From: Heterotrichella gracilis
Lineage: Eukaryota > Sar > Xanthophyceae > Tribonematales > Xanthonemataceae
Direction of reading: 5' to 3'
DNA: 64,000 nucleotides
Assembly (NCBI GenBank): GCA_032358255.1
Contig: JAULBX010016304.1
Location: 1 to 64,000 of the forward strand
The position numbers were made by a program, and so were the translations under genes. This document shows positions 1 to 64,000 of the stretch, one piece after another. Numbering within the stretch: position 1 is the first letter of the stretch; each line of letters begins with the position of its first letter. Under the pieces are notes generated by a model, which saw only the letters and a program-made list of their open reading frames with translations, searched no databases and was not told where the DNA came from.

Positions 1-77
<77 letters not shown>
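1..77. repeat. (ATT)n microsatellite
   Basis: An uninterrupted ATT/TTA trinucleotide array fills the left edge of the window and runs almost up to the splice acceptor of the first visible PEBP exon. It lies in an intron of that gene, or just upstream of it. Confidence 0.95.
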
Positions 78-78
<1 letters not shown>

Positions 79-113
79 TTGCACCGACCTCCATTTGTGC
101 CTTGCCTGCGCAG

Positions 114-1414
114 GGAGCTTGCGCAGGCCCACATCATCCCTGACGTCATCGATGGGCTGGAGATCAGCGGTGACATCATGCTGACTGTAAAATATGGCGA
201 TATGGAGGTCAGGAATGGCATGGACCTGAGCCCAGACCAGGCGGCAAAGGCACCCACCGTGGAGATCCTGGGGCAAGACCTGTACACATTGGTATGGTTT
301 GCAGGGCTTTGGTGGTGTTCTGCTTTGTTAGTTCTTTAAGAGGCGGGGTGTAAAGGACGAGGATTGGAGATTTATTCGCTAACACATCCTCTTCTTAGTG
401 CAAAAGTATGGGCATTGCGCACCTGTCTACTGTACCGCCTACCATTTGCACCTGCCCCCTTGCCTAGTGCACATGTGCATGATACAACCCGCAATGACTG
501 CCAGGGCTCCCTTCCACTCCTAAAATCCTGTTTTGGTTCTCGTTTGTTTGCGTTGGGACCCGAAGACCCCAATAATCAACCCCCTCCTCACCTATCTCAT
601 TTAGGTCATGGTCGACCCTGATGCGCCTTCACCCGACAACCCCACTGTGCGCGAGTGGCTCCACTGGATGGTGGTCAACATACCACAGGTGAAACCCCTG
701 GCACCCTCCACAACCCTCCCCATGATGCATGCATCCTCCCTTGCCACCCAACACCAATTTCCATATGATGCATTGACCCACCCACACCCTCGCCCATGCG
801 GTGCATTGATCCCCCACCCTACCCCTTTCAGGCTGATGCCTCGAATGGTGCATTAATCAGCCCCTGCCCTATTCACCGACTGGTACATTGGACCCTCTAC
901 CCACCTCTTGTGTGTGTGCATCACCCCGCACCCCCACCCCCAACTCCTCCAGGGCAGCTTCACTGAGGGCCAGACAGTGATGCAGTACACCGGGCCAACT
1001 CCGCCAGTGGGCAAGCACCGATATGTCATCCTGCTGTACAAGAACACGGAAGGAGAGCACATCAAGGTGTGAGGGGGGGGAACGCGGTGCTGCTTGGTGG
1101 GGGAGGGGGACAAAACCATGAGCCTCAATTGTGTCTCCTGGTGTAGACCATTGCAGGGCCTGTAATGGGTTCATTGGATAAATCACGCTGTATGAACAAT
1201 TCCTCGCCTGAATCTGCGACCAAAAAGCACAAAAGTTTTAACACTAAATATTGGCTCCTCCCTCCACATTTAACCCTTTTTTTTAATTTTTTGTGTTTGC
1301 CCCCAGGTCCCTGCCCCTGCCCAGCGCGGCAGCTTCCACGTGCGGGAGCTGAGCAAGCGCTATCGCCTCGGCAACCCAATCGCAGCGGCATACTTCTATT
1401 CAGAGAAGCTATAA
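114..1414 (+). CDS. PEBP (FT/TFL1/MFT-like) family protein, 5' end outside window
   Basis: Phosphatidylethanolamine-binding protein family; members bind anionic ligands or partner proteins and in plants act in signalling. Exons: 114-291, 605-688, 953-1066, 1307-1414 (stop TAA 1412-1414). All junctions are GT-AG and keep one frame. The first visible exon starts after an AG in phase 2, so at least one exon with the start codon lies to the left. The signature DPDAPSP is in the second visible exon, followed by LHWMVVNIP. The second PEBP motif, [10 protein letters not shown], is in the third. The C-terminus [13 protein letters not shown] is typical of the plant/algal branch. About 161 residues are visible of a usual 170-200. 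The gene is convergent with RPC3. Family assignment is secure; the FT, TFL1 or MFT subtype cannot be told from this part. Confidence 0.9.
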
Positions 1415-2244
1415 CCCTGCTGTGGGAGGGTTGCAACACCTAGGGTTTGGCCCCTGCAGCATGCGGCGGACGTCCCCTTTCAACGGCAAGCCGCAGGGTT
1501 GCTCAGAGTACACTTCTGCATCGCTGGATCAAAATGCAGAGTCAGACTTTGGCCCCTGGGAGGCCTCTTCTAGGTTGTCGATGGGGGTTCTCTTTTCCTT
1601 CAAAAAAGCATTTCACCCCTTCCAAAGGGTGATGTGCACATGACAATTTTTTTTGGCTTTTTGTTTGATAATAAAACCAATAATGAAGGTTTTTTGTGCC
1701 CGCATGTCAATGATGGTGAAGGGTGCCATGGCTGCAGCGTGCTTGCACACCTGACTCGTAAGTATTTTGGTGTTAGTATTTTGCAGCCATTTCGCAACTG
1801 TTGCTATGCCGTTACTTTGCTGCAACTCAGGCGCCAGCGCTGTTGGTATGCCACCTGGCTCAAGTGAAATTGCTTAAGCACTGCTTAGAGCGGTCCCACC
1901 CGTATGCTCCTGATATGAGGTTATGCTGTAGATGGTTACAAATGGCATTGCCAAACGCAGCCAAGTCATGCTACCCACTTAGCACCATCTGATTCAGTGG
2001 CGCCCCGTTGAGAGTCTGTGTAACACAATTGATCATGAATGCTATTGCCATATGGAATGATGCAAGTTGTGGGCACCAGTTTGACTAGCTGCCCCGCTGC
2101 GTGCTGAGAAATAATTATCCACAATTTCTTCACCTATCTTTGGAGGATTTTGTAGTCGCTTTGCATCCATGATCATGCGCCACTAAAACAAGCCCGAGAG
2201 CCCCACAGAGTGCCACATCACATGCCATTAACGCCACCCTTGCC
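1415..2244. other. Convergent intergenic spacer (PEBP / RPC3)
   Basis: The two genes meet tail to tail here. No coding exon is recognisable; short open frames show no protein-like composition. A TTACA (TGTAA read on the minus strand, the usual green-algal polyadenylation signal) near 1936-1940 is a possible RPC3 3' end. Confidence 0.6.
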
Positions 2245-5200
2245 TCAAAAGTCGTTGAATATTGCCATCATCCAGTCCAGGCGCGTGATTGACGACTCCA
2301 GCACCTGCGAGGTGCGCTTGATCCTGTCGATGTCCCCCTTGTGCGTGGCCACCACTGCGTCGCGGTTGTCGCCATCAAGCGCTGCAAGCAGCTGCAGGGT
2401 GGGAATTAAAACAATTAGATTAAACCGTGGAAACAGTGTCAGTTAAGCCTTGGCTCTGGGGTGAGGCATACCCAGGCAGGCTGACGTGGCTTCTAAGCTG
2501 GAATGCACGTACGTACGTACGTACTTAGATTAAAACGTTGAGTAGGGGGTAATGTGGGGTGCGGTGGGGTGCCGAGGCTGCACCTACCAGCGCCAGCTAC
2601 CAGCTACCACCAAGCATACCAAAGCTTGATAGGTTTTGCACAGGGCTTTCTCTGCCGCCGCGCCTTACCTCTCGCTCCTTGAACAGATCATGCCCCAGTC
2701 TGGCCATGACATTGGCCACCCCCCGGTACAGTACCATCCCAAGGATTTTCCTTGAGATTCATCAGGGCGTCACCAAGGGCATCGGCTAGGGTTTACATGG
2801 GTTTTGCCGAGGGTTTCCCAGGCCTTACCTCTCGCTCTTTGAACAGCTCATGCCCCAGCCTGGTCATGACATTGGCCACCCCCCGGTACAGGTCAGCGCC
2901 AATCTTATCCACAGTGGCCTGCAGCTGCACCCGCCACGTGTAGATGGTCTTGGATGGGGCGTGGTCCGCCGACTTGGGGATCTCTTGCAGGGTTACAAAG
3001 CCTGCTTTGAGCATCCTGGGGACCAGGGGGAGTCCGCTCGGGGTTTTGTGCATTCAACATGGTCCACCCCAATGCTTAAGAATATCATTTGGAATGGGCA
3101 TTTGATGTGGTCCACACCAACATGCTACGGCATAAGCTGGTGGCTTGGTGTGGAAGCCTTCCTTGTGGTAGCGCTTGTGTATACAACCAACCCTCGCGGT
3201 GGTGGCAGTGGTGGCAGTTGCAGTCTCAATTGCACACTGTACTTGTTACTGTGATAGAAAAAAATGTTTTCTCCAGCCCACGTCTGCACCTAAGCTGCAG
3301 TTCCCTTGCACCCATGATGATGATTGTAAACCTTAACAAAATCGTGATTGCAATCATGACTGTGATTGCAAAACCTAGCTGCAATGGTTCATGGTCCCAC
3401 CTGTACATCAGCTCCCTTGCACTTATGATAAGGGTTGTAACTATAATCGTTATTGCAAATTCTAGCTGTAATGGTTCATGGTCCCACCTGTACAGCAGCT
3501 CCCTTGCATACTTGATGATGACTGTAAATCATTACATAATCGTGATTGTAATCATGATTGTGATAGCAACACCTAGCTACACAGTTGTCACGGTCCCACC
3601 TGTACAGCAGCTCCCTTGCACTTATGATAATGATTGTAAACTATGATCGTTACTGCACATTCTAGCTGTAATGGTTCATGATCCCACCTGTACAGCAGCT
3701 CCCTTGCATCCTTGATGGGCATCATGGCTGTGTCGGCCACCTGCTTCTGCTCCAGCTGGCCTTGCAGCATGAGCAGGCGGAACACGCGCAGGCCATGCAC
3801 TCCAAAGCGGTCCCTGGGATGGCACAGCAGGGAGGTCAGCCACAAAGAGAATCACCTCTCCAAGAAAATGAAAAAAAAAATTAAAAAAAATAACAATTTT
3901 ACAAGAACAAAGCGGTCCTTGGGATGGCACAGCCAGTCAGATAGCCCCTTTCCCTTGCACATGGTGTATCGTTGTGTGTGTGTGTTTTTTATTGCTTGTT
4001 AGCATGTTGATGAGCACAGCTTCCCTCACCTGACCGCCGCTTGTACCATGGTTAGTCTCTGCGTGGCCATGATCCTCTCAAGGTTGACGCAGTAGCTCTC
4101 CCCTTGGGGACCAGACCCCGCGTAGGAGATGAAGTCAAGGTTGGAGGCCATGTCACTGTGAAGGGAGGAAACCCTTAGGGTTGGCAGACGGGAAGGAAAC
4201 CCTTAGGGTTGCTGAGGTAGGGGAAAATGGAGGTCCAGATTGGAGGTCATGTCAGTGCGTGTGCGTGTGTGGGGTAGGATTGTTTTATTATTATCAATGA
4301 CACCAAGAAACCCTACGGGTGGTTGGGAGCAGCCATAAACCATGAGCACACACCCAGGGAAAAGTACAGGCATGCATCGATACCTGAGGCGGGTGGCAAT
4401 GTTGCTGGGTGTGTCCAGATTCTGTGCCTTTGCCAGGCGCAGGGCGGTGCTCTCAATGGTGTCCAGTCCGATGATGGCGGACCGGGCTTCAATGGGCTGC
4501 CAAGCAAAGGGAGGGGGTGCTGTTAGTCTGACAGGGGCAAAGGTTGTCAAATACAGTTGTCACTACATTGAAGCTGCCGTTGCTACCGTCACAGTAATTG
4601 ACTAATTCCAATCCACCACATGACATAAAAGGAGCCAGTGGCCCCATCTGTCCACCACTTCTGCAAAACCCCGCCCCAAACCCTAGCTTAAAACCTACCA
4701 CTTCGCATGTTACCGCCAGCGTGGTCGCCACAATGCACGCCAAACCGGATCTCAAGACCCTTCCCAAACACCACCCAAAAACCCATTCCAGTACCCTACC
4801 TGCTTTTCATGCTGCCGCGTCGCCGCCAGCATGGCCGCCACAATGCGCCCCGAGTCTGCGCCATGCTTCTCTGAAACCAGTTCTGCACACACCCGGTGGC
4901 GCAGGCGGCGGTTGAATTCCTCCCCGTTTGCCCGATACAGCACCGCCTCCGGCTCCCCTTGGTCATAGGCAGGGGATTCTGTGGGGCAAAATGCCAGCAG
5001 GAAGGTCAAAACTAGCCATGCATGTCTCACATTTATACATGCAGAGTTGGTATGCAACAGATGCGTCAAATAGGGGGTTTGAAGGGAGCAGGAGACGCAT
5101 CCAGCTGTTTATGGATGGGTCGAAATGTAAGAGCGTCATCCGTTGCCCCAATCACATGTTGAAACATCATCAAGTCCAATCATATCGTGTACCGACAATG

Positions 5201-8200
5201 ACACCTGAAAGCATATAACCTCCTCACCTGCCACCACTTCATCCACCTCCAGCTCCACCTCCACACCACCATCCTCGGCTTTCACCGCCACGCCCTCCCC
5301 TACTCGCCTCCGCTTGCGCCGCCCCCCCTGCACCTCCTCCCCTGCATCCCCGTTTTCCTGTCCCCTCTTGCGCAGGTGCTCCCCTGCTTGGATCGCGGCG
5401 TCATGCGCGGTGCTCTCAATGAGCTGGCGAGTGGGGCGGTAGCGCTCCTGTGTTTATTGGTTGAAATAACGTATTTCAAGCGCATGTGGGTCCAGATTGG
5501 AAAGTGGGATATAACTAGCAGACGGGTTGAAAACCTCGCGTATTTAAAGTTGAATTCCAGGATTCCAATTATAATAGCAGCTTTATGGTGCTCTTTATGG
5601 GCTGGCGGGTGGCAGACACCTTTGTGGTGGTTGCTTCCAAACTCCATGCTTCAGATTAGGGTCCAGGCTTGGACTTGAGTGACACATGGCGTGTGGAATG
5701 CTTCTGCGCCCCAACCCTTTAAAGGTTGTGTTCTAATGGCAGGATGCAACTTTCCGCACTGCTTACATCAGCATAGATGATACACATAACAAAATTGTTA
5801 GTCCATGCAGGTTGCATGTGGATGAGCTGCCTTGTATTGATGTTTGAAACTCAACCAAATGCTCAGATCGAGAATAACTCCCATACCCCTTTCATACAGT
5901 TAAAAACCTACGCGTCCTACCTGTGCGTAGGACGCCTCTGACCCCTGTCGAGCCGCTGTGATGGGGTCCATTTGGGGGGTCTCGGACTGGCGCGCTCCTC
6001 GCTTCTTGATCGCATTGGGGTGCTTCTGCAGGGGGTGGGGGTGGGGGTGAATGTTGAGTTTGGTGGGTCAAGTGGGGTCAATCCCATGGCTTGAAACATC
6101 AGCTGCTGTGTGTGGCTAGTGTCTCAGCTATTGTGGGCAGTGGGAGTGATGGTACTGGGGAGGAAAGGGATAATGACAGCGTAGCAGCATCACATCTTGT
6201 CATCTCATACACAAAATCGGACTTCTTCCCCCCATGTGGATCATATATCTTCCAGGCCAAATCGCAATGTTTCCGCACCGCTGTGAGCAGGGCGGCATTA
6301 ACTTACACAAAAAAGAACATGCACAAACTAGGTATCTACAACAAGCCACATCAGGGTGGTTCCCGCACCGTTGTGAGCGGCGGCGGCATGCTGCACGGCG
6401 GCACCCTCTCCAGGTAGTGGCTGTTCAGCAGCGCCACAAACATTGTGCGCACCTGCACGTCGCTCACGCTGGCGTCGTCGTGCAGCTTGCCCCGAATGCC
6501 GTGAAGCACCTGCTCCCACCTGGGAAAAGTAAACGAGGTGAGCGATCTGTGTATGTTTGTGGGTGGGTGGTGTGGTGGGGGGATTTACTGGGGGGAGGCA
6601 GAGGGCGCACTGGATGTGTGTCGGGGGTGTTTGGTGGTAGGGGGTATGTGATGGCAAGGGGGTGCACACACTGCATGTGACTCAGGCTGGCGTCATCGTG
6701 CAGCTTCCCGCGGATGCCGTGCAACACCTGCGCCCACCTGGGAAGGGGAATGCTCTGTGATTGTCTGGGTGGTGCAGGGGGGAAGGAGGGAGAGGGTGCA
6801 CTGGATGTGTGTGGTGGGCGGGTTTTGGAGTGCATCGCATGGGATGCTACCATGTCATTTCCAGATGTCCCTATAATTTCCTATCATTTTCTACTGTTTG
6901 AAGTCGATTTGGCTGACCTCAGCCTGCCATGCTCCAGCACCAGTTCCTCCACCTTGCAGACTGTCATAATGCATCAAGAAATGTCCCTAGGGGATTACCT
7001 TAAGTCCCTCGATCATTCCTACTATGTTGATGGGGATTTGCCTCACCTCAGCCTTCCATGCTCCAGCACCAGTTCCATGACCAGCTCCGCCACCTCATCA
7101 AGCTCGTCACGCAGGTGGATGAGGAAGCGGGGGTGGCTGGGGGGGGGAGACACAGGAGGATTAGGATACGCGGGGTGGTCAGATGCGGTGTGATTTGTTT
7201 CCAAATCCACATGTATCACCACCACGAAAGGTGGGATGGGAGCGGCTAGGTATAAGACCGCGTGTTGCTGGCCTGATTGACTTTTGAAACATTCATGGTA
7301 TGGGATACGGCCTGCATGAGGTTGGGTGATACATATGGCATCCACGTGGTGGCATTTCAGAAGCTCTTGCCATACCCCAGCGCTGCCCCGGCACATGCAC
7401 GAGGGTTTAGGGTTTAGGGTTCTGTCCCAAAGACAGGTTGGAGATGCATGTGCGCCGCCGCCAGGGAGGATGATCCAAGAGACGACATGAAAAGTGGGGA
7501 AGCGATATTCAAGACTGCACCGTCGTGGGTGTATAGGTTGCCGAGGTCCCTCCTACTATGGAACAGGCAATACACCCCACATTGCCCTACCCAGAATCCC
7601 TCTCCTGGCAACCCATCCACCCCAATGACAGGTGACAAGCACCATACCCTACGCCGCCCCGCCTATTTCCCCAACCATAGACCATTGACTGCGTGAGAAA
7701 CCCTGTCCCCCACCACCACCCACCACCCACCCAGCCCCGCACGCACCGCAGGCGCTGCAGTATCCTCCCCACGTCCGCCGCATAAACGTAATACACCGCC
7801 CCTGGCCCCCGCAGCGTGCCCTCCTCCCTGTGACTGTGCGCCACCACGCAGTTGTGCTGCAGGAGCACCAGCAGGGCGGATCGCAGGGTGGGGGGGGGCA
7901 GGGGGCAGGCGCGCACCAGCTCGGGAAGGGACTGGCGGCCCCCGTCGACCAGGCTGCGCACTGCGGCCTGTGGGTGGGTGGGGCGGTGTGGGTGGATGGG
8001 GGTGGATGGGGGTGTTTCAGGGTGATGCGGGGTGGTGGGTGCGGGATGAGAGGGGTGGTGGTTGATGCAGCAGCTTGGGAAGGGACTGGCCACCCCCTTT
8101 CAAAGTGGGCGGCCTGTGTGTGGGGGTGGCAAAGCAAAGGAGGTGGTGCGGTAGGTGTGGGGGTGGGTGTGTGGGGTTGGTTAGGGTTTCATTACACAAG

Positions 8201-8779
8201 AGGTGACTGGTGGCCCTAAAGCGTATGCGCTGCAGGGTTCGCATATCCGGTAGGGTGTGCCTGAGGTGTCTGGCAAGGGTTATGATACCCTTTTACAATA
8301 GGAGTGGGTCGTTTGGAGGTGTGGGGAGGGGTGGGCTGGTCAACAACCCCAAGAATGCTATTGTGGTATTAATCTAACTATGTTAAACCTCTCCAGTCGA
8401 GGTGGAGGGGCTGATGGCCCGGAGCACGCCATGGCACAGGCACACACAGGCGCATATGCATGCATATGAAAAACATGTATGCATATGCATTGGCGCAAAC
8501 GGCTGCTGCTGCCAGGCTTGAAAACAAATGAATTTCAGTTACAACCACTGTTTGTCACGTTGAAGATACGTCAAACGTGAACACCTCGATGCATGCATGC
8601 TGCACAGCTTGGGATGTACAAGGCTGTTCTGCGGCAGTCTCAGTCACAGTCATCTACGCCTTCTGCCACACAGCGCACACCGTACGTTTCCACAAGGGTA
8701 GGGCTGTTACCTCGCATATCTCCCCAAACTGGTCCGCTATGATCTTGCAGGCCAGGCGACCGGCGTGCGGGCTGACCAT
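2245..8779 (-). CDS. RPC3: DNA-directed RNA polymerase III subunit RPC3 (RPC82/POLR3C)
   Basis: Part of the Pol III RPC3-RPC6-RPC7 subcomplex that supports promoter opening and initiation in the nucleus. Twelve exons in transcription order: 8711-8779, 7747-7967, 7047-7136, 6369-6519, 5921-6025, 5228-5447, 4800-4978, 4384-4496, 4030-4155, 3688-3813, 2829-3015, 2245-2391. All phases agree, giving 577 residues (animal RPC3 is about 534). The start ATG at 8779 begins MVSPHAGRLACKII, then FGEICE, matching the conserved N-terminal winged helix. Other family landmarks are LLVLLQHN, SHYLERVP, the C-terminal winged helix GQLEQKQVADTAMMP and the hallmark LQEIPKSADHAPSKT. An insert of Lys/Arg- and Glu-rich sequence lies in the sixth exon. 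At least five introns carry partial copies of the neighbouring exon ends. Identification is firm. Confidence 0.95.
2507..2524. repeat. (ACGT)n simple repeat
   Basis: Short self-complementary ACGT run in the last RPC3 intron. Confidence 0.9.
2661..2730 (-). repeat. Partial copy of RPC3 exon 11 3' end
   Basis: About 70 bases nearly identical to 2821-2890, which cover the end of exon 11 and its GTAAGG donor. The copy lies 160 bases downstream in the following intron and keeps the donor, but has no acceptor of its own that would make it an exon. Confidence 0.9.
3290..3720 (-). repeat. Tandem array of RPC3 exon 10 3' end copies
   Basis: The end of exon 10 with its donor (real copy 3661-3720) is repeated in diverged form at about 3375-3422, 3461-3513 and 3568-3630, with a weaker remnant near 3295. 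Unit spacing alternates near 88 and 116 bases. Each unit keeps the GTGGGA-type donor context and a spacer rich in GTAAA/TGATTGTAA. Confidence 0.85.
3908..3932 (-). repeat. Partial copy of RPC3 exon 10 5' end
   Basis: Short copy of 3806-3832, the acceptor and first bases of exon 10, placed upstream in the preceding intron. A poly-A stretch separates copy and original. Confidence 0.7.
4239..4258 (-). repeat. Partial copy of RPC3 exon 9 5' end
   Basis: About 20 bases matching 4139-4158 (acceptor and start of exon 9). Between them lies a direct repeat of AAACCCTTAGGGTT (4170-4213), a palindromic telomere-like motif. Confidence 0.6.
6265..6298 (-). repeat. Partial copy of RPC3 exon 4 3' end
   Basis: Diverged copy of the 3' end of exon 4 with its donor (real copy 6362-6396), about 100 bases away in the next intron. 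Confidence 0.65.
6678..6744 (-). repeat. Partial copy of RPC3 exon 4 5' end
   Basis: Copy of the acceptor and first ~60 bases of exon 4 (real copy 6467-6526). The flanking intron sequence ending GCACTGGATGTGTGT is duplicated too (6604 and 6797 areas), so the tandem unit is about 200 bases. Confidence 0.85.
6907..6953 (-). repeat. Partial copy of RPC3 exon 3 3' end
   Basis: Copy of the end of exon 3 (real copy 7036-7083). In the copy the donor GTGAG has become GTCAG, so it looks inactivated. Confidence 0.85.
7403..7422 (+). repeat. Interstitial TTTAGGG tract in RPC3 intron 2
   Basis: About three plant-type telomere units in the intron between exons 2 and 3. Confidence 0.9.
8068..8125 (-). 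repeat. Partial copy of RPC3 exon 2 5' end
   Basis: Diverged copy of 7914-7972 (acceptor and first ~50 bases of exon 2), placed upstream in intron 1. It has internal deletions but keeps the CAG-like acceptor context. Confidence 0.75.
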
Positions 8780-9836
8780 AGTGTGGGTTATTGCAAGGTC
8801 ATGCTGAACCAAGGCCGGGGTCGAATGCCAACGTGCGGCAGTGTGTGAGGGCTGCTATGAGGTTGAGCCGTGAAGTGGTGGTTGAGCCCTTTGACCTCGT
8901 CGCTGTTTACACGGACTCGTGAGCTGCAGCACTGTTTAGGGTTTAGGGTCAACCTGTACAAGTCCGAAGCGGCTTCACCAGTATGTTAGCCTGCTATCAC
9001 GATACTATGCTATCACGGCTACTTTTGTCAGCTCAAGCCGCTATCAAGGCTAGCTTCAATACAGAAGCTGCGCACAAGCAAGCTGTTGGGTCCCAGGTCA
9101 TGGTTACGTGACATGGCTGTGCTCGCTGTACAGCCTTGGGTTCACCCTTTTTCCATGGTTTTCTGAAGTCAAGTTGGACTGAACCCCCACTTGTTGCTGT
9201 GCATGGTACGCAAGGGTGCACCTAGCATCAAAATACCACAGATGTCTGAATACAAATGTCCTCTATGCAAGTTGGGGAAGCCCAAACAAAAACAGCAGGT
9301 TGGTGGGCAATGCGAATCCTCCTCCTAATAGAAACAAACCCAAGGTCCAATATAGCACTTGGAATTTCCTGCTGTGACAAGGCCCCCATACAGAATAATA
9401 CATCTATGCGCCTTGGGACAAAACACCCAAACAAGAGTATGCCTGTGGGCAATGCGCCAAAACCAAAATGGTGCCCGGAAAAATCCATGTTGCGCACTGC
9501 AAAGCGTTTGCTGTAGGCCTATGCAGGGGACGAGAGGGCCCATAGTTTCCCCTCGTTCCTCCAACCCACTGGTGAGTTATAATACAAGGAGCTGCAAGCT
9601 GCTAAACCCTAACCCTAAAACCCTAAATCCTAAAATTGGCCACATATGGGTGCGGCAGAGTGGCCATAATGCTCAGTAACGGAGCATTATTATTAATTTC
9701 AATGGGCATGTGTCCAGTTGATACTGCTGTCCTCATGTGCCTGCCTCTGCCTGCCGTGCCATTGCTGCGCTGCTGATCGGGCAGACTGTGAAGCGCGCTC
9801 CACGGCCATGTGTGTGTTCCCAAAATGCCCCACTCA

Positions 9837-10080
9837 GGGCCATGGTGTTTGTATACCTGGCCCTGGTTCATGCTCTCCACTACTCCCACATGCCCTCCCA
9901 CATGCTCCCCCACATGCTCTTCTACATGCTCTCGAGATCCCAAAGCTCCCACATGCTACCCCACATGCTACCCCACAGCCCCATGCCCCGGTGCCTTACA
10001 CACACAGGGCCACGGTGTTTGCCCTGGTTGCTCTCCCACCCCCCACCCCACATGCTCCCCCACATGCTCCCCCACAGCCC
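9837..10080. repeat. CCCACATGCTC minisatellite and ~170-base direct duplication
   Basis: The motif CCCACATGCTC/CCCACATGCTA recurs many times. A larger unit starting GGCCA(T/C)GGTGTTTG occurs at 9838 and 10008, so the block was duplicated as a whole. Confidence 0.8.
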
Positions 10081-10756
10081 TCTGCCCCAATGCGCTCTTC
10101 AGCAGGCAGCCCGGCGTGCCCCTTGGTTCCCCTAGGGTGGGGCAGGGCAGGTTGGCTGAAGGGTCCATGAGGCCTGCCAGCAAGGGGATGGGGATTAGAT
10201 TAAGGCGGTGGCCAGAGGCACATGCGTGCTGCAGTTTTGGCAGCTATCATTTAGTTCCAATTGAACATGTCAACGCCTTAATAAGTGCATTTTAAGTCTC
10301 TGACTGGGGAGGTCAGCCAGCGGCACAGTAGTTATATGGGATTGGAAGGGGCAGCGAGTCTGGTAAAATGAATTCTTGTTCTGAATCAGCTCATTCCTTC
10401 CTCTAGGCGCTGCTTTCAACCTAGCGCTGCACTGCAATCAATAAATTGAGTTGACACTGGTTACACTCTCTCTGTGTCAGCACGTATTGGTGCGCGTCAC
10501 ATCAGCACTTCCAATGAGCCGCATTGTGCCAACGGTTCAGCGCATGCCGTGCAGCAAGCCTGTGTGAGGGGACAGGAGCCCTGCTCCAGCCAGGCAAGAA
10601 AACTACACAGGCATGGGTGGTACTAGTTTTTTTTCCACATTTAATCATGCATTTTTTAAAGCACTTCTTTTTCAAAGTTCGCGTTCCGACATTTCAATGT
10701 TGCGCTTACCTGGTCGCAAATCCTGCAGGATGTGCTGGCAAACAGCCACATGTGCT

Positions 10757-10808
10757 TCACTGTTTAGGGTTTAGGGTTTTAGGGTCAAGGGTTTAGGGTT
10801 TAGGGTTC
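10757..10808 (+). repeat. Interstitial TTTAGGG tract
   Basis: About six exact or near-exact plant-type telomere units, ending a dozen bases past the stop of the kinase-like exon. Confidence 0.92.
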
Positions 10809-10819
10809 ACTTCACCTGG

Positions 10820-11025
10820 CTATGGAGCCACACCCTCTGCCAACAACGCCGCCACATCAGCTGCTTGGGCTGCTGCCCCCACGCCCACATCCCTGCAGCC
10901 CTCCAGGTCACACAGCCACACGCGGCCCTCACCGGCCTTCAGCAGGTTCCCGGCATGCACATCGCCGTGCGCCCAGCCTGCGGCGTGCAGCTTCTCCAAG
11001 GCCGCCTGTGCCGCATGGAGGTTAT
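10820..11025 (-). pseudogene. Orphan C-terminal exon of a kinase-like (APH/RIO-type fold) protein
   Basis: One open stretch of 68 codons in phase 1, from an AG acceptor at 11026-11027 to a TAG stop at 10820-10822. It contains LHAAGWAHGDVHAGNLL, the catalytic-loop pattern HxDxxxxN, then VWLCDLEG in the place of the metal-binding DFG/DxE motif, as in aminoglycoside-phosphotransferase-like and related kinases. No exon for the N-lobe or glycine loop was recognised upstream to about 13.7 kb. It is either the last exon of a gene whose other exons I cannot see, or a relic. Telomere-like repeats directly follow the stop. Confidence 0.5.
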
Positions 11026-13764
11026 CTGGGTGCATCAATGCAAACAACACCCACCAGGGACACTGTGCACCTGGCGGTCGCAGCCGATGCACTAGTACTG
11101 TCTGCAGTGAATACGCCAACCGTTGCATGCCATGATCCCTGTGCCTGCCATCAGTAGACATTCCACCACTCGCGGCAAGCAATCGCACTGGTCATACTGC
11201 CAAGGTATGCCAAGCGATGGGATCAGCAATTTTTGTGCTCCTAGGCCAAGGCACATAGGCGCCTTGGGCGCGGAAGGTTGTGCGTCCAAGCCTTGGCACA
11301 TCCACGCAATGCCCTGGCCGGGTCTCCAACCCCTCCTAACCTTCCCTCCCCCATCCACTCCCTCGTTTCACCTGCGGGTCCCTGGCCATAAGCCTGTCCA
11401 TATTGTACTCAAGTCACCAGAACATTTAAATGCATACCAAAATACAAAAGTAGAGTAATATAAATAATAAACCAACAAATAAAGTTATAAAATAATTTAT
11501 TAATAAAAATTCATTATCATTCACTACCCCGGGTAGTGATTGGCATTTTCCAGCCATGACCACCTTCCTTAGGAACAATGCCCAGTCTAACCGCCAGCGG
11601 GCTGTGAATTCGTGTCTATGGGCTCACACAGCGGCTGGCAGAAGGCGCTGATCATTCTCCTGCCCAGGGGGTGTAATGTGTGCCTGGGCTCCATCTGATA
11701 GGCACATGTGGAAGTGACCAGGTACACCAGGTGCTCTTACCACCCTGGTGAATTTGATGGAGGGTTTTGTGGGCAAGGCATCCGCATGGTCCATGGTGTG
11801 CACGTTAGCCAATTTGTTTACGACTGCATACAATGAAGATATCATATGCGTATATATTACGCAGCCTGCCCCTGAACAGTCCGGGCATGTTAGAGCTATG
11901 ATACGGTGGGTAATGAGCCATGGTGCTAATGGAGGTGGCACGTGTCCTGGTGGCGATGCCCTCTCCCAGGTCGCCTTGCACAGGCCCATTGGCACCCCCC
12001 TCCTATCCGGTAGGCTTGCCACCCAGGCTACCCAGGCGAGTCCACCTGTGACATCATAGACATGACAGGGGTGCGTAAGCTGCAGGCGAGGGTGCATTGG
12101 TGGGTGCGTGCGTGCGCCTGGGTGCGTGTCCTGAGTGGCCCTGGAGGGTTCAGGCGCAGGTAGATGGCCCGCACACAGCGCGTGTGCATGCGGTGCAATG
12201 GCAGCGTGGGGGTGCCAGGGACAGGGGCTGCTGCATGTTGTGGAGGGGCGTGGAGGGGCCAGCGGTGGGTACAGGATTCGATTGTGCCCTATTAGGGATT
12301 TCTGGACCCTCCTGGACCGGGAATTGTTTTCACCACCACAGCTCTGTCAGAAAGCGACCTCTCCTGCAGCCCTGGAATGCAACATGGCATGCCTGCTGCA
12401 TGCTCACACTGTGATATGTTATACAATATTTAAACATTATATTAAATACTTCATGGAGTGCGGGGGCCACCCAGAGGCTGCAATCCCGCATCATCTACTC
12501 TGATGGTGTATTTCATGGACTGCAGGGGCCACCCAGCGGCTGCGGTCCCGCATCATCTACTGCATAGCATGTGGCAGGGGCCCCAATACAGTATCAAATA
12601 AGTGGCACTCAATGGCAGTAGCACTTGCCATCCAGAGTCTCCCTGCAGACCCACCAGCCCTGCAACGAATATGATCATTTGCTGATTTGCCGCATTGCTG
12701 AATCAGCAATGCCAGCATGCCAGAATCCCTGACCATATGGCTTGCACAGTACAGTGAGCAAAGTCATCCATGATGAGCAAACCGAGGCAGCCTAGTTGGG
12801 TATCCATGATGGCCACCCACCATCTTCTCCAAAAGCCATGTGGCAAATTCCCAGCAGGAGAATACGATACCGTGCCACATGGCATCCATTCCAGTGCGCA
12901 CTGCTGGCGGCGGGGACAGCCCGCAGCAAGTTGTCATCTTCACGGACACTTAGCGTCGTACGCCTTCCGAAAAGCCGTGTATTGTATATCATATGCATGC
13001 AGGCAAGAGCTGCTGCAGCGAAAACGATAGTCTGCAATATTATAGAGAGGTGCTGCACGCACGTTTGTACTGGTAGTATCACCACTATGTGAACTTCACC
13101 TGAGGTCCTTTCGCTTCCAGGCTCGTTGAACGCTGGCCACCAGCCAAGACGCAAGTGTGAGACCAAACAGGTGAGGTGCAACGCCACGAATGATGCAGCC
13201 CAGGCTTGTATGGTGGGAATTTACCCGTCCACCGATTCGTGTGACACCCACCCACCTCGGAGGCCTCTGCCTAGACCAGTAGTTGCTACTAGCATAGTGG
13301 TATATTGTATAGTGGCAGCCAGCCTAGGCATTTCCAATTGCTTCTGTTACAGTTTCATAACCAGGTTGTCCATATGTAGCCTTAGATGCATTCCAAAGTT
13401 ATGTGCAACACTGGAACCATGGTGCACTCTGTTGCAGATCCGAGTAGGACCATGCTCCAGGCTGTACTTCCTCAGTCTAGGCTTGCAGGCTGAAAAAATA
13501 GCGGTGTTGACACATTACAAACTGCAACGGCTGTGCTGGCTGAGGCAAGGGACTAGCGGCCAGTTCACCAACAAAGTTTGCTGCATTTCACCGCCTGCCA
13601 TGCGCATGACTGCATGGCTTATGCGCGTGCACTCATTATGCATGCCTTGCATGGCGGCCAAATTGGCCTCCTGGAATGGACCAAGTGTGTAGCTTAATCT
13701 CAGCTGCAACATACATATAAACAATTTCAGTTGCTGCAGGTTGCCTTCAACGCACTTTGCAGCA
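11026..13764. other. Gene-poor spacer
   Basis: No supported exon. It holds an AT-rich stretch (11440-11520), a 62-base tandem duplication (12450-12562) and several chance open frames. The longest (13126-13692) has no recognisable motif and a composition unlike the neighbouring exons. The CHRD promoter should lie near the right end. Confidence 0.55.
12450..12562. repeat. Two-copy 62-base tandem repeat
   Basis: Units at 12450-12499 and 12512-12562 share TTCATGGA(G/C)TGC, GGGGCCACCCAG and CCCGCATCATCTACT with a few substitutions. Confidence 0.9.
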
Positions 13765-15452
13765 ATGAAGCTTCACAAGGTGCATAGCTGCGCCTTCCTG
13801 CTAGCCACCCTCAGCCAAGTCCTCAGCCTGGGTGGTGGCCAGTGTGCACGCTCACTCATGCATGAAGGTCACTCGCATGCGGAGCCTACATCAACAGCAC
13901 TTGCACCCGCACCTGCGCCTGTTCTAGACTTGGATACACCGGCGCCAACCTCAAACCCAAACTCCTATGCCTTCTATGGTGTTGCGCAGCCCATTCCCGT
14001 GGCGTATGCGCCTGGCCCTTCCCTTGAGCTTATCCCCCTGCACACCGGCAACATCGTATATATTAGGGTGAATGCCACGGGGGAGGGGGTGAAGCCGGTG
14101 CCTGTGAAGGACACAGGCTATGCGATCGTCAGCGCCACGCTGGATGGGAATGTGTTTGACTACAAGGTGAGCAGCCCAGGGATGGTCTGGTGTGGAAATC
14201 TTGGTGTTAGATGCATGCGTCCCTAGCTATATAGCATGTTGGATTGGTAGACCTAGTGGCGCCTTAAATCCGCCTTTGCGCGTCTTGTCCCTTTCTTTCT
14301 TTCCCTCTTTTTAAGTGTAAGGACTGCCTCCTAAAATATTACCACAATGGTGAAAGATTTAAATTGCGCTTCACTTCTAGCTTACTGTAGCACCTGCATG
14401 GAAAGAATTTGGTCACATTTTATGAATCCTTTGAAGTCCACTCCTGACCTGCGTTACACTTTATGTTTGTTAATTCCATTGCATGGGAAGCTAAACTCTG
14501 TCAGAATTACCAGCGCGCATCTTGAGAGGATAGGTGCGTATATCTGTACATAATTACTTTTTTATTTTTATTAATTGCCAGACTTTATCTCAAGAGCTAT
14601 GAAATGTTGTCAAATGTTGTTGGTTTGGGCACTGTAAAGGATCCAATGTATAAGGCACAAGCATAACAATATAATGTTACAACAAAATCCTAGACCTTCC
14701 CTTCAGCCATTCACCCCCCTGGACATGGCTGCAGATCACCATCTACAACGTCAAGGCGGTTACAGGAGCACATTTTGACAGCTCCATCACTGGTGCACAT
14801 TTTCCAGATTTTGAGGTGGACGAGGGGACCCCGTACCCATTGACGGCAGGGCCAAACGGCTTTGTGCTGCAGGTATGGTAATCAGCATGGAGGAGTGTGG
14901 CAAAATTGTGCAGGGTTACTTTATACGCATCATGAAAAAACAAATATATCATGAGCAATGCAGAATTTGTATAAAATATATTATCTTGCAATAAAGTGCA
15001 CACCCTGATCATCTGATATTCACTGCACCCATATGCTTGCATTGTTGAATATACAAATGGCCCATTTGCGGCAAAGCTATGGTGTCGCCAGGGGTGCAGT
15101 CACAGGGCTATAAAGCAGTCAACTCTGGTTATTGTATTGCTTATAACCCTGGACCAGGTGCTCCTAGCAAGTGGACTGTAGTGGACTTGAAATTTTCTCA
15201 CCCATAGTGCTGCAACCTGAAAGGCTTCAACGTGCAGTTTTCACTACACACTGTTTCAAACAGACTATTCCCAACGAGCCTCCCTTGCTCCCATCCCAGG
15301 GCCAGACCGTTGTCCTGCCTGTGGTGGTGGCTGCCCTGCAGTCTGGCCAGGCCTACTTTGCAGTGCACACCGTGCAGCACCCACAGGCGGACCTCAGGGG
15401 CGACGTGGAGGTGACACATGGCAGCCCGGCTGAGCCGCAGGCAACAGGCTGA
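13765..15452 (+). CDS. Secreted CHRD-domain protein
   Basis: Exons 13765-14166, 14735-14872, 15300-15452, all phase 0, give 230 residues. The N-terminus (MKLHKVHSCAFLLATLSQVLSL) is a signal peptide, so the protein should enter the secretory pathway. Residues about 40-60 are Pro/Ala/Thr-rich, as in a linker. The rest fits the CHRD domain, a beta-rich domain first described in chordin and found in bacterial, plant and algal extracellular proteins. Landmarks are YIRVNATG in exon 1, VKAVTGAHFDSSITGAHF in exon 2, and ALQSGQAYFAVHTVQHP then LRGDVEV in exon 3, the classic end of the domain. A TTG codon lies in frame upstream at 13741, but the ATG at 13765 heads the signal peptide. Function in algae is unknown; cell wall or adhesion is a guess. 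Confidence 0.85.
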
Positions 15453-16732
15453 GGGGCTGGCTGGAGGTGACACCTTGCAAGCAGGGCTGGGGTACTGTGG
15501 GGGGGTGGACGTACCAGCTACCTGAGAGGGCTGTGGGCCCGCGACACCTGTCAGTGACAGTCCTGATCTGATTCAGCCCTAGGTACCTGTTGTCACGTAT
15601 TCAACGGATTCAACGGTTGCATGGGATGATACTTGTTTGCTGAGCTGACACGCAGGCAGCAGCTTATGGCACGGCGCATTCAATGCAATTTGCGGCAATG
15701 ATTGTGTACGCTGCCGGTTGCAAAGCTGGGTTGAACTGCCTCAAAATGTGTAGTAGACGGTCCAGGCACGTGCATGATTTTACACAAGATTGTCTTCTTG
15801 CATGCAATATGTTGGTGCAACATGCTCGTAATGAAAACGTTTCACTGCGTCAGCCTGTAGTACAACATGTGGGTAGTGATGGATGACCATGCTGATGCCA
15901 CTGGCCTTGAAGGACCCATGGGATCTCAGCTGACATTGCCATATGCAGTTGTTACTGTGTGTATGTATATATGCACATGCCATTTGCACAATGCCATGGC
16001 TCATGATGGCCAAAAGTTCATGCGCACAGTGACTGTGAGATTCAATGATGCTATGATTCTGGTAGGGTTCGTGTGACATACACTCCTGTCTGTAAGCGTA
16101 CACCAGCAGAATGACCGAGGCGTGCCCATGTCTTGGCAAGACAATGCACAAGACATGTGCACATGCAAAGTGCACAATGCACCTGTTGACGCTCAGTGTG
16201 ATGCCCCTATTTTCAACATTGCGCACAAAGGCAACAGCTGTAGCGCTAATTTGGGCGATTATTTGCCACCAAAGACGTCAGCTTCACTGTCCACCCTAGG
16301 CTAGGGTAATCTTATGTCATATCATTGAACTGGGATGCCATTTGTCCCGAAAGATGGTATTTGCAAGCCAGTCACCCACAATTTCGTACAAGTCCCGCAG
16401 CACGCCTATGAAAGGGAGTGTTCCGCAAGGAGTCCTGCAAGGCCTTCAAACTTGTCACCAGCATCTCATGCATTGTCCCTAAAGCACCCTATCAAGCACC
16501 TGTCCGACACACTGAGACAACACAGTCACTATTCAGTGGACACAGCGACTTCGCGGCTGCGATACTGATGCACGGCAAGGTTGCAAGCACTTGTGCTAGT
16601 TCTAAGTTCTCCTTTGGATGAGTTACTTCTTTTTGAAAAAACTTGGCCTGGGCAATCATTCTTTCAGACCCGTTGTAAAGCTGCAGTTGAAGCCGCTGAA
16701 TACTCGGAGGGTCACCAGTGCCACTTGCGAAG
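15453..16732. other. Spacer between CHRD and eIF2B gamma genes
   Basis: No exon or RNA gene recognised. Open frames on both strands are short and overlap each other. The eIF2B gamma promoter should lie towards the right end. Confidence 0.5.
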
Positions 16733-19700
16733 ATGTTTGCCACCCAAGCTGTGCTCCTCACAGGAGGCACCGGCAACAAGCTGCAGCCCTTGACAGCCAA
16801 GCAAACGGCAAAGGTCCTGCTGCCGGTGGCCAACAGGACGTTGCTTTCCTTCCCTCTTAGGATGCTGGAGGGTGGCGGCATCAGGGAGCTGTTTGTGGTA
16901 GGTTTGGGACCCATGCCTGTTGCTGGCAACCCATGTGGGCATGGCTATATCTTGCCACATAGATACGACGTCGTCTCAGCTGCATTGTACTATCTATCAG
17001 GCGGGTGGTTGGCTGGTCAGTGACTGCATGGATGCCACAGGCTATCACTTACCAGCTACACCACGTTCCTGATAGATAGTATAATGCAGCTGAGACCTAG
17101 CAGCAGCGTGCTTGTCAATGACAGAGCGCATGGCTTCTATAGTTGGGTGCAGCCCCTCTTGCCATGCATGCAGTGGCACTGCAGTGCCTGCTTGTGCGGG
17201 CTACATCCTGCTGCGGTCCAGGAAGAGTGACTCACGTGCCTGTGAGAAGGTCATGCACTCCTGTCCGTTCACAAGGCCCTACTAGGTGACATTGTGCCAG
17301 CCCTATCATGGGGTCTGCTGCCCCCTTTACTGTCAAGGATGCTCACATAGCCACTGACAGGATACCAACCAGCGCTTATGTGTGCAGGGAACACTCAACC
17401 CACCGGGTCCCCACAGTGGTTCAACCGGGGCAGGAAGGCCTCTAAGCAAGATCAGTACATCACATGGGATCAATTCCCCAGCCTACAGGTGCACCACTTC
17501 ACTTCAAACACAGTATCACATGGTCGTGCTCTACCGAGATCCACCCCCCCTTGCAGATCGCCCAGGGCAACCACCAGTACCAACAAATCAAGCTGTGGCT
17601 GGCCCAGTCCTACCACGGGCCCATGGCGGTGGAGGTGAGCGAGGTATCAGAAGGCACCGGCACAGCCGATGCGCTGCGCCAGGTGGCAGGCCAGCTCACC
17701 ACAGAGAACTTCATCGTGCTGTCGGGAGACCTGGTGGCCAATGTGTCCATCAGGGCTATGATGGTGCAGCACTCGGTGGCTGGGGCGGCAGTCACGGTGC
17801 TTGCCAAGAGCAGGAAGACCCTGGCGTCGACCGAGACGATGCCAGGGGTGCCGCCCAGGGGCGTGGACTGCATGGGTGGGTGCAGCATGGTGCTATCATG
17901 GGGTGTTATGCAGTGCATGCAACATCCACCTGTTGGCAACTGCCACATTGAAGGGTTGATGGCACTCGAAGAGTTGCAGGCTGTGTACATGCAGGTGATG
18001 CACTCTCAGATCTGTTTGCGCCACAGCGGGAGTGAGTGAGTGGTACAGTATTTCCGTCTGGCCCAGCTCAGAATATGTTGCAGGCTTATCTTGAGATGAG
18101 CATCCAACATATTCTGACCTGAGCAGACACAATTACTGTACCACTCACCCTCTCCCGCTGAGGCGAACCCCGATGTGTCTTACAGGCCTGATACCTAAAT
18201 AACCTTGTAGATTAAATGTAATGTAAGGGTTTACATAGGGCAAGCTTCACCTGCCGCAGGGCCGCCCAGACTACTATAAGTGTGATTTAAGGGTTTGCAT
18301 AGGGCCTGTCCTTCACCTTCCCACTGGCCCCTACCACCCGCTTGATGCAGGCCTCAAGGTCGAGGATGCGCAGGCACAGCAGCTGCTGTTCTACGCCAGC
18401 AACCCAGACGCGCTCCAAAATTTCAAGGTTCCCATGTCGGTCATCGACCGCGTCGGCCATTTCACCCTCCGCACCGACCTCACAGATGTGCATCTGTACA
18501 TCTTCAAGAGGTGAGTTGCACTTGTAATTATATACCAAAAAGTTAATGTACTACACTACACAACTGCGGTTGTGCTTTCTCAGGTGGAATGCGCACTGTG
18601 GCCTTGAACGTAATGTTGCAAGGTTGTTTCCTGGCGACAAGTGCACAGGGTGTGGCTAAAGGTACATAGCTGTCATCACTCTGTGAGATGGAATTCCTGG
18701 CTTTGGGAATAAAAGCGTACACAGTATGCTTTTGGATCAAAGCAAGGCATTCCTCCCACATAGTGATAGCAGCTTAGTATGTTTAGCCACACATGCATGT
18801 ATGCAATATAAGCACGCCTGTTTAGGGTTTAGGGCTTACCCAATAGAAGTCCTCCCGTCTCTGTGGAACCACATGGACTAAACCAAGCCCCTGCAAAACT
18901 CGCGGTTGCCACCTGTGTGCGCATATGCCAAGCGGCTTTGTCTCCAGTGTTGCCTCTGCTTAGAAAGTGGTGAGTCCTTTCCACAGGTACAAGCTGTTTA
19001 GAGTTTAGGGTTTAGGGTTGGCGAGGCTGTCATTTAGGGTACTGCCGGTTCGTTCGCCTAAAAGGCTATGGGTTAAAAAAACCCGAATTGATTGACGATT
19101 TTGTGATTATAGCATCCCCGTGGGTATATCCTTGAGACAAAGAGGCCAGTTTGCCGCATATCATTTCCCCACCCCCCTGAGGCCCGTTGAATGGGTGCCA
19201 CGTCAGCAGTGACGTGGCACTTTTGGACCAATACATGCCCAAGACAAACGTTATAGCATTAAAGGTTTGTCAGGCACATTAAGAGAGGTAAAAGTAACTA
19301 GTTGAATGCAACAGCCCATACTAACTCACTCTGTGCAAAAAACAATATCTACATGTCATTTTTATGTCAACTTGTATGGGGAAATGAAATGCCATACGAT
19401 ATCCCTTCTCGCTCCTTGCAACGGGACTCAAAGGGTACATATTGTTGTTCTTATTTTAATCTTGCTCCTCGCAGAGCAGCTCATTCACGTTGTCCTTGTA
19501 TACAATCGCCAGCCTTTACTTTACTCAGCCAGACGGAGACTGCTGGTGACAGCTGCCTGGTCCTGTGCCTGTAATTCAAATCAGCTTGCAAGACCATGGT
19601 GGTCTATTTAACAACCCAACGAGACCATGGCCTTGTTGGATTTAAACAGGTTCTCATGGACACGATAGCTGTTTTGAGTTTCAAGCACAGGACCAGGCAG

Positions 19701-22700
19701 CTGTCACCAGCAGTCTGTGTAGTGTACTATGCATAGGATACCCCACAGAAACCCTTCTATTGACAAGCTTGATTCCCTCCCCTCCCCTCCTGCTCCCCTG
19801 CCCCTCCCAGGTCTGCGGTCATGCCCCTCCTTGCCGCCAAGCCCAAGCTGCACAGCTTGAAGTTTGAGCTGCTGCCCTACCTGGTGCGGCACCAGTTCAG
19901 CGCAAGGGGTATTAGGGCACAGGAGGCAGAGGAGGTGAACAGGGCCCGCTCAGGTGGGTGCAGGGGGATAGGTGTATCTGGGGGTTCAGGATGACTGATT
20001 TTATCCCAGTCTTCGTTATTATGGTGCCACCATCTTTTGAGTAAGCAATGCGAAGGACAAAGTCTGCGGCTTGATCGGCGCAGCATGTGCAAGGCTGCCT
20101 ATTACGAGGGCTGTATATGATTAGTAATTTCTGATGAACAATGACATTGCGGCTGTATGGCTTAAAGTTCAGCGGCGCTGCATGCGGCATGTGTCGGTAC
20201 AATAAGTACGTATTGAATTTGACCGTCAATTTGTGAATGTAGGTATGTCTGGGTGATTAGCAAAATGTACATAAATAGGGCAAGCAGCAGTTTCTGGTCA
20301 ATGTTGATCGGGTGCAAGAAGTGTGGAGCCCTTGACATCCCTGTCCATAACCTCCCCACTGTTAACCGCAATTAGTATCACTCACAACTCTTCTCTTTCC
20401 CCTGCCTTACTGGACAATTTCCCACCTGCAGTGACCTCGTCCGTCTCGGAGGCTGGCACAGCGTTCCAGGACTTCAACACCAGCGAGGGAGAGTCTGCGC
20501 CTTTATCTTTCTACTGCCAGGTGGGCTGGTTTAGGGTTTAGGGTTTAGGGTTTACGGTTTTCATCTTTCTACTGCCAGGTGGGTTGGTGTAAGCCTTGAA
20601 GTCTCACGACGCAAAAATCACCACCAAAAACCACTTCACACATATCACTGCAACAATCACAACAATCAATGGATGCGGCATGGCATTAACCATCAATAAT
20701 GAAAGAATGAAGGGAAATGTGTAATAGATGAAGAGCCAAGAATAGCCAATAAATAACTTGCCTGGTACCTTGTACTGCCCAGTGTGGCATTTCAATCAGG
20801 GCATTTTGCCTCTGACTAGCTACCGTAGCTGCTTCAGTAATCACCACCATCAACAACGAGGCTGCCAGCAGTTCGGTGCGTTCCCTTCCATGACTGACCT
20901 TTGACCAGCCAAGGACGTAACTGAATTAATGATAAGCAATGGAAGAAGAAGAAAGAAAGAAAGAAAGGGAACGCACAGAGGCGTAGTTAGGGGGCCACTG
21001 GCTCGCACCAGGGCACCACACCAGCCAGAACGGCTGGTCAAGTAATTAGCCAATGCCCGCAGGCATGGCATGCAGAAGGGTTTGGCGTTTAGTGTACACA
21101 GCATAGGAGCCTTGAATAGCAATGGAAACAACCACATTCATGACCACAGATACGACCAAATTCATTGATGCTCACCTGCACGCCTGTTCCCTCCCCACTT
21201 CCAGGTGTTCAGGGCGCCCGGGGACTGCTTCTGTCAGCGTGCCAACACACTGCACACCTATGCAGAAGTCAACCGGTGGGTGGTGAACATGTTTTTAGGG
21301 TTTAGGGTCTGAAGGAGGAGGGGAACCACGCATGTACGCGGAGGTCAACTGGTGGGTGGTGAAAAGTCTTAGAAAAAAAAAGAAACGGCTCGTTGTATGA
21401 CTACAAACTAAACCCTAAACAGCCCGTCATATGACTAACCAGGAACTGTGCACAGCCTGGTTTGTAACTGAGCTGTGAGTATGAATGTGATTTTGCTTTC
21501 CTGGCCATGTGTCCACTGGCGGGACTTGGTCCTGCCGGTGGCAAGAACATGGCAAGAAAGGCTAAAGCACATTCCTACGTGCATCTCAGCTAGCAACCGG
21601 GCTGTACACAGTCCCTGTTTAGGGTATAGGGTCCCTGTTTAGAGTCTAGGGTCCCTGTTTAGGGTCTAGGGTCCCTGTTTAGGGTCTAAGATCTTACAAA
21701 GTCCCTGTCTAGGGTCTTGATGCATGCCATCATGGCCTAGAGTACAGCCAATGAGGCAGCCAGGCTTGCTTACTAGTTTCAATGAATCTGCGTTGGTGTT
21801 GTTCAGAAAGGCAAGTTCATGGTTTTTGTTCAATCGAGGAAATTATCTGTATAGGTTTTTTAAACAAGCCATCATGGCGCACTGTAGCGAGCAATAACAA
21901 TGGACGTTGGTTGAACTTTTTCAGGATGTGCAAGCCTGGTTTGCTGCAGTCAAGCAGGCGACCATCAGGAGTCCTAAGGTCCTCAGGTCCTCTGAGGTGA
22001 TTGCTAGTTCCAATTGAAGTGACCTTATCAAATCCTTCTTCAAGGGATTCTTGTTGCATGCACCTGCTGGTGATGAAATTATGTGCAGGGTGTTGCAAAC
22101 CCACATCCAGGAGCATTCCTTCCTGACATTGCACTGTTCATCCCATCACATGCTGCAGCACCCCTGGGTGAGCATCATGTACAAGATAGGGCCTAGTACA
22201 TATGTGGGCACCCATCCTTTCTTTTATGTATCAGATGTACGCACTATTGCCACCAGCTGGCTCCATATATGTTGTATACTAGGCCAGTGCAAGGCTTGAT
22301 GCGCATCCAGTGGTGCTCAATTTTAGCAGTGCTGCACCCCACAGGGGTCGTATTAGTAACGCTGAGCAGCTAAATGGAGGAAACCTAGAGAGTGGGAGAC
22401 ATCGTAGTGAGGTTGTGGAAAAACTAGGTAGTCTCTCCCCTACCATCACCAGGATGTCTACCACCCACTAGGTTTCCTCCATGTAGCTGTTCAGTGTTCA
22501 ACACGCATGAGGCGCAATTGCAGATTGCAGTAATTTAAAATTTGAATACACTACTGGCGGCTTTCAGCAACACCAGCAGCAAAACAGGGCTGACTACCAA
22601 CACACAGGTCTGATAACCGAGCTGACCCATGTTGGCTACAAACCAGTAAATAACCATTGAACAGGTGGCGGACCCCAATATTAATGTATCACATTGTAAT

Positions 22701-25366
22701 TCTGCACTGCTCCATCAGATGCACATATGCCGTTAAATATCAGGCCAGTGCGACGCCGCTCAAGCGCACAGATGAGTTTCGCCAAATCCATCTGCGGCAC
22801 TCCTGCTTTTGCGCTCGCCGTCCGTTTCTATTGGGTTTGTTGCTCCTTAAGAGCTTCAGAGAGTATTCTGAGAACAGTTTACTGTCCCCGTTCCCCGCAG
22901 CGAGGTGGCGGATCCCAACTTTAATGGGTCTGGTTCAATAGTTAGTATAGGTTCATTAATGCATCACGCTTGATTTTGTAGTCATCCATCCCCTTACTAT
23001 AGTTTTTTTTTCTTTCGAGAACATTTTCCCTCCCCGTTTCTCACAGCGAGGTGGCAGACCCCAAAGTTGCCGCCAGCCTGTTGGGTGCCACTGCCAGCAA
23101 GGAGGAGCTTGTGCACCCCAGCGTAGTCAAATCCCTGGGAAACAAGGCAACAGTTGGGGATGGGTGCGTGGTGGGGCGCGGCACTGTGCTTGGGGACAAG
23201 TGCAGCGTGAAGCGCAGCGTGGTGGGGCTGGACTGCAAACTGGGCGCCAATGTCAAGGTAATGTGGCATTGTAAGACTAACCTATTTAAATTTCTATTTT
23301 GAAAATGAGTGATGGGCCATAATGCCAATATGAATTCAGTCTGATGGTATGATGTTTCAGCAACAATTCTAATAAATTGAGAAAATGTACAGCATGTGAT
23401 TATTTACAGGGGGAATGAGGTGTCGGGGGCGGCAGGCCGGGCCACTGTGCAGGGTGTTCACTGCTGTTTGAAGCAGTCTGTGAGCCCAGGTGTTGCCTGG
23501 ATGCACTCGAAAACAAAACACATGGCTGGATGGCCAAAATTGGGCCAATATTGGCTGTTCAACACGTGTTTTGTTTTAAGCTGTTCTCGTCAGGGACACC
23601 AAGCCAACATTAGCAGCAGAGGGTAGCCTGCTGTGACTCCAGGTATGGACCAAGGGGGAGAAATGGTGGGTATGCTCCAGGATATGCTCAGGAGGCACAT
23701 TTTTCTGGTTCTGAACACCCCCTGGTGTAGCTGACCCCACCCAGATGCTGGGCCAGCCATGCCAGTGGGCTGAATGAACTGAGAAATGTATGTTGGTTAT
23801 GCCGGTGCCTCCTGCGCGCTCAGGTGAGTACTGCAGGGGCAGTTTCCTCGCATTGTACATTTTAATATATTTTGTTCATATAAACAAAATATTTTCAGGC
23901 AGAATTGTTTTTTCACGGTGATAAAAAGCTTCTTGTGTATTTGATTGGAATGTATGAAGTTTCTAGTTGAGTTAAAGTACAGTGTAACTCTTCAGTTGCT
24001 GCACGTTGTCCTCCTTTGCTTAGTATATTGAATTGAAACAGCAGATGATACTGTCAGCCTGCTTGGCATTTGTATTACAGCATTTGTTTGCATGCAGGGG
24101 GGGCCAACCTGGTGTACAGATGGGAAGCATGCTTTTTTACTCAACATACAAGGTGCTAGAATTTGTGCCACTTCCTCATATGTAGGGCAATCAGCATTTA
24201 CAGCAATAATGTACGACCCAGCACCTGGCACCAAATGCAAGCATGCTTTTTGGTGCCAAGGTGCTGGATTCTGTGCGATTGCTGTAACATCCTGCCAGCC
24301 CTTCATTTGAGGGATTTGGCATAATACTCCCAACACCTTTTACGTCACCTCCGAGGCACCCCTCTCTCCACTCCACCCCACCCACCTACACGCGCCAGGC
24401 CTGCAGACCCTTCCACCCCCGCAAACCACGCAAGTTTTACACCCCACTCCCCACTCCTGTCGCAGGTGATCAACTCTGTGGTGATGGATGGTGTGGAGGT
24501 GGAGGAGGGGTGCCACATACAAGGCTCAATCATATGCAGGTATGGCACTGCCGCAGTTGGGAAAGTCCCCTGGGATTGTGGCCCGGGCCGGTGCACTGCC
24601 CTGCCAGTGCACACCCACCCAAGAGGGTAGGTCACTGGGCTAGTGTGCAGGTTGAAAGTCACTTTCAAAATAATTATCTAAGAAATTAAAATTAATTATA
24701 AGATTGCACAGCATGTGGGCACAGCACCCCATTACAATATATAAATAATTAAAATTATACTTAATAATAATAAGAAAAAACGATATTGACTGCTTGTGGC
24801 CCCGTGCTGGGTAGCAAGGGCACTGTTGTCCAGGGCAGGTGTGTCGCAGGCTGCCAGTTGCAGCTGCTCCGGGGGGGGTTCAACCTGACCAGCCCAGTGA
24901 CGGTGGCCAGGTTTAGGGTTTAGGGTATAGAGTTTGTGGATGGGTTGAAAATTGTCAATCATATGTGTGCGGTTGTGTGCAGCACTTGGCACCTCTTTGT
25001 ACATTTCCAGATGACAAATTGTTTTTCTTACTTTGGAATTTGTACAAAGAGAATGATTTGTTTCCTCATAGAATAAAATATGTAGTGTGCACTGCATCAT
25101 GATTACTTACGTAAAATAATCAAATAAAGCAGCCGTTTGCTGCGCACAGGCGTTGCAAATGAGACTATCAGCCCATACTATGCTATTACCTGCGCAATGT
25201 AATAATTAAATTCCTCTAATAATGACGAAAACCTTTTACCTCCATCATTTCTGTGAGCAGCGAGTGTGTGGTGCATGCCGGCGCGTCTGTGCGAGAGTGC
25301 CAGGTGGGGCCCAAGGTGACTATTGCAGCAAGGGCAGAGCACAGGGGGGAGGTGCTGGCGGCATGA
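16733..25366 (+). CDS. EIF2B3: Translation initiation factor eIF2B subunit gamma
   Basis: Gamma subunit of eIF2B, the guanine-nucleotide exchange factor for eIF2; together with epsilon it forms the catalytic arm in the cytosol. Exons: 16733-16897, 17557-17875, 18351-18510, 19811-19953, 20432-20520, 21205-21275, 23047-23257, 24466-24539, 25261-25366. All phases match, giving 445 residues (human about 452). Residues 1-~200 form a nucleotidyltransferase-like domain: AVLLTGGTGNKLQPLT, AKVLLPVANR, then GTGTADALR and FIVLSGDLV. The last four exons encode the left-handed beta-helix: KATVGDGCVVGRGTVLGDKC, SVVGLDCKLGANVK, VINSVVMDGVEVEEGC and the final SECVVHAGASV. Introns are long and hold MITE-like inverted repeats, TTTAGGG tracts and copies of exon borders. 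Confidence 0.95.
16973..17096. repeat. MITE-like inverted repeat, eIF2B gamma intron 1
   Basis: 28-base arms (16973-17000 and 17069-17096) are complementary with one mismatch around a 68-base loop. The outer ends read GTCTCAGCTGCATT and AATGCAGCTGAGAC. Confidence 0.9.
18019..18165. repeat. Nested inverted repeat, eIF2B gamma intron 2
   Basis: Arms 18019-18050 and 18134-18165 pair with few mismatches. A second, inner pair (CAGAATATGTTG and CAACATATTCTG) lies within the loop, so nearly the whole element can fold into one long hairpin. Confidence 0.88.
19536..19717. repeat. MITE-like inverted repeat, eIF2B gamma intron 3
   Basis: 36-base arms (19536-19571 and 19682-19717) are complementary with about two mismatches and continue imperfectly inward. 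The centre contains a second palindromic pair around ACCATGG. Confidence 0.9.
20527..20588 (+). repeat. TTTAGGG tract bounded by a copy of the exon 5 donor border
   Basis: Four telomere-type units directly follow the exon 5 donor. Then comes a second copy (20558-20588) of the last exon bases and donor (real copy 20503-20530): TCTTTCTACTGCCAGGTGGG in both. Confidence 0.92.
21292..21366 (+). repeat. TTTAGGG tract and copy of exon 6 donor border
   Basis: After exon 6 come about two telomere-type units (21296-21308), then at 21330-21366 a diverged copy of the exon 6 end and donor (real copy 21258-21290; GTCAACCGGTGGGTGGTGAA against GTCAACTGGTGGGTGGTGAA). Confidence 0.9.
22358..22498. repeat. MITE-like inverted repeat, eIF2B gamma intron 6
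   Basis: 45-base arms (22358-22402 and 22454-22498) pair with about six mismatches around a 51-base loop. Both contain ATGGAGGAAACCTAG or its complement. Confidence 0.88.
22663..22925 (+). repeat. Two upstream copies of eIF2B gamma exon 7 5' border
   Basis: GAGGTGGCGGAtCCCAA-type copies at 22663-22690 and 22901-22925 repeat the acceptor side of exon 7 (real copy 23046-23068). The second copy keeps a CGCAG acceptor. Each copy continues with a TTAATG-containing spacer. Confidence 0.85.
24124..24283 (+). repeat. Direct repeat in eIF2B gamma intron 7
   Basis: AAGCATGCTTTTT followed by AAGGTGCTaGAaTtTGTGC occurs at 24124-24170 and, diverged, at 24238-24283. Confidence 0.75.
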
Positions 25367-26827
25367 TGATGGGAGGCTCTAAGCAAGCGGTGGAAGGTGT
25401 ACAAATGGTGAATTGATCAGTACGTACAGCCACATTGGTGATATGGATATGGTCACCATGCGGTGGTGAAGGTGGCAGTCAGATGTGGCTGGACATTGTT
25501 GGGCTGGTCAGTAGAAAATGTTGCTGTTAATTCAGGTGTCTATCTTGGAAATTTCTATCTACATGACGGCTTCCGAGGTGGTCTCATTTGTTCAAAAGTT
25601 TAAAGTAGTAGCCCGGCATGGACCGTGTCCCTCTGAAAATTTGCCGCAACCAATGATGGTGTACCGGTGTGACCAGTAATTTCTAAAAAATTTATATGTA
25701 GTGCATTTACATTGAAAGAATCTGCCAGTAGCTGTAGTCTAGAGCAAAACTGGCAGCCTTTCAGCACGCATCAGCCTACCCATACCGCATTGCTTGGATC
25801 AGAGAGCTCTGCAGCAGCAAATTCAATGATTGAATGATGGAGGTACTCTTGAAACATACTGCAACTTGCATTGAGTGAACCAGTAAATTATCCACACGCC
25901 CCCTCAAGCCCATCACTTGCCACAATCATGCAGATCCACTCACCTTAAAACAGCGCACAGCACCCACAATTTCCATCACCGGCATGCCCATGCCCCACTG
26001 TACCCACTGAAGGTTCCCTTTGATCCGCCAGTACTCTCTATCTATCGCGGCCCCCTTGGTCCCGCAGCGTCACCGTCCCGCAGCCACAGTTGCAAGGTCA
26101 GTGCATCCCCCATTGGATGGGCAAGCCTGACGCACTGATGCACACTTCACCCACCCGAGCTGCCAACCCATCCCAGACTCCATACATCATTTCTTAGGGC
26201 AGTGACTGATGCAGAACAACCTACCTCACTCCCTTCCTAGAATCCCACTGACCAAAGCGCTGGCCTTCAAACGTCTAGTCCTAGAAGAAGAAGAAGAAAA
26301 GAACGCTAGTCGTAAAAACAGACATTATCATATATGCAAGGGGGGGTACTGAATATGAGCGGGGGTATGACTTTTAGGAACCGAGATGCTCGGAGAGAAG
26401 CTATTCAAGTTCAAGGGCTATCTCTGATATGGTAACTTCATTAAATGGTAAATCGATAACCAGCGCATAAACCAGGGCTTTTTGGTAACTGGGTACCTGC
26501 ACATGCATGCATGCATCTGGCAAGTGGGCCTAGTTAACCTTGGTAACAAGAGAGGGAGCAGTGTTCAACTCCCCCCATACTGGGCAGCCCTTTCAGGGCA
26601 AAGAGTCCGCGTTATGATATGAGCTAGTATCCGCCCTGGTAAACGCGAACCACCGAGCGTTGATGTGCTCAGCCACCCTATGGTACCTAGTGAGGAGTAG
26701 CTATGGCAAACGGCGAATAGCCTGGTTTTTTGTGGTCAAAGCGTTTGGTTGAACACTTTTTGACAGCATCTTACTGGTGGGACAGCAACCCTGACACAAC
26801 AATGCACGCGACTCTGCCAGTACCATC
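25367..26827. other. Spacer downstream of eIF2B gamma
   Basis: No exon I can support. An AGA-rich run lies near 26284-26302 and a CATG-rich run near 26504-26516. Confidence 0.5.
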
Positions 26828-27426
26828 ATGCAGGGCAACCAACCTCTTGCAGGCCAGGGCACTGCCAAGGAGGCTCCACGCACCTCGGTCGGTAGCCTGC
26901 AAGTTCAGCATATTGCAGTTTGTTTGTGTGATATTTTGCTCTTGTTTGCCAGTGTAATGCTGCCGTTAGCTGCGACCGTGGTTTTCACTGCTTCAGTGCC
27001 TTGCAGGCCTCTGACAAACAGACTGCCAACTTGAGCACGACGCGTAACAACGGCACGAGCTGGGTCTGAGACACAACGTGGATCTGAGTCCGACTGGGGG
27101 AAGCTCAGAGTGGAGCTGGGATCCAAGCTGGTAGCTGTAACGGTCGTCGTAAACTTGACTTTGTGCGTCTATCTGGGGTTTGTCGTCTGCCACCAGCATC
27201 GCCTGGACACCAAAAGGGCGGAGTTCATCGAATCGATCCGGAACATGAACCGCCAGGTAGAAAAAAGTGGATAGGGAGTGTTGGGCGATTGAGGAGTTGC
27301 TTACAGCGAGCAAGGTTTGAGGTGTTGCTTACAGCGAGCAGCGAGCTTTTTGCAAAGCTGTGTGTATGGTAAGGTGGTGTCTAACTGCTGTTGTGACCCC
27401 AGGACAAGAGCACTGACGGGCGGTGA
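26828..27426 (+). CDS. Possible small single-pass membrane protein
   Basis: Model: exons 26828-26891, 27060-27256 and 27403-27426 (stop TGA 27424-27426), phase-consistent, 94 residues. The N-terminus (MQGNQPLAGQGTAKEAPRTS) is hydrophilic. One strong transmembrane segment, LVAVTVVVNLTLCVYLGFVVC, lies near residues 46-66, followed by a basic tail (HQHRLDTKRAEF) that would face the cytosol or stroma by the positive-inside rule. The middle exon is well supported by its open frame and a clean CAG/GTAGAA donor. Its acceptor (CACGAG) lacks a pyrimidine tract, so the 5' part is uncertain. I do not recognise the family. Confidence 0.38.
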
Positions 27427-28854
27427 ACACGCATTCGATACCTCGCAGACCCAGCAACGGCAGGTGAGCAAGTGGAGTTTGCTAAGTTGCATTGTCGTCC
27501 TGTTCTGTTCTTTGCTTGAACAGTCAGGCAGTGTTGAGGTGCCACTCCCTCTGACAAAATAAACTTGTACTGTTGCTCCAATGAAGGACTGTGTGCCCAA
27601 CCTGCAGCTTTTTTCCTTTGCAGGGATTGAGGAGCGGGCTTTGCTGCAGGCTGCTCTGCGTATAATGGTGTGGCTTGCTGCCTGAGAAGCTGATGGGTGA
27701 GGGGGGGAGGCGGAGAAATACAAAATTTCTTTTTGGGGTCTGATGGATTCGCAGCACTATTTCCCTTTGTGCACCCGTCACTAGTAAATCCAATATAGTA
27801 TGGATGCACATAGCTCTAGACCAGGTACTAGTCACCTTTGGCTCACGACTGTCTGCAGGATACTCAGTGATAGATAATAAAGGGGGTACTAGGAGCTGGG
27901 CAAGGACCACCACCACAAACTTTGGCAGTGGCATTGTGGCTCACAGTGTCTGTGCTGGGGCATATTGGTGTCACCCTACTAGAAGGAAGAAAGACACCTG
28001 AATATGATATTGGGAATGGGTATGCCTGGGCATACATGCGGTGATGAATGATATCACCGTATAGAACACATGTCCATGGAATATATCTTGTTATTCTGTT
28101 ATACGTTATCAGGAATTCTGTCATACATTATCCGAAATTAATGGACCATAGCCAATCAATACCCTTTGCCCACATGTCATTGTTGAGTTTTGAATAGCTG
28201 TCAAAGTAATTGACATGCTGAGCAGGCTTTACAACCATCCTTGGCTGGCAGCAGTGCATCAAACCCACCCATGCCCGATCAACTCCCCGGCACCCCAATG
28301 TCATTGAACACCCATATCAATCCCCTAGCGACCCGCTCCCTCCTATATACACCGGCCCCCCTCAGTGCCTGGCCCCCTGAATATGGCAGCGCACAATGTG
28401 TACACTTTATTTGAGGCCCAGCAACGCCACCACCCCCTCTGTCTCATTGCTCCCTCCACCATCGTCCCAAAATCCACCCCCTCACAAGTTCCACCAAGAT
28501 TAATACGATAATAACCCCGTTGGTTGGTCCCTTGGTTCCACCCGCGCCCTCTCTTGCAAACCCATTTGGATTTCTGATTACCTGGCAGCGCCATCCCCCC
28601 TCAGGATAGCCGCATTCACCACCCATTCTCCCCTTCCAAAGGGACAGACTGTTCATGCTCACATACCCTCTCCCACCCACCCCACCCCACCCCTCCTTCC
28701 ACCACCACGTCAGCATCACCCCTCCCCATCACCCCTCCCCATCACCCCCGACCTCCATCCCCACCCGCTCCCCCAGCCATTGGGGGCCCAATCACCCCTC
28801 CCCATCCCCCCTGACCTCCATCCCCACCCGCTCCGCCAGCCATTTTGGGTCCCA
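27427..28854. other. Spacer between small membrane gene and exo-RecG
   Basis: No supported exon. The part next to the exo-RecG stop (28690-28854) is a C-rich tandem repeat derived from that gene's last exon. Two CTGTTAT/TACGTTATC-like repeats occur near 28091-28130. Confidence 0.5.
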
Positions 28855-28910
28855 TCACCCCTCCCCCTCCCCCCCGACCGCCACTCCCACCCGCTCCGCC
28901 AGCGCGCGCT
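28735..28910 (-). repeat. Tandem repeat spanning the exo-RecG stop codon
   Basis: Units of about 55-65 bases (CCCATCACCCCTCCCC...CCACCCGCTCCGCCAGCCATT) repeat three times. The first unit in transcription order encodes the last ~18 codons and stop; two more follow in the 3' UTR. Confidence 0.85.
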
Positions 28911-31900
28911 CCGGCAGTCCCTTGAGGTCCAGCAACGACATGGCGCCCTCCGCAACAGCGGCCTTGAGGGCAGCGGGCCAGTCATCGTACGCCAGGCTGA
29001 CACCTGGCACAAGGGGGAGAAAAATAAAATATTGGTAATAAGGTATCTTATTACTACCTAGTTAGTTTGACCAGCTCTGCTACAATTCCAACTTCGCGCC
29101 CCAAAAAACTCCGTTCACTTTTACAATTCAAAAGCACACAAAAAAAGGAAAAAGCATTTTCATGGACTTTTATTATTTAATAATATAGAAACAAATTTTG
29201 TTTTGCCTTGCCATACCTGTGACCAGCTCCGCTGCCGCTGTGCGTGCCGCTGCCAGCAGGTCCTTGTCCTTGGGCAGCTTGCAGGCGTGCAGCAGCGCAA
29301 GGCCGTCGCGGCCAGACTGCTGGGTGCCCAGCACGTCGCCAGGGCCCCTGCAGGGGGAGGGAAGGGAGGAAGGTCAGAGTAATAATAATAATAATAGTAG
29401 TAAATAAATGTACCCGTTGCGCCCCAGACATAGACTACACGCTGGGACAGGGCCGGCATCCCTGCTGTGAAGGTGTGTGGAGGAGGGTATGTGGGGGGAT
29501 GGGGAGGTGATGCCAAGGGAATTCTAAGGGGTTTTCTGGTTTTATCGCTGGATGGCTCCTTGTTTATGCGATTTGGGGAAGCACGCATGAGGTCACGTTG
29601 TTTCAGGACAACAGCAAAATTGCTCAGTATGCCGACATCGTCCCTGGTGAAAATACACAGCCAACCCTAATGGTGACACAGCCAGCCCTTCATTCACTCA
29701 TATACCTCTTTATACCCCAGGGTTTGACCACCACCCCTTCTCTCCTGCCAGTACACCAGGCCTGCCCCTGCGAGCCAAACCCTAAGGGTTTCAAGGCCAC
29801 CCATTCCTTGCTCATAGACCCCCTTTTAGGGTCAAGGTTCCATGCCACCCCCTACCTGTAAGCCAGGTCTGCCTCTGCGATGTCAAACCCGTTCTGGCTG
29901 CGCTCCATGACCTGCACACACACAACACAACGTAAATCAGGCACTGAGGATAAGTAATTGGGGATCGTCCACTGGGGATAAGCACAGATCCCACGAGCAG
30001 TACAAAGATTGCCCGAATCCGTCAGGTCAGTTGCACACAGACACAAGAAGACCCCCCATGCTGGCACTCCTTCCACGTCCACACACAGGCCCAGGTCAAA
30101 CCTCCACATCCTACTATCCCATCCTCACCCTCAGCCGCTTCATCCCCCTCTGGCTGTAGCCAGGAAACGAGTGGCTGGCTCACATGGCCCCCGCAGCTGA
30201 GTCAGCTGGGCCAGGCCAAACAGGAGATGGGGACAAACCCTAGGTCTCAACCCTAGCCCTTTGCCCTCAACCCCTACAGGACCAGACCCTACACCCTCAC
30301 CCCAAACCCTACAACCCCATGCCTAAACCCTAGCCCCATGTCCGCCCCTCCTCACCCCCAGCCGCTTCATCCCCCGCTGGTCTGTTGCCACCAGGTAGCA
30401 GTAGCTGGCCCTGCTGCCCCGCCCCACCCTCCCCCGCAGCTGGTGCAGCTGGGCCAGGCCAAACCTCTCCGCCCCCTCCACCACCATCACGGTGGCCTGG
30501 GGCACGTCCACGCCCACCTGCGGGGGATAAGGGTTTAGGATTTAGGGTTTAGGGTTTGGTTTTGCTGCTGGCAGTAGGATTGGGGTGCTGTGCAGGGCCA
30601 TGTGGCAAGTAGGCTCGCTGACTCAGCACCAGAGTGCTCGTGTGCAGCTTATGGCTGGCACTTGGCACATGTGCAGCAATAGCCAGGGGGGATATATCAC
30701 TTTCCTTCAACCAGGAGGATGCACTAGCTAACTTGACCAACCCGCCTAACCCCAGGCCGCACCCCTGCGCAATAGCAATCTCCATGCATATTTCCACCAC
30801 CAGACGCCCACCCGCACAAACATGCCCACCCGCACCAACGATCCCATCCACCCCCTACCCCCTCCCACGCACCTCCACCACCGTGGTTGAAATGAGCACC
30901 GGCGTCCTCCCCTCTGCAAACTCCCGTAGCGCAGCCCCCTTCTCCTCCGCTGTCATCCTCCCGTGCAGCAGCCCCACCTCCACACCCTCAAGCACACCAT
31001 CCCTGACCAGGCGCTCGTGCTCAGCCTCAGCGGCACGCAGGTCCTCAAACCCTGCAAGGGCATTGGTAGGGAATAGGGTTTTCGTAAGGGTTTTCATTTT
31101 AGCGCCGCAGAGTACTGCAAGGACGGTGGGGAGGGACGTTGCCGGGGGTCAATTCCATGTCACGGATTAAGTTTTCAATTAGGGTTTGACCTGGAAGGCG
31201 CGCAGGTCCTCCTAGCCTGCAAAGGGGGCAATCAGAGCCTAGCATTAACATATAGAGCTGGCGCCTACAATGATGGAAAGCCTACATAATGGGACGCAAG
31301 AAATGCACAGAATTCAAAGGCCATGGGGCCCATCAGCCTAGCTTCCACGAAGAGTTGAAGAGCCATCCCATGCAGATACCCCAGCACAACGCACCTCCCT
31401 TCACGCTTGTCTCGATGAGCGGGCACACTATGAACGCCCTGGCCCCCGCCTTGACCTCCTCCTTCACGGTATTGTACAACCCCTGGCGGCTGTGCTCGTT
31501 GCCATCCCACAGTACCTTGGTGGTAATGGGCTGCCTGCACGCAACACAGTACTTGTTTTGCTGACCATTTTAAATTCAGTTTTCTTGAAAATATCTTCTT
31601 CTTTGTTTTTGGTGGAATACAATGCTTTGCTGACTTTCAGCTTTCTTTTTTCGTTTTTCCTTGAACTTCTGAAGTTTTTCTTCTACTTTTTGGTGGGACA
31701 CAATGACATGGCACAAGCTGGAGCCGTCCTGAAAGACATTCTTGGCATTTGGGAAATCTTGAGTAAACAAATATGCCACCTGCATTCAAATGCGCATGCA
31801 ACCATGCCAGCACGGGGTTTGGTGCATACCTGCCAGGTGGCATGTACAACATCGATGCTGTACAACATCTCGCTGGCACTGATATTAATTTGATGTCAAT

Positions 31901-34900
31901 TCATGATTTATTCACCTGTTAGGCTGCTGGACAACTCGGTGGCACTGATTTACAGATCGCCTATTACTTACATGCGTCCAGCGAAACAGGCGGATCAGCA
32001 AATAAACTACTTAGTATATGGATATATTCACCTGTGGCATCTCATCGATGCTGGACAGCTCCATGTCCCCCCGCACCTCCAGGCACCCATTTGCAAATCA
32101 CGTTAGTTATATGGTACTCATCAAAAGGAATAATTTACCTGCCAGGTGGCATCTCATCGATGCTTGAAAGCGCCATGTCCCCATGCGCCACCAGGCAGAG
32201 GGTGCGGGGGATGGGGGTGGCGCTCATGGCCAGCACGTGGGGCGAGGGCACGTGGCGGGTCTGAAGCTTGGCGCGCTGCTCCACACCGAACCTGGGAGCA
32301 GTGGGGGAAAGGTGGGCGGTCAGCTAGGACTTGATATAGGGTATTAAGGTGTGGGGCTGGAGCTCGACGAACTGCTCAACACACGGGTGGTGGGGTACAA
32401 TAGCCCATGTGCCTGGCGCTGGGTGTACAAGGCTGATTGCTCACCTTGCTAAATGGCGGGAATGCCTCCGCACTGGCACCCACAACTCTGATCATAACCT
32501 TCAACCCTAAACCAGACCAGGACCATAGGCTGTGCATTCTCCCACTCAATGCGATGTTACAAGTAGATTCATCAAAGATTTAGAAATTATTACTATTCCA
32601 AAATAGGCATGTGCCACCCACTTGTGCTGCTCGTCGATGACCGCCACCCCCAGCCGCTTGAATTCCACCCCGTCGGTGATGAGCGCATGCGTGCCCACCA
32701 CAATGTCGATCGCACCGCTCTTCAGATCATTGTAGATCAGCCGCTTGTTTTTGGCGGTAGTGGAGCCGGTCAGAAGCTCCACGCGCGGGCGCATGCGGTA
32801 GGGCAGGGCTTGCGTGAGCGTGGTTAGGGTTTTCAGGTGCTGCTCGGCCAGGACCTCGGTGGGGGCCATGATGGCTGCCTGGGATTTGGACCCCACCGCT
32901 GCCAGGCAGGAGAGTATGGCCACTGCTGTCTTGCCGCACCCCACGTCACCCTGAAGGGGAGGCAGGTCACATGCAGGGTCATGTTTAGGGTTCAGGGTTC
33001 AAATTTTGGGTTGAGAGTTCAGGAGAGGATGGCCACAGTCCTGCCACAACCCACATGACCCTGGGGATGACCGCAAGGAGGGAGATAATCGGGTACTGTA
33101 CGCTCCCGGCTGGAGCACATACATTTAAATGTATGCATTTATGTATGCTGCATACTTATGTGCACACGTGTCTGCTTCAGCGACATGAACCTCCAATGTG
33201 GTGGCCACATGCGAACCCTGCACAAGTGGCCCCCCTCACATACGTCCCCACACCCACCAGCCCCCACCCACCCACCCACGCACCTGCAGCAGCCTCAGCA
33301 TGGGCGCTGGTCCCTAAATATCCCCCACCCACCTCTACCCACCCCATCCAATCTCCCACCACCCACCTGCAGCAGCCTCAGCATGGGCGCTGGCCCCGTC
33401 ATGTCCCCCAGCACATCCTGCAGCGCGCGCCTCTGCCCCCCTGTGAGCTGAAAGGGGAGAGAACTGCGAGCCGCCTCCAACACGGTGTAGTCACACACGC
33501 AGATGCCTGCGAGGTTTGGGGTAAGGGTTTAAGGGTTAGGGTTTATGGTTAAGGGTTTAAGGGTTGGGTTTAGGGGAGCAGTCATACACGCAGATGCTGC
33601 AGGAGAGATGGGAGGGGCATTCACATGCACATGGCTGAGAGGTCATGCCATGGCACCCCAACCCATCCACCTTTGTGGGCGTACAGCACAGTAGTTCACA
33701 AAGTAGCCCACTGATCAGCAATGTCCAGTGGAACTCATTTTTGCAGTGCCAACGATTCCAAGAAAGCACACTGACACCATCACCGCCCCCGCCCCCGACC
33801 CATATCCCGTCCGCTACTCCGTCCGCCGCGACAGCATTGAAACACCACCCAACCCCCGCCTAAAGCCCACCTTCCTTGGTACGCCCCCCGCCTAACCACT
33901 AAGCACCACTTCCCAGACAACACACACACCACCACCGCCCCCACCCCTGCCACCGTTGCCACCGCCACCACCATCACCGCTCGCCGCCGCACGCCCCACT
34001 GTCTCAGGATAGTTTTGCGCCAGCCAACCCCCACACCCACCTTCCTGGGGCACCTGCTGTGGTGCGCGCTGCGCCGCCCTCCTGACGAGCATCGCGCACT
34101 GAAGCACTAGAAGCTCTTGGAAGGATAGGCGCCTGCGGGCGGCCTCCGCTTCACCCAGGGTGGCGGGCTGGTGGATGGACTGCGGGGGGAAAATGGGGTT
34201 ATAGCAAGTAGGTGGAATACTCCCTCACCATCCTGCGAATAGTTCATAAAAAAATAACTCAATTTGATTTCTTAAAATGTTAAAGTCCCATGCGCCCCTT
34301 GGGAAGCGAGGCCACGAGGTAACCAAGGACAGGGTCCTGGCAGGAGGACTTTAATATATCACTGGTATATTTGAGTCCTCTTGGTCCTGGAGAGTATTGG
34401 GCCCAATGTGGTCTAGCGCAGGCGGCAAGGCATCAATGCAAAACCCGCCTCTTGGGATACTATCTATTAGACCAGACCACTCCTCTACCAATGTTGTAAA
34501 CGCGTGCAACCAAATACCTATACCTACCCTGAGCGCCTGTGCGTAGCTCATCACCCCAGCCTCTCCCTGAGATAGGCCGGCACAGGGTCCTCAAGGGTAT
34601 TGGGCCTACTTGTTGGGCCTATCTGCCTACTTTTTGCTGCAGGATCTTGATGCGGGACCCGTTGCCGGTGATAGAGTTGACTGCAATCCTGGCTGTTCTG
34701 CTGAACCCCACCGGAACCACCTAAAACGCACCGCACTACCTATCTAGTTGCTACTCTTACCCTGAGCGCCTGCGCGTAGCTCATCACCCCCATGCGCTCC
34801 CTAAGATAGGCAGGCACAGGGTCCTGGAGCGTGTTGGGCCCGATGTTTTCCAGTGCCAGCGGCATGATCTTGGATCGGAACCTGTCGCTGGTTATCTTGC

Positions 34901-37900
34901 CTTTCTGCCGGTACACGGGCTTCACCACCCCCCTGGACTGCCCGCAGTCGATGTCCTTCAGGACCACCATGTTGCCCAGCTCCCACTTGCCTGCACGGAT
35001 AGGGTTTAGGGTTTAGGGTTTGAAACAGGGTTTAGGGTTTAGTACTGGATCCATGTCCATGAGCACCACCATGTTGCCCAGCTCCCTATTGCCTGCAGAA
35101 AAGGGGTTTGGGGTTCAGATAAACCCTAGGACAGGGTCTCAGGGTTTAGGGTTCAACACAGGCTTTAGGGTAAGACGCAGGGTCCATGTCCTTGAGCACC
35201 GCCATGTTGCCCAGATCCAACTTGCCTGCAGAAAAGGGGTTAGGGTTTGACCAGGGAACACAGACCCCTATGATTCATTACTTATGAGAATGGAAGAAAC
35301 TGGACACAGGGCCAAAAATAGCAACCCAACATCTGTGGAAGACCGTGTGAACATAATGCTGATGGTGATGGTATTACCATTGAATGGTCGTGCCAGCTGG
35401 ATTGAGCGCATGCAGTGGGCCTTGCTTAGGGTTTAGGGTTTCCTGCCATAACCCTCTGTACCTTTGGGTGATAGTTTTGCATCCCCTTCAACCAGCACTA
35501 TGCTTCCTACGGGGTTGGCCGCCACCTCCTTATCCTGCCCCCACACCCCCCTCCCGCTCTTCACATTCGTGCACCGGACTGACAAGGAGGCCTGCATTTG
35601 GTCCCCAGGTGCCGCCTCCCCTTCATCCTCTTCCTCCCCCTCCCCAGCCCAGGGATTGATCCAAATCCCAGACGGCATTTCCGGGGTATCGGTGTCATCC
35701 CCCTCGGATTCCGATTCCGAGGGGCTGGGGGGTACGATTGCGTTGTCCAGCCGCAATATCAATTCCAAAGACCCCATGTTCCTGAACTTCTTGGCCTGCA
35801 CGGGGTGGAGATCTGAGTAGGAAACCGCCCCACACCTGGGCTTTACAGGGTTGATGCGGCATGTTGACCAAATGCCCTGGCGTGAACGCACACACTGCCA
35901 CAGCGAGATTGCTCAGCCGATGTAACATGTACCCCATGTCCCTTGATGTAACCCTAAACACGCAGCTGTTATATCTGCACTGTGATACAGCATCTCTATG
36001 TCCCTCGTGTGTGTGCTGCATCCCTACGAACCCGTCAGTGCCAAGAATGATACAGCTGCAAGGCCACAATTTCAAACAGTCATGTCACCCGATGCCATCC
36101 CCAGGTACCTGTATCCTCTCCACCACCCCCTTGACCACCACCCTCTCGCCCGGCACCAGCACATTCATCTGGTAGTGCGTGTAGGACTTGGGGAAGTGCT
36201 GCAGCACATCCTTCAGGGTGATCATGCCAAGCTTGCGCAGCTGCCTGCACACGGAGGGAAACCCTTTAGTAGGGTAATACAATATTATGGCTGCAGCACA
36301 TCCTTCAGGGTGATCATGCCAAGCTTGCGCAGCTGCCTGCACCACCAGGGAAACCCTTCAGTAGGGTATGCAGCATCGTGCACAGGCAGCCCCAGTGTGT
36401 CACATGTGGGTGAATACTAGCTGGGGTGTTGTTATACAAACCAGGATTTTCTGGTTTATATATCAACACCCCTGATTCTAGTTTGCCATACCAATCTTTC
36501 CCAGGTGCCTGCCCCATGGCATGAAACCGCATGTGGGGTTGTGCAAGGGTTGCTGTCCTCCCCTGCTTTGATAATTGCCTCTGCTTCTTAAGCCCCACTT
36601 CCACCTTAGTATCAGCCCGCTTAAATCCCAGACAGCGTGGTGGATGCCACCTTCCAGTTTAGGGTTTAGGGTCATGACAGCAACTACCTCCCCACTCACC
36701 CTTCCAACAGCCACCACAGGACACATGTATGCACCATGCATGCGAGGGTTTTTCAAGGGTGTTTCGAGGGGTATTGTCTTACTTTGGCAGCATCTTCTGC
36801 TTCTTGAGCCACACCTCCACCTCAGCATCCAGGCCATTAGGGTCCCAAACAGCGTACTGGGTGGCCACTTTCCAGTCTGTCATGGTGGCACCCACCTCCC
36901 CACCCTCCACTGCAGCCTCAATGGCTACCAGAGGGTCGGTTATGAGGCTGTCGAGAGAGAGGTCTTCACCCAGAATGCCATCTTCCTGCCCTAGAATCTC
37001 GTCCAGATCAAGGTCCTGCAAAGGCACAAGAAAATGAAAAAAGCCCTTGCCTAGCGAAACAACCTAGCTTTGACACCCACATTGGGATCGAGAAGGCAGG
37101 CAGGCTCTCTACAGAGGAAAATGCCTCAGGATTCAGGAGCTCTGCCTTTGCAACATTTCATATTGACGTTGGCACAGTTGCATGGACATCCACACAGGTC
37201 ATGAAGTAACGGAGTGCGCAGCCTATCCTTGCAAAGGTATATCAAGGTGATATTGGCAACAAGGGAGGAAAAGTATGGGGCATTTCCCTCCGTTCCACTG
37301 CAAATTCCACCCCTATCGCACTGTCCCTACCTGGAATGCCACCGTGGCACTGGCTTGCAGCTGCCGCGGGGCAAACGCCTCCTCCACCTCGACCTCCCTT
37401 TTCCCCGCCGCTTTCTTCTGCGCCTTGCCGCCCCCCTCTGCCCGCACCGGTGGCTCCCTCTCCTCTTTCTCCTTCACTTTCTTCCCCTTACCAGGTGCTT
37501 GCATGCCGTCCCACACAGCCTCCACCGTCCCCATGAACCCCCACTTCTGGTTTGAGTCTAGCAGGCATGCGAGATCCAGCTGCAAGCCCTGAGCCAGCTG
37601 GAAAAGCACCTGGCCGGTCAGGATTGCATCGTCCAGCGCCCGATGCTCCTTGGCTGGCTGTGGCAGCTTGAAGTACTCTTTCAGCGCCTGCAGCGACTTG
37701 CTGTCCTTCACCCTGCGGTGGCAAAGCGCGTATAGGGTTTAGGGTGTAGGATTTAGGGTTTATAAGCTGTGCAGAATGGTTCATGGGCCGTGATGCTGTA
37801 GAGATCAGCTTGTGCAACAGCGGCAGAGGAGTGCATGCGCCACGCCACGCCACTTCCTTGAAACCCTTGTGCCAGGGCTGATGAGGCAGCACTAGGGTTC

Positions 37901-40900
37901 ACGTTATGCCTGCGTTGACTACAGGTAATGCAGAACTACTTCATTGGTAGAAGAACCTACACTTTTGTCAACTCAGTAGATGCATCACTGGCCCGCTATA
38001 TGTAAATCCCTAAACACCACCGACACATACAACCCAAGCCCTCCACCCCCCACACCCCGCACGCACTCGAGTTCGCTGTGGTGCTTCTTTGCGAGGACGA
38101 AGGTATCCAGGTAGGTCCAGTTGAGGGGCAGGCGCGGCATGGAGGGTATCTTGGCAGAAACCATATGGCACGCATGTAGCACCATGGGGAAGTCAAAACC
38201 CTTCCCATTGTGCGCAACGATGATGGGGGTGAAGCTGCCCTCCGGTGAATTGCACTGCCTGTCCACAAAGGCCACAAGCTGCCGTATGGCACCCCTGCGC
38301 AATGTGCATTGTTTTAGGTGATTACATGCATTCCAGCAATACAGCCAGATTAGCAGTCAGTCTTGCACATGCGGCGCCACGCTTTGTTTTAGTTGCGATC
38401 GTCCATTGGCTGCGTTGCAGTGAACAGCAGTGCATTGGTTGTGGTCTCGTGCTTCAGGGCACACAATCATTATGGAAGTATATGCCTCGATGTGGAGCCA
38501 TTGCAAGGGGAAAAGGTGACCTTGGGTTGCGTGCGCTGCCTGCCAAAAAAAGGTTGGAGTTGCCGCATGGCGGCACAGCGCAGTCGCGTTTGTCATCCAA
38601 AGCGATGCAATGTAGTATATTTGGGTAATGGAATGGAACACAAACACGTCCATAACACATCAGACCACATTGCAATTCCCCCCTTTGATGCATTTTCCAC
38701 TAAAGCGTACATCAAAACATGGTCATATTCGCAGTCGGTACCCACCCGAGCCACGGCAGGCGCACGTCGTGCACCATCTCACTGGTAATCCCATGCACGT
38801 CCGTGGCCTGGGGCGGGACGGCCACCGCGTCAGCAATCCTAATGAGGGTGCTCCAGGACTTGCCGGTGTCCATGCAGTGCGCGGCCATCTCGAGGATGTA
38901 GCACCCACGATGCACGCCTGCACAGCATGGTTTAGGGTTAAGGGTTAGGGTCAAGCGGCACAGGTTCAAATCCACGATGCACGCCTGCACAGCATGGTTT
39001 TAGGGTTCAGGGTTTAGGGTTTAGGGTCAAAGCACCACATGTCCAAATCCACGATGCACGCCTGGACAGCAGCAGCACAGGTCAGAATAACAGAACAGAA
39101 TAATGACAAAAGCCCGCAGTGCAAGAAGCGCCATAGACAACTCCCGGGCGGGGCGATTCCCCGATCCCGGGGAGGCATGCAAAGAGCAAATTTGCGCTCT
39201 GAAGGCAGAGAAAATTCACATGTAAAAACAGGTAATAGCTGTTAAAAAGGCAGGAAAGCAGCACAGGTCCAAAGGGCGGACAGCCGAAAATGTGACGGGG
39301 AATTAATTGCACAGTTTAGGGATAAGGTAATTGCAGGAATTTGTAAGCTACACGCCACTGTAAACGACATGGGGGGCGTGCACATGGGAAATTCAGGTGC
39401 AGGGGGCAAACAGCACCCATGGATGCAGCATGGTCATGCACATCCCACATGTGCATCATAACTACACGACATGCAAAACATTGCTCCAGACGCTGCGAAA
39501 GTAAAGGACAAATGAACACTGGACTTTTCATTAGATTTCGAATTAGAGTATAATGTACCCGCCGCGCCCCAGAGGGACATAGACTACACACTGGGACAGG
39601 GGCTGGGACTTTTCATCCAGTATGGTTTTGCCCCTGCACCGCAACCGCACTCCGCACCTGAGGTTTCTGTGTCAAACGTGATGTAGCGAGGCGGACCGCT
39701 GTACACCTTTTCATACTGCGGAGCCGCATCCCCCCACTGCGAAAATGCCACATGCCCTGGGGACTCAACTGGCCCCCGAGCCTGCACGGTGGAAAAGTGA
39801 TTAGAGACACGCACCCCAAAAATGCAGCCAATCTGCAGTCAGTCTTGCCCATGCAGCGCCAAGCAGTTTGATCTTTGCATTGCAGTGTGCTCAACAATCA
39901 GCATTACAGGTGCGGCATTACGCATTCCATCCCGGCAGCACAACCTCCTTGACACTCAGCATCCCACATGCGGGCCAATGCCCTTGACACCAGCACTATT
40001 CATGGCATGCGTATCACATTCATCTCAATAAATGACAGCACTTATCACTTTATAAACAGGACGGACTCCAACCATCACGGGTTTAAAAATGTTCTTATCA
40101 TTAAACAACATTCTTAAGATCAACAAACATACCACTTGTTGTTCTGGCGCCAGCACAGCACCCTCCTCGGCGTGCCCTGCGCTTGCAAGCACCGCGCCAT
40201 TGTTGCTGGTCCGCCCTCGGGGCACGCTGGATGCTGGCGCGGCATCCTGCGCGGCGTCTGAGGCGGCAGGCGGGGCCTTGGCAGCCGCTTTTTGGCGGGT
40301 GCGGGTAGGTGTGGGGGTGGCGGTGGGTGTGGTGGTGGGGGCGGCAGTGGATGTGGATGGTGCTGCTGCCATGCCATTCCCGTTGATTGGCTCCGCTTCA
40401 ACAGCCCCATTTGTTGGCGAGGACTTTGCTGGCCTGCCCCTTTTTGGCTTGCTGTTGGTTAGGCCCTCGCTACTCGTGTCCTGTGTGTCGCCGCTGGCGA
40501 CGGCAGGCGGGGTCTTGGCGGCTGCATTCCGGATGGGGGTGGTTGCTGCCGCTGCTGCTGCCATGCTGGTGCTGGTGCTGTTGTCTGGCTGTGTGGAAAT
40601 CCTCTCCTGTGTGCCATTGGAGGCGGCGGGCGGGGTGTTGACAGCTGCTTTCCGGATGGGGGTGGTTGCTGCTGGTGGTGCTAATGCTGCCATGCTGGTG
40701 CTGCTGCTGGGGACTGGCTGTGCAAACCTCCTGCTCTCCATTTTGTGGATGGCGGTTTTGGTGTCCATCACAAACATCTTCCGCTCGGCGGCGGGCATGC
40801 GGCTGTAACGGTGCACCTCCCGCAGAAGGGGTCTGATGCCCTGTTTGTCAACCTCCTCCACACTCTCAAACACCGCCTTGAGCTGCGAGGCCTGCGATTA

Positions 40901-41877
40901 GGGTTTAGGGTTTAGGCATCATTTGTCAACCCTGCTGCACAGCAACACAGCCACCAGGACCATCCCCTGAGAACCATCGCCCTCTTTCCCTGCACCCCCG
41001 TGGTTACCATCCCCACCGCCTACGTGCCCCCCCCCCCTGGCCGGAGCATACATGTCAGTGGCGCAAGCTGGCTGCAAGGCTCCTGCTCACCCTAAACCCT
41101 AAACCCTAAACCCAGTGGCGCAAGCTGGTGCCAGGCTCCCTCTATCTGGTACAACTCAAAATTGCATGCAATTCATTATATAAACCGAGTAGGCAAGCGC
41201 CTTTGCAGGGCACCGCCACAGGTGCGTGTGCGTTATGACCTCAAGCTTACGTACCAGGAACTCGGAGAACCTCTGCTCCTTCCCGCTGACATTGGCAAAG
41301 TAGTGCTGGGATTCGAACTCAATGCCTGCCTTCAGTAGCTCGACAGGCTGCTGCCAAGCGGGTTGGGTGGCTGCTGCGCCATGGCCCTTGGCAGCGTGGG
41401 CGGTAATGCCTCTGGTATTTGCCTGACAAGGGTTGCGGTAGTGTCATTGTAAGCACGTAAGAAAGGTTTTAGAGGCTCGATATGTGGATATGCACACACC
41501 AGAAACAGGGTGGGGGATGTTGCTTGGCATTGCTGCATGGCAGTGCTGCTACATATATATATGCATGCATATGGAATAATTGTGCTAGTAGCTGCTGTTA
41601 CAAGCTTGCGTTATTACTTTTCAAATTAACGGAGGGGTTCGGTTGCGTTTATGCAGCCGTGCACAGGCCAGTTACTGGCGTTATATTGCAACCATAGAGC
41701 TACATGCAAGAAGGATTATAGTACGTATTATTGGGTGGCATTGCACATAGGGTTACAGGCCTGTGCAACATAATATGATACAGTTGCACACACCTGTCTA
41801 GCAACGTTGCCAAGGAAGGTGCCCCTGCCTGCCAACCCCTGCTGTACAGCGACGCCTCTCAACGTTGGCAACCCCAT
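28855..41877 (-). CDS. DEDDh exonuclease-RecG helicase fusion, probably organelle-targeted
   Basis: 21 exons: 41794-41877, 41255-41422, 40133-40891, 39658-39781, 38746-38917, 38067-38294, 37331-37712, 36783-37015, 36109-36244, 35462-35795, 34761-34990, 34041-34179, 33367-33506, 32622-32950, 32139-32291, 31395-31534, 30873-31051, 30356-30517, 29856-29911, 29217-29347, 28855-29003. Every phase agrees: 1475 residues. Residues 1-28 resemble a transit peptide. Residues ~85-337 are largely disordered, with repeats and an AT-hook-like KRGRPAK. An exonuclease domain spans ~368-560: FDTETSG (D374, E376), HNGKGFDF (D470), EHRALDD (H535, D540). RecG fills ~717-1475: wedge/[23 protein letters not shown] (1044-1051), DEQHKFG (1149), SATPIPRT (1176), QLRGRVGRG (1336-1344), then [21 protein letters not shown]. 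RecG remodels stalled forks and D-loops. First exon least certain; RecG and exonuclease identities firm; their union rests on phase continuity. Confidence 0.85.
29409..29452. repeat. Dispersed ~45-base repeat, copy 1
   Basis: TGTACCCGttGCGCCCCAGACATAGACTACACgCTGGGACAGGG, also found at 39554-39601. Both copies lie in introns of the same gene and follow an AT-rich run. Confidence 0.85.
30130..30230 (-). repeat. Copy of exo-RecG exon 18 3' part
   Basis: Diverged copy of 30359-30468, beginning CAGCCGCTTCATCCCCC and ending GCAGCTGGGCCAGGCCAAAC. It lies in the following intron. Confidence 0.85.
30530..30560 (+). repeat. TTTAGGG tract in exo-RecG intron 17
   Basis: About four telomere-type units starting 13 bases upstream of exon 18 on the transcribed strand. 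Confidence 0.88.
31195..31225 (-). repeat. Copy of exo-RecG exon 17 5' border
   Basis: GGCGCGCAGGTCCTCcTAgCCTGCAAAGGG matches 31032-31060, the acceptor and start of exon 17. Confidence 0.75.
31826..32092 (-). repeat. Three copies of exo-RecG exon 15 3' border
   Basis: The donor and last bases of exon 15 (real copy 32131-32185, TACCTGCCAGGTGGCATCTCATCGATGCT) recur at about 31827-31861, 31912-31938 and 32028-32090 with increasing divergence. Confidence 0.85.
33021..33067 (-). repeat. Copy of exo-RecG exon 14 5' border
   Basis: GGAGAGgATGGCCACaGTCcTGCCaCAaCCCAC matches 32910-32945. Degenerate TTTAGGG/TTCAGGG units (32981-33020) lie between copy and original. Confidence 0.85.
33283..33316 (-). 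repeat. Copy of exo-RecG exon 13 3' border
   Basis: CACCTGCAGCAGCCTCAGCATGGGCGCTGG is repeated exactly from 33365-33394, donor included. Confidence 0.95.
33580..33605 (-). repeat. Copy of exo-RecG exon 13 5' border
   Basis: AGTCATACACGCAGATGCTGC resembles 33489-33509. About five degenerate TTTAGGG/TTAAGGG units (33517-33573) separate them. Confidence 0.8.
34371..34690 (-). repeat. Two copies of exo-RecG exon 11 3' part
   Basis: Real copy 34758-34890. A long copy at 34523-34690 includes donor CTTACC-like context, CTCATCACCCC and GATAGGC(C/A)GGCACAGGGTCCT. A shorter remnant lies at 34371-34430 (GGTCCTGGAGAGTATTGGGCCCAATGT). Substitutions and small indels break the frame in both. Confidence 0.9.
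35046..35240 (-). repeat. Two copies of exo-RecG exon 11 5' border with TTTAGGG tracts
   Basis: The start of exon 11 (34949-34992; CATGTTGCCCAGCTCCCACTTGCCTGCA) recurs at 35049-35100 and 35182-35230. TTTAGGG tracts follow the real border and each copy (34999-35042, 35140-35150). Confidence 0.92.
36291..36366 (-). repeat. Copy of exo-RecG exon 9 5' border
   Basis: 75 bases nearly identical to 36198-36273, including acceptor and GGGAAACCCTT(T/C)AGTAGGGTA; tandem offset about 93 bases. Confidence 0.95.
36585..36675 (-). repeat. Copy of exo-RecG exon 8 3' part with TTTAGGG
   Basis: Diverged copy of 36783-36890 (TTCTGCTTCTT(A/G)AGCC, CC(A/C)CTTTCCAGT). It ends in a two-unit TTTAGGG tract at 36657-36673. 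Confidence 0.85.
38930..39070 (-). repeat. Copies of exo-RecG exon 5 5' border alternating with TTTAGGG
   Basis: CCACGATGCACGCCTGCACAGCATGGTTTAGGG starts at 38906 (real acceptor) and recurs at 38972 and, as CCTGGACAGCAG, at 39050. Each unit carries a TTTAGGG-type tract and a GTCAAAG/CAAATC spacer; period about 66-77 bases. Confidence 0.95.
39554..39601. repeat. Dispersed ~45-base repeat, copy 2
   Basis: Second copy of the 29409-29452 sequence, here TGTACCCGccGCGCCCCAGAGGGACATAGACTACACACTGGGACAGGG. Confidence 0.85.
41048..41135. repeat. CCCTAAA tract between direct repeats
   Basis: AGTGGCGCAAGCTGG occurs at 41058-41072 and 41114-41128 on either side of three perfect CCCTAAA units (41091-41112), in exo-RecG intron 2. 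Confidence 0.92.
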
Positions 41878-42646
41878 GACCACCACCGCCTGGTCGATTG
41901 CAAGCTGTATTGCTTGACGAAGCCTTGGTGGCATAGGTATCACAATAGCACCCCTTCCAATAGGACCTGGGTTCGAGCCTTGCTTCGGCAAGAACTAGAG
42001 GGTTGTGCACCGTGGCTACACATGTTGGGGCCCGCTTATTGGACTGAATAGGACCACTGATGTGGGCGTTGCAGCGAAAACTCGAGTGGCGTGCTCGATG
42101 CGTGAACCCAGGTGAATCTCAAGCCAGAAGTAGAAACGGGTTCAGTTTCACAAAGCCTCTGACATGTGTACCATTTTGGTGGAGACAGCCTGGGGAGACA
42201 GCCAGGACTCCTGGCAGGAGACAGCTCGTGTTTTCAAGGGTGGGGATTTGAACGCTGGTCCGGGGATCCAGTATTCAAGATGGGTCCCTCCTGCTACGAA
42301 TTCGCTCGTGTACAAGTACCCGCTTGTGTACTGTCCATCTTTGTTCAGTAATGTCACATTTGAAGACTCTAGCTAAAGCGCATATGGAAACTGGCGCCCA
42401 CATGCCGAACGTTTTGGTCACATGCCACTGAATGCATGTCACCTCAGGAGTCCTGCCGGTTTCATCTAGAGTTGAAGAAAGAACCCTGCACGTTATGCTG
42501 AAGCTCTGTTTCAAAAGTGGGCCCTCTATCCTGACACGGTAGTGTAGAAGCACCCCTGCTGCAACCCCGTGCAAGTGCACCACCGGCTCAGCTGGGTGGT
42601 CTGACTAGGTGGTCTTCACAAGGGCTCACTTTGCCAGAGCTACAGT
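41878..42646. other. Divergent spacer, exo-RecG / LRR gene
   Basis: Likely shared promoter region of two divergent genes. It contains the tRNA-like sequence at 41918-41988 and a GGATTTGAACGCTGGTC stretch (42244-42260) that resembles the complement of a tRNA T-arm. No coding exon seen. Confidence 0.5.
41918..41988 (+). other. Degenerate tRNA-Gly(UCC)-like sequence (possible SINE head or tRNA relic)
   Basis: CGAAGC at the 5' end can pair with GCTTCG at the 3' end. A D-arm-like TGGTGGCATAGGTATCAC (near A-box), a CTTCCAA anticodon-loop-like segment and a good B-box, GGGTTCGAGCC, appear in tRNA order and spacing. T-stem and D-stem pairing is imperfect, so it is unlikely to be a working tRNA. Confidence 0.4.
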
Positions 42647-45600
42647 ATGCGGCTGTATCCTCCACGTGCCGATGACAAGGAAAGACAGGTCCCTATTGAA
42701 CAGCAGGCGAACGCTGACAGGTATGTTATTTGTTTAGCAACCCGCCATGCTGCCAACACTTGTGTGGGTGGCCATGTGTGTTGCGAAATTTTGAGTAGGT
42801 CCCATAGCCTGTGACACAGGTACTGGTTGTACACAACTGCCCCACTATCCACAATTCTACTGTTCACCCACTCATAGACTCCAGTCATCATCTTGCACTC
42901 ATTGTGTTGTAGGGCAGCCTTGTGCTTGGCCCAAAAGAGGCGCAGGCGGTGGGAGGTGGGCGTGCAGACCATGCTCGAGAGCGGCGAAGTGCATATCAAA
43001 GCCCATGACCTGTCTATGGAAGAGTTTGAGGAGGTGCTGGCCCGTGTGCGTAAGGCAGTGGATGTTGTGAGCAGCATCTCGCTGCACGGCCTGCCAAGGT
43101 GGGTGCACAGGGCTTGACCGATATCGAAGCAGGCAAGAACCAGGCTACCATGTGTAAACAGTACTTTGCTAGCTTGCTAGCATGCACATGACCTGCACGG
43201 TTGCAACCGCTTCACACGGGTTGTAAGACACCATTCAGCATGGAATTCCACTGCCCTCAGGGGCCTGGCAATTGACCAGGGGTACGGCTCGCAACCACCC
43301 CAACGCAAGGCGGACACAAGGAGGCACACAAAGCGCACTGCTCCGGCTGCGCAGCAGCAGCACCTGCTAGCAGAAAGCGTATCTGCAACCGACCGGGAGA
43401 GGTACGCTGCCTAAACCCTAAACCCTAAACCCTAATCCCATACCTGCATCTGCCATGCATAGAGTTCAAAGCTCTCGCCAACCAGTCAATGCACACGCAC
43501 AGCTCAGTGTTCTGCTTATTGAGCTATGCCTCACGACTGGTAAATATGTGCAGGCTGTTGTCTCAGCTGCGGCAACTCCTGTCGGCAGTATGCAGCTCAG
43601 CAAGCCTCCAGAGTCTGACCATCGATGCGGTGAGTGCAGAACCACGTTTTACGCAATGAAGCCAAATGTGTGGACAAAAGTGTGTCAATATGGAAACGGG
43701 GTTTCCCACAGACTCATCACACGCATCTCACGACATTCTGTATGTGGACATTTTAGGATTTAGGGTTCTCCACAGACTCATCACTGGCGCCGCAAAACAT
43801 CTCACACTGGACTACTTATGAAGCATGCAGGACGTACGATGTCCTCTAATTTGTGACATGCAAAATTGCATAGGTGCTTCCGGATGATGCATGGGAGCAG
43901 ATGGCAGCAGCCCTATCATCCAATCGCAGCAGCATGCTGGAGGATTTGGAGCTGATTGGTGCAGCAAACGGGGACAGGATTTTGGGGGTGAGTGAGCAGT
44001 GTTGTTTGAAACCACTGTGCCATGCAAGACATACACAGGGACTGGGTTGCTCATCATCCTGTGGTAGCACAGCTGGGGCACAAACCTTCCGCACATAATG
44101 ACAATGAACACTGGGGTTGTGCTGGGGTGGTTGACTGTCTGGCTTCCTGATGCGCAGCACTTGGGGCCTGCGCTGCGCCACTGCCCCTCCCTCAGGCGCC
44201 TGACCCTGGCAAACTGCGCTATCACAGACGATGGAGCGGCAGAGGTTGCAGCTGCACTACAGGTAAGCTCAGAGGTTTTAATGCCACCTGTTCCCAACAG
44301 GTACCTATGGTCAGCCTTTTAACGTTGAATGGCTTACTGCACCATGTTGTGTCACCCTCCTGGGTGTGTTAATGATCAGTCTTGGAGTTGATAGGGGACG
44401 TAATCCAAAGGGTGAAGTAAAGTTGTGGAATAAGTGAAACTCAGCGTATTTTATGTACATGTTGCCAATGCTTCAGGCAACCATGGATCAAACACATTCT
44501 GGCAGCTAACTGGTATTGTGCAACAACCGCAGGCTTCCGTTACGGATGTCCAGGCAGCGCAGTGGCCCACAATGCTGCGTCGCTACCCGCACAGGCGATC
44601 GCATGGCCAGCAGATGGGATACCATCCCAGCAGCAGTGGAAACGGCCAGCATGCAATGGCTGAGAGCCCATCACCAGCGCACAGGCACTGCAATGACGGA
44701 CTGCACATTCTACAACTGCCTGGAAATCAGGTATAATTATGCTAACATTTCATGGTGAGCATTTTAATCAAATTAAACATATTTATATTGAACAGTTTTG
44801 GCACATGTTAATTGTTATGGTAATATAAATCCTGAACTGAACTGAAATATTACTGACTATCGAATAACTGAGGCACCTTGGTTCAAGCATATAATTGACA
44901 ACGGGGGCGGCCTGACATACACCCTGTGCGTTACACCTGGGCTGCCATCTATTAGCTTGGCAAGCGGTTGTTACCCTACAGTTACCCCACATGCAGATTG
45001 GTGCCAGGGGGTGTGCAGCCCTTTGTGAAGCGTTGGCGCTGGATACAACCCTGAAGGTGGTGAATTTTAAGGACAATGAACTCACTCCAGAGTGGTAAGC
45101 CCATGCTGCACATGCAAACCTGCTGTTGCAGCCTCACACGTATTACCTACTGCAGTGCATGCACTTGCCAGTAGATGGAAAATGGGGCATATTCCCAGGA
45201 GGAGTTAAGAGTACTTATGAGTAATCCTCCTGATATGCCGGTTGCTTAGCTCCTTGTGATTTTGAGATTAATTAGTAATTTGGACATTTCATAAACTCTT
45301 TATTTTTAAATATTTCCAAATTTAATAAAATGACAATTATTACGGGCCATCAAGTGCACGCCCAAATGCCAACCCCTTGGGTATTATAGAAGCGCCGTGT
45401 GCACCATTGCTACTGTTTATTGTATCCTATAAACACACCTGTGTTGTGCGCAGTGCTGGCATGCTCCGGCAAGCCATGCGAGACCACCCCCGCCTCGAGC
45501 TGGTAGACATGAGGGGCGGTGGCCGTGGGGTGGATGGCGTGCTAAGGCGCAAGGGGAGCACAATAGAAGTTGCTCAGGAGGGGCCCTGTGCAGCTGCTGG

Positions 45601-47041
45601 TGAGAGCAATGAGCCGACAACCCGCAGCCAAGAAGCTGGCAGGGACAAGAGCTATGAGGCGACTAAATGCGGCCAGGAAGCTGGCAGGAACAATGCGGCT
45701 CATGTTCCTGAATCTGGGTTTAACTGCACGGTCCAGCCGAGCTCACCCACAGCACGCATTCAATTACAGAATAGGTGTCCAAACAGGCTGGATAACAGTG
45801 GTGGCAGCCCTGCTGGTGTGAGGAGGCTTGTGTATGACTACCCTCGTCATGCGAGGGCGGAACCTGACACTGCATGCAGTGCAAGTGGGAGTCAGCCCAG
45901 AGAAGATTCCCAACAGAGCACCACCATGATGGCTGTGCACTCACCGAGCGGTGGCGATGCTGTCACAGGCACAGCGCAGTTGCAGACATCTCCCAGCAGG
46001 CCCAATGCCAAGGAAACCCCAAGACGGGCTGTGCCTGCCCAAAACCCTACTCCAGCCACACCCAAGGCAGCGCTGAGCGATGTGGACATCAACGCTGTGT
46101 GGGACGTGCTGGCCAGTGCTGACAAGGAGCACTTCCTGGCGCAGAAGTCCGTCGCAGCAGGATTGGTTACGGCAAGGGAGTTGGATGCGCAGCTGGCTGT
46201 ATCCCCCCTGAAACCCCTTCAGCGCATGCCATCGCCATTGCCAGTGAGGCGCCCGGCCTCAGCCACAGCCACAGGCACAGCCACCCGCATCACGATGAAG
46301 GAGAACCAAGGGCTCAGTCGGGGCGTGCGCAGGCTGTCGGTCCCATCTGCTGCCACCACCCAGCGGCCGGTACCTGGCAAGCGGCCAAACAGTGCAATTA
46401 CCCGGAGCATGGCAAACCAGCGGGGGGTGAGCAAGGGGTCAAATGCGGCTCAGGTAGTGAAGGCTGCACAGAGAAATCCATATGGTGTGCGTCAACTCCC
46501 TGCCAAAAACATGGCCCATTCAGCCAGCACCAGTGGGCAGATGCGGCCTGCGCCCATCCGGAGCGCAAGCGCTAATGGAGAAAAGGCCGCCCAGCACGCG
46601 CCATCGGCACCTGGCAAACCCTCCAAGTCCTGCTTGCACAACCGCAACCCCCAGCGCCAGGTTGGGGGCCGGTCCCACACAGCACCAGCCCCTTACATTA
46701 ATCCCCAGGCACGCGCACGCAATGCCATCAGCGCAATGCTCATGCCACTCAAGCCCAGGCCTGCCACAAGCAGCATCCCAAGCACATCGCAGGCAGCTGT
46801 CATCCGCCAGCCAGTCACAAACCCTACTAGGGTTTCTCTGCCCTGCCGATCATCGGGCTACGGGGCAGCCCCCAATCGGAGGAGCGGGTCCCGACGCCAG
46901 AGTGGCGACAGCGCAACCCAGCGCACTGTGATGGCTGACATGCACAAAATGCTGCAGAACCTGACTACGGTGGTGGCGGGCCTGGAGCAGATTGTTGCAC
47001 GGGTGCCTGTGGCAAAGCCAGACAGTGACATAATTTGCTAG
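42647..47041 (+). CDS. Leucine-rich-repeat protein with long disordered C-terminal tail (CEP78-like?)
   Basis: Exons 42647-42720, 42913-43098, 43261-43401, 43554-43629, 43874-43987, 44158-44262, 44533-44730, 44997-45094, 45454-47041: phases match, 859 residues. Residues ~60-335 hold ribonuclease-inhibitor-type LRRs: LEDLELIG, LRRLTLANCAITDDGAAEVAAAL, LHILQLPGNQIGARGCAALCEAL, LKVVNFKDNELTPE, LELVDMRGG. The last exon is one open frame of over 520 codons, rich in Ser, Pro, Arg, Ala and Gln and predicted disordered. It ends in a short amphipathic helix (MHKMLQNLTTVVAGLEQIVARV) that could form a coiled coil. The LRR-then-tail plan and the LANC phrase recall the centrosomal/basal-body protein CEP78, but this is suggestive only. 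The gene is divergent from exo-RecG. Confidence 0.8.
43412..43437 (+). repeat. CCCTAAA tract in LRR gene intron 3
   Basis: Three and a half perfect units starting 10 bases after the exon 3 donor. Confidence 0.92.
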
Positions 47042-47699
47042 GCAGCAACTGGTTGATCGACACCTTGACGATGGCTATTGAATCAGTGAATGAATTGCCC
47101 TTAGGGTAAACTGTGCTGGGGGGGTAACTTTACAACGAGCCGCAGTGGCCTGCGTGTACAAGTGGGATTGAGCCATCAACTTGGGCTGTGGCTGGGTGCA
47201 TTGCAGGCAGGCATGTTGGTCACTGACACCACTGCAAGTTGTGTGTTGCACTGCATTTGTAAACTCTTATAAATAGATATTCTTCAACAGACTGGCAACT
47301 CTTCAATGTTTTGCCCTGTATGTTTCTGATAGCACTGCTGCAAACGTGAGTGCCATGCCCATCCCTGCTTATTCCATCAGAACTATGTGTGTGCTTTACT
47401 GCAGCTGCAAGCGGCGACAGCTGCTCCTGCGATGTGGCTGACATTTGCCTAATAAATACGCCATAGGGCACTCCATGCAAGCAAGGTCAATTGGTACAGT
47501 GGCAAATAAAACCGCAACTGGCCGGTCAGACATGCCACTACGTGGACACCGCCTGGACTCTACTTTTGAACTTGACCAAACCACATGTATATATATAACA
47601 CTGCTCTTCTCTTCCCACGTGTTCCCAGCGTAAATCTCCCTTCAGTTACACCAACTATCTCAGCACAACGCATGGCCACCATCAAGGACACGGTGTCCA
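47042..47699. other. Convergent spacer, LRR gene / small gene at 47.7 kb
   Basis: No exon seen. It holds the LRR 3' UTR, with TGTAA, the usual green-algal polyadenylation signal, at 47258-47262. Confidence 0.55.
47258..47262 (+). terminator. Putative polyadenylation signal TGTAA
   Basis: TGTAA about 217 bases past the LRR stop codon, a usual distance in chlorophytes. A 5-base motif alone is weak evidence. Confidence 0.35.
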
Positions 47700-48475
47700 C
47701 TACTTCCTGCTGGGGTCCTTCGCCTTGTGCTGGTATCCCTTGCCAGTGTGTGCGCGTGGCTGGGCCAGCACGCTCTGGAATTCGCCCTCACTCAGGTCCC
47801 GCCTGAACATCTGGGTCTTGCCCTGCGTTGCGTGATCCATGCTGGTCTTCACGGTACCTGCATGGTGAGGTCACTGTGACTAACCTTGACAGGAGGGTTT
47901 GGGTAATGGTGTGCAACATAAGGACCCTGCAACAAGCTCCTTGGGTGCAGTCAGGTACACTATGGACTGCACCCAAGGACACCAGAACTACAAATTAAGA
48001 GGGGCCACTGTTTACAGTATAAAAGAGGTCGTTCAGACACCACCGCCCAGGTAGCGTAGCCCCCATACCCCACCACCCAGCGCTCAAGGAGCTATATACA
48101 GTGTACAGAGGCAACGTGGGCTTTGATGCAGAACACGGGACAGCAGCGAGGTGGACCCATACGGAAAGGGGGGGGATTTATGCTGGGCGGAGATCTACCC
48201 CATCTTCCCTTCTCAGGTCCACCTTACCAGTAGTAGGGTAGTAGTCCATCTTCACGTCGCCTTTCTGGTAAAACTCCACCTTCGCACCCTGGTTGGCACC
48301 CTGATACTCCCAGCCATACTCCTGAGGGTCCGTTCGGTGGGCCTGCATTTGGGTCGACGCATAGTTTATATTTGAGTTTAAACTTTGGCATGCATGCGGA
48401 CAGTTTGAGGGCTGCCTGCCGTTTAATATATGATGCGTAAGCAAGAACAAGCTAGTAGCAGGCACAACATACCAT
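47700..48475 (-). CDS. Small conserved-looking protein of unknown function
   Basis: Preferred model: the ATG at 48473-48475 is immediately followed by a GTATGT donor, so exon 1 contributes only the start codon. Then come exons 48228-48342 and 47700-47857 (stop TAG 47700-47702), phase-consistent, 91 residues. The alternative is an ATG at 48346-48348 contiguous with exon 2 (92 residues, MQAHRTD). The product is hydrophilic with no signal peptide or membrane segment. It has aromatic-rich turns (EYGWEYQG, VEFYQKGDVKMDYYPTTG) followed by KTSMDHATQGKTQMFRR and a Gly/His/Lys C-terminus (AHTGKGYQHK). The pattern reads like a short soluble fold, but I cannot name the family. Its upstream region resembles that of the gene at 49462-50532. 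Confidence 0.7.
47939..47978. repeat. Short perfect hairpin in intron of small gene
   Basis: CCTTGGGTGCAGTC and its exact complement flank a 12-base loop. Confidence 0.85.
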
Positions 48476-48518
48476 TTTGGGGTTGCTGTAGGGGGTTTTC
48501 ACCGCCGTATGCACACTG

Positions 48519-48700
48519 GAAAACAGGTCGGCTGGCCAGCAGAGTAACGAGAGACGAGCTGTGGACACTGACACAAGTTCGAAAGCAGTATCGATAGCTG
48601 TTTGTATACGATGCTAGCGCTTTTGCAGGTTGTATATATACCGCTCACGAAGCTTTTAGCTGTGCTGTGCTGTGCTGTGCTGTGCTGTGCTGTGCTGGGC
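48519..48700 (-). promoter_or_regulatory. Upstream region homologous to 50605-50785 (shared 5' flank)
   Basis: CAGGTCGGCTG, GACACAAGTT, CAGTATC(G/A)ATAG, CTAGCGCTTTTGCAGGTTGTA and GTGCTGTGCTG occur in the same order and spacing in both regions. Each lies just upstream of a minus-strand gene. The right part is a (TGTGC)n array at 48661-48698. Confidence 0.75.
48661..48698. repeat. (TGTGC)n microsatellite
   Basis: Seven perfect pentamers in the upstream region of the small gene. Confidence 0.95.
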
Positions 48701-49461
48701 ATGGCTCATGAGGGGGAGCCTCGAGGGTCCACGTGTCGACGTAATATTAGGGTCTCAGCTGAAAGAAGATCTCCTCCTAGGAAATAGGTAGCTTTTAGTA
48801 ACAGTGGCATTTCTGTCACTGCCACAAGGGCACCAGCCAAATCGCCTGGTCACTACACTCAACCAGGGTGCGTGAAGCCAGATCTGCCAGGCCGCAAGGT
48901 GAAAGCAAGTGCAAGACCCTGAGTGGCGCCATGGCAACCAACTCGAGCAAGGGTCATGGGAGCACAATGGGACTTGACACCTGGCTGTCACCTGTGGGCG
49001 TTTCCTCTCTTTCTTTCTTGCTGTCTATGTTACAAGTTTTGAGGCCTGCCAAAGCGGCTCAGCCACCCCGTACATGCCACAGGATGACGAGGAATGGCCC
49101 CTACTAGACCACACAAGAATGGATGCTTATGTCCACAAGTCCGAATACATCAACACGTCACACAGCAAAAGACAAGCTGAATCTGTTCACATACTTGATG
49201 TCCAGTCTGGCAACATAAAGAGCAAAGCTGGGTGGAGCCTAGATGGTTGCGCTGGTGGGCTGACTGTGTGAGCCCTCGCCAGCAGCTGTATCGGCGCAAC
49301 CTTCTGAGCAAACAGACCCACCAACAAACCGACCGCAAACAGGGAGTGCCAACCACGCTAATCACCGACTAAGCAAGGCCCAGTGGTGCACACCGCACAC
49401 CATAAGCACAGAAGGAGGAGGGGACAACACCACCTCTTTTGTACGCAAACCTGCCCTTGCC

Positions 49462-50532
49462 CTAGCTGCTGATCAAGTGGATATGTACTGCCTTGGCCTC
49501 CTGCAGGCTGTCGTCCAGGACAGGGAACCATCTGTTGATCGGGCAGCGACCACCATCCTGCACCTCAAAATCTGCCTTGCCCACCGTGCGGTTGGTGGTG
49601 ACCGATGTCAGCCCCTCCAGCAAGCAGTCGGGCACGGCCGTGGTGCTGCCCCCAGTGCCCTCCATCAGCTCCTTCAAGGTTCTGGTGGCAAATGTGGTAG
49701 CCACCTCGTCCACGTAGATGAACGCCTGCAACCAGGGCCGACACCTTGTCACATATGTGGTGGTTGCAGACTTGGAGAACACACGTACCACACAGCGTGC
49801 ATCAGAAGGGACCACCTACATAAATAACAAGCCAGCGTGGTCCAGGAGTGTGGCCACGGGCGTTAGTGTGAGACAAAAGGACAGGCAAAAACCACAAGGA
49901 CTTACCACGATGGGTTGCTCGGCAGCCACAAAGTCAGCTGCGACCCTGAACCCCTTCTCCACCCGTGCCTCTTCCCAGCTTTCCACAGCGCCCACCAGCT
50001 TCCCCAGCGCAACTCCTGCTCCCGTGACAACTGCAAACTGCTTGTACAAAGGCAACAGTTAGATGCGTTCAGCTTAACGTGCAGGGTGAGACAGGGGAGA
50101 GTATGAGGGTATGTAATGCGGGTTACGTACCTGCTCCCAAACAGGCCAGCCCCCCAGGTCCGGGATCAGCAGCAGCGGCAACAAGGTTCCAACGCCAGAT
50201 GCGAGATACTGCGCCATGTTCCTTGGAAGCAAAGGTCCGGGCACAGCGGTCTTGTCGTTGGAGAATTTTAAGGGGACGTTCTTCGGGCCAGGCAGCCTGC
50301 GCAAAAGCACCAGCTGGAGTAAGCAACTGCAGTAAGCAAAACACCAACACCAAGTGGAAAACTACCAGGACCTTTGAAGCCGTGTGAAGCCACTCACCTG
50401 CGAGCCGGTAGTTGCTGTCAGACTTGTTGACTGCTTTTTTCTCACCCCACTGCGTTTGTCACTCCCAGGGGATTGAACCATGCAAGGTCGAAGTGACCCT
50501 CGACAGGCATTTGCTGAGGTTATGCACTGCAT
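49462..50532 (-). CDS. Putative plastid-targeted protein of unknown function
   Basis: Exons 50398-50532, 50131-50313, 49906-50037, 49462-49725 (stop TAG 49462-49464), all phase 0, 237 residues. The first 45 residues are rich in Ser, Thr, Arg and Lys with almost no acid (MQCITSANACRGSLRPC), as in a chloroplast or mitochondrial transit peptide. Next come LPGPKNVPLKF and a hydrophobic stretch, MAQYLASGVGTLLPLLLIPDLGG, that could be one membrane span. An alpha-helical part follows (ESWEEARVEKGFRVAADFVAAEQP), then FIYVDEVATTFATRTLKEL. Exon 2 must begin at the CTCCAG acceptor (50314-50315); the nearer GCGCAG acceptor would shift the frame. I do not recognise the family; a role in plastid membranes is only inferred. 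Confidence 0.75.
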
Positions 50533-51930
50533 TCTGGCGCAGACCGCTGGCAAGTGACACCTGACCCCTTTCTCGTGAAACTCAAAAGCATGCGCTGCTT
50601 AGGAAGCAGGTCGGCTGTGCACCAACAAGGAGAGTAAAGGAGCCGAGCTGACACAAGTTTAGCGACAGTATCAATAGTTGGTTGCACTAGCGCTTTTGCA
50701 GGTTGTACATATAGGAAAGGAGCTTCCTTGCTGTGCTGGCTGCACAGCACAGCAATGTCTCCTTCTTGCTGTGCTGGTGCTGTGCTGGGGCAAGCAAGGC
50801 ATAACACAAAGTGCATGCATTGATGTGTCGAATGCATGCATGCTTCACAACGGGGTCTCAAAACAACTTCCCGGGATTTGGGGTTGTTATGGTGCTATCC
50901 CCGTGCACTCTTTTTTCCAGGCATCACTGGAAAACATCCTGTTCAGGCGACTCTGGCGCTGTTATGAGGGGTTACTGCATGGGGTAGGAACGCCCAACAC
51001 CTGCCTCACCTGAATCACACAAGATCTTTGGCAAGACAGACTGTAACAATGGGCATGCACATGCGAACCTTACCAGGCTGGTGATTCTGACTGCGGGGGG
51101 TTGCCAGCGAAAATATCTCTGTCACCTGTCGTCTGAGAACGGACGGGGCTGTTCCTGCAGCATCCTGGTATGAGTGGTCCGGAGCATCTTGCGGCGATGT
51201 CTTCTACTTGAGACCCATTGATACGGTGCGTTGCGAGACCCACTTTGGCGTACGCAGCACTCTCTATGCGTGGGCCGGCCTGAAGTTTGAAAAGGATGTA
51301 TCAGATCTCAGACTGTTGCGTTCAGATAGCGGGCCACAGTGAACGGGTTGTGGTGTAGAAATGTGCTGTGCTGTGCTGCATGCATACACCGACATCTGGA
51401 GGATCTTCCGTACGGGTTTTCTACCCTTCCAAACGAAGTGCGAAGGCATCGTGACGTGTTTCATTTCTTCTACAAAGTTTATCTTGTGGGAACCAGTGCT
51501 GCATGCACGTAGTTGGTGGTGCATTCACCACGAAGTTCGTGCGGGAATATGCATGCATGCAGCGATGCTTTGTTTCCACGCGTGTGGGGATAACGTGGTT
51601 GTGGGCTCATCTTCATCGTCAAGGTCATGGTACCTCGTTCAGTGCCGAGGAATCGTACCTCCGGGACGCTGTGCTGCATGGCCTCATTCGAATGCACAAA
51701 CACCCTGTTGCTATAGCAGGAAGTAGCAATCTCCCCTGATCACTGTGGATCTCAGTACTGCCTTGCTCGTTGTGGCATCGCTAGGTGTTGGGCAGCTCCC
51801 TCGCCTCGTTACCACACCCATGGAATCTTCGACAAGTCGTGCACCTACTGGACCAAGATGGTACCACCACCACCCTACCCTACCCACCAAACTCTATGAC
51901 ATAGCACCCACCACCCCATGTTTGTCGTAG
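50533..51930. other. Divergent spacer and probable 5' exons of PI4K alpha
   Basis: Contains the shared 5' flank (50605-50785). Two candidate PI4K exons lie to the right: 50932-50994 (SLENILFRRLWRCYEGLLHG, between AG and GTAGGA) and 51756-51784 (TALLVVASL, whose phase-1 end fits the next exon). Neither gives a start codon. Confidence 0.45.
50605..50785 (-). promoter_or_regulatory. Upstream region homologous to 48519-48700
   Basis: Second copy of the shared 5' flank, about 70-250 bases upstream of the ATG of the 49462-50532 gene. The GTGCTGTGCTG part is shorter than in the other copy. Confidence 0.75.
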
Positions 51931-54900
51931 GTGCTAGCGGGCCGTGGTATGCAATGGAGGCTGCCCAGCAGTTGACTGCGTCCAAGACCCAGTGGGGCCT
52001 GGCGCTAGCACAGCCGAGCGGCGCAGACCCAAGTGCTTTCCTGGCAGCCAATGGCGTCCCTGGGGTCGCCCATAAGGCTGGGCGCACAACGCCTGAGACC
52101 ATTTTGGACTCCTTGCTACCCTTGGCAGCCTATCAAGCGAACTACCACGGCAAGGTGTGGCGGAACCCTAAACCCTAAACTGGCACCCAGCACAACTGCA
52201 CTCTGCCAGGCACTCCCGTGCTTTAACTAGTGTGTGTCTCTTTCAACGTCTGTCGTTTAAAACAGCTGTGTCTAAATTGCATTACAGCCGGTGCATCTGC
52301 CCAACAATGCATCACCTCACCACTGCATACAGTCATAATGAGCAACGGTCATATGCGCGTCGCATGTTGCAGGCATCGAGCGCTGTTATTTCGCGGCTGG
52401 CAGACAGTATCGCCTTCCTTGCGGAGCCGGATGCGCACGGGGTGTCACGGCTGGGCAGCGCCGCATGGGAGCGGGCGCTCTTGGAGCTGATGCCGTGGCT
52501 GACCAGGTGGGGCAACTTCCAGGTCGCTGCTGTGTAATGGCTATGTGTGAAGATGGGCTGGGAGCGGGCTGGTCTAGGGCTAAGACCATGTCTGGCAAGG
52601 TTGGGGTTAAGTTTGAACACAGTCGGGGATTGCTGGGTGTGCTGTGCATTCATTTGTGTGCATTTGCATGCAGAGCCTGGGGAGGAGCACATTTTGCCGC
52701 CAACCCCAGCTGATATCACGATCTTCACCCCCATCAGCAAATAACATCCAGACATACACAAAAGTTGCCATAAATAAATTGAATAATTAAAATACTGGAA
52801 CAAGTATATTCCAAATTTGGTGCCAGTGCAACGGGTGTGACAATGCCATGCTCCCCCTCCTACCAGGATTGTCGGCTCAACCACGCTGACCCAGGAGCAG
52901 CGGGGGATCATCAGCCAGGCCTTCAAATCCCTGCTGCTCCAAATCCTGACCCCCCAGGCAGCCCTCCCCGTCCGGCCCCCCACCCCCACCAATGGCGACA
53001 CGCTTCAAAACCCTTGGCAGGGTTTCACACAGGGCTGCACACAGGCCCTGGTGGCGTGGCAGCAAGGGGGGAACACTGGCCTCCCCTTGACACCCACCCA
53101 TGCCAAGGAGGTCCTGCAATGGGTGGTGACTAACCACACCTCCCAACAACTACATACCAAGGCAGGGGCAGGCCTCAGCAACGGCAGCGTACTGGAGGCC
53201 GGCCATGCGCTGGTCAATGGCGTGGGGCCCAATGGCGATGATGTGGACGCTGACGTCAGCAATGGCGGTGGTGACGTCAGCGCTGAGTCAGCAGACGCGC
53301 ATGTGCTGCTGGTTGCCAGGCTGGCCCTTGCTACTGCCTCCAAGAAGGGCCAGCTGGATGGCGCCCTGCTGCAGAAAGTGGCGCGAGTGGGATCAGGGTG
53401 CGTCAAAGGGGAATGAGGGTGCAGAGCTTGAGTTGAATGCGGTGCCTCAGGCATACGCATGCAGTGCCGTCGGCATCGCCATGCAACACCTTGACGTGCG
53501 TTAGCCCTCACAATGCAGTGCTTGTGACCTTCACGCAGAGTCCATGCCTCGACTGCCACCACCAGACACTCTTCTGCTGCCCCACCTGCACCTCCATGCC
53601 TGCAAACCCTCCAACCTTGCAACTAAAACCCTTAAATTTCCCCGCAGGGCTCTGCGCTCCAGCCTTGCCCCCGTGCTCATCCCCAGCGACGCGCCCTCCC
53701 GCCTGGGATCAGCCCCATCCCCAGATGATGCGCCACCTGGCAGCAGCTTGGGTGCGCTGCCACCTCGACTGCCTGCCGCCGCTGCCGCAGGGGGGGCGCT
53801 GGCGCTGGCTGTGGCTGCGCTGGGGAGTATGACTGGTGGGGAGGAGCAAGGGGTGCTTCAGACGCAGGTGGGTATTGCACCATTCGTAGCGTGATCTAAT
53901 GCCTGCCAGCCTGCACCATTGGTACAATGATGATCTGTGACCGATTTAGGTGTTGCTTGGTTCCCGCCACATTATCAGCCAGCCTTGTACACAGGACGCT
54001 AAGCTGTTTGGTCCTGGCACCGTTTGTCTCACAACCTGAGAATCTGCTTAGACCATGTCGGTCCGAAAAACGCATTGCTTGGCAGCGTGTGGGAGCATTG
54101 TGTGTTCCTGGGCATACTGAGCACATCATCCTAGGTTGCTGTCAGCAACTTGCTGATGCCAGTCCTGGTGCCTTGCAGATGGCACAGCTTGGACTGGAGG
54201 CGCTTGAGGGGTGCATCACACTGTGCTGGGAGGGAACGCCAGGTAACACATACCCTAACCCTTTTTGAAGGGTTTAGGAATTGGTTGATTTGCACAGGCT
54301 TTCAAAATGGAATCTGTTACTACGTGTTTGCACTGCAAGACACCCGTGCCTGATGCCTGCCGGTCCAGCAAATCAGTATTATGAGTCGCTCAAATACCCA
54401 TGTAGCTGTGCGCTGGTGTGTGCGATTGCGTTCTGCATTCCCGCAATACAGGTTTATAATATCTTAAAAATGTCCTGGGCTCTAAATTGAGCCGCCAGCC
54501 CCCACCCGCCCAGGTGACGCCTTCAGCCAGCAGTGCCTCCAAATTGGGTGCGCCCTGGTGCCCCCCACCGCCCATGCCCTGCTGGCTGTGGCCGGCACCA
54601 AGGGGATGATGACAGATGATTTCACGGGGAGGTTGTTCACCCTGCTGATGTCAGCTGCCAGGCTGGCGGAGGGGGAGCAAATGCGTGAAACGGGGGAGGC
54701 GCCGGCGGAGGGGGCTGGGGAGGGAGGGAGGGAGCAGGGGGGCCGCATCGTTGAGCAGGCGTTCCCCAAGTGGTGGGACCTGCACACGAATTTCCTGGAG
54801 AAAGGTGAGGGGCAGGGATGGTTTATGTTTGAAGGTTGAGAGGTTGGCAGGGTCTTTTGTGCCAAACCAAGATTCAGAGCGGCGCACTCTGGATCTTGGC

Positions 54901-57900
54901 ACAAGAGACCCTGCAACCTTACGTCCATTTAGGGGGCGAGACTCATGACCCACGTGTCATGAGTCACCCCCTAAATGGACGGAAGTCATGCCTCCCTATG
55001 CACACACACGGTGACACACCCGCCTCCCCTGTAGTGCCGTCCCTAAACCCCACACATGCACACCACACATGCACAAGCCTTTGCGCCCCTCTGCACCGCA
55101 CCCTGACCACAACCCCTCTTTACAACTCTTCCCACCCCCCCAGGGACCCTCCCCGACAGCCCCGCCCACCTCCTGGCCCGGCGACTGTGCGACGCCACCG
55201 CCGCCTGCCTGGCCGCCATGTGGCAGGGGGGGCAGGTGGAGCAGGTCAAGGCGGGGATACTGCCTGCGGGGGACAGCCTGGCTGCTGCGCACGGCGGGCT
55301 TGTGAGTGGGTACAGCGACCTGGTGGCAGGCATGAGCAGCAGTGTGGAGCAGCAGGTGGGGCCGGGATGTCTGAAAATCTCTCGGAATTTGCACACTCCA
55401 TGTTGCTACTTAGAAATGGCAAATTTTGGTGTATTTTTCTCCCGTTGATGGTGATTACTACTATATTAGTTAGCCTGGCTGCTGTGCATGGTGGGCTTGT
55501 GAGTGGGTACAGCGACCTGGTGGCAGGGATGAGCAGCAGCGTGGAGCAGCAGGTGGGGCCAGGATGTGTGAAAATCTTCCGGAATTTGTACACTCCATGT
55601 TGCTTCAAAGAATAAGCAAATTTTGGTGTATTTTCTCCCGTTGATGGTGATTTTTAATATATTAGTTAGCCTGGCTGCTGCACATGGTGGGCTTGTGAGT
55701 GGGTACAGCGACCTGGTGGCAGGGATGAGCAGCAGCGTGGAGCAGCAGGTGGGGATCGTTGAAAATATCTTTCAACCCCAAAAACTTGAGGGATGCACCC
55801 GCGGCTGAGCAGCGCACCTGGTGCGTGCATGCACCGTTTGGCCGCGATTCCAAATTTCAATCGTACTCCCTTTTCTCCTTTGTTAATCACCCCACTACCC
55901 ACGCAGGCCATCCTCCTCACGCTGGGCCGCCTGGGTCAAAAATGAAGGGTTGTTTTAATAACCCTCACAATCCCCCCTATCGCAGGCCATCCTTCTCACC
56001 CTGGGTCGCCTGGGCCTGCTCCTGCGAGCCGACCCCGACTTCTTCCTCACCACCTTTCCAGTGTTACTGGATACCACCAACGCGGGTGCTGCGGGGTACA
56101 GCGGCGCCACCCTTGCCTGCCTGGTGCTGGTCCTGGGGGAGATGGCTGCGGCTGCGGCAAGGAGGGGCGAGCAAGGGGTGTACAACCAGGTGGGTGAATG
56201 AAACGGGGTACCGCGCACCTTGCTGACTGTAAGGGCACCACCACATCGTCGCACGGTGCACCCACCCCACCTCCACTGCTGCCAGCATGTCCCTTTTGTG
56301 CACACGCAGGCTGTCATGCGAGCTCTCTCGCTGAGGCATACTCCTCTCCCCTCCCACATCACCTCTTGCATTATTGCACAAGAAATCCTGCTCCCATGCA
56401 CATCTCTCTCCTGAGCACCTCCACCCAACGCAGAGCCCCCCCACCCACCAACCCACCCACACAGATACAGGTGCTCACCACGGTCCTTTGAAGGCCAACC
56501 TTAGCCCTGGCTTCAATGCAAAAAACCTGTTGTGAGTGCATTCCCATGCCCATGCAGGTCCTTGCCATGTTCATCAAGGTGTACAAGAACCCCCGCTCTC
56601 CCGCTGGCCGCGCCCTCATGCACGCAACAACCGCCCCAGTGCCCGATGCCCAACCTGGTGCCCTGGCACACGTGCTCACGCTCATCGCCCAGGGACTGGC
56701 CACTGCGCCCCCAGAGGTAGGTATTTACCACTTAATATATTATATTGTAAGCAGTTATTGTTATTGTTATGTTAAACAGTTATTGTAAACAGTTCTTTTT
56801 GTATCTGTTTTACACCCGCCGCACTTATGAACCAGGCGGGGCTGCTGCCAGCAATGTGTAATACAATTGAAGATACCACTAGTATAATAACATGAAACCT
56901 TAACACCCTAACCAGATGTATCTTGGCGCCAGGTGCGCCACGAGTACCGGCTGTCCCTCCTCGCCCTGTTCTCAAGCTTTGCCATGATGGTGCCCACGCT
57001 GGAGCTGGACGCCGCACTCATGGACCTCGGGGGCCTGCTGCCCGCCATTGCCGAGGCCAGCAGCGGCATGGGGTCCCGCATGGTGAAGAGCGTGAGTGTA
57101 AGCCTGACGCTTGATGTGATGCTGGAGCGGCACGCGGAGAGCCAGAAGACCATCAAGGTGCGTGGTGTGTCTGAGGGAGCTGGTTGTACATGGGCATAAG
57201 TTACATCATATGTGTGTGTTGTGTGTGATTGTGCACCTGCTTTGCCAGACATGTCCATCAGCAGGTCCCACCATATGCTCTCGTGGGGCCATTCCAATTG
57301 CTGGGGCTGCACATTTCCATCTTGATTACCCAACTCCATAACCCCCATTTACCATTCACTCCCCTCTTCCTGCAGCTGTACCGGCTGCTGTGGCTGTACT
57401 GCGGGGTGTATGGCCTCACAGCCCTCAGCCTACCCCAAGACAAGTACCCATGGCCCGCGGCATGGCGACCTGCGCTGGGTGTGATTGCCACCTCATCACC
57501 GGAGCTGCTGGTGGGCGCGGGGGAGCAGCTGGTGAGCTGGGAATGACATGCCGCGCATTTTACCACCAGGGCATGCTTACACTACTAGATGCGGTCCATG
57601 TAATGCACACTTCCATTATAATTCAGCACATTTGCGTTTAGGGCATTCCAGATGCAGTAGGTTGGCATACTGTCTGGTCTTGGCATGGGCACAAGGGGTT
57701 TTAAAAGGCACATTCAATGGGCACAAGGTGTTAGTAAAGGCACAAATGCGATTGCCATGACCAGGCGGTATGACACACTACTGCATTCTCCCCTCCCCTT
57801 CACCCCACTCTCCTTACCCCTCCCCACACCCTCCCTTCACCTCGCCACACACCCCACCCCTTGCAGGAGAGCCTGGTGATCGAGCGCCTGCAGGGGGAGC

Positions 57901-60900
57901 TGTCAGACCGACTGGGGCGACTGGGGGTGCGCGGTAACGCCCCCACCACATCCGCTGCACTCATCAGGCTGCTGGGGGGGCGGTCCCCACCGGTCCCCAC
58001 CTACGCCGCGCTCTCGGCTCACATGCTCACCATCGCCTTGTGTGAGCTGAGTGCGGCCAAGTATGCGCCCTGGTGGGCGCTGCGGGCTGCCCCGCTGGCC
58101 ACCATCCTGCAGCACGTGGCGGTAAGGGTGGGGTGGGGGGGTGGTGGCGGTCGTCCTGCGGTGGGTAAGATATTAGAGATAGTGTGGTGGTGACAGTGTA
58201 AATGATGTGATGTGTAGTGACGCACAATCTTGATGCCCATGTGGAGACTATCCGTGGCCTGACCACCTCCCTTTTTATCCACTTTTCCTTCCCCCCCCTG
58301 CCCCGCAGCTCACCCCCCCCACCAACAACGAGTACCCACTCCTTGAAGCCATCGCCACCCGCACCTTTGAGGCCTGGTGCGACCGCGCGCAGCACTCCCT
58401 CAGCCACACCACCGCTCAGGCGCTGGGCCCCGCGGCGGCTGAGGGGGAGAGGGACGCTGCCGGTGATGCGCTGCATGCTCTGGCGCTGTGCCTGGTTGGG
58501 CAACTGGGGTTGAAGCAGGGGCGGCCGAGGGTGGCGGCGCTGGCTGACCGGTTGCTCACCATGCTTCTTGACAGGTGGGTGGGGATGGCCTCTCTACTTC
58601 AAGCCAAAGGATTATGGCAGGCGTACTGACACCCTAACCGATGGTGTTGACAACTGATGTAGTCCTAGCCAAGGGTTTGACCGCCCTGTACAGCTAAGCG
58701 AAGCATTTTCATTGCTTTAGGGAATTTTACTTCATTTGTTTTGAGGGTCATAAATGGACAGGCATATGCAACCCTAGCCAAGTGTGACAGCACCTTGCTC
58801 TTCCCTGGCGCAGGTTCCCCTTCTTGCACTTCTATGGCGAGTTCTACCGCAGCCTGATCGGGGTGGTGCATGACGACGAAGCGGCAGTTGGAGCAGGGGA
58901 CTCCATGTTCACCCTTACGGTAAGTGTAAGGGTTTAGGGTTTAGGGATTAGGGTTAAGGGACTCAATGTTCCCCTTTAAGGGATCCCATCCACCCCTACA
59001 GAGCTCTAGCACCACTGACTCCCTGGAAATGGAGCCGGGTCGGAGCGGGGCAATTTGCTTCTTTACTGTTACAAAGCCTTCGCTGGTGAGCTGGAAAACA
59101 TATGCTTGGCTCTCGCAGCAATCCCAACCTCCTAATTGCATAAAAGCTGCAACACCAAACACTGACTCCCTCACCAACCACCACCTCCCCCCTGCAGAGC
59201 TCAAGCACCACCAACTCCCTTGCCTGGAAATGGACCAGGACGGGGTTGGAGCGGGGCGGGCGAGAGGCGCCCGACTACCTGGCTGCCCTGATGCACGAGA
59301 CGTATGAGAGCAGTGGCGCTGCGGGGCAGGCTCAGCCGCACATGCCTGACATCACCTATGTGTACCGCGAGGGCAGGAGGGGGTACATGATGGTGGGGCT
59401 GGAGGGGCCCTACTCAGGTGGGTGGGGGTGGATGGGTGGGGGAATCCAAGGTGGCTGGTGGGGAAATCCTAGCCGCCACGTGGGTGCATCGCCTGGTGTA
59501 TGGACCTTGAGGGCCGTATTCACGTGCGGGTGGTGGGATATGATATGCTATGCTGGCGTGGGAACCTCAGTAATGAGGGGAGGTGGGTAGGTGTGGATGG
59601 TAGTACCCTAGGCAGATGTGGGAACCCTAGAAGAACCAGCGGCCCATGCTGTGTGCAGTGCCCGTTCTGTGGGGCTGGAGGGGCCCTACCCAGGATACAG
59701 TCCGAACCCAACCTACAGTACTCGCCCCTTAGCACACCCACCGTTCACCCAGGCTGGGAGGTGATGCGCGCCAAGGTGCGAGCGGAGGGTATTGTGCGCG
59801 GCATGATTGAGGCGGCTCTCGCGTGTGGCAACACCACCAATGACGTGGCGTGCCAGGTGGCGGCCAACCTGCACTCCGCACTTGTGGAGCGGGCGGATGT
59901 GGGGGTGGTCTCGGAGAGGTGGGTGGTGACCGGTGGGTGGTGGGTGGTGGTGGTGGGTGTGGGGTGCGGAAAGGGGGGGGGGGGTCAGCTGCTCCCCAAT
60001 TCCCCAATTTAGCCATCTGCATGACTCCCAGTTGCCTTTCCAGATGCGTGTTTTAGGGATGTTGAAGCCACATGTGCAGCCTGAGGTCAGACCAGCCTGT
60101 TTGCTCTGTCATCCCCACAAACGTCAGCTCGCTCCCATCCAACCCCCTGCACCACTACCCATGCCCTCTCCTGTCCCCTTGGTAGCCTCCCACCTTCAAA
60201 CACTTTACCCCCCTTTCCCCCCTCTCCCGCCCCCCCCCAGGTACATCCAGGCGGTCACCACCCTGGTGCGCTTCCCAGACAGTCCAGCTGCACGCGACCT
60301 GCTGCGCCTGGTGGCCTGGTCTCCCACATACCACATGGGCACCCACGTGGCGCGATGGGCGGCTGCCAGCTGGCACTGGGTGCTCAGCAGCGGAGGGGAG
60401 GGCAAGGGGCTGGAGGTGCGTGCGGTGGGGAGGGGGGTGGCTGGTGTTTGTGGTCATCTTAGGGGGAAATTTGTGGACTTGGCTAGGGTAGCGTGGGAGC
60501 GCCTGCATGTTTAGGGTGGGGCACCGGCGTGCATCGCACCAGGTGCACGGCTGGCACGTACCTGATTTGCGACTGGCATGTGCACCGCATGCGGCTGGAA
60601 TGCGGTTGACAAAAGTACTGACATATGGCGAGGCGGCGAATGATTGCGGCAGATGATCTACCCCTCTCGTCCCCTCGTCCCCGTTTTCCTTCATCCCCAT
60701 ACCCTGCCTTGCTCCAGGTGGCGCTCATCCACGAGGTTGCCGACGCGTGGATGTCCACCGTTGACCGGCGCATCGGCCTGTTCTCGACCGCCTTTGACGC
60801 AACCAAGTACGCAATGGCGCTGGATGGACAGCCAGACATCGTCACACAGGTGGGCTCAGGAGCCGGGGGTTAGGGTTTCAGGGCTCAGGGTTTAGGGTGT

Positions 60901-63900
60901 CCGACCACATGTTTGGGGAAACCCTTTGTTACATATGGGATGCCCCCTACCCACTTCACTCCAAATCCCCACCCCAGCTTTGACCATCACAAGCTGACCA
61001 TCGTGAACACCCTATCTACCACACCCAACGCATGGATCCCCGCCCTCCCCATGTTGCCCTCTACGAGCTGACCATCGTTGACAACCTGGCCACACCAACC
61101 CCACCCACACACACTACAAACACGCCCCCATCCCTCCATAGGCTTGCCTCCCTCGTGTGAGAAACTGGGCTGCACCCACCATCACCATCACCAACACACC
61201 CCACAGCCCCCCCACCCCCTCCCTGCCCACAGGTTGGCCTCCACGAGCTGACCATCGTCGACAACCTGGCTGCGCACCACCGCTGGGTGTCGTTCCTCAC
61301 GCAGATGGCGCGCGTGCTCATGGGGGGGCCGGGGGCGCTGGCCGGGGCGGTGGAGGCGGCGCTGGCACGCCTGCTCAATTACTCATTCAAGGACCCGCAG
61401 GTAGGGCGGGCTGGTGGGTGGGTGGGTGAGGTAGAGGGCAATTTGCATGGAAAGCTTGGAAATGCTGTAAATGTTGGATGGGAAAGTGGGCCGGCCAGCC
61501 TGCTTAACTACTGCTTCCAGGACCCGCATATGAGAGGGAGCAATCACCCCCCTTCGCAAACACTCTTCATGCGCCGGGGTGAGCACGGGTAAAATTACCA
61601 ATGAAACATACTTCACTCATGGTGTCCACCTGCCTGCAGGCCTTCACGCACCACCCCGCCGCCACCGGCCCCTTCTTCCGCCTGCTGCGCCTGGGGCTGC
61701 AGTACTGCAAGGGGGTGCTAAGGGGGCGAAGCCACGGGGAGGTACCACCCCGCGTGGCGGTGCTTGCGGAGCGGGTTATGCATGCTGCGCTCACGTATTT
61801 CACCACCCCGCCCGCCTACTACGCAAAGTTCGACATTCCGCTGGCAAAGTGAGTGGGAAGGGGGTGGTTGGGGGGCGGGGGCATGTGCATCTGATGGTGT
61901 TGGGGCCAATCGGAATCTATGCCATGCTGTTGGTGTTGCACCTGTGACGCAAAAAGGGTACTTCAATTACACATCGTAGTGCACGTGAGACCCTTTAGCT
62001 TCCCGTTGCACACATGCATTCCTTTCATGCCTCCTTGCCTTCACACTGCAGCGTTGTGGCATGCGGTGATCATCAGTGATCATATGCCTAGGAACTTGCT
62101 CAACAATGAGTTGATATGCAAATTCACATAGAGTACTTGCATAGGTAACAAAAATGGCGTGAACCTCGGCCCAGCCTGTCCTGACCACATGCCCCCCCTT
62201 CCCAGGGAGCACACTGCTGCTGTGCGGGACTTCCAGAGCGCCATCAACTCCTTCTCAACATGGCCGGTGCTGGCGCTGACGGGGGACCAGGAGCACCCAG
62301 TGTGGGGCAAATCAAAGGTGATACCCTAAAGGGTTTTCAGAACCCGGGAGACATTTGTTTAGAGTGGCCTTGGCATCCCCTTAGGGCTCCTCCGCAGGCC
62401 ACCCACTCCTCCCGCAAGGGCCTGCTGCACCATCATCCCTAGAGTTGTCCATTCCATGTTAGGTTTTCCTCACCACCCCAGGGTTTTCTCTGACCCTTTA
62501 AGGGTTTTCCCCCTGCAGGCCACCCACTCCGCCCGCAAGGATCTTCTCAACCTGCTGTTGCGGCACGAGGTGGAGCGACTGGCTACATGGGCAACACCCC
62601 TGGCGCTGGCATCTGTCACCCCTTGTGGGGCCGACAAGCTCAGCCCTGCCATGTGGCGCCAGGTGGCAAACACTGCGTGGGAGGTCGAGCCGCAGCTGGC
62701 GCTGGCGATGCTGGTAGGGTTTAGGATCGAGGGTTTAGAGTCTAGGGTTGTGGAACGTGGAGCCGCAGCTGGCGCTGGTGATGCTGGTAGGGTGTGCAAT
62801 GGGGGGGGGGGGAAGTCTAGTACCAGACACAGTTGCGAATGCCTCACAGGTGGGTGATGCATGTGCTGGTGCCCACCAGTGGTCTGTGGGATGCCGTTTG
62901 CTGACAGGTATACTTCGCTATGGCATTGCTGATGTCAAAATCATGGGGGTCTGAAAACACACCGTTTCCCCCCTCCCGCAGCCCCGCTTCCCCACCTTCT
63001 CCCCCCTGCGATCGGAGCTGGAGGCCCTCTCACTGGCCCAGTGCGACGACCTGCGCCTCCAGCAACTCCCTGACGTGGTCCCCTTGCTTGCCTCCACCCC
63101 CCACGCCCCCCTGCACCGCCTGGCCACATGGAAGACTATGCCGCTGCTGGGGGCCATGTCGCTCATTGCGGGGCCTGCGGGGGCCAACCCAGCGGTGTCT
63201 GATTACCTCATGAAGTCGCTGCTGGGGTGTGATCCAGAGGAGGTGCGCGCACAAAGTTTTCAATTAAGATGGGCAGGATCTAGGGTTTACTGTTGGGTTT
63301 TGGGCCAAAATCAAAATCCAACAGTAAACCCTAGATCCTGCGCCAACAATAAAACCTGCACTTAAACCCTTATCCTGCGCCAAAACCAACACAATACGCT
63401 GTGGTGGGTTCTGTCTACCAGAAGTCGCTGCTGGGCTGCGACCCAAAAGAGATGGGGCCCAAAATCTTCCAGTAAACCCTAGATCCTGCGCCATATCCTG
63501 TGGTGTCCAACTATCTCATGCGCACCAAAACCCTACAGCAAACCCTATGGCTGAGCGCCGACACCATTATGACACCATACGCTATAACCTACACTGCTTT
63601 TCCAAACCTGTACCATATGCTACCCTAGCGGTGTACGACTACCTGGTGGATTGGCTGTTTAGCTGGGATCCAGTGGAGGCGCGTGCATTAGAAGCCAGGC
63701 CAATACCCTACTGACTCTCATTCCCAAACCCTCCCACCCAGGTTGCCTTCTTCCTCCCCCAGCTGGTCCAGCTCCTGCGCAGCGACTCCAGCGGTCAAAT
63801 AGAGGCATTCCTACTGGCTGCCGCCTCCCGCTCCCGCCTGTTTGCGCACCACCTGGTGTGCTTCCTGCGCAGCGAGGCCACGCCGCCCCCCGAGGCGTTT

Positions 63901-63968
63901 AATCCAACGGTCAAGAGGTCAAACTGGGAGCCGCCGGTGGACACGGGGCTGTGGGCTGTGGGGGATAG
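51931..63968 (+). CDS. PI4KA: Phosphatidylinositol 4-kinase alpha, N-terminal and helical part; 3' end outside window
   Basis: Type III PI4-kinase, which makes PI4P at the plasma membrane. 24 exons: 51931-52154, 52373-52506, 52867-53397, 53648-53867, 54179-54242, 54514-54804, 55144-55355, 55986-56189, 56558-56716, 56933-57157, 57376-57531, 57867-58121, 58309-58574, 58814-58919, 59198-59417, 59753-59918, 60241-60415, 60718-60849, 61233-61400, 61640-61848, 62206-62317, 62519-62713, 62982-63242, 63742-63968. All phases agree over ~1637 residues, the usual length before the catalytic domain. Diagnostic segments are LLNLLLRHEVERLATW and, at the right edge, VAFFLPQLVQLLRSDSSGQIEAFLLAAASRSRLFAHHL, which match the PIK helical domain of PI4K alpha. 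N-terminal exons are unresolved. No kinase motif is visible because the window ends in an intron after 63968. Many introns hold exon-border copies. Confidence 0.88.
54841..54981. repeat. Two adjacent hairpin elements, PI4K intron 6
   Basis: The first inverted repeat has arms 54841-54881 and 54883-54919 with almost no loop. The second has arms 54921-54949 and 54956-54981 around ACCCAC. They sit side by side with one base between. Confidence 0.92.
55462..55755 (+). repeat. Two tandem copies of PI4K exon 7 3' part
   Basis: The last 81 bases of exon 7 plus donor and ~110 intron bases (55275-55465) recur at 55471-55660 and 55667-55755, unit about 195 bases and about 95% alike. The copies lack a frame-preserving acceptor, so they are pseudo-exons. 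Confidence 0.95.
55900..55934 (+). repeat. Copy of PI4K exon 8 5' border
   Basis: ACGCAGGCCATCCTcCTCACgCTGGGcCGCCTGGG repeats 55980-56014, acceptor included. Confidence 0.92.
58926..59056 (+). repeat. TTTAGGG tract and copy of PI4K exon 15 5' border
   Basis: Degenerate telomere units (58929-58960) follow the exon 14 donor. At 58998-59056 lies a copy of the acceptor and first ~50 bases of exon 15 (59192-59250): CAGAGCTC(T/A)AGCACCAC. Confidence 0.9.
59671..59706 (+). repeat. Copy of PI4K exon 15 3' border
   Basis: TGGGGCTGGAGGGGCCCTAC(C/T)CAGG repeats 59394-59419; the donor GGTG has become GGATA. Confidence 0.85.
60986..61090 (+). repeat. Two upstream copies of PI4K exon 19 5' border
   Basis: CTCTACGAGCTGACCATCGTTGACAACCTGGC at 61059-61090 and a shorter AAGCTGACCATCGTGAACA at 60990-61008 repeat 61239-61270. 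Confidence 0.9.
61487..61531 (+). repeat. Copy of PI4K exon 19 3' border
   Basis: AGCCTGCTTAACTACTgcTTCcAGGACCCGCA repeats 61368-61399 with a damaged donor (CATATG in place of GGTAGG). Confidence 0.85.
62392..62440 (+). repeat. Copy of PI4K exon 22 5' border
   Basis: GCAGGCCACCCACTCCTCCCGCAAGGGCCTGCT repeats 62515-62547, acceptor included. Confidence 0.92.
62752..62797 (+). repeat. Copy of PI4K exon 22 3' border
   Basis: GAGCCGCAGCTGGCGCTGGTGATGCTGGTAGGGT repeats 62687-62719 with donor; a degenerate TTTAGGATCGAGGGTTTAGAG run lies between. Confidence 0.92.
63275..63339. repeat. Hairpin with telomere-like arms, PI4K intron 23
   Basis: Arms 63275-63302 and 63313-63339 pair almost perfectly. 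They contain CTAGGGTTTACTG and CAGTAAACCCTAG. Confidence 0.9.
63418..63692 (+). repeat. Two copies of PI4K exon 23 3' border
   Basis: AGAAGTCGCTGCTGGGcTGcGAcCCA at 63420-63445 and GCGGTGTaCGAcTACCTggTG...TGGGATCCAGTGGAGGCGCG at 63629-63684 repeat parts of 63190-63248. Confidence 0.88.
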
Positions 63969-64000
63969 GTGGGTGTTGGTGTGGGGCGGGGTTGATGAAC

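Follow-up and report, generated by a model that had tools for sequence, protein, structure and literature searches.

Small local direct repeats, frequent, far above chance and spread over many contigs, are present in the genome analysed here, the 68.5 Mb nuclear genome of a trebouxiophyte-like green alga, and probably arose by tandem duplication. The alga was placed by algal matches of 82-84% identity, the top-scoring match in the same search carrying a bird label at 65% identity. Within 53 loci (326 kb in total), 172 direct local-repeat events were counted, compared with 0 after first-order Markov shuffling (one shuffle per locus, the same 53 loci) and with 20 inverted clusters returned by a matching detector on these loci. 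The preliminary description of the window, the whole stretch of 64,000 nucleotides that was analysed, had reported at least 30 copies of exon borders inside introns, almost all with the junction; these counts bear out the observation, and the number comes out about right once repeated copies and those of eIF2B-gamma are included.

Samples, gene models and detection

A gene finder written for the analysis supplied the models of PI4K-alpha, exonuclease-RecG and RPC3. It takes several of the inner copies for exons, and manual editing guided by homology cleared the gene models of pseudo-exons and terminal stubs. Green-algal proteins served to check RecG and PI4K by tblastn, and Pfam to check RPC3 and eIF2B-gamma. 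The curated set comprises 37 genes with 163 introns, namely three window genes and, from other contigs, 34 genes for mitochondrial carriers (out of 39 carrier loci, the five omitted being single-exon-looking or having few hits). The events of eIF2B-gamma, which lies outside this set, were counted separately. Eighteen arbitrarily chosen pieces of 10 kb each served for counts beyond the window. Low-complexity segments were filtered before events were counted, and L001, L002 (AT-rich contig C1), L003 (all N) and L042 were excluded. The main detector is not limited near the diagonal, whereas BLAST self-comparison misses pairs close to it. Pfam gave no match for ten long frames, and a single PDB search matched two FLOWERING LOCUS T sequences.

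Local direct repeats within and beyond the window

The whole window holds 37 events of any kind. BLAST self-comparison of the window returned 26 same-strand pairs against 1 inverted pair at distances up to 3 kb, and four pairs (2 direct, 2 inverted) at longer range. Across the 37 curated genes, 54 events paired exon sequence with a copy inside an intron; a further 10 were confined to introns, 1 was exonic and 4 lay in flanks. The three window genes contributed 24 independent exonic/intronic copy events, 1 intron-only and 2 flank, and the 34 carrier genes 30 exon-copy against 9 intron-only events. The detector counts supersede a tally of independent events from the BLAST list (37 exon-touching, 6 intron-only, 1 both). 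Together with 87 events of unit at least 40 bp in the 18 ten-kb pieces, the carrier genes place the pattern well outside the window. A duplication is readable by BLAST in 39 of the 163 curated introns, about a quarter.

Most units (150 of 172) measure 40-240 bp, and their lengths fall into two modes near 100 and 195 bp (Silverman P = 0.004; 153 units of 40-300 bp), the trough bounds in this analysis having been picked after inspection of the data. These values replace modes of 114 and 190 bp from the BLAST list. Tandem-repeat rows with units of 63, 87 and 92 bp are also present in the window.

Copies in RPC3 and eIF2B-gamma

RPC3 carries six exon-copy events. In eIF2B-gamma three events, with scores of 21-26, touch predicted junctions, the last of them being scored over 22878-23064.

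2245..7967, minus strand: RPC3 (POLR3C) gene, 11 exons used; Pfam PF22536, PF08221, PF05645
6874..7076, minus strand: RPC3 donor 7047, copy 6874-6947, unit 127-129
6445..6818, minus strand: RPC3 acceptor 6519, copy 6662-6818, unit 191-218
4713..4851, minus strand: RPC3 exon copy 4713-4741 of 4823-4851, unit 110, junction not inside, score 21
3803..3933, minus strand: RPC3 acceptor 3813, copy 3908-3933, unit 105
3287..3717, minus strand: RPC3 donor 3688, unit 198-200, about 2.1 copies, internal 87-bp repeat
2629..2891, minus strand: RPC3 donor 2829, copy 2629-2731, unit 160-168
20502..20591, plus strand: eIF2B-gamma predicted donor 20520, copy 20560-20591, unit 58
21259..21363, plus strand: eIF2B-gamma predicted donor 21275, copy 21335-21363, unit 76, weak (score 21)
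22870..23064, plus strand: eIF2B-gamma predicted acceptor 23047, copy 22870-22918, unit 146-147

Copies in the exonuclease-RecG fusion gene

Eight exon-copy events were counted in this gene, and a ninth copy, at donor 29856, was found by BLAST only and stands outside the counted events. The copy at 36198-36368, if translated, would give a repeated peptide; green-algal RecG proteins align with one copy, and the gene here carries two.

28859..41347, minus strand: exonuclease-RecG fusion gene, part used 28859-38917 (17 exons)
38226..38582, minus strand: acceptor 38294, copy 38507-38582, spacing 281, weak
36529..36908, minus strand: donor 36783, copy 36529-36700 of 36738-36908, unit 208-216
36198..36368, minus strand: acceptor 36240, unit 92, 1.9 copies, 95% matches
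34947..35248, minus strand: acceptor 34990, intronic copies about 102 and 234 bp away
34518..34895, minus strand: donor 34761, copy 34518-34672, unit 233-234
33276..33410, minus strand: donor 33367, copy 33276-33327, unit 83, other exon end uncertain
32008..32197, minus strand: donor 32139, copy 32008-32085, unit 107-112
30118..30464, minus strand: donor 30356, copy 30118-30221, unit 227-243
29659..29890, minus strand: donor 29856, copy 29659-29782, unit 108-114

Copies in PI4K-alpha

Ten exon-copy events lie in the 5' part of this gene, whose Myrmecia homologue is P0121.

51972..63999, plus strand: PI4K-alpha gene, 5' part, 24 curated exons, 37% identity with the Myrmecia homologue
55275..55754, plus strand: donor 55355, exon end, donor and intron start in about 2.4 copies, unit 196-197
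55902..56014, plus strand: acceptor 55986, copy 55902-55935 of 55981-56014, unit 79
56817..57048, plus strand: exon copy 56817-56855 of 57010-57048, unit 193, junction not inside
58993..59257, plus strand: acceptor 59198, intronic copy 58993-59051, unit 196
59393..59694, plus strand: donor 59417, copy 59669-59694, spacing 276, weak (score 24)
61008..61279, plus strand: acceptor 61233, intronic copy 61008-61097, unit 175-180
61361..61528, plus strand: exon end adjoining donor 61400, copy 61490-61528, unit 129
62389..62552, plus strand: acceptor 62519, copy 62389-62431, unit 121
62677..62806, plus strand: donor 62713, copy 62750-62806, unit 73
63183..63687, plus strand: donor 63242, copies 63421-63475 and 63619-63687, unit 209

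Position of the copies relative to splice junctions

In the three curated window genes the copies are spaced 73-281 bp apart, and the predicted junction lies inside the ungapped segment in 19 of the 24 events, to which gapped BLAST adds the RecG donors 36783 and 32139. Among all 54 exon-copy events, 20 hold a donor, 20 an acceptor and 14 neither inside the ungapped segment, as would be expected of the repeated local tandem duplication on either side of the border that had been proposed. An exon sequence enters an intron with the exon left intact only when the duplicated block spans the border, so that the choice of the junction is largely explained by geometry. The earlier statement that chance or selection would not keep choosing the junction is therefore too strong, given that geometry, together with purging and a slower decay on the exonic side, leads to an exon-touching share of 53-56% when simulated under an assumed decay model. 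The share seen is 84% (54 of 64, excluding the 4 flank events and 1 exonic event), an excess of about four-fold in odds that would shrink if introns decay faster than assumed. A superseded BLAST-based Monte Carlo had led one to expect 50% of viable pairs at a junction (range 38-63%), and 37 of the 44 were located there. The excess is weaker in the carriers alone (30 of 39), for which P is 0.002, 0.006, 0.02 and 0.08 at expected shares of 0.53, 0.56, 0.60 and 0.65, respectively.

The excess over simulation suggests a duplication process biased toward exon-containing DNA. One reading of it, which competes with ours only over the cause of this excess, is that duplication is aimed at exon-intron borders through transcription, splicing or exon-placed nucleosomes. 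Apart from the excess itself, it is favoured by the clustering of unit sizes near the two modes, by the finding of exactly one exonic copy in 50% of 108 BLAST pairs (18 pieces and window) against 28% under random placement with purging ignored, and by four loci with few telomere-like intron motifs, picked once the counts were known, which together yield 1 event (unit at least 40 bp) in 40 kb. On the other hand, two of these four event-poor loci hold gene pieces (TauE, WD40), donor and acceptor counts are equal, and copy ends in exons appear scattered by eye. Moreover, the expected share depends on the decay model, the carriers taken alone lose significance at the highest expected share, and coding density is not significantly related to duplication count across 18 loci (rho 0.25, P = 0.32). 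Consequently, aiming at borders is considered a real possibility, but one that falls short of being probable.

Across the 18 loci, duplications also correlate with telomere-like motifs (rho 0.68), which probably reflects shared intron content. These motifs are denser near the inferred join and look oriented there (9 events, P = 0.048). Telomerase-capped breaks at the duplication join were considered as a source and dropped, introns lacking duplications having the same strand bias and the C-rich motif lying at branch-site distance. Conserved 4-mers in the copies are suggestive only.

Intron length and decay of the copies

Mean intron length is 489 bp where BLAST detects an overlapping duplication (n = 39) and 309 bp elsewhere (n = 124), so that the two groups differ by about one unit. 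This fits the lengthening of introns by duplication that had been put forward, and the duplications probably lengthen existing introns. Long introns also give more room for them, so that the difference falls short of proving growth.

The creation of new introns, proposed beside it, is a different matter. According to this proposal (the Rogers model), one suggested route to new introns is tandem duplication of exon pieces bearing AGGT, and AG|G is indeed common at the junctions. Such an origin was sought by comparing the end of exon 1 with the end of the intron, and the start of the intron with the start of exon 2, in 120 introns from 23 genes. A RecG intron whose acceptor is not AG was excluded from this comparison and retained in the later gene set. 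Mean donor- and acceptor-anchored identities were 0.249 and 0.237 against 0.248 for mismatched pairs, i.e. at background, and there is no signature of intron creation in these introns. Intron creation by this route is thus judged extremely unlikely; old creation events would by now be invisible to this comparison.

Between exonic and intronic copies, mismatch at codon positions 1, 2 and 3 is 0.133, 0.117 and 0.243 (44 pairs, not all independent), and it is 0.218 in the intron-intron part. The intronic copies look free to drift and the exons to change mostly at silent sites, so that decay is neutral-looking. An alternative is that selection maintains the intronic copies as functional exons, whether alternative or decoy, several of them being called exons by the gene finder and GT or AG being kept in 23 of 29. 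However, this fraction (0.79) is near the 0.77 predicted from 12% drift, and the lower mismatch at positions 1 and 2, about half that at position 3, fits one neutral and one constrained copy. Selection of this kind is therefore judged very improbable. The varying divergence among copies that had been remarked upon is supported; some pairs reach 92-98% identity, from which an ongoing process appears plausible.

Spacers between the copies

In the high-identity list many copies are parted by a spacer of 22-197 bp. The spacers are AT-richer than the copies (mean GC 0.495 vs 0.596-0.606) and nearly lack homology to their flanks; many of these pairs are consequently only a loose match to plain tandem duplication followed by neutral decay, and the spacers are possibly new filler sequence. 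Residual homology was seen on the side predicted by tandem duplication in 6 of 24 pairs and on the opposite side in 3 of 24, the mean z being only slightly better on the predicted side (1.25 vs 0.86). The gap at PI4K donor 63242 retains tandem homology (z 5.9).

Copies flanking a spacer without visible homology could also point to an introner-like mobile element inserted beside junctions, the repeats then being long target-site duplications. One window spacer, 38302-38506, in the weak event at RecG acceptor 38294, does hold a dispersed element (38314-38382). Yet only 2 of 132 spacers of at least 20 bp overlap any between-locus similarity in the 53 loci (about 0.5% of the genome), one of the two being a dispersed element, and a genome-wide search with one spacer (L041) gave a single match. 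In addition, the repeats, at 30-150 bp, are far longer than the 3-9 bp of introner target-site duplications given in PMC9860276. A mobile element is thus a very unlikely source.

Discussion

Taken together, these observations are likely explained as a whole by tandem duplication, survival at junctions and neutral decay. The genome would undergo frequent small tandem duplications with preferred units of about 100 and 195 bp, staggered-break repair being an example of a possible source. Duplications internal to exons would be purged by selection, while those spanning one splice junction would survive because use of the outermost donor, or of the outermost acceptor, keeps the message unchanged. 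The intron would thereby take in a copy of the exon border, splice site included, and become longer by about one unit; the copy would then decay neutrally, and the step could be repeated. Use of the outer splice sites is predicted from homology, and the actual splicing could differ. A tandem origin of all the repeats would likewise be part of this scheme.

In the potato RdRp gene, a tandem duplication crosses an intron-exon boundary and the copy carries splice signals (PMC4974935), as is the case here; that report concerns one gene and a new intron from a cryptic donor, whereas many events and no new-intron signature are seen in this genome. The tandem-duplication model of intron gain (Rogers 1989; Hellsten 2011; Gao and Lynch 2009, as described in PMC3443670 and PMC4974935) shares with our data small tandem duplications within genes, whose copies often contain AG|GT; the source lies within the gene and spacer homology is partial. 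It differs in that the donor-to-acceptor match is absent here and existing introns appear to be lengthened. Introners cause large-scale intron change, also in algae, and a nucleosome-linker bias is discussed for them (PMC9860276); here, in contrast, the copied sequence is local, the direct repeats far exceed 3-9 bp, and no shared element was found in a partial test covering about 0.5% of the genome. Finally, CST/Pol-alpha fill-in at breaks with 3' overhangs produces small tandem duplications in mouse and human cells (PMC8355091). The events here resemble these as short direct head-to-tail copies (172 direct vs 20 inverted, adjacency being partly shown); the breaks in those mouse and human cells were made with Cas9. 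No border-crossing duplications at the present scale were found in searches of the open-licence literature.

At about 0.5 event per kb, some 33,000 events would be present genome-wide if the 18 ten-kb pieces are typical. Intron growth is usually credited to transposons or drift. It may tentatively be proposed, as a doubtful extension, that a genome-wide mutational process tied to transcription, splicing or nucleosomes positioned on exons duplicates blocks of about 100 or 195 bp, with a preference for exon-intron borders, and makes local tandem duplication a main engine of intron growth in this lineage. The decaying exon fragments form an unusually rich natural record of intron size change, in which readable duplications could date and size each step of growth, so that a single genome would allow measurement of rates, of unit sizes and of what becomes of copied splice sites, and comparison between strains could test competing models of intron evolution.

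Local direct repeats in the window and elsewhere

The window corresponds to bases 1-64000 of contig C164, in an assembly of 68.5 Mb and 903 contigs. Compared with itself by BLAST, it gave 26 same-strand local pairs and 1 inverted pair, and twenty 10-kb pieces from other contigs, including one all-N piece and one from an AT-rich contig, gave 84 direct versus 1 inverted. Because BLAST self-comparison loses matches close to the main diagonal, the final counts were taken from a seed-and-extend detector, which recovered 172 independent direct-repeat events in 53 loci (325,834 bp), compared with 0 events after one Markov shuffle of each of these loci and 20 inverted clusters found there by a matching detector. 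The repeats are therefore beyond chance, and the pattern extends beyond the window, as seen in the 84 direct pairs and in 30 exon-copy events in mitochondrial-carrier genes. A rough extrapolation from 87 events in 180 kb gives ~33,000 for the genome, the survey covering ~0.5% of this single genome. Three tandem duplications lie outside the four named genes (PI4K, exonuclease-RecG, RPC3 and eIF2B-gamma):

12447-12561, unit 62 bp
43699-43800, unit 64 bp
45603-45693, unit 45 bp

Four 10-kb pieces (L006, L018, L019 and L020) jointly hold 1 event with a unit of at least 40 bp, and gene pieces are present in L018 and L020. Piece L003 is N throughout, and L002 (50001-60000 of the 894-kb contig C1) has a GC content of 35.7%, unlike other pieces; C1 is possibly another replicon or organism.

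Source genome and gene models

The source is a trebouxiophyte-like green alga, because RecG homologues in Trebouxia, Myrmecia and Apatococcus show 51-59% identity at 40-47% query coverage and the ADP/ATP carrier shows 82-84% identity to those of Botryococcus, Trebouxia, Coccomyxa and Parachlorella. Gene models are predictions from a small gene finder for which carrier exons served as the training set; those of RecG and PI4K were checked against homologous proteins, and those of RPC3 and eIF2B-gamma by Pfam. At 28859-38917 a PF00929 exonuclease domain is fused to the RecG helicase, and the PF00929 plus PF00270/PF00271 architecture also occurs in the best green-algal matches.

Duplications across exon-intron borders

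The curated set comprised 37 genes with 163 introns, namely 3 from the window and 34 encoding mitochondrial carriers, identified through PF00153. At least one event was present in 20 of them, with one exonic and one intronic copy in 54 events (24 in window genes, 30 in carriers), intron-only copies in 10 (1 and 9 respectively), exonic copies in 1 and flanking copies in 4. The ungapped segment of the exon-copy events included the donor in 20, the acceptor in 20 and neither in 14. Three further events lie at predicted junctions of the uncurated eIF2B-gamma. In the carrier gene at L026:1-3501, five junctions carry border duplications, and the gene finder takes several copies as exons. Inner donor copies at 55552-55553 and 55748-55749 read AG|GT, which led the gene finder to place zero-length exons; recursive or decoy splice points are possible there.

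A tandem block that harmlessly places exon sequence in an intron would have to cross exactly one junction. In a simple simulation, blocks of the observed unit sizes were placed uniformly, exon-breaking blocks were removed, copies were allowed to decay, slowly at exon codon positions 1 and 2, and the same detector was applied, yielding an exon-touching share of 53-56% versus 84% observed (54/64; P ~1e-6, 2e-5 and 5e-4 for expected shares of 0.56, 0.60 and 0.65, and P = 0.006, 0.02 and 0.08 for carriers alone). The preliminary description held that neither chance nor selection for exons would repeatedly single out the junction. From this comparison, most of the habit is explicable by geometry without targeting, and that claim survives only as a leftover excess, larger or smaller according to the decay model. 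In a separate comparison that takes no account of purging, exactly one copy was exonic in 50% of 108 pairs versus 28% at random placement. Among 18 loci, coding density and duplication count were not significantly correlated (rho 0.25, P = 0.32).

Fate of copies and spacers

In 44 exon-intron pairs, some with a common junction, mismatch was 0.133, 0.117 and 0.243 at codon positions 1, 2 and 3, as would be expected for an intronic copy drifting by ~12% while the exon changes mainly at silent sites. Retention of the splice dinucleotide in 23/29 copies is in line with drift. Spacers often have no visible homology to adjacent sequence; residual homology at P < 0.05 was found on the tandem-predicted side in 6/24 pairs and on the other side in 3/24, and 2/132 spacers of at least 20 bp overlapped between-locus similarity. 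Spacers may be read as the decayed intron portion of the tandem unit, new filler sequence at the join being possible as well.

Unit sizes and intron length

Most of the 172 units (150) measured 40-240 bp, with 14 shorter and 8 longer. The drop beyond 240 bp does not reflect a detection limit, since longer units are more readily detected. Two humps were seen, at ~60-120 bp and ~170-220 bp: only 13 of the 102 units in the 90-220 bp range fell in 125-167 bp (P = 3e-6 versus flat, with bounds set post hoc from the histogram), and Silverman's test on 153 units rejected a single mode (P = 0.004). By analogy, these sizes recall the nucleosome repeat. Introns with a BLAST-detected duplication averaged 489 bp (n=39) versus 309 bp for those without (n=124), a difference that may arise partly since long introns give more room.

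Telomere-like motifs and dispersed elements

AAACCCT/AGGGTTT occurs 150 times in curated introns versus 17 expected, in 63/163 introns. The C-rich strand peaks 20-60 bp upstream of acceptors, where branch sites are usually located, and the G-rich strand is most frequent near donors. Examples (some outside curated introns) and other elements are:

10762-10807, 20528-20560, 33519-33576, 38999-39027, 41089-41113, 58927-58961: telomere-like runs
29387-29477, 39531-39603, L004:7060-7240: dispersed SINE-like element, at least 42 genomic matches
38314-38382, 39801-39866, 2428-2522, 20981-21077: other short dispersed elements, common to sampled loci L016/L036, L014, L015
1-77 and 48659-48697: TAT and GCTGT microsatellites

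One window copy of the SINE-like element lies inside a RecG intron and one between predicted upstream RecG exons, and the element at 38314-38382 lies within the spacer of a weak 281-bp event.

Intron creation and comparison with known systems

Creation of introns from duplicated AG|GT predicts similar surroundings of donor and acceptor. Over 40 bp with the consensus excluded, in 120 introns of 23 genes, identity was 0.249 for exon end versus intron end and 0.237 for intron start versus next exon, compared with 0.248 in mismatched introns. This proposal of the preliminary description was thus not borne out, in a test to which old events are invisible.

Tandem duplication is presented as a creation route in a review of intron-gain mechanisms (PMC3443670). 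Direct repeats of 4-30 bp near splice sites are described in a 2025 paper (PMC11782384), introners have shared sequence and, in some families, target-site duplications of 3-9 bp (PMC9860276), and fill-in repair yields small tandem duplications in mammalian cells (PMC8355091). No report of genome-wide intron lengthening via border-crossing duplications was found in searches limited to open-licence papers. In one potato gene, a tandem duplication spanning an intron-exon boundary generated a new intron (PMC4974935); the case described there is that single gene, whereas the alga has 54 exon-copy events in 37 curated genes.
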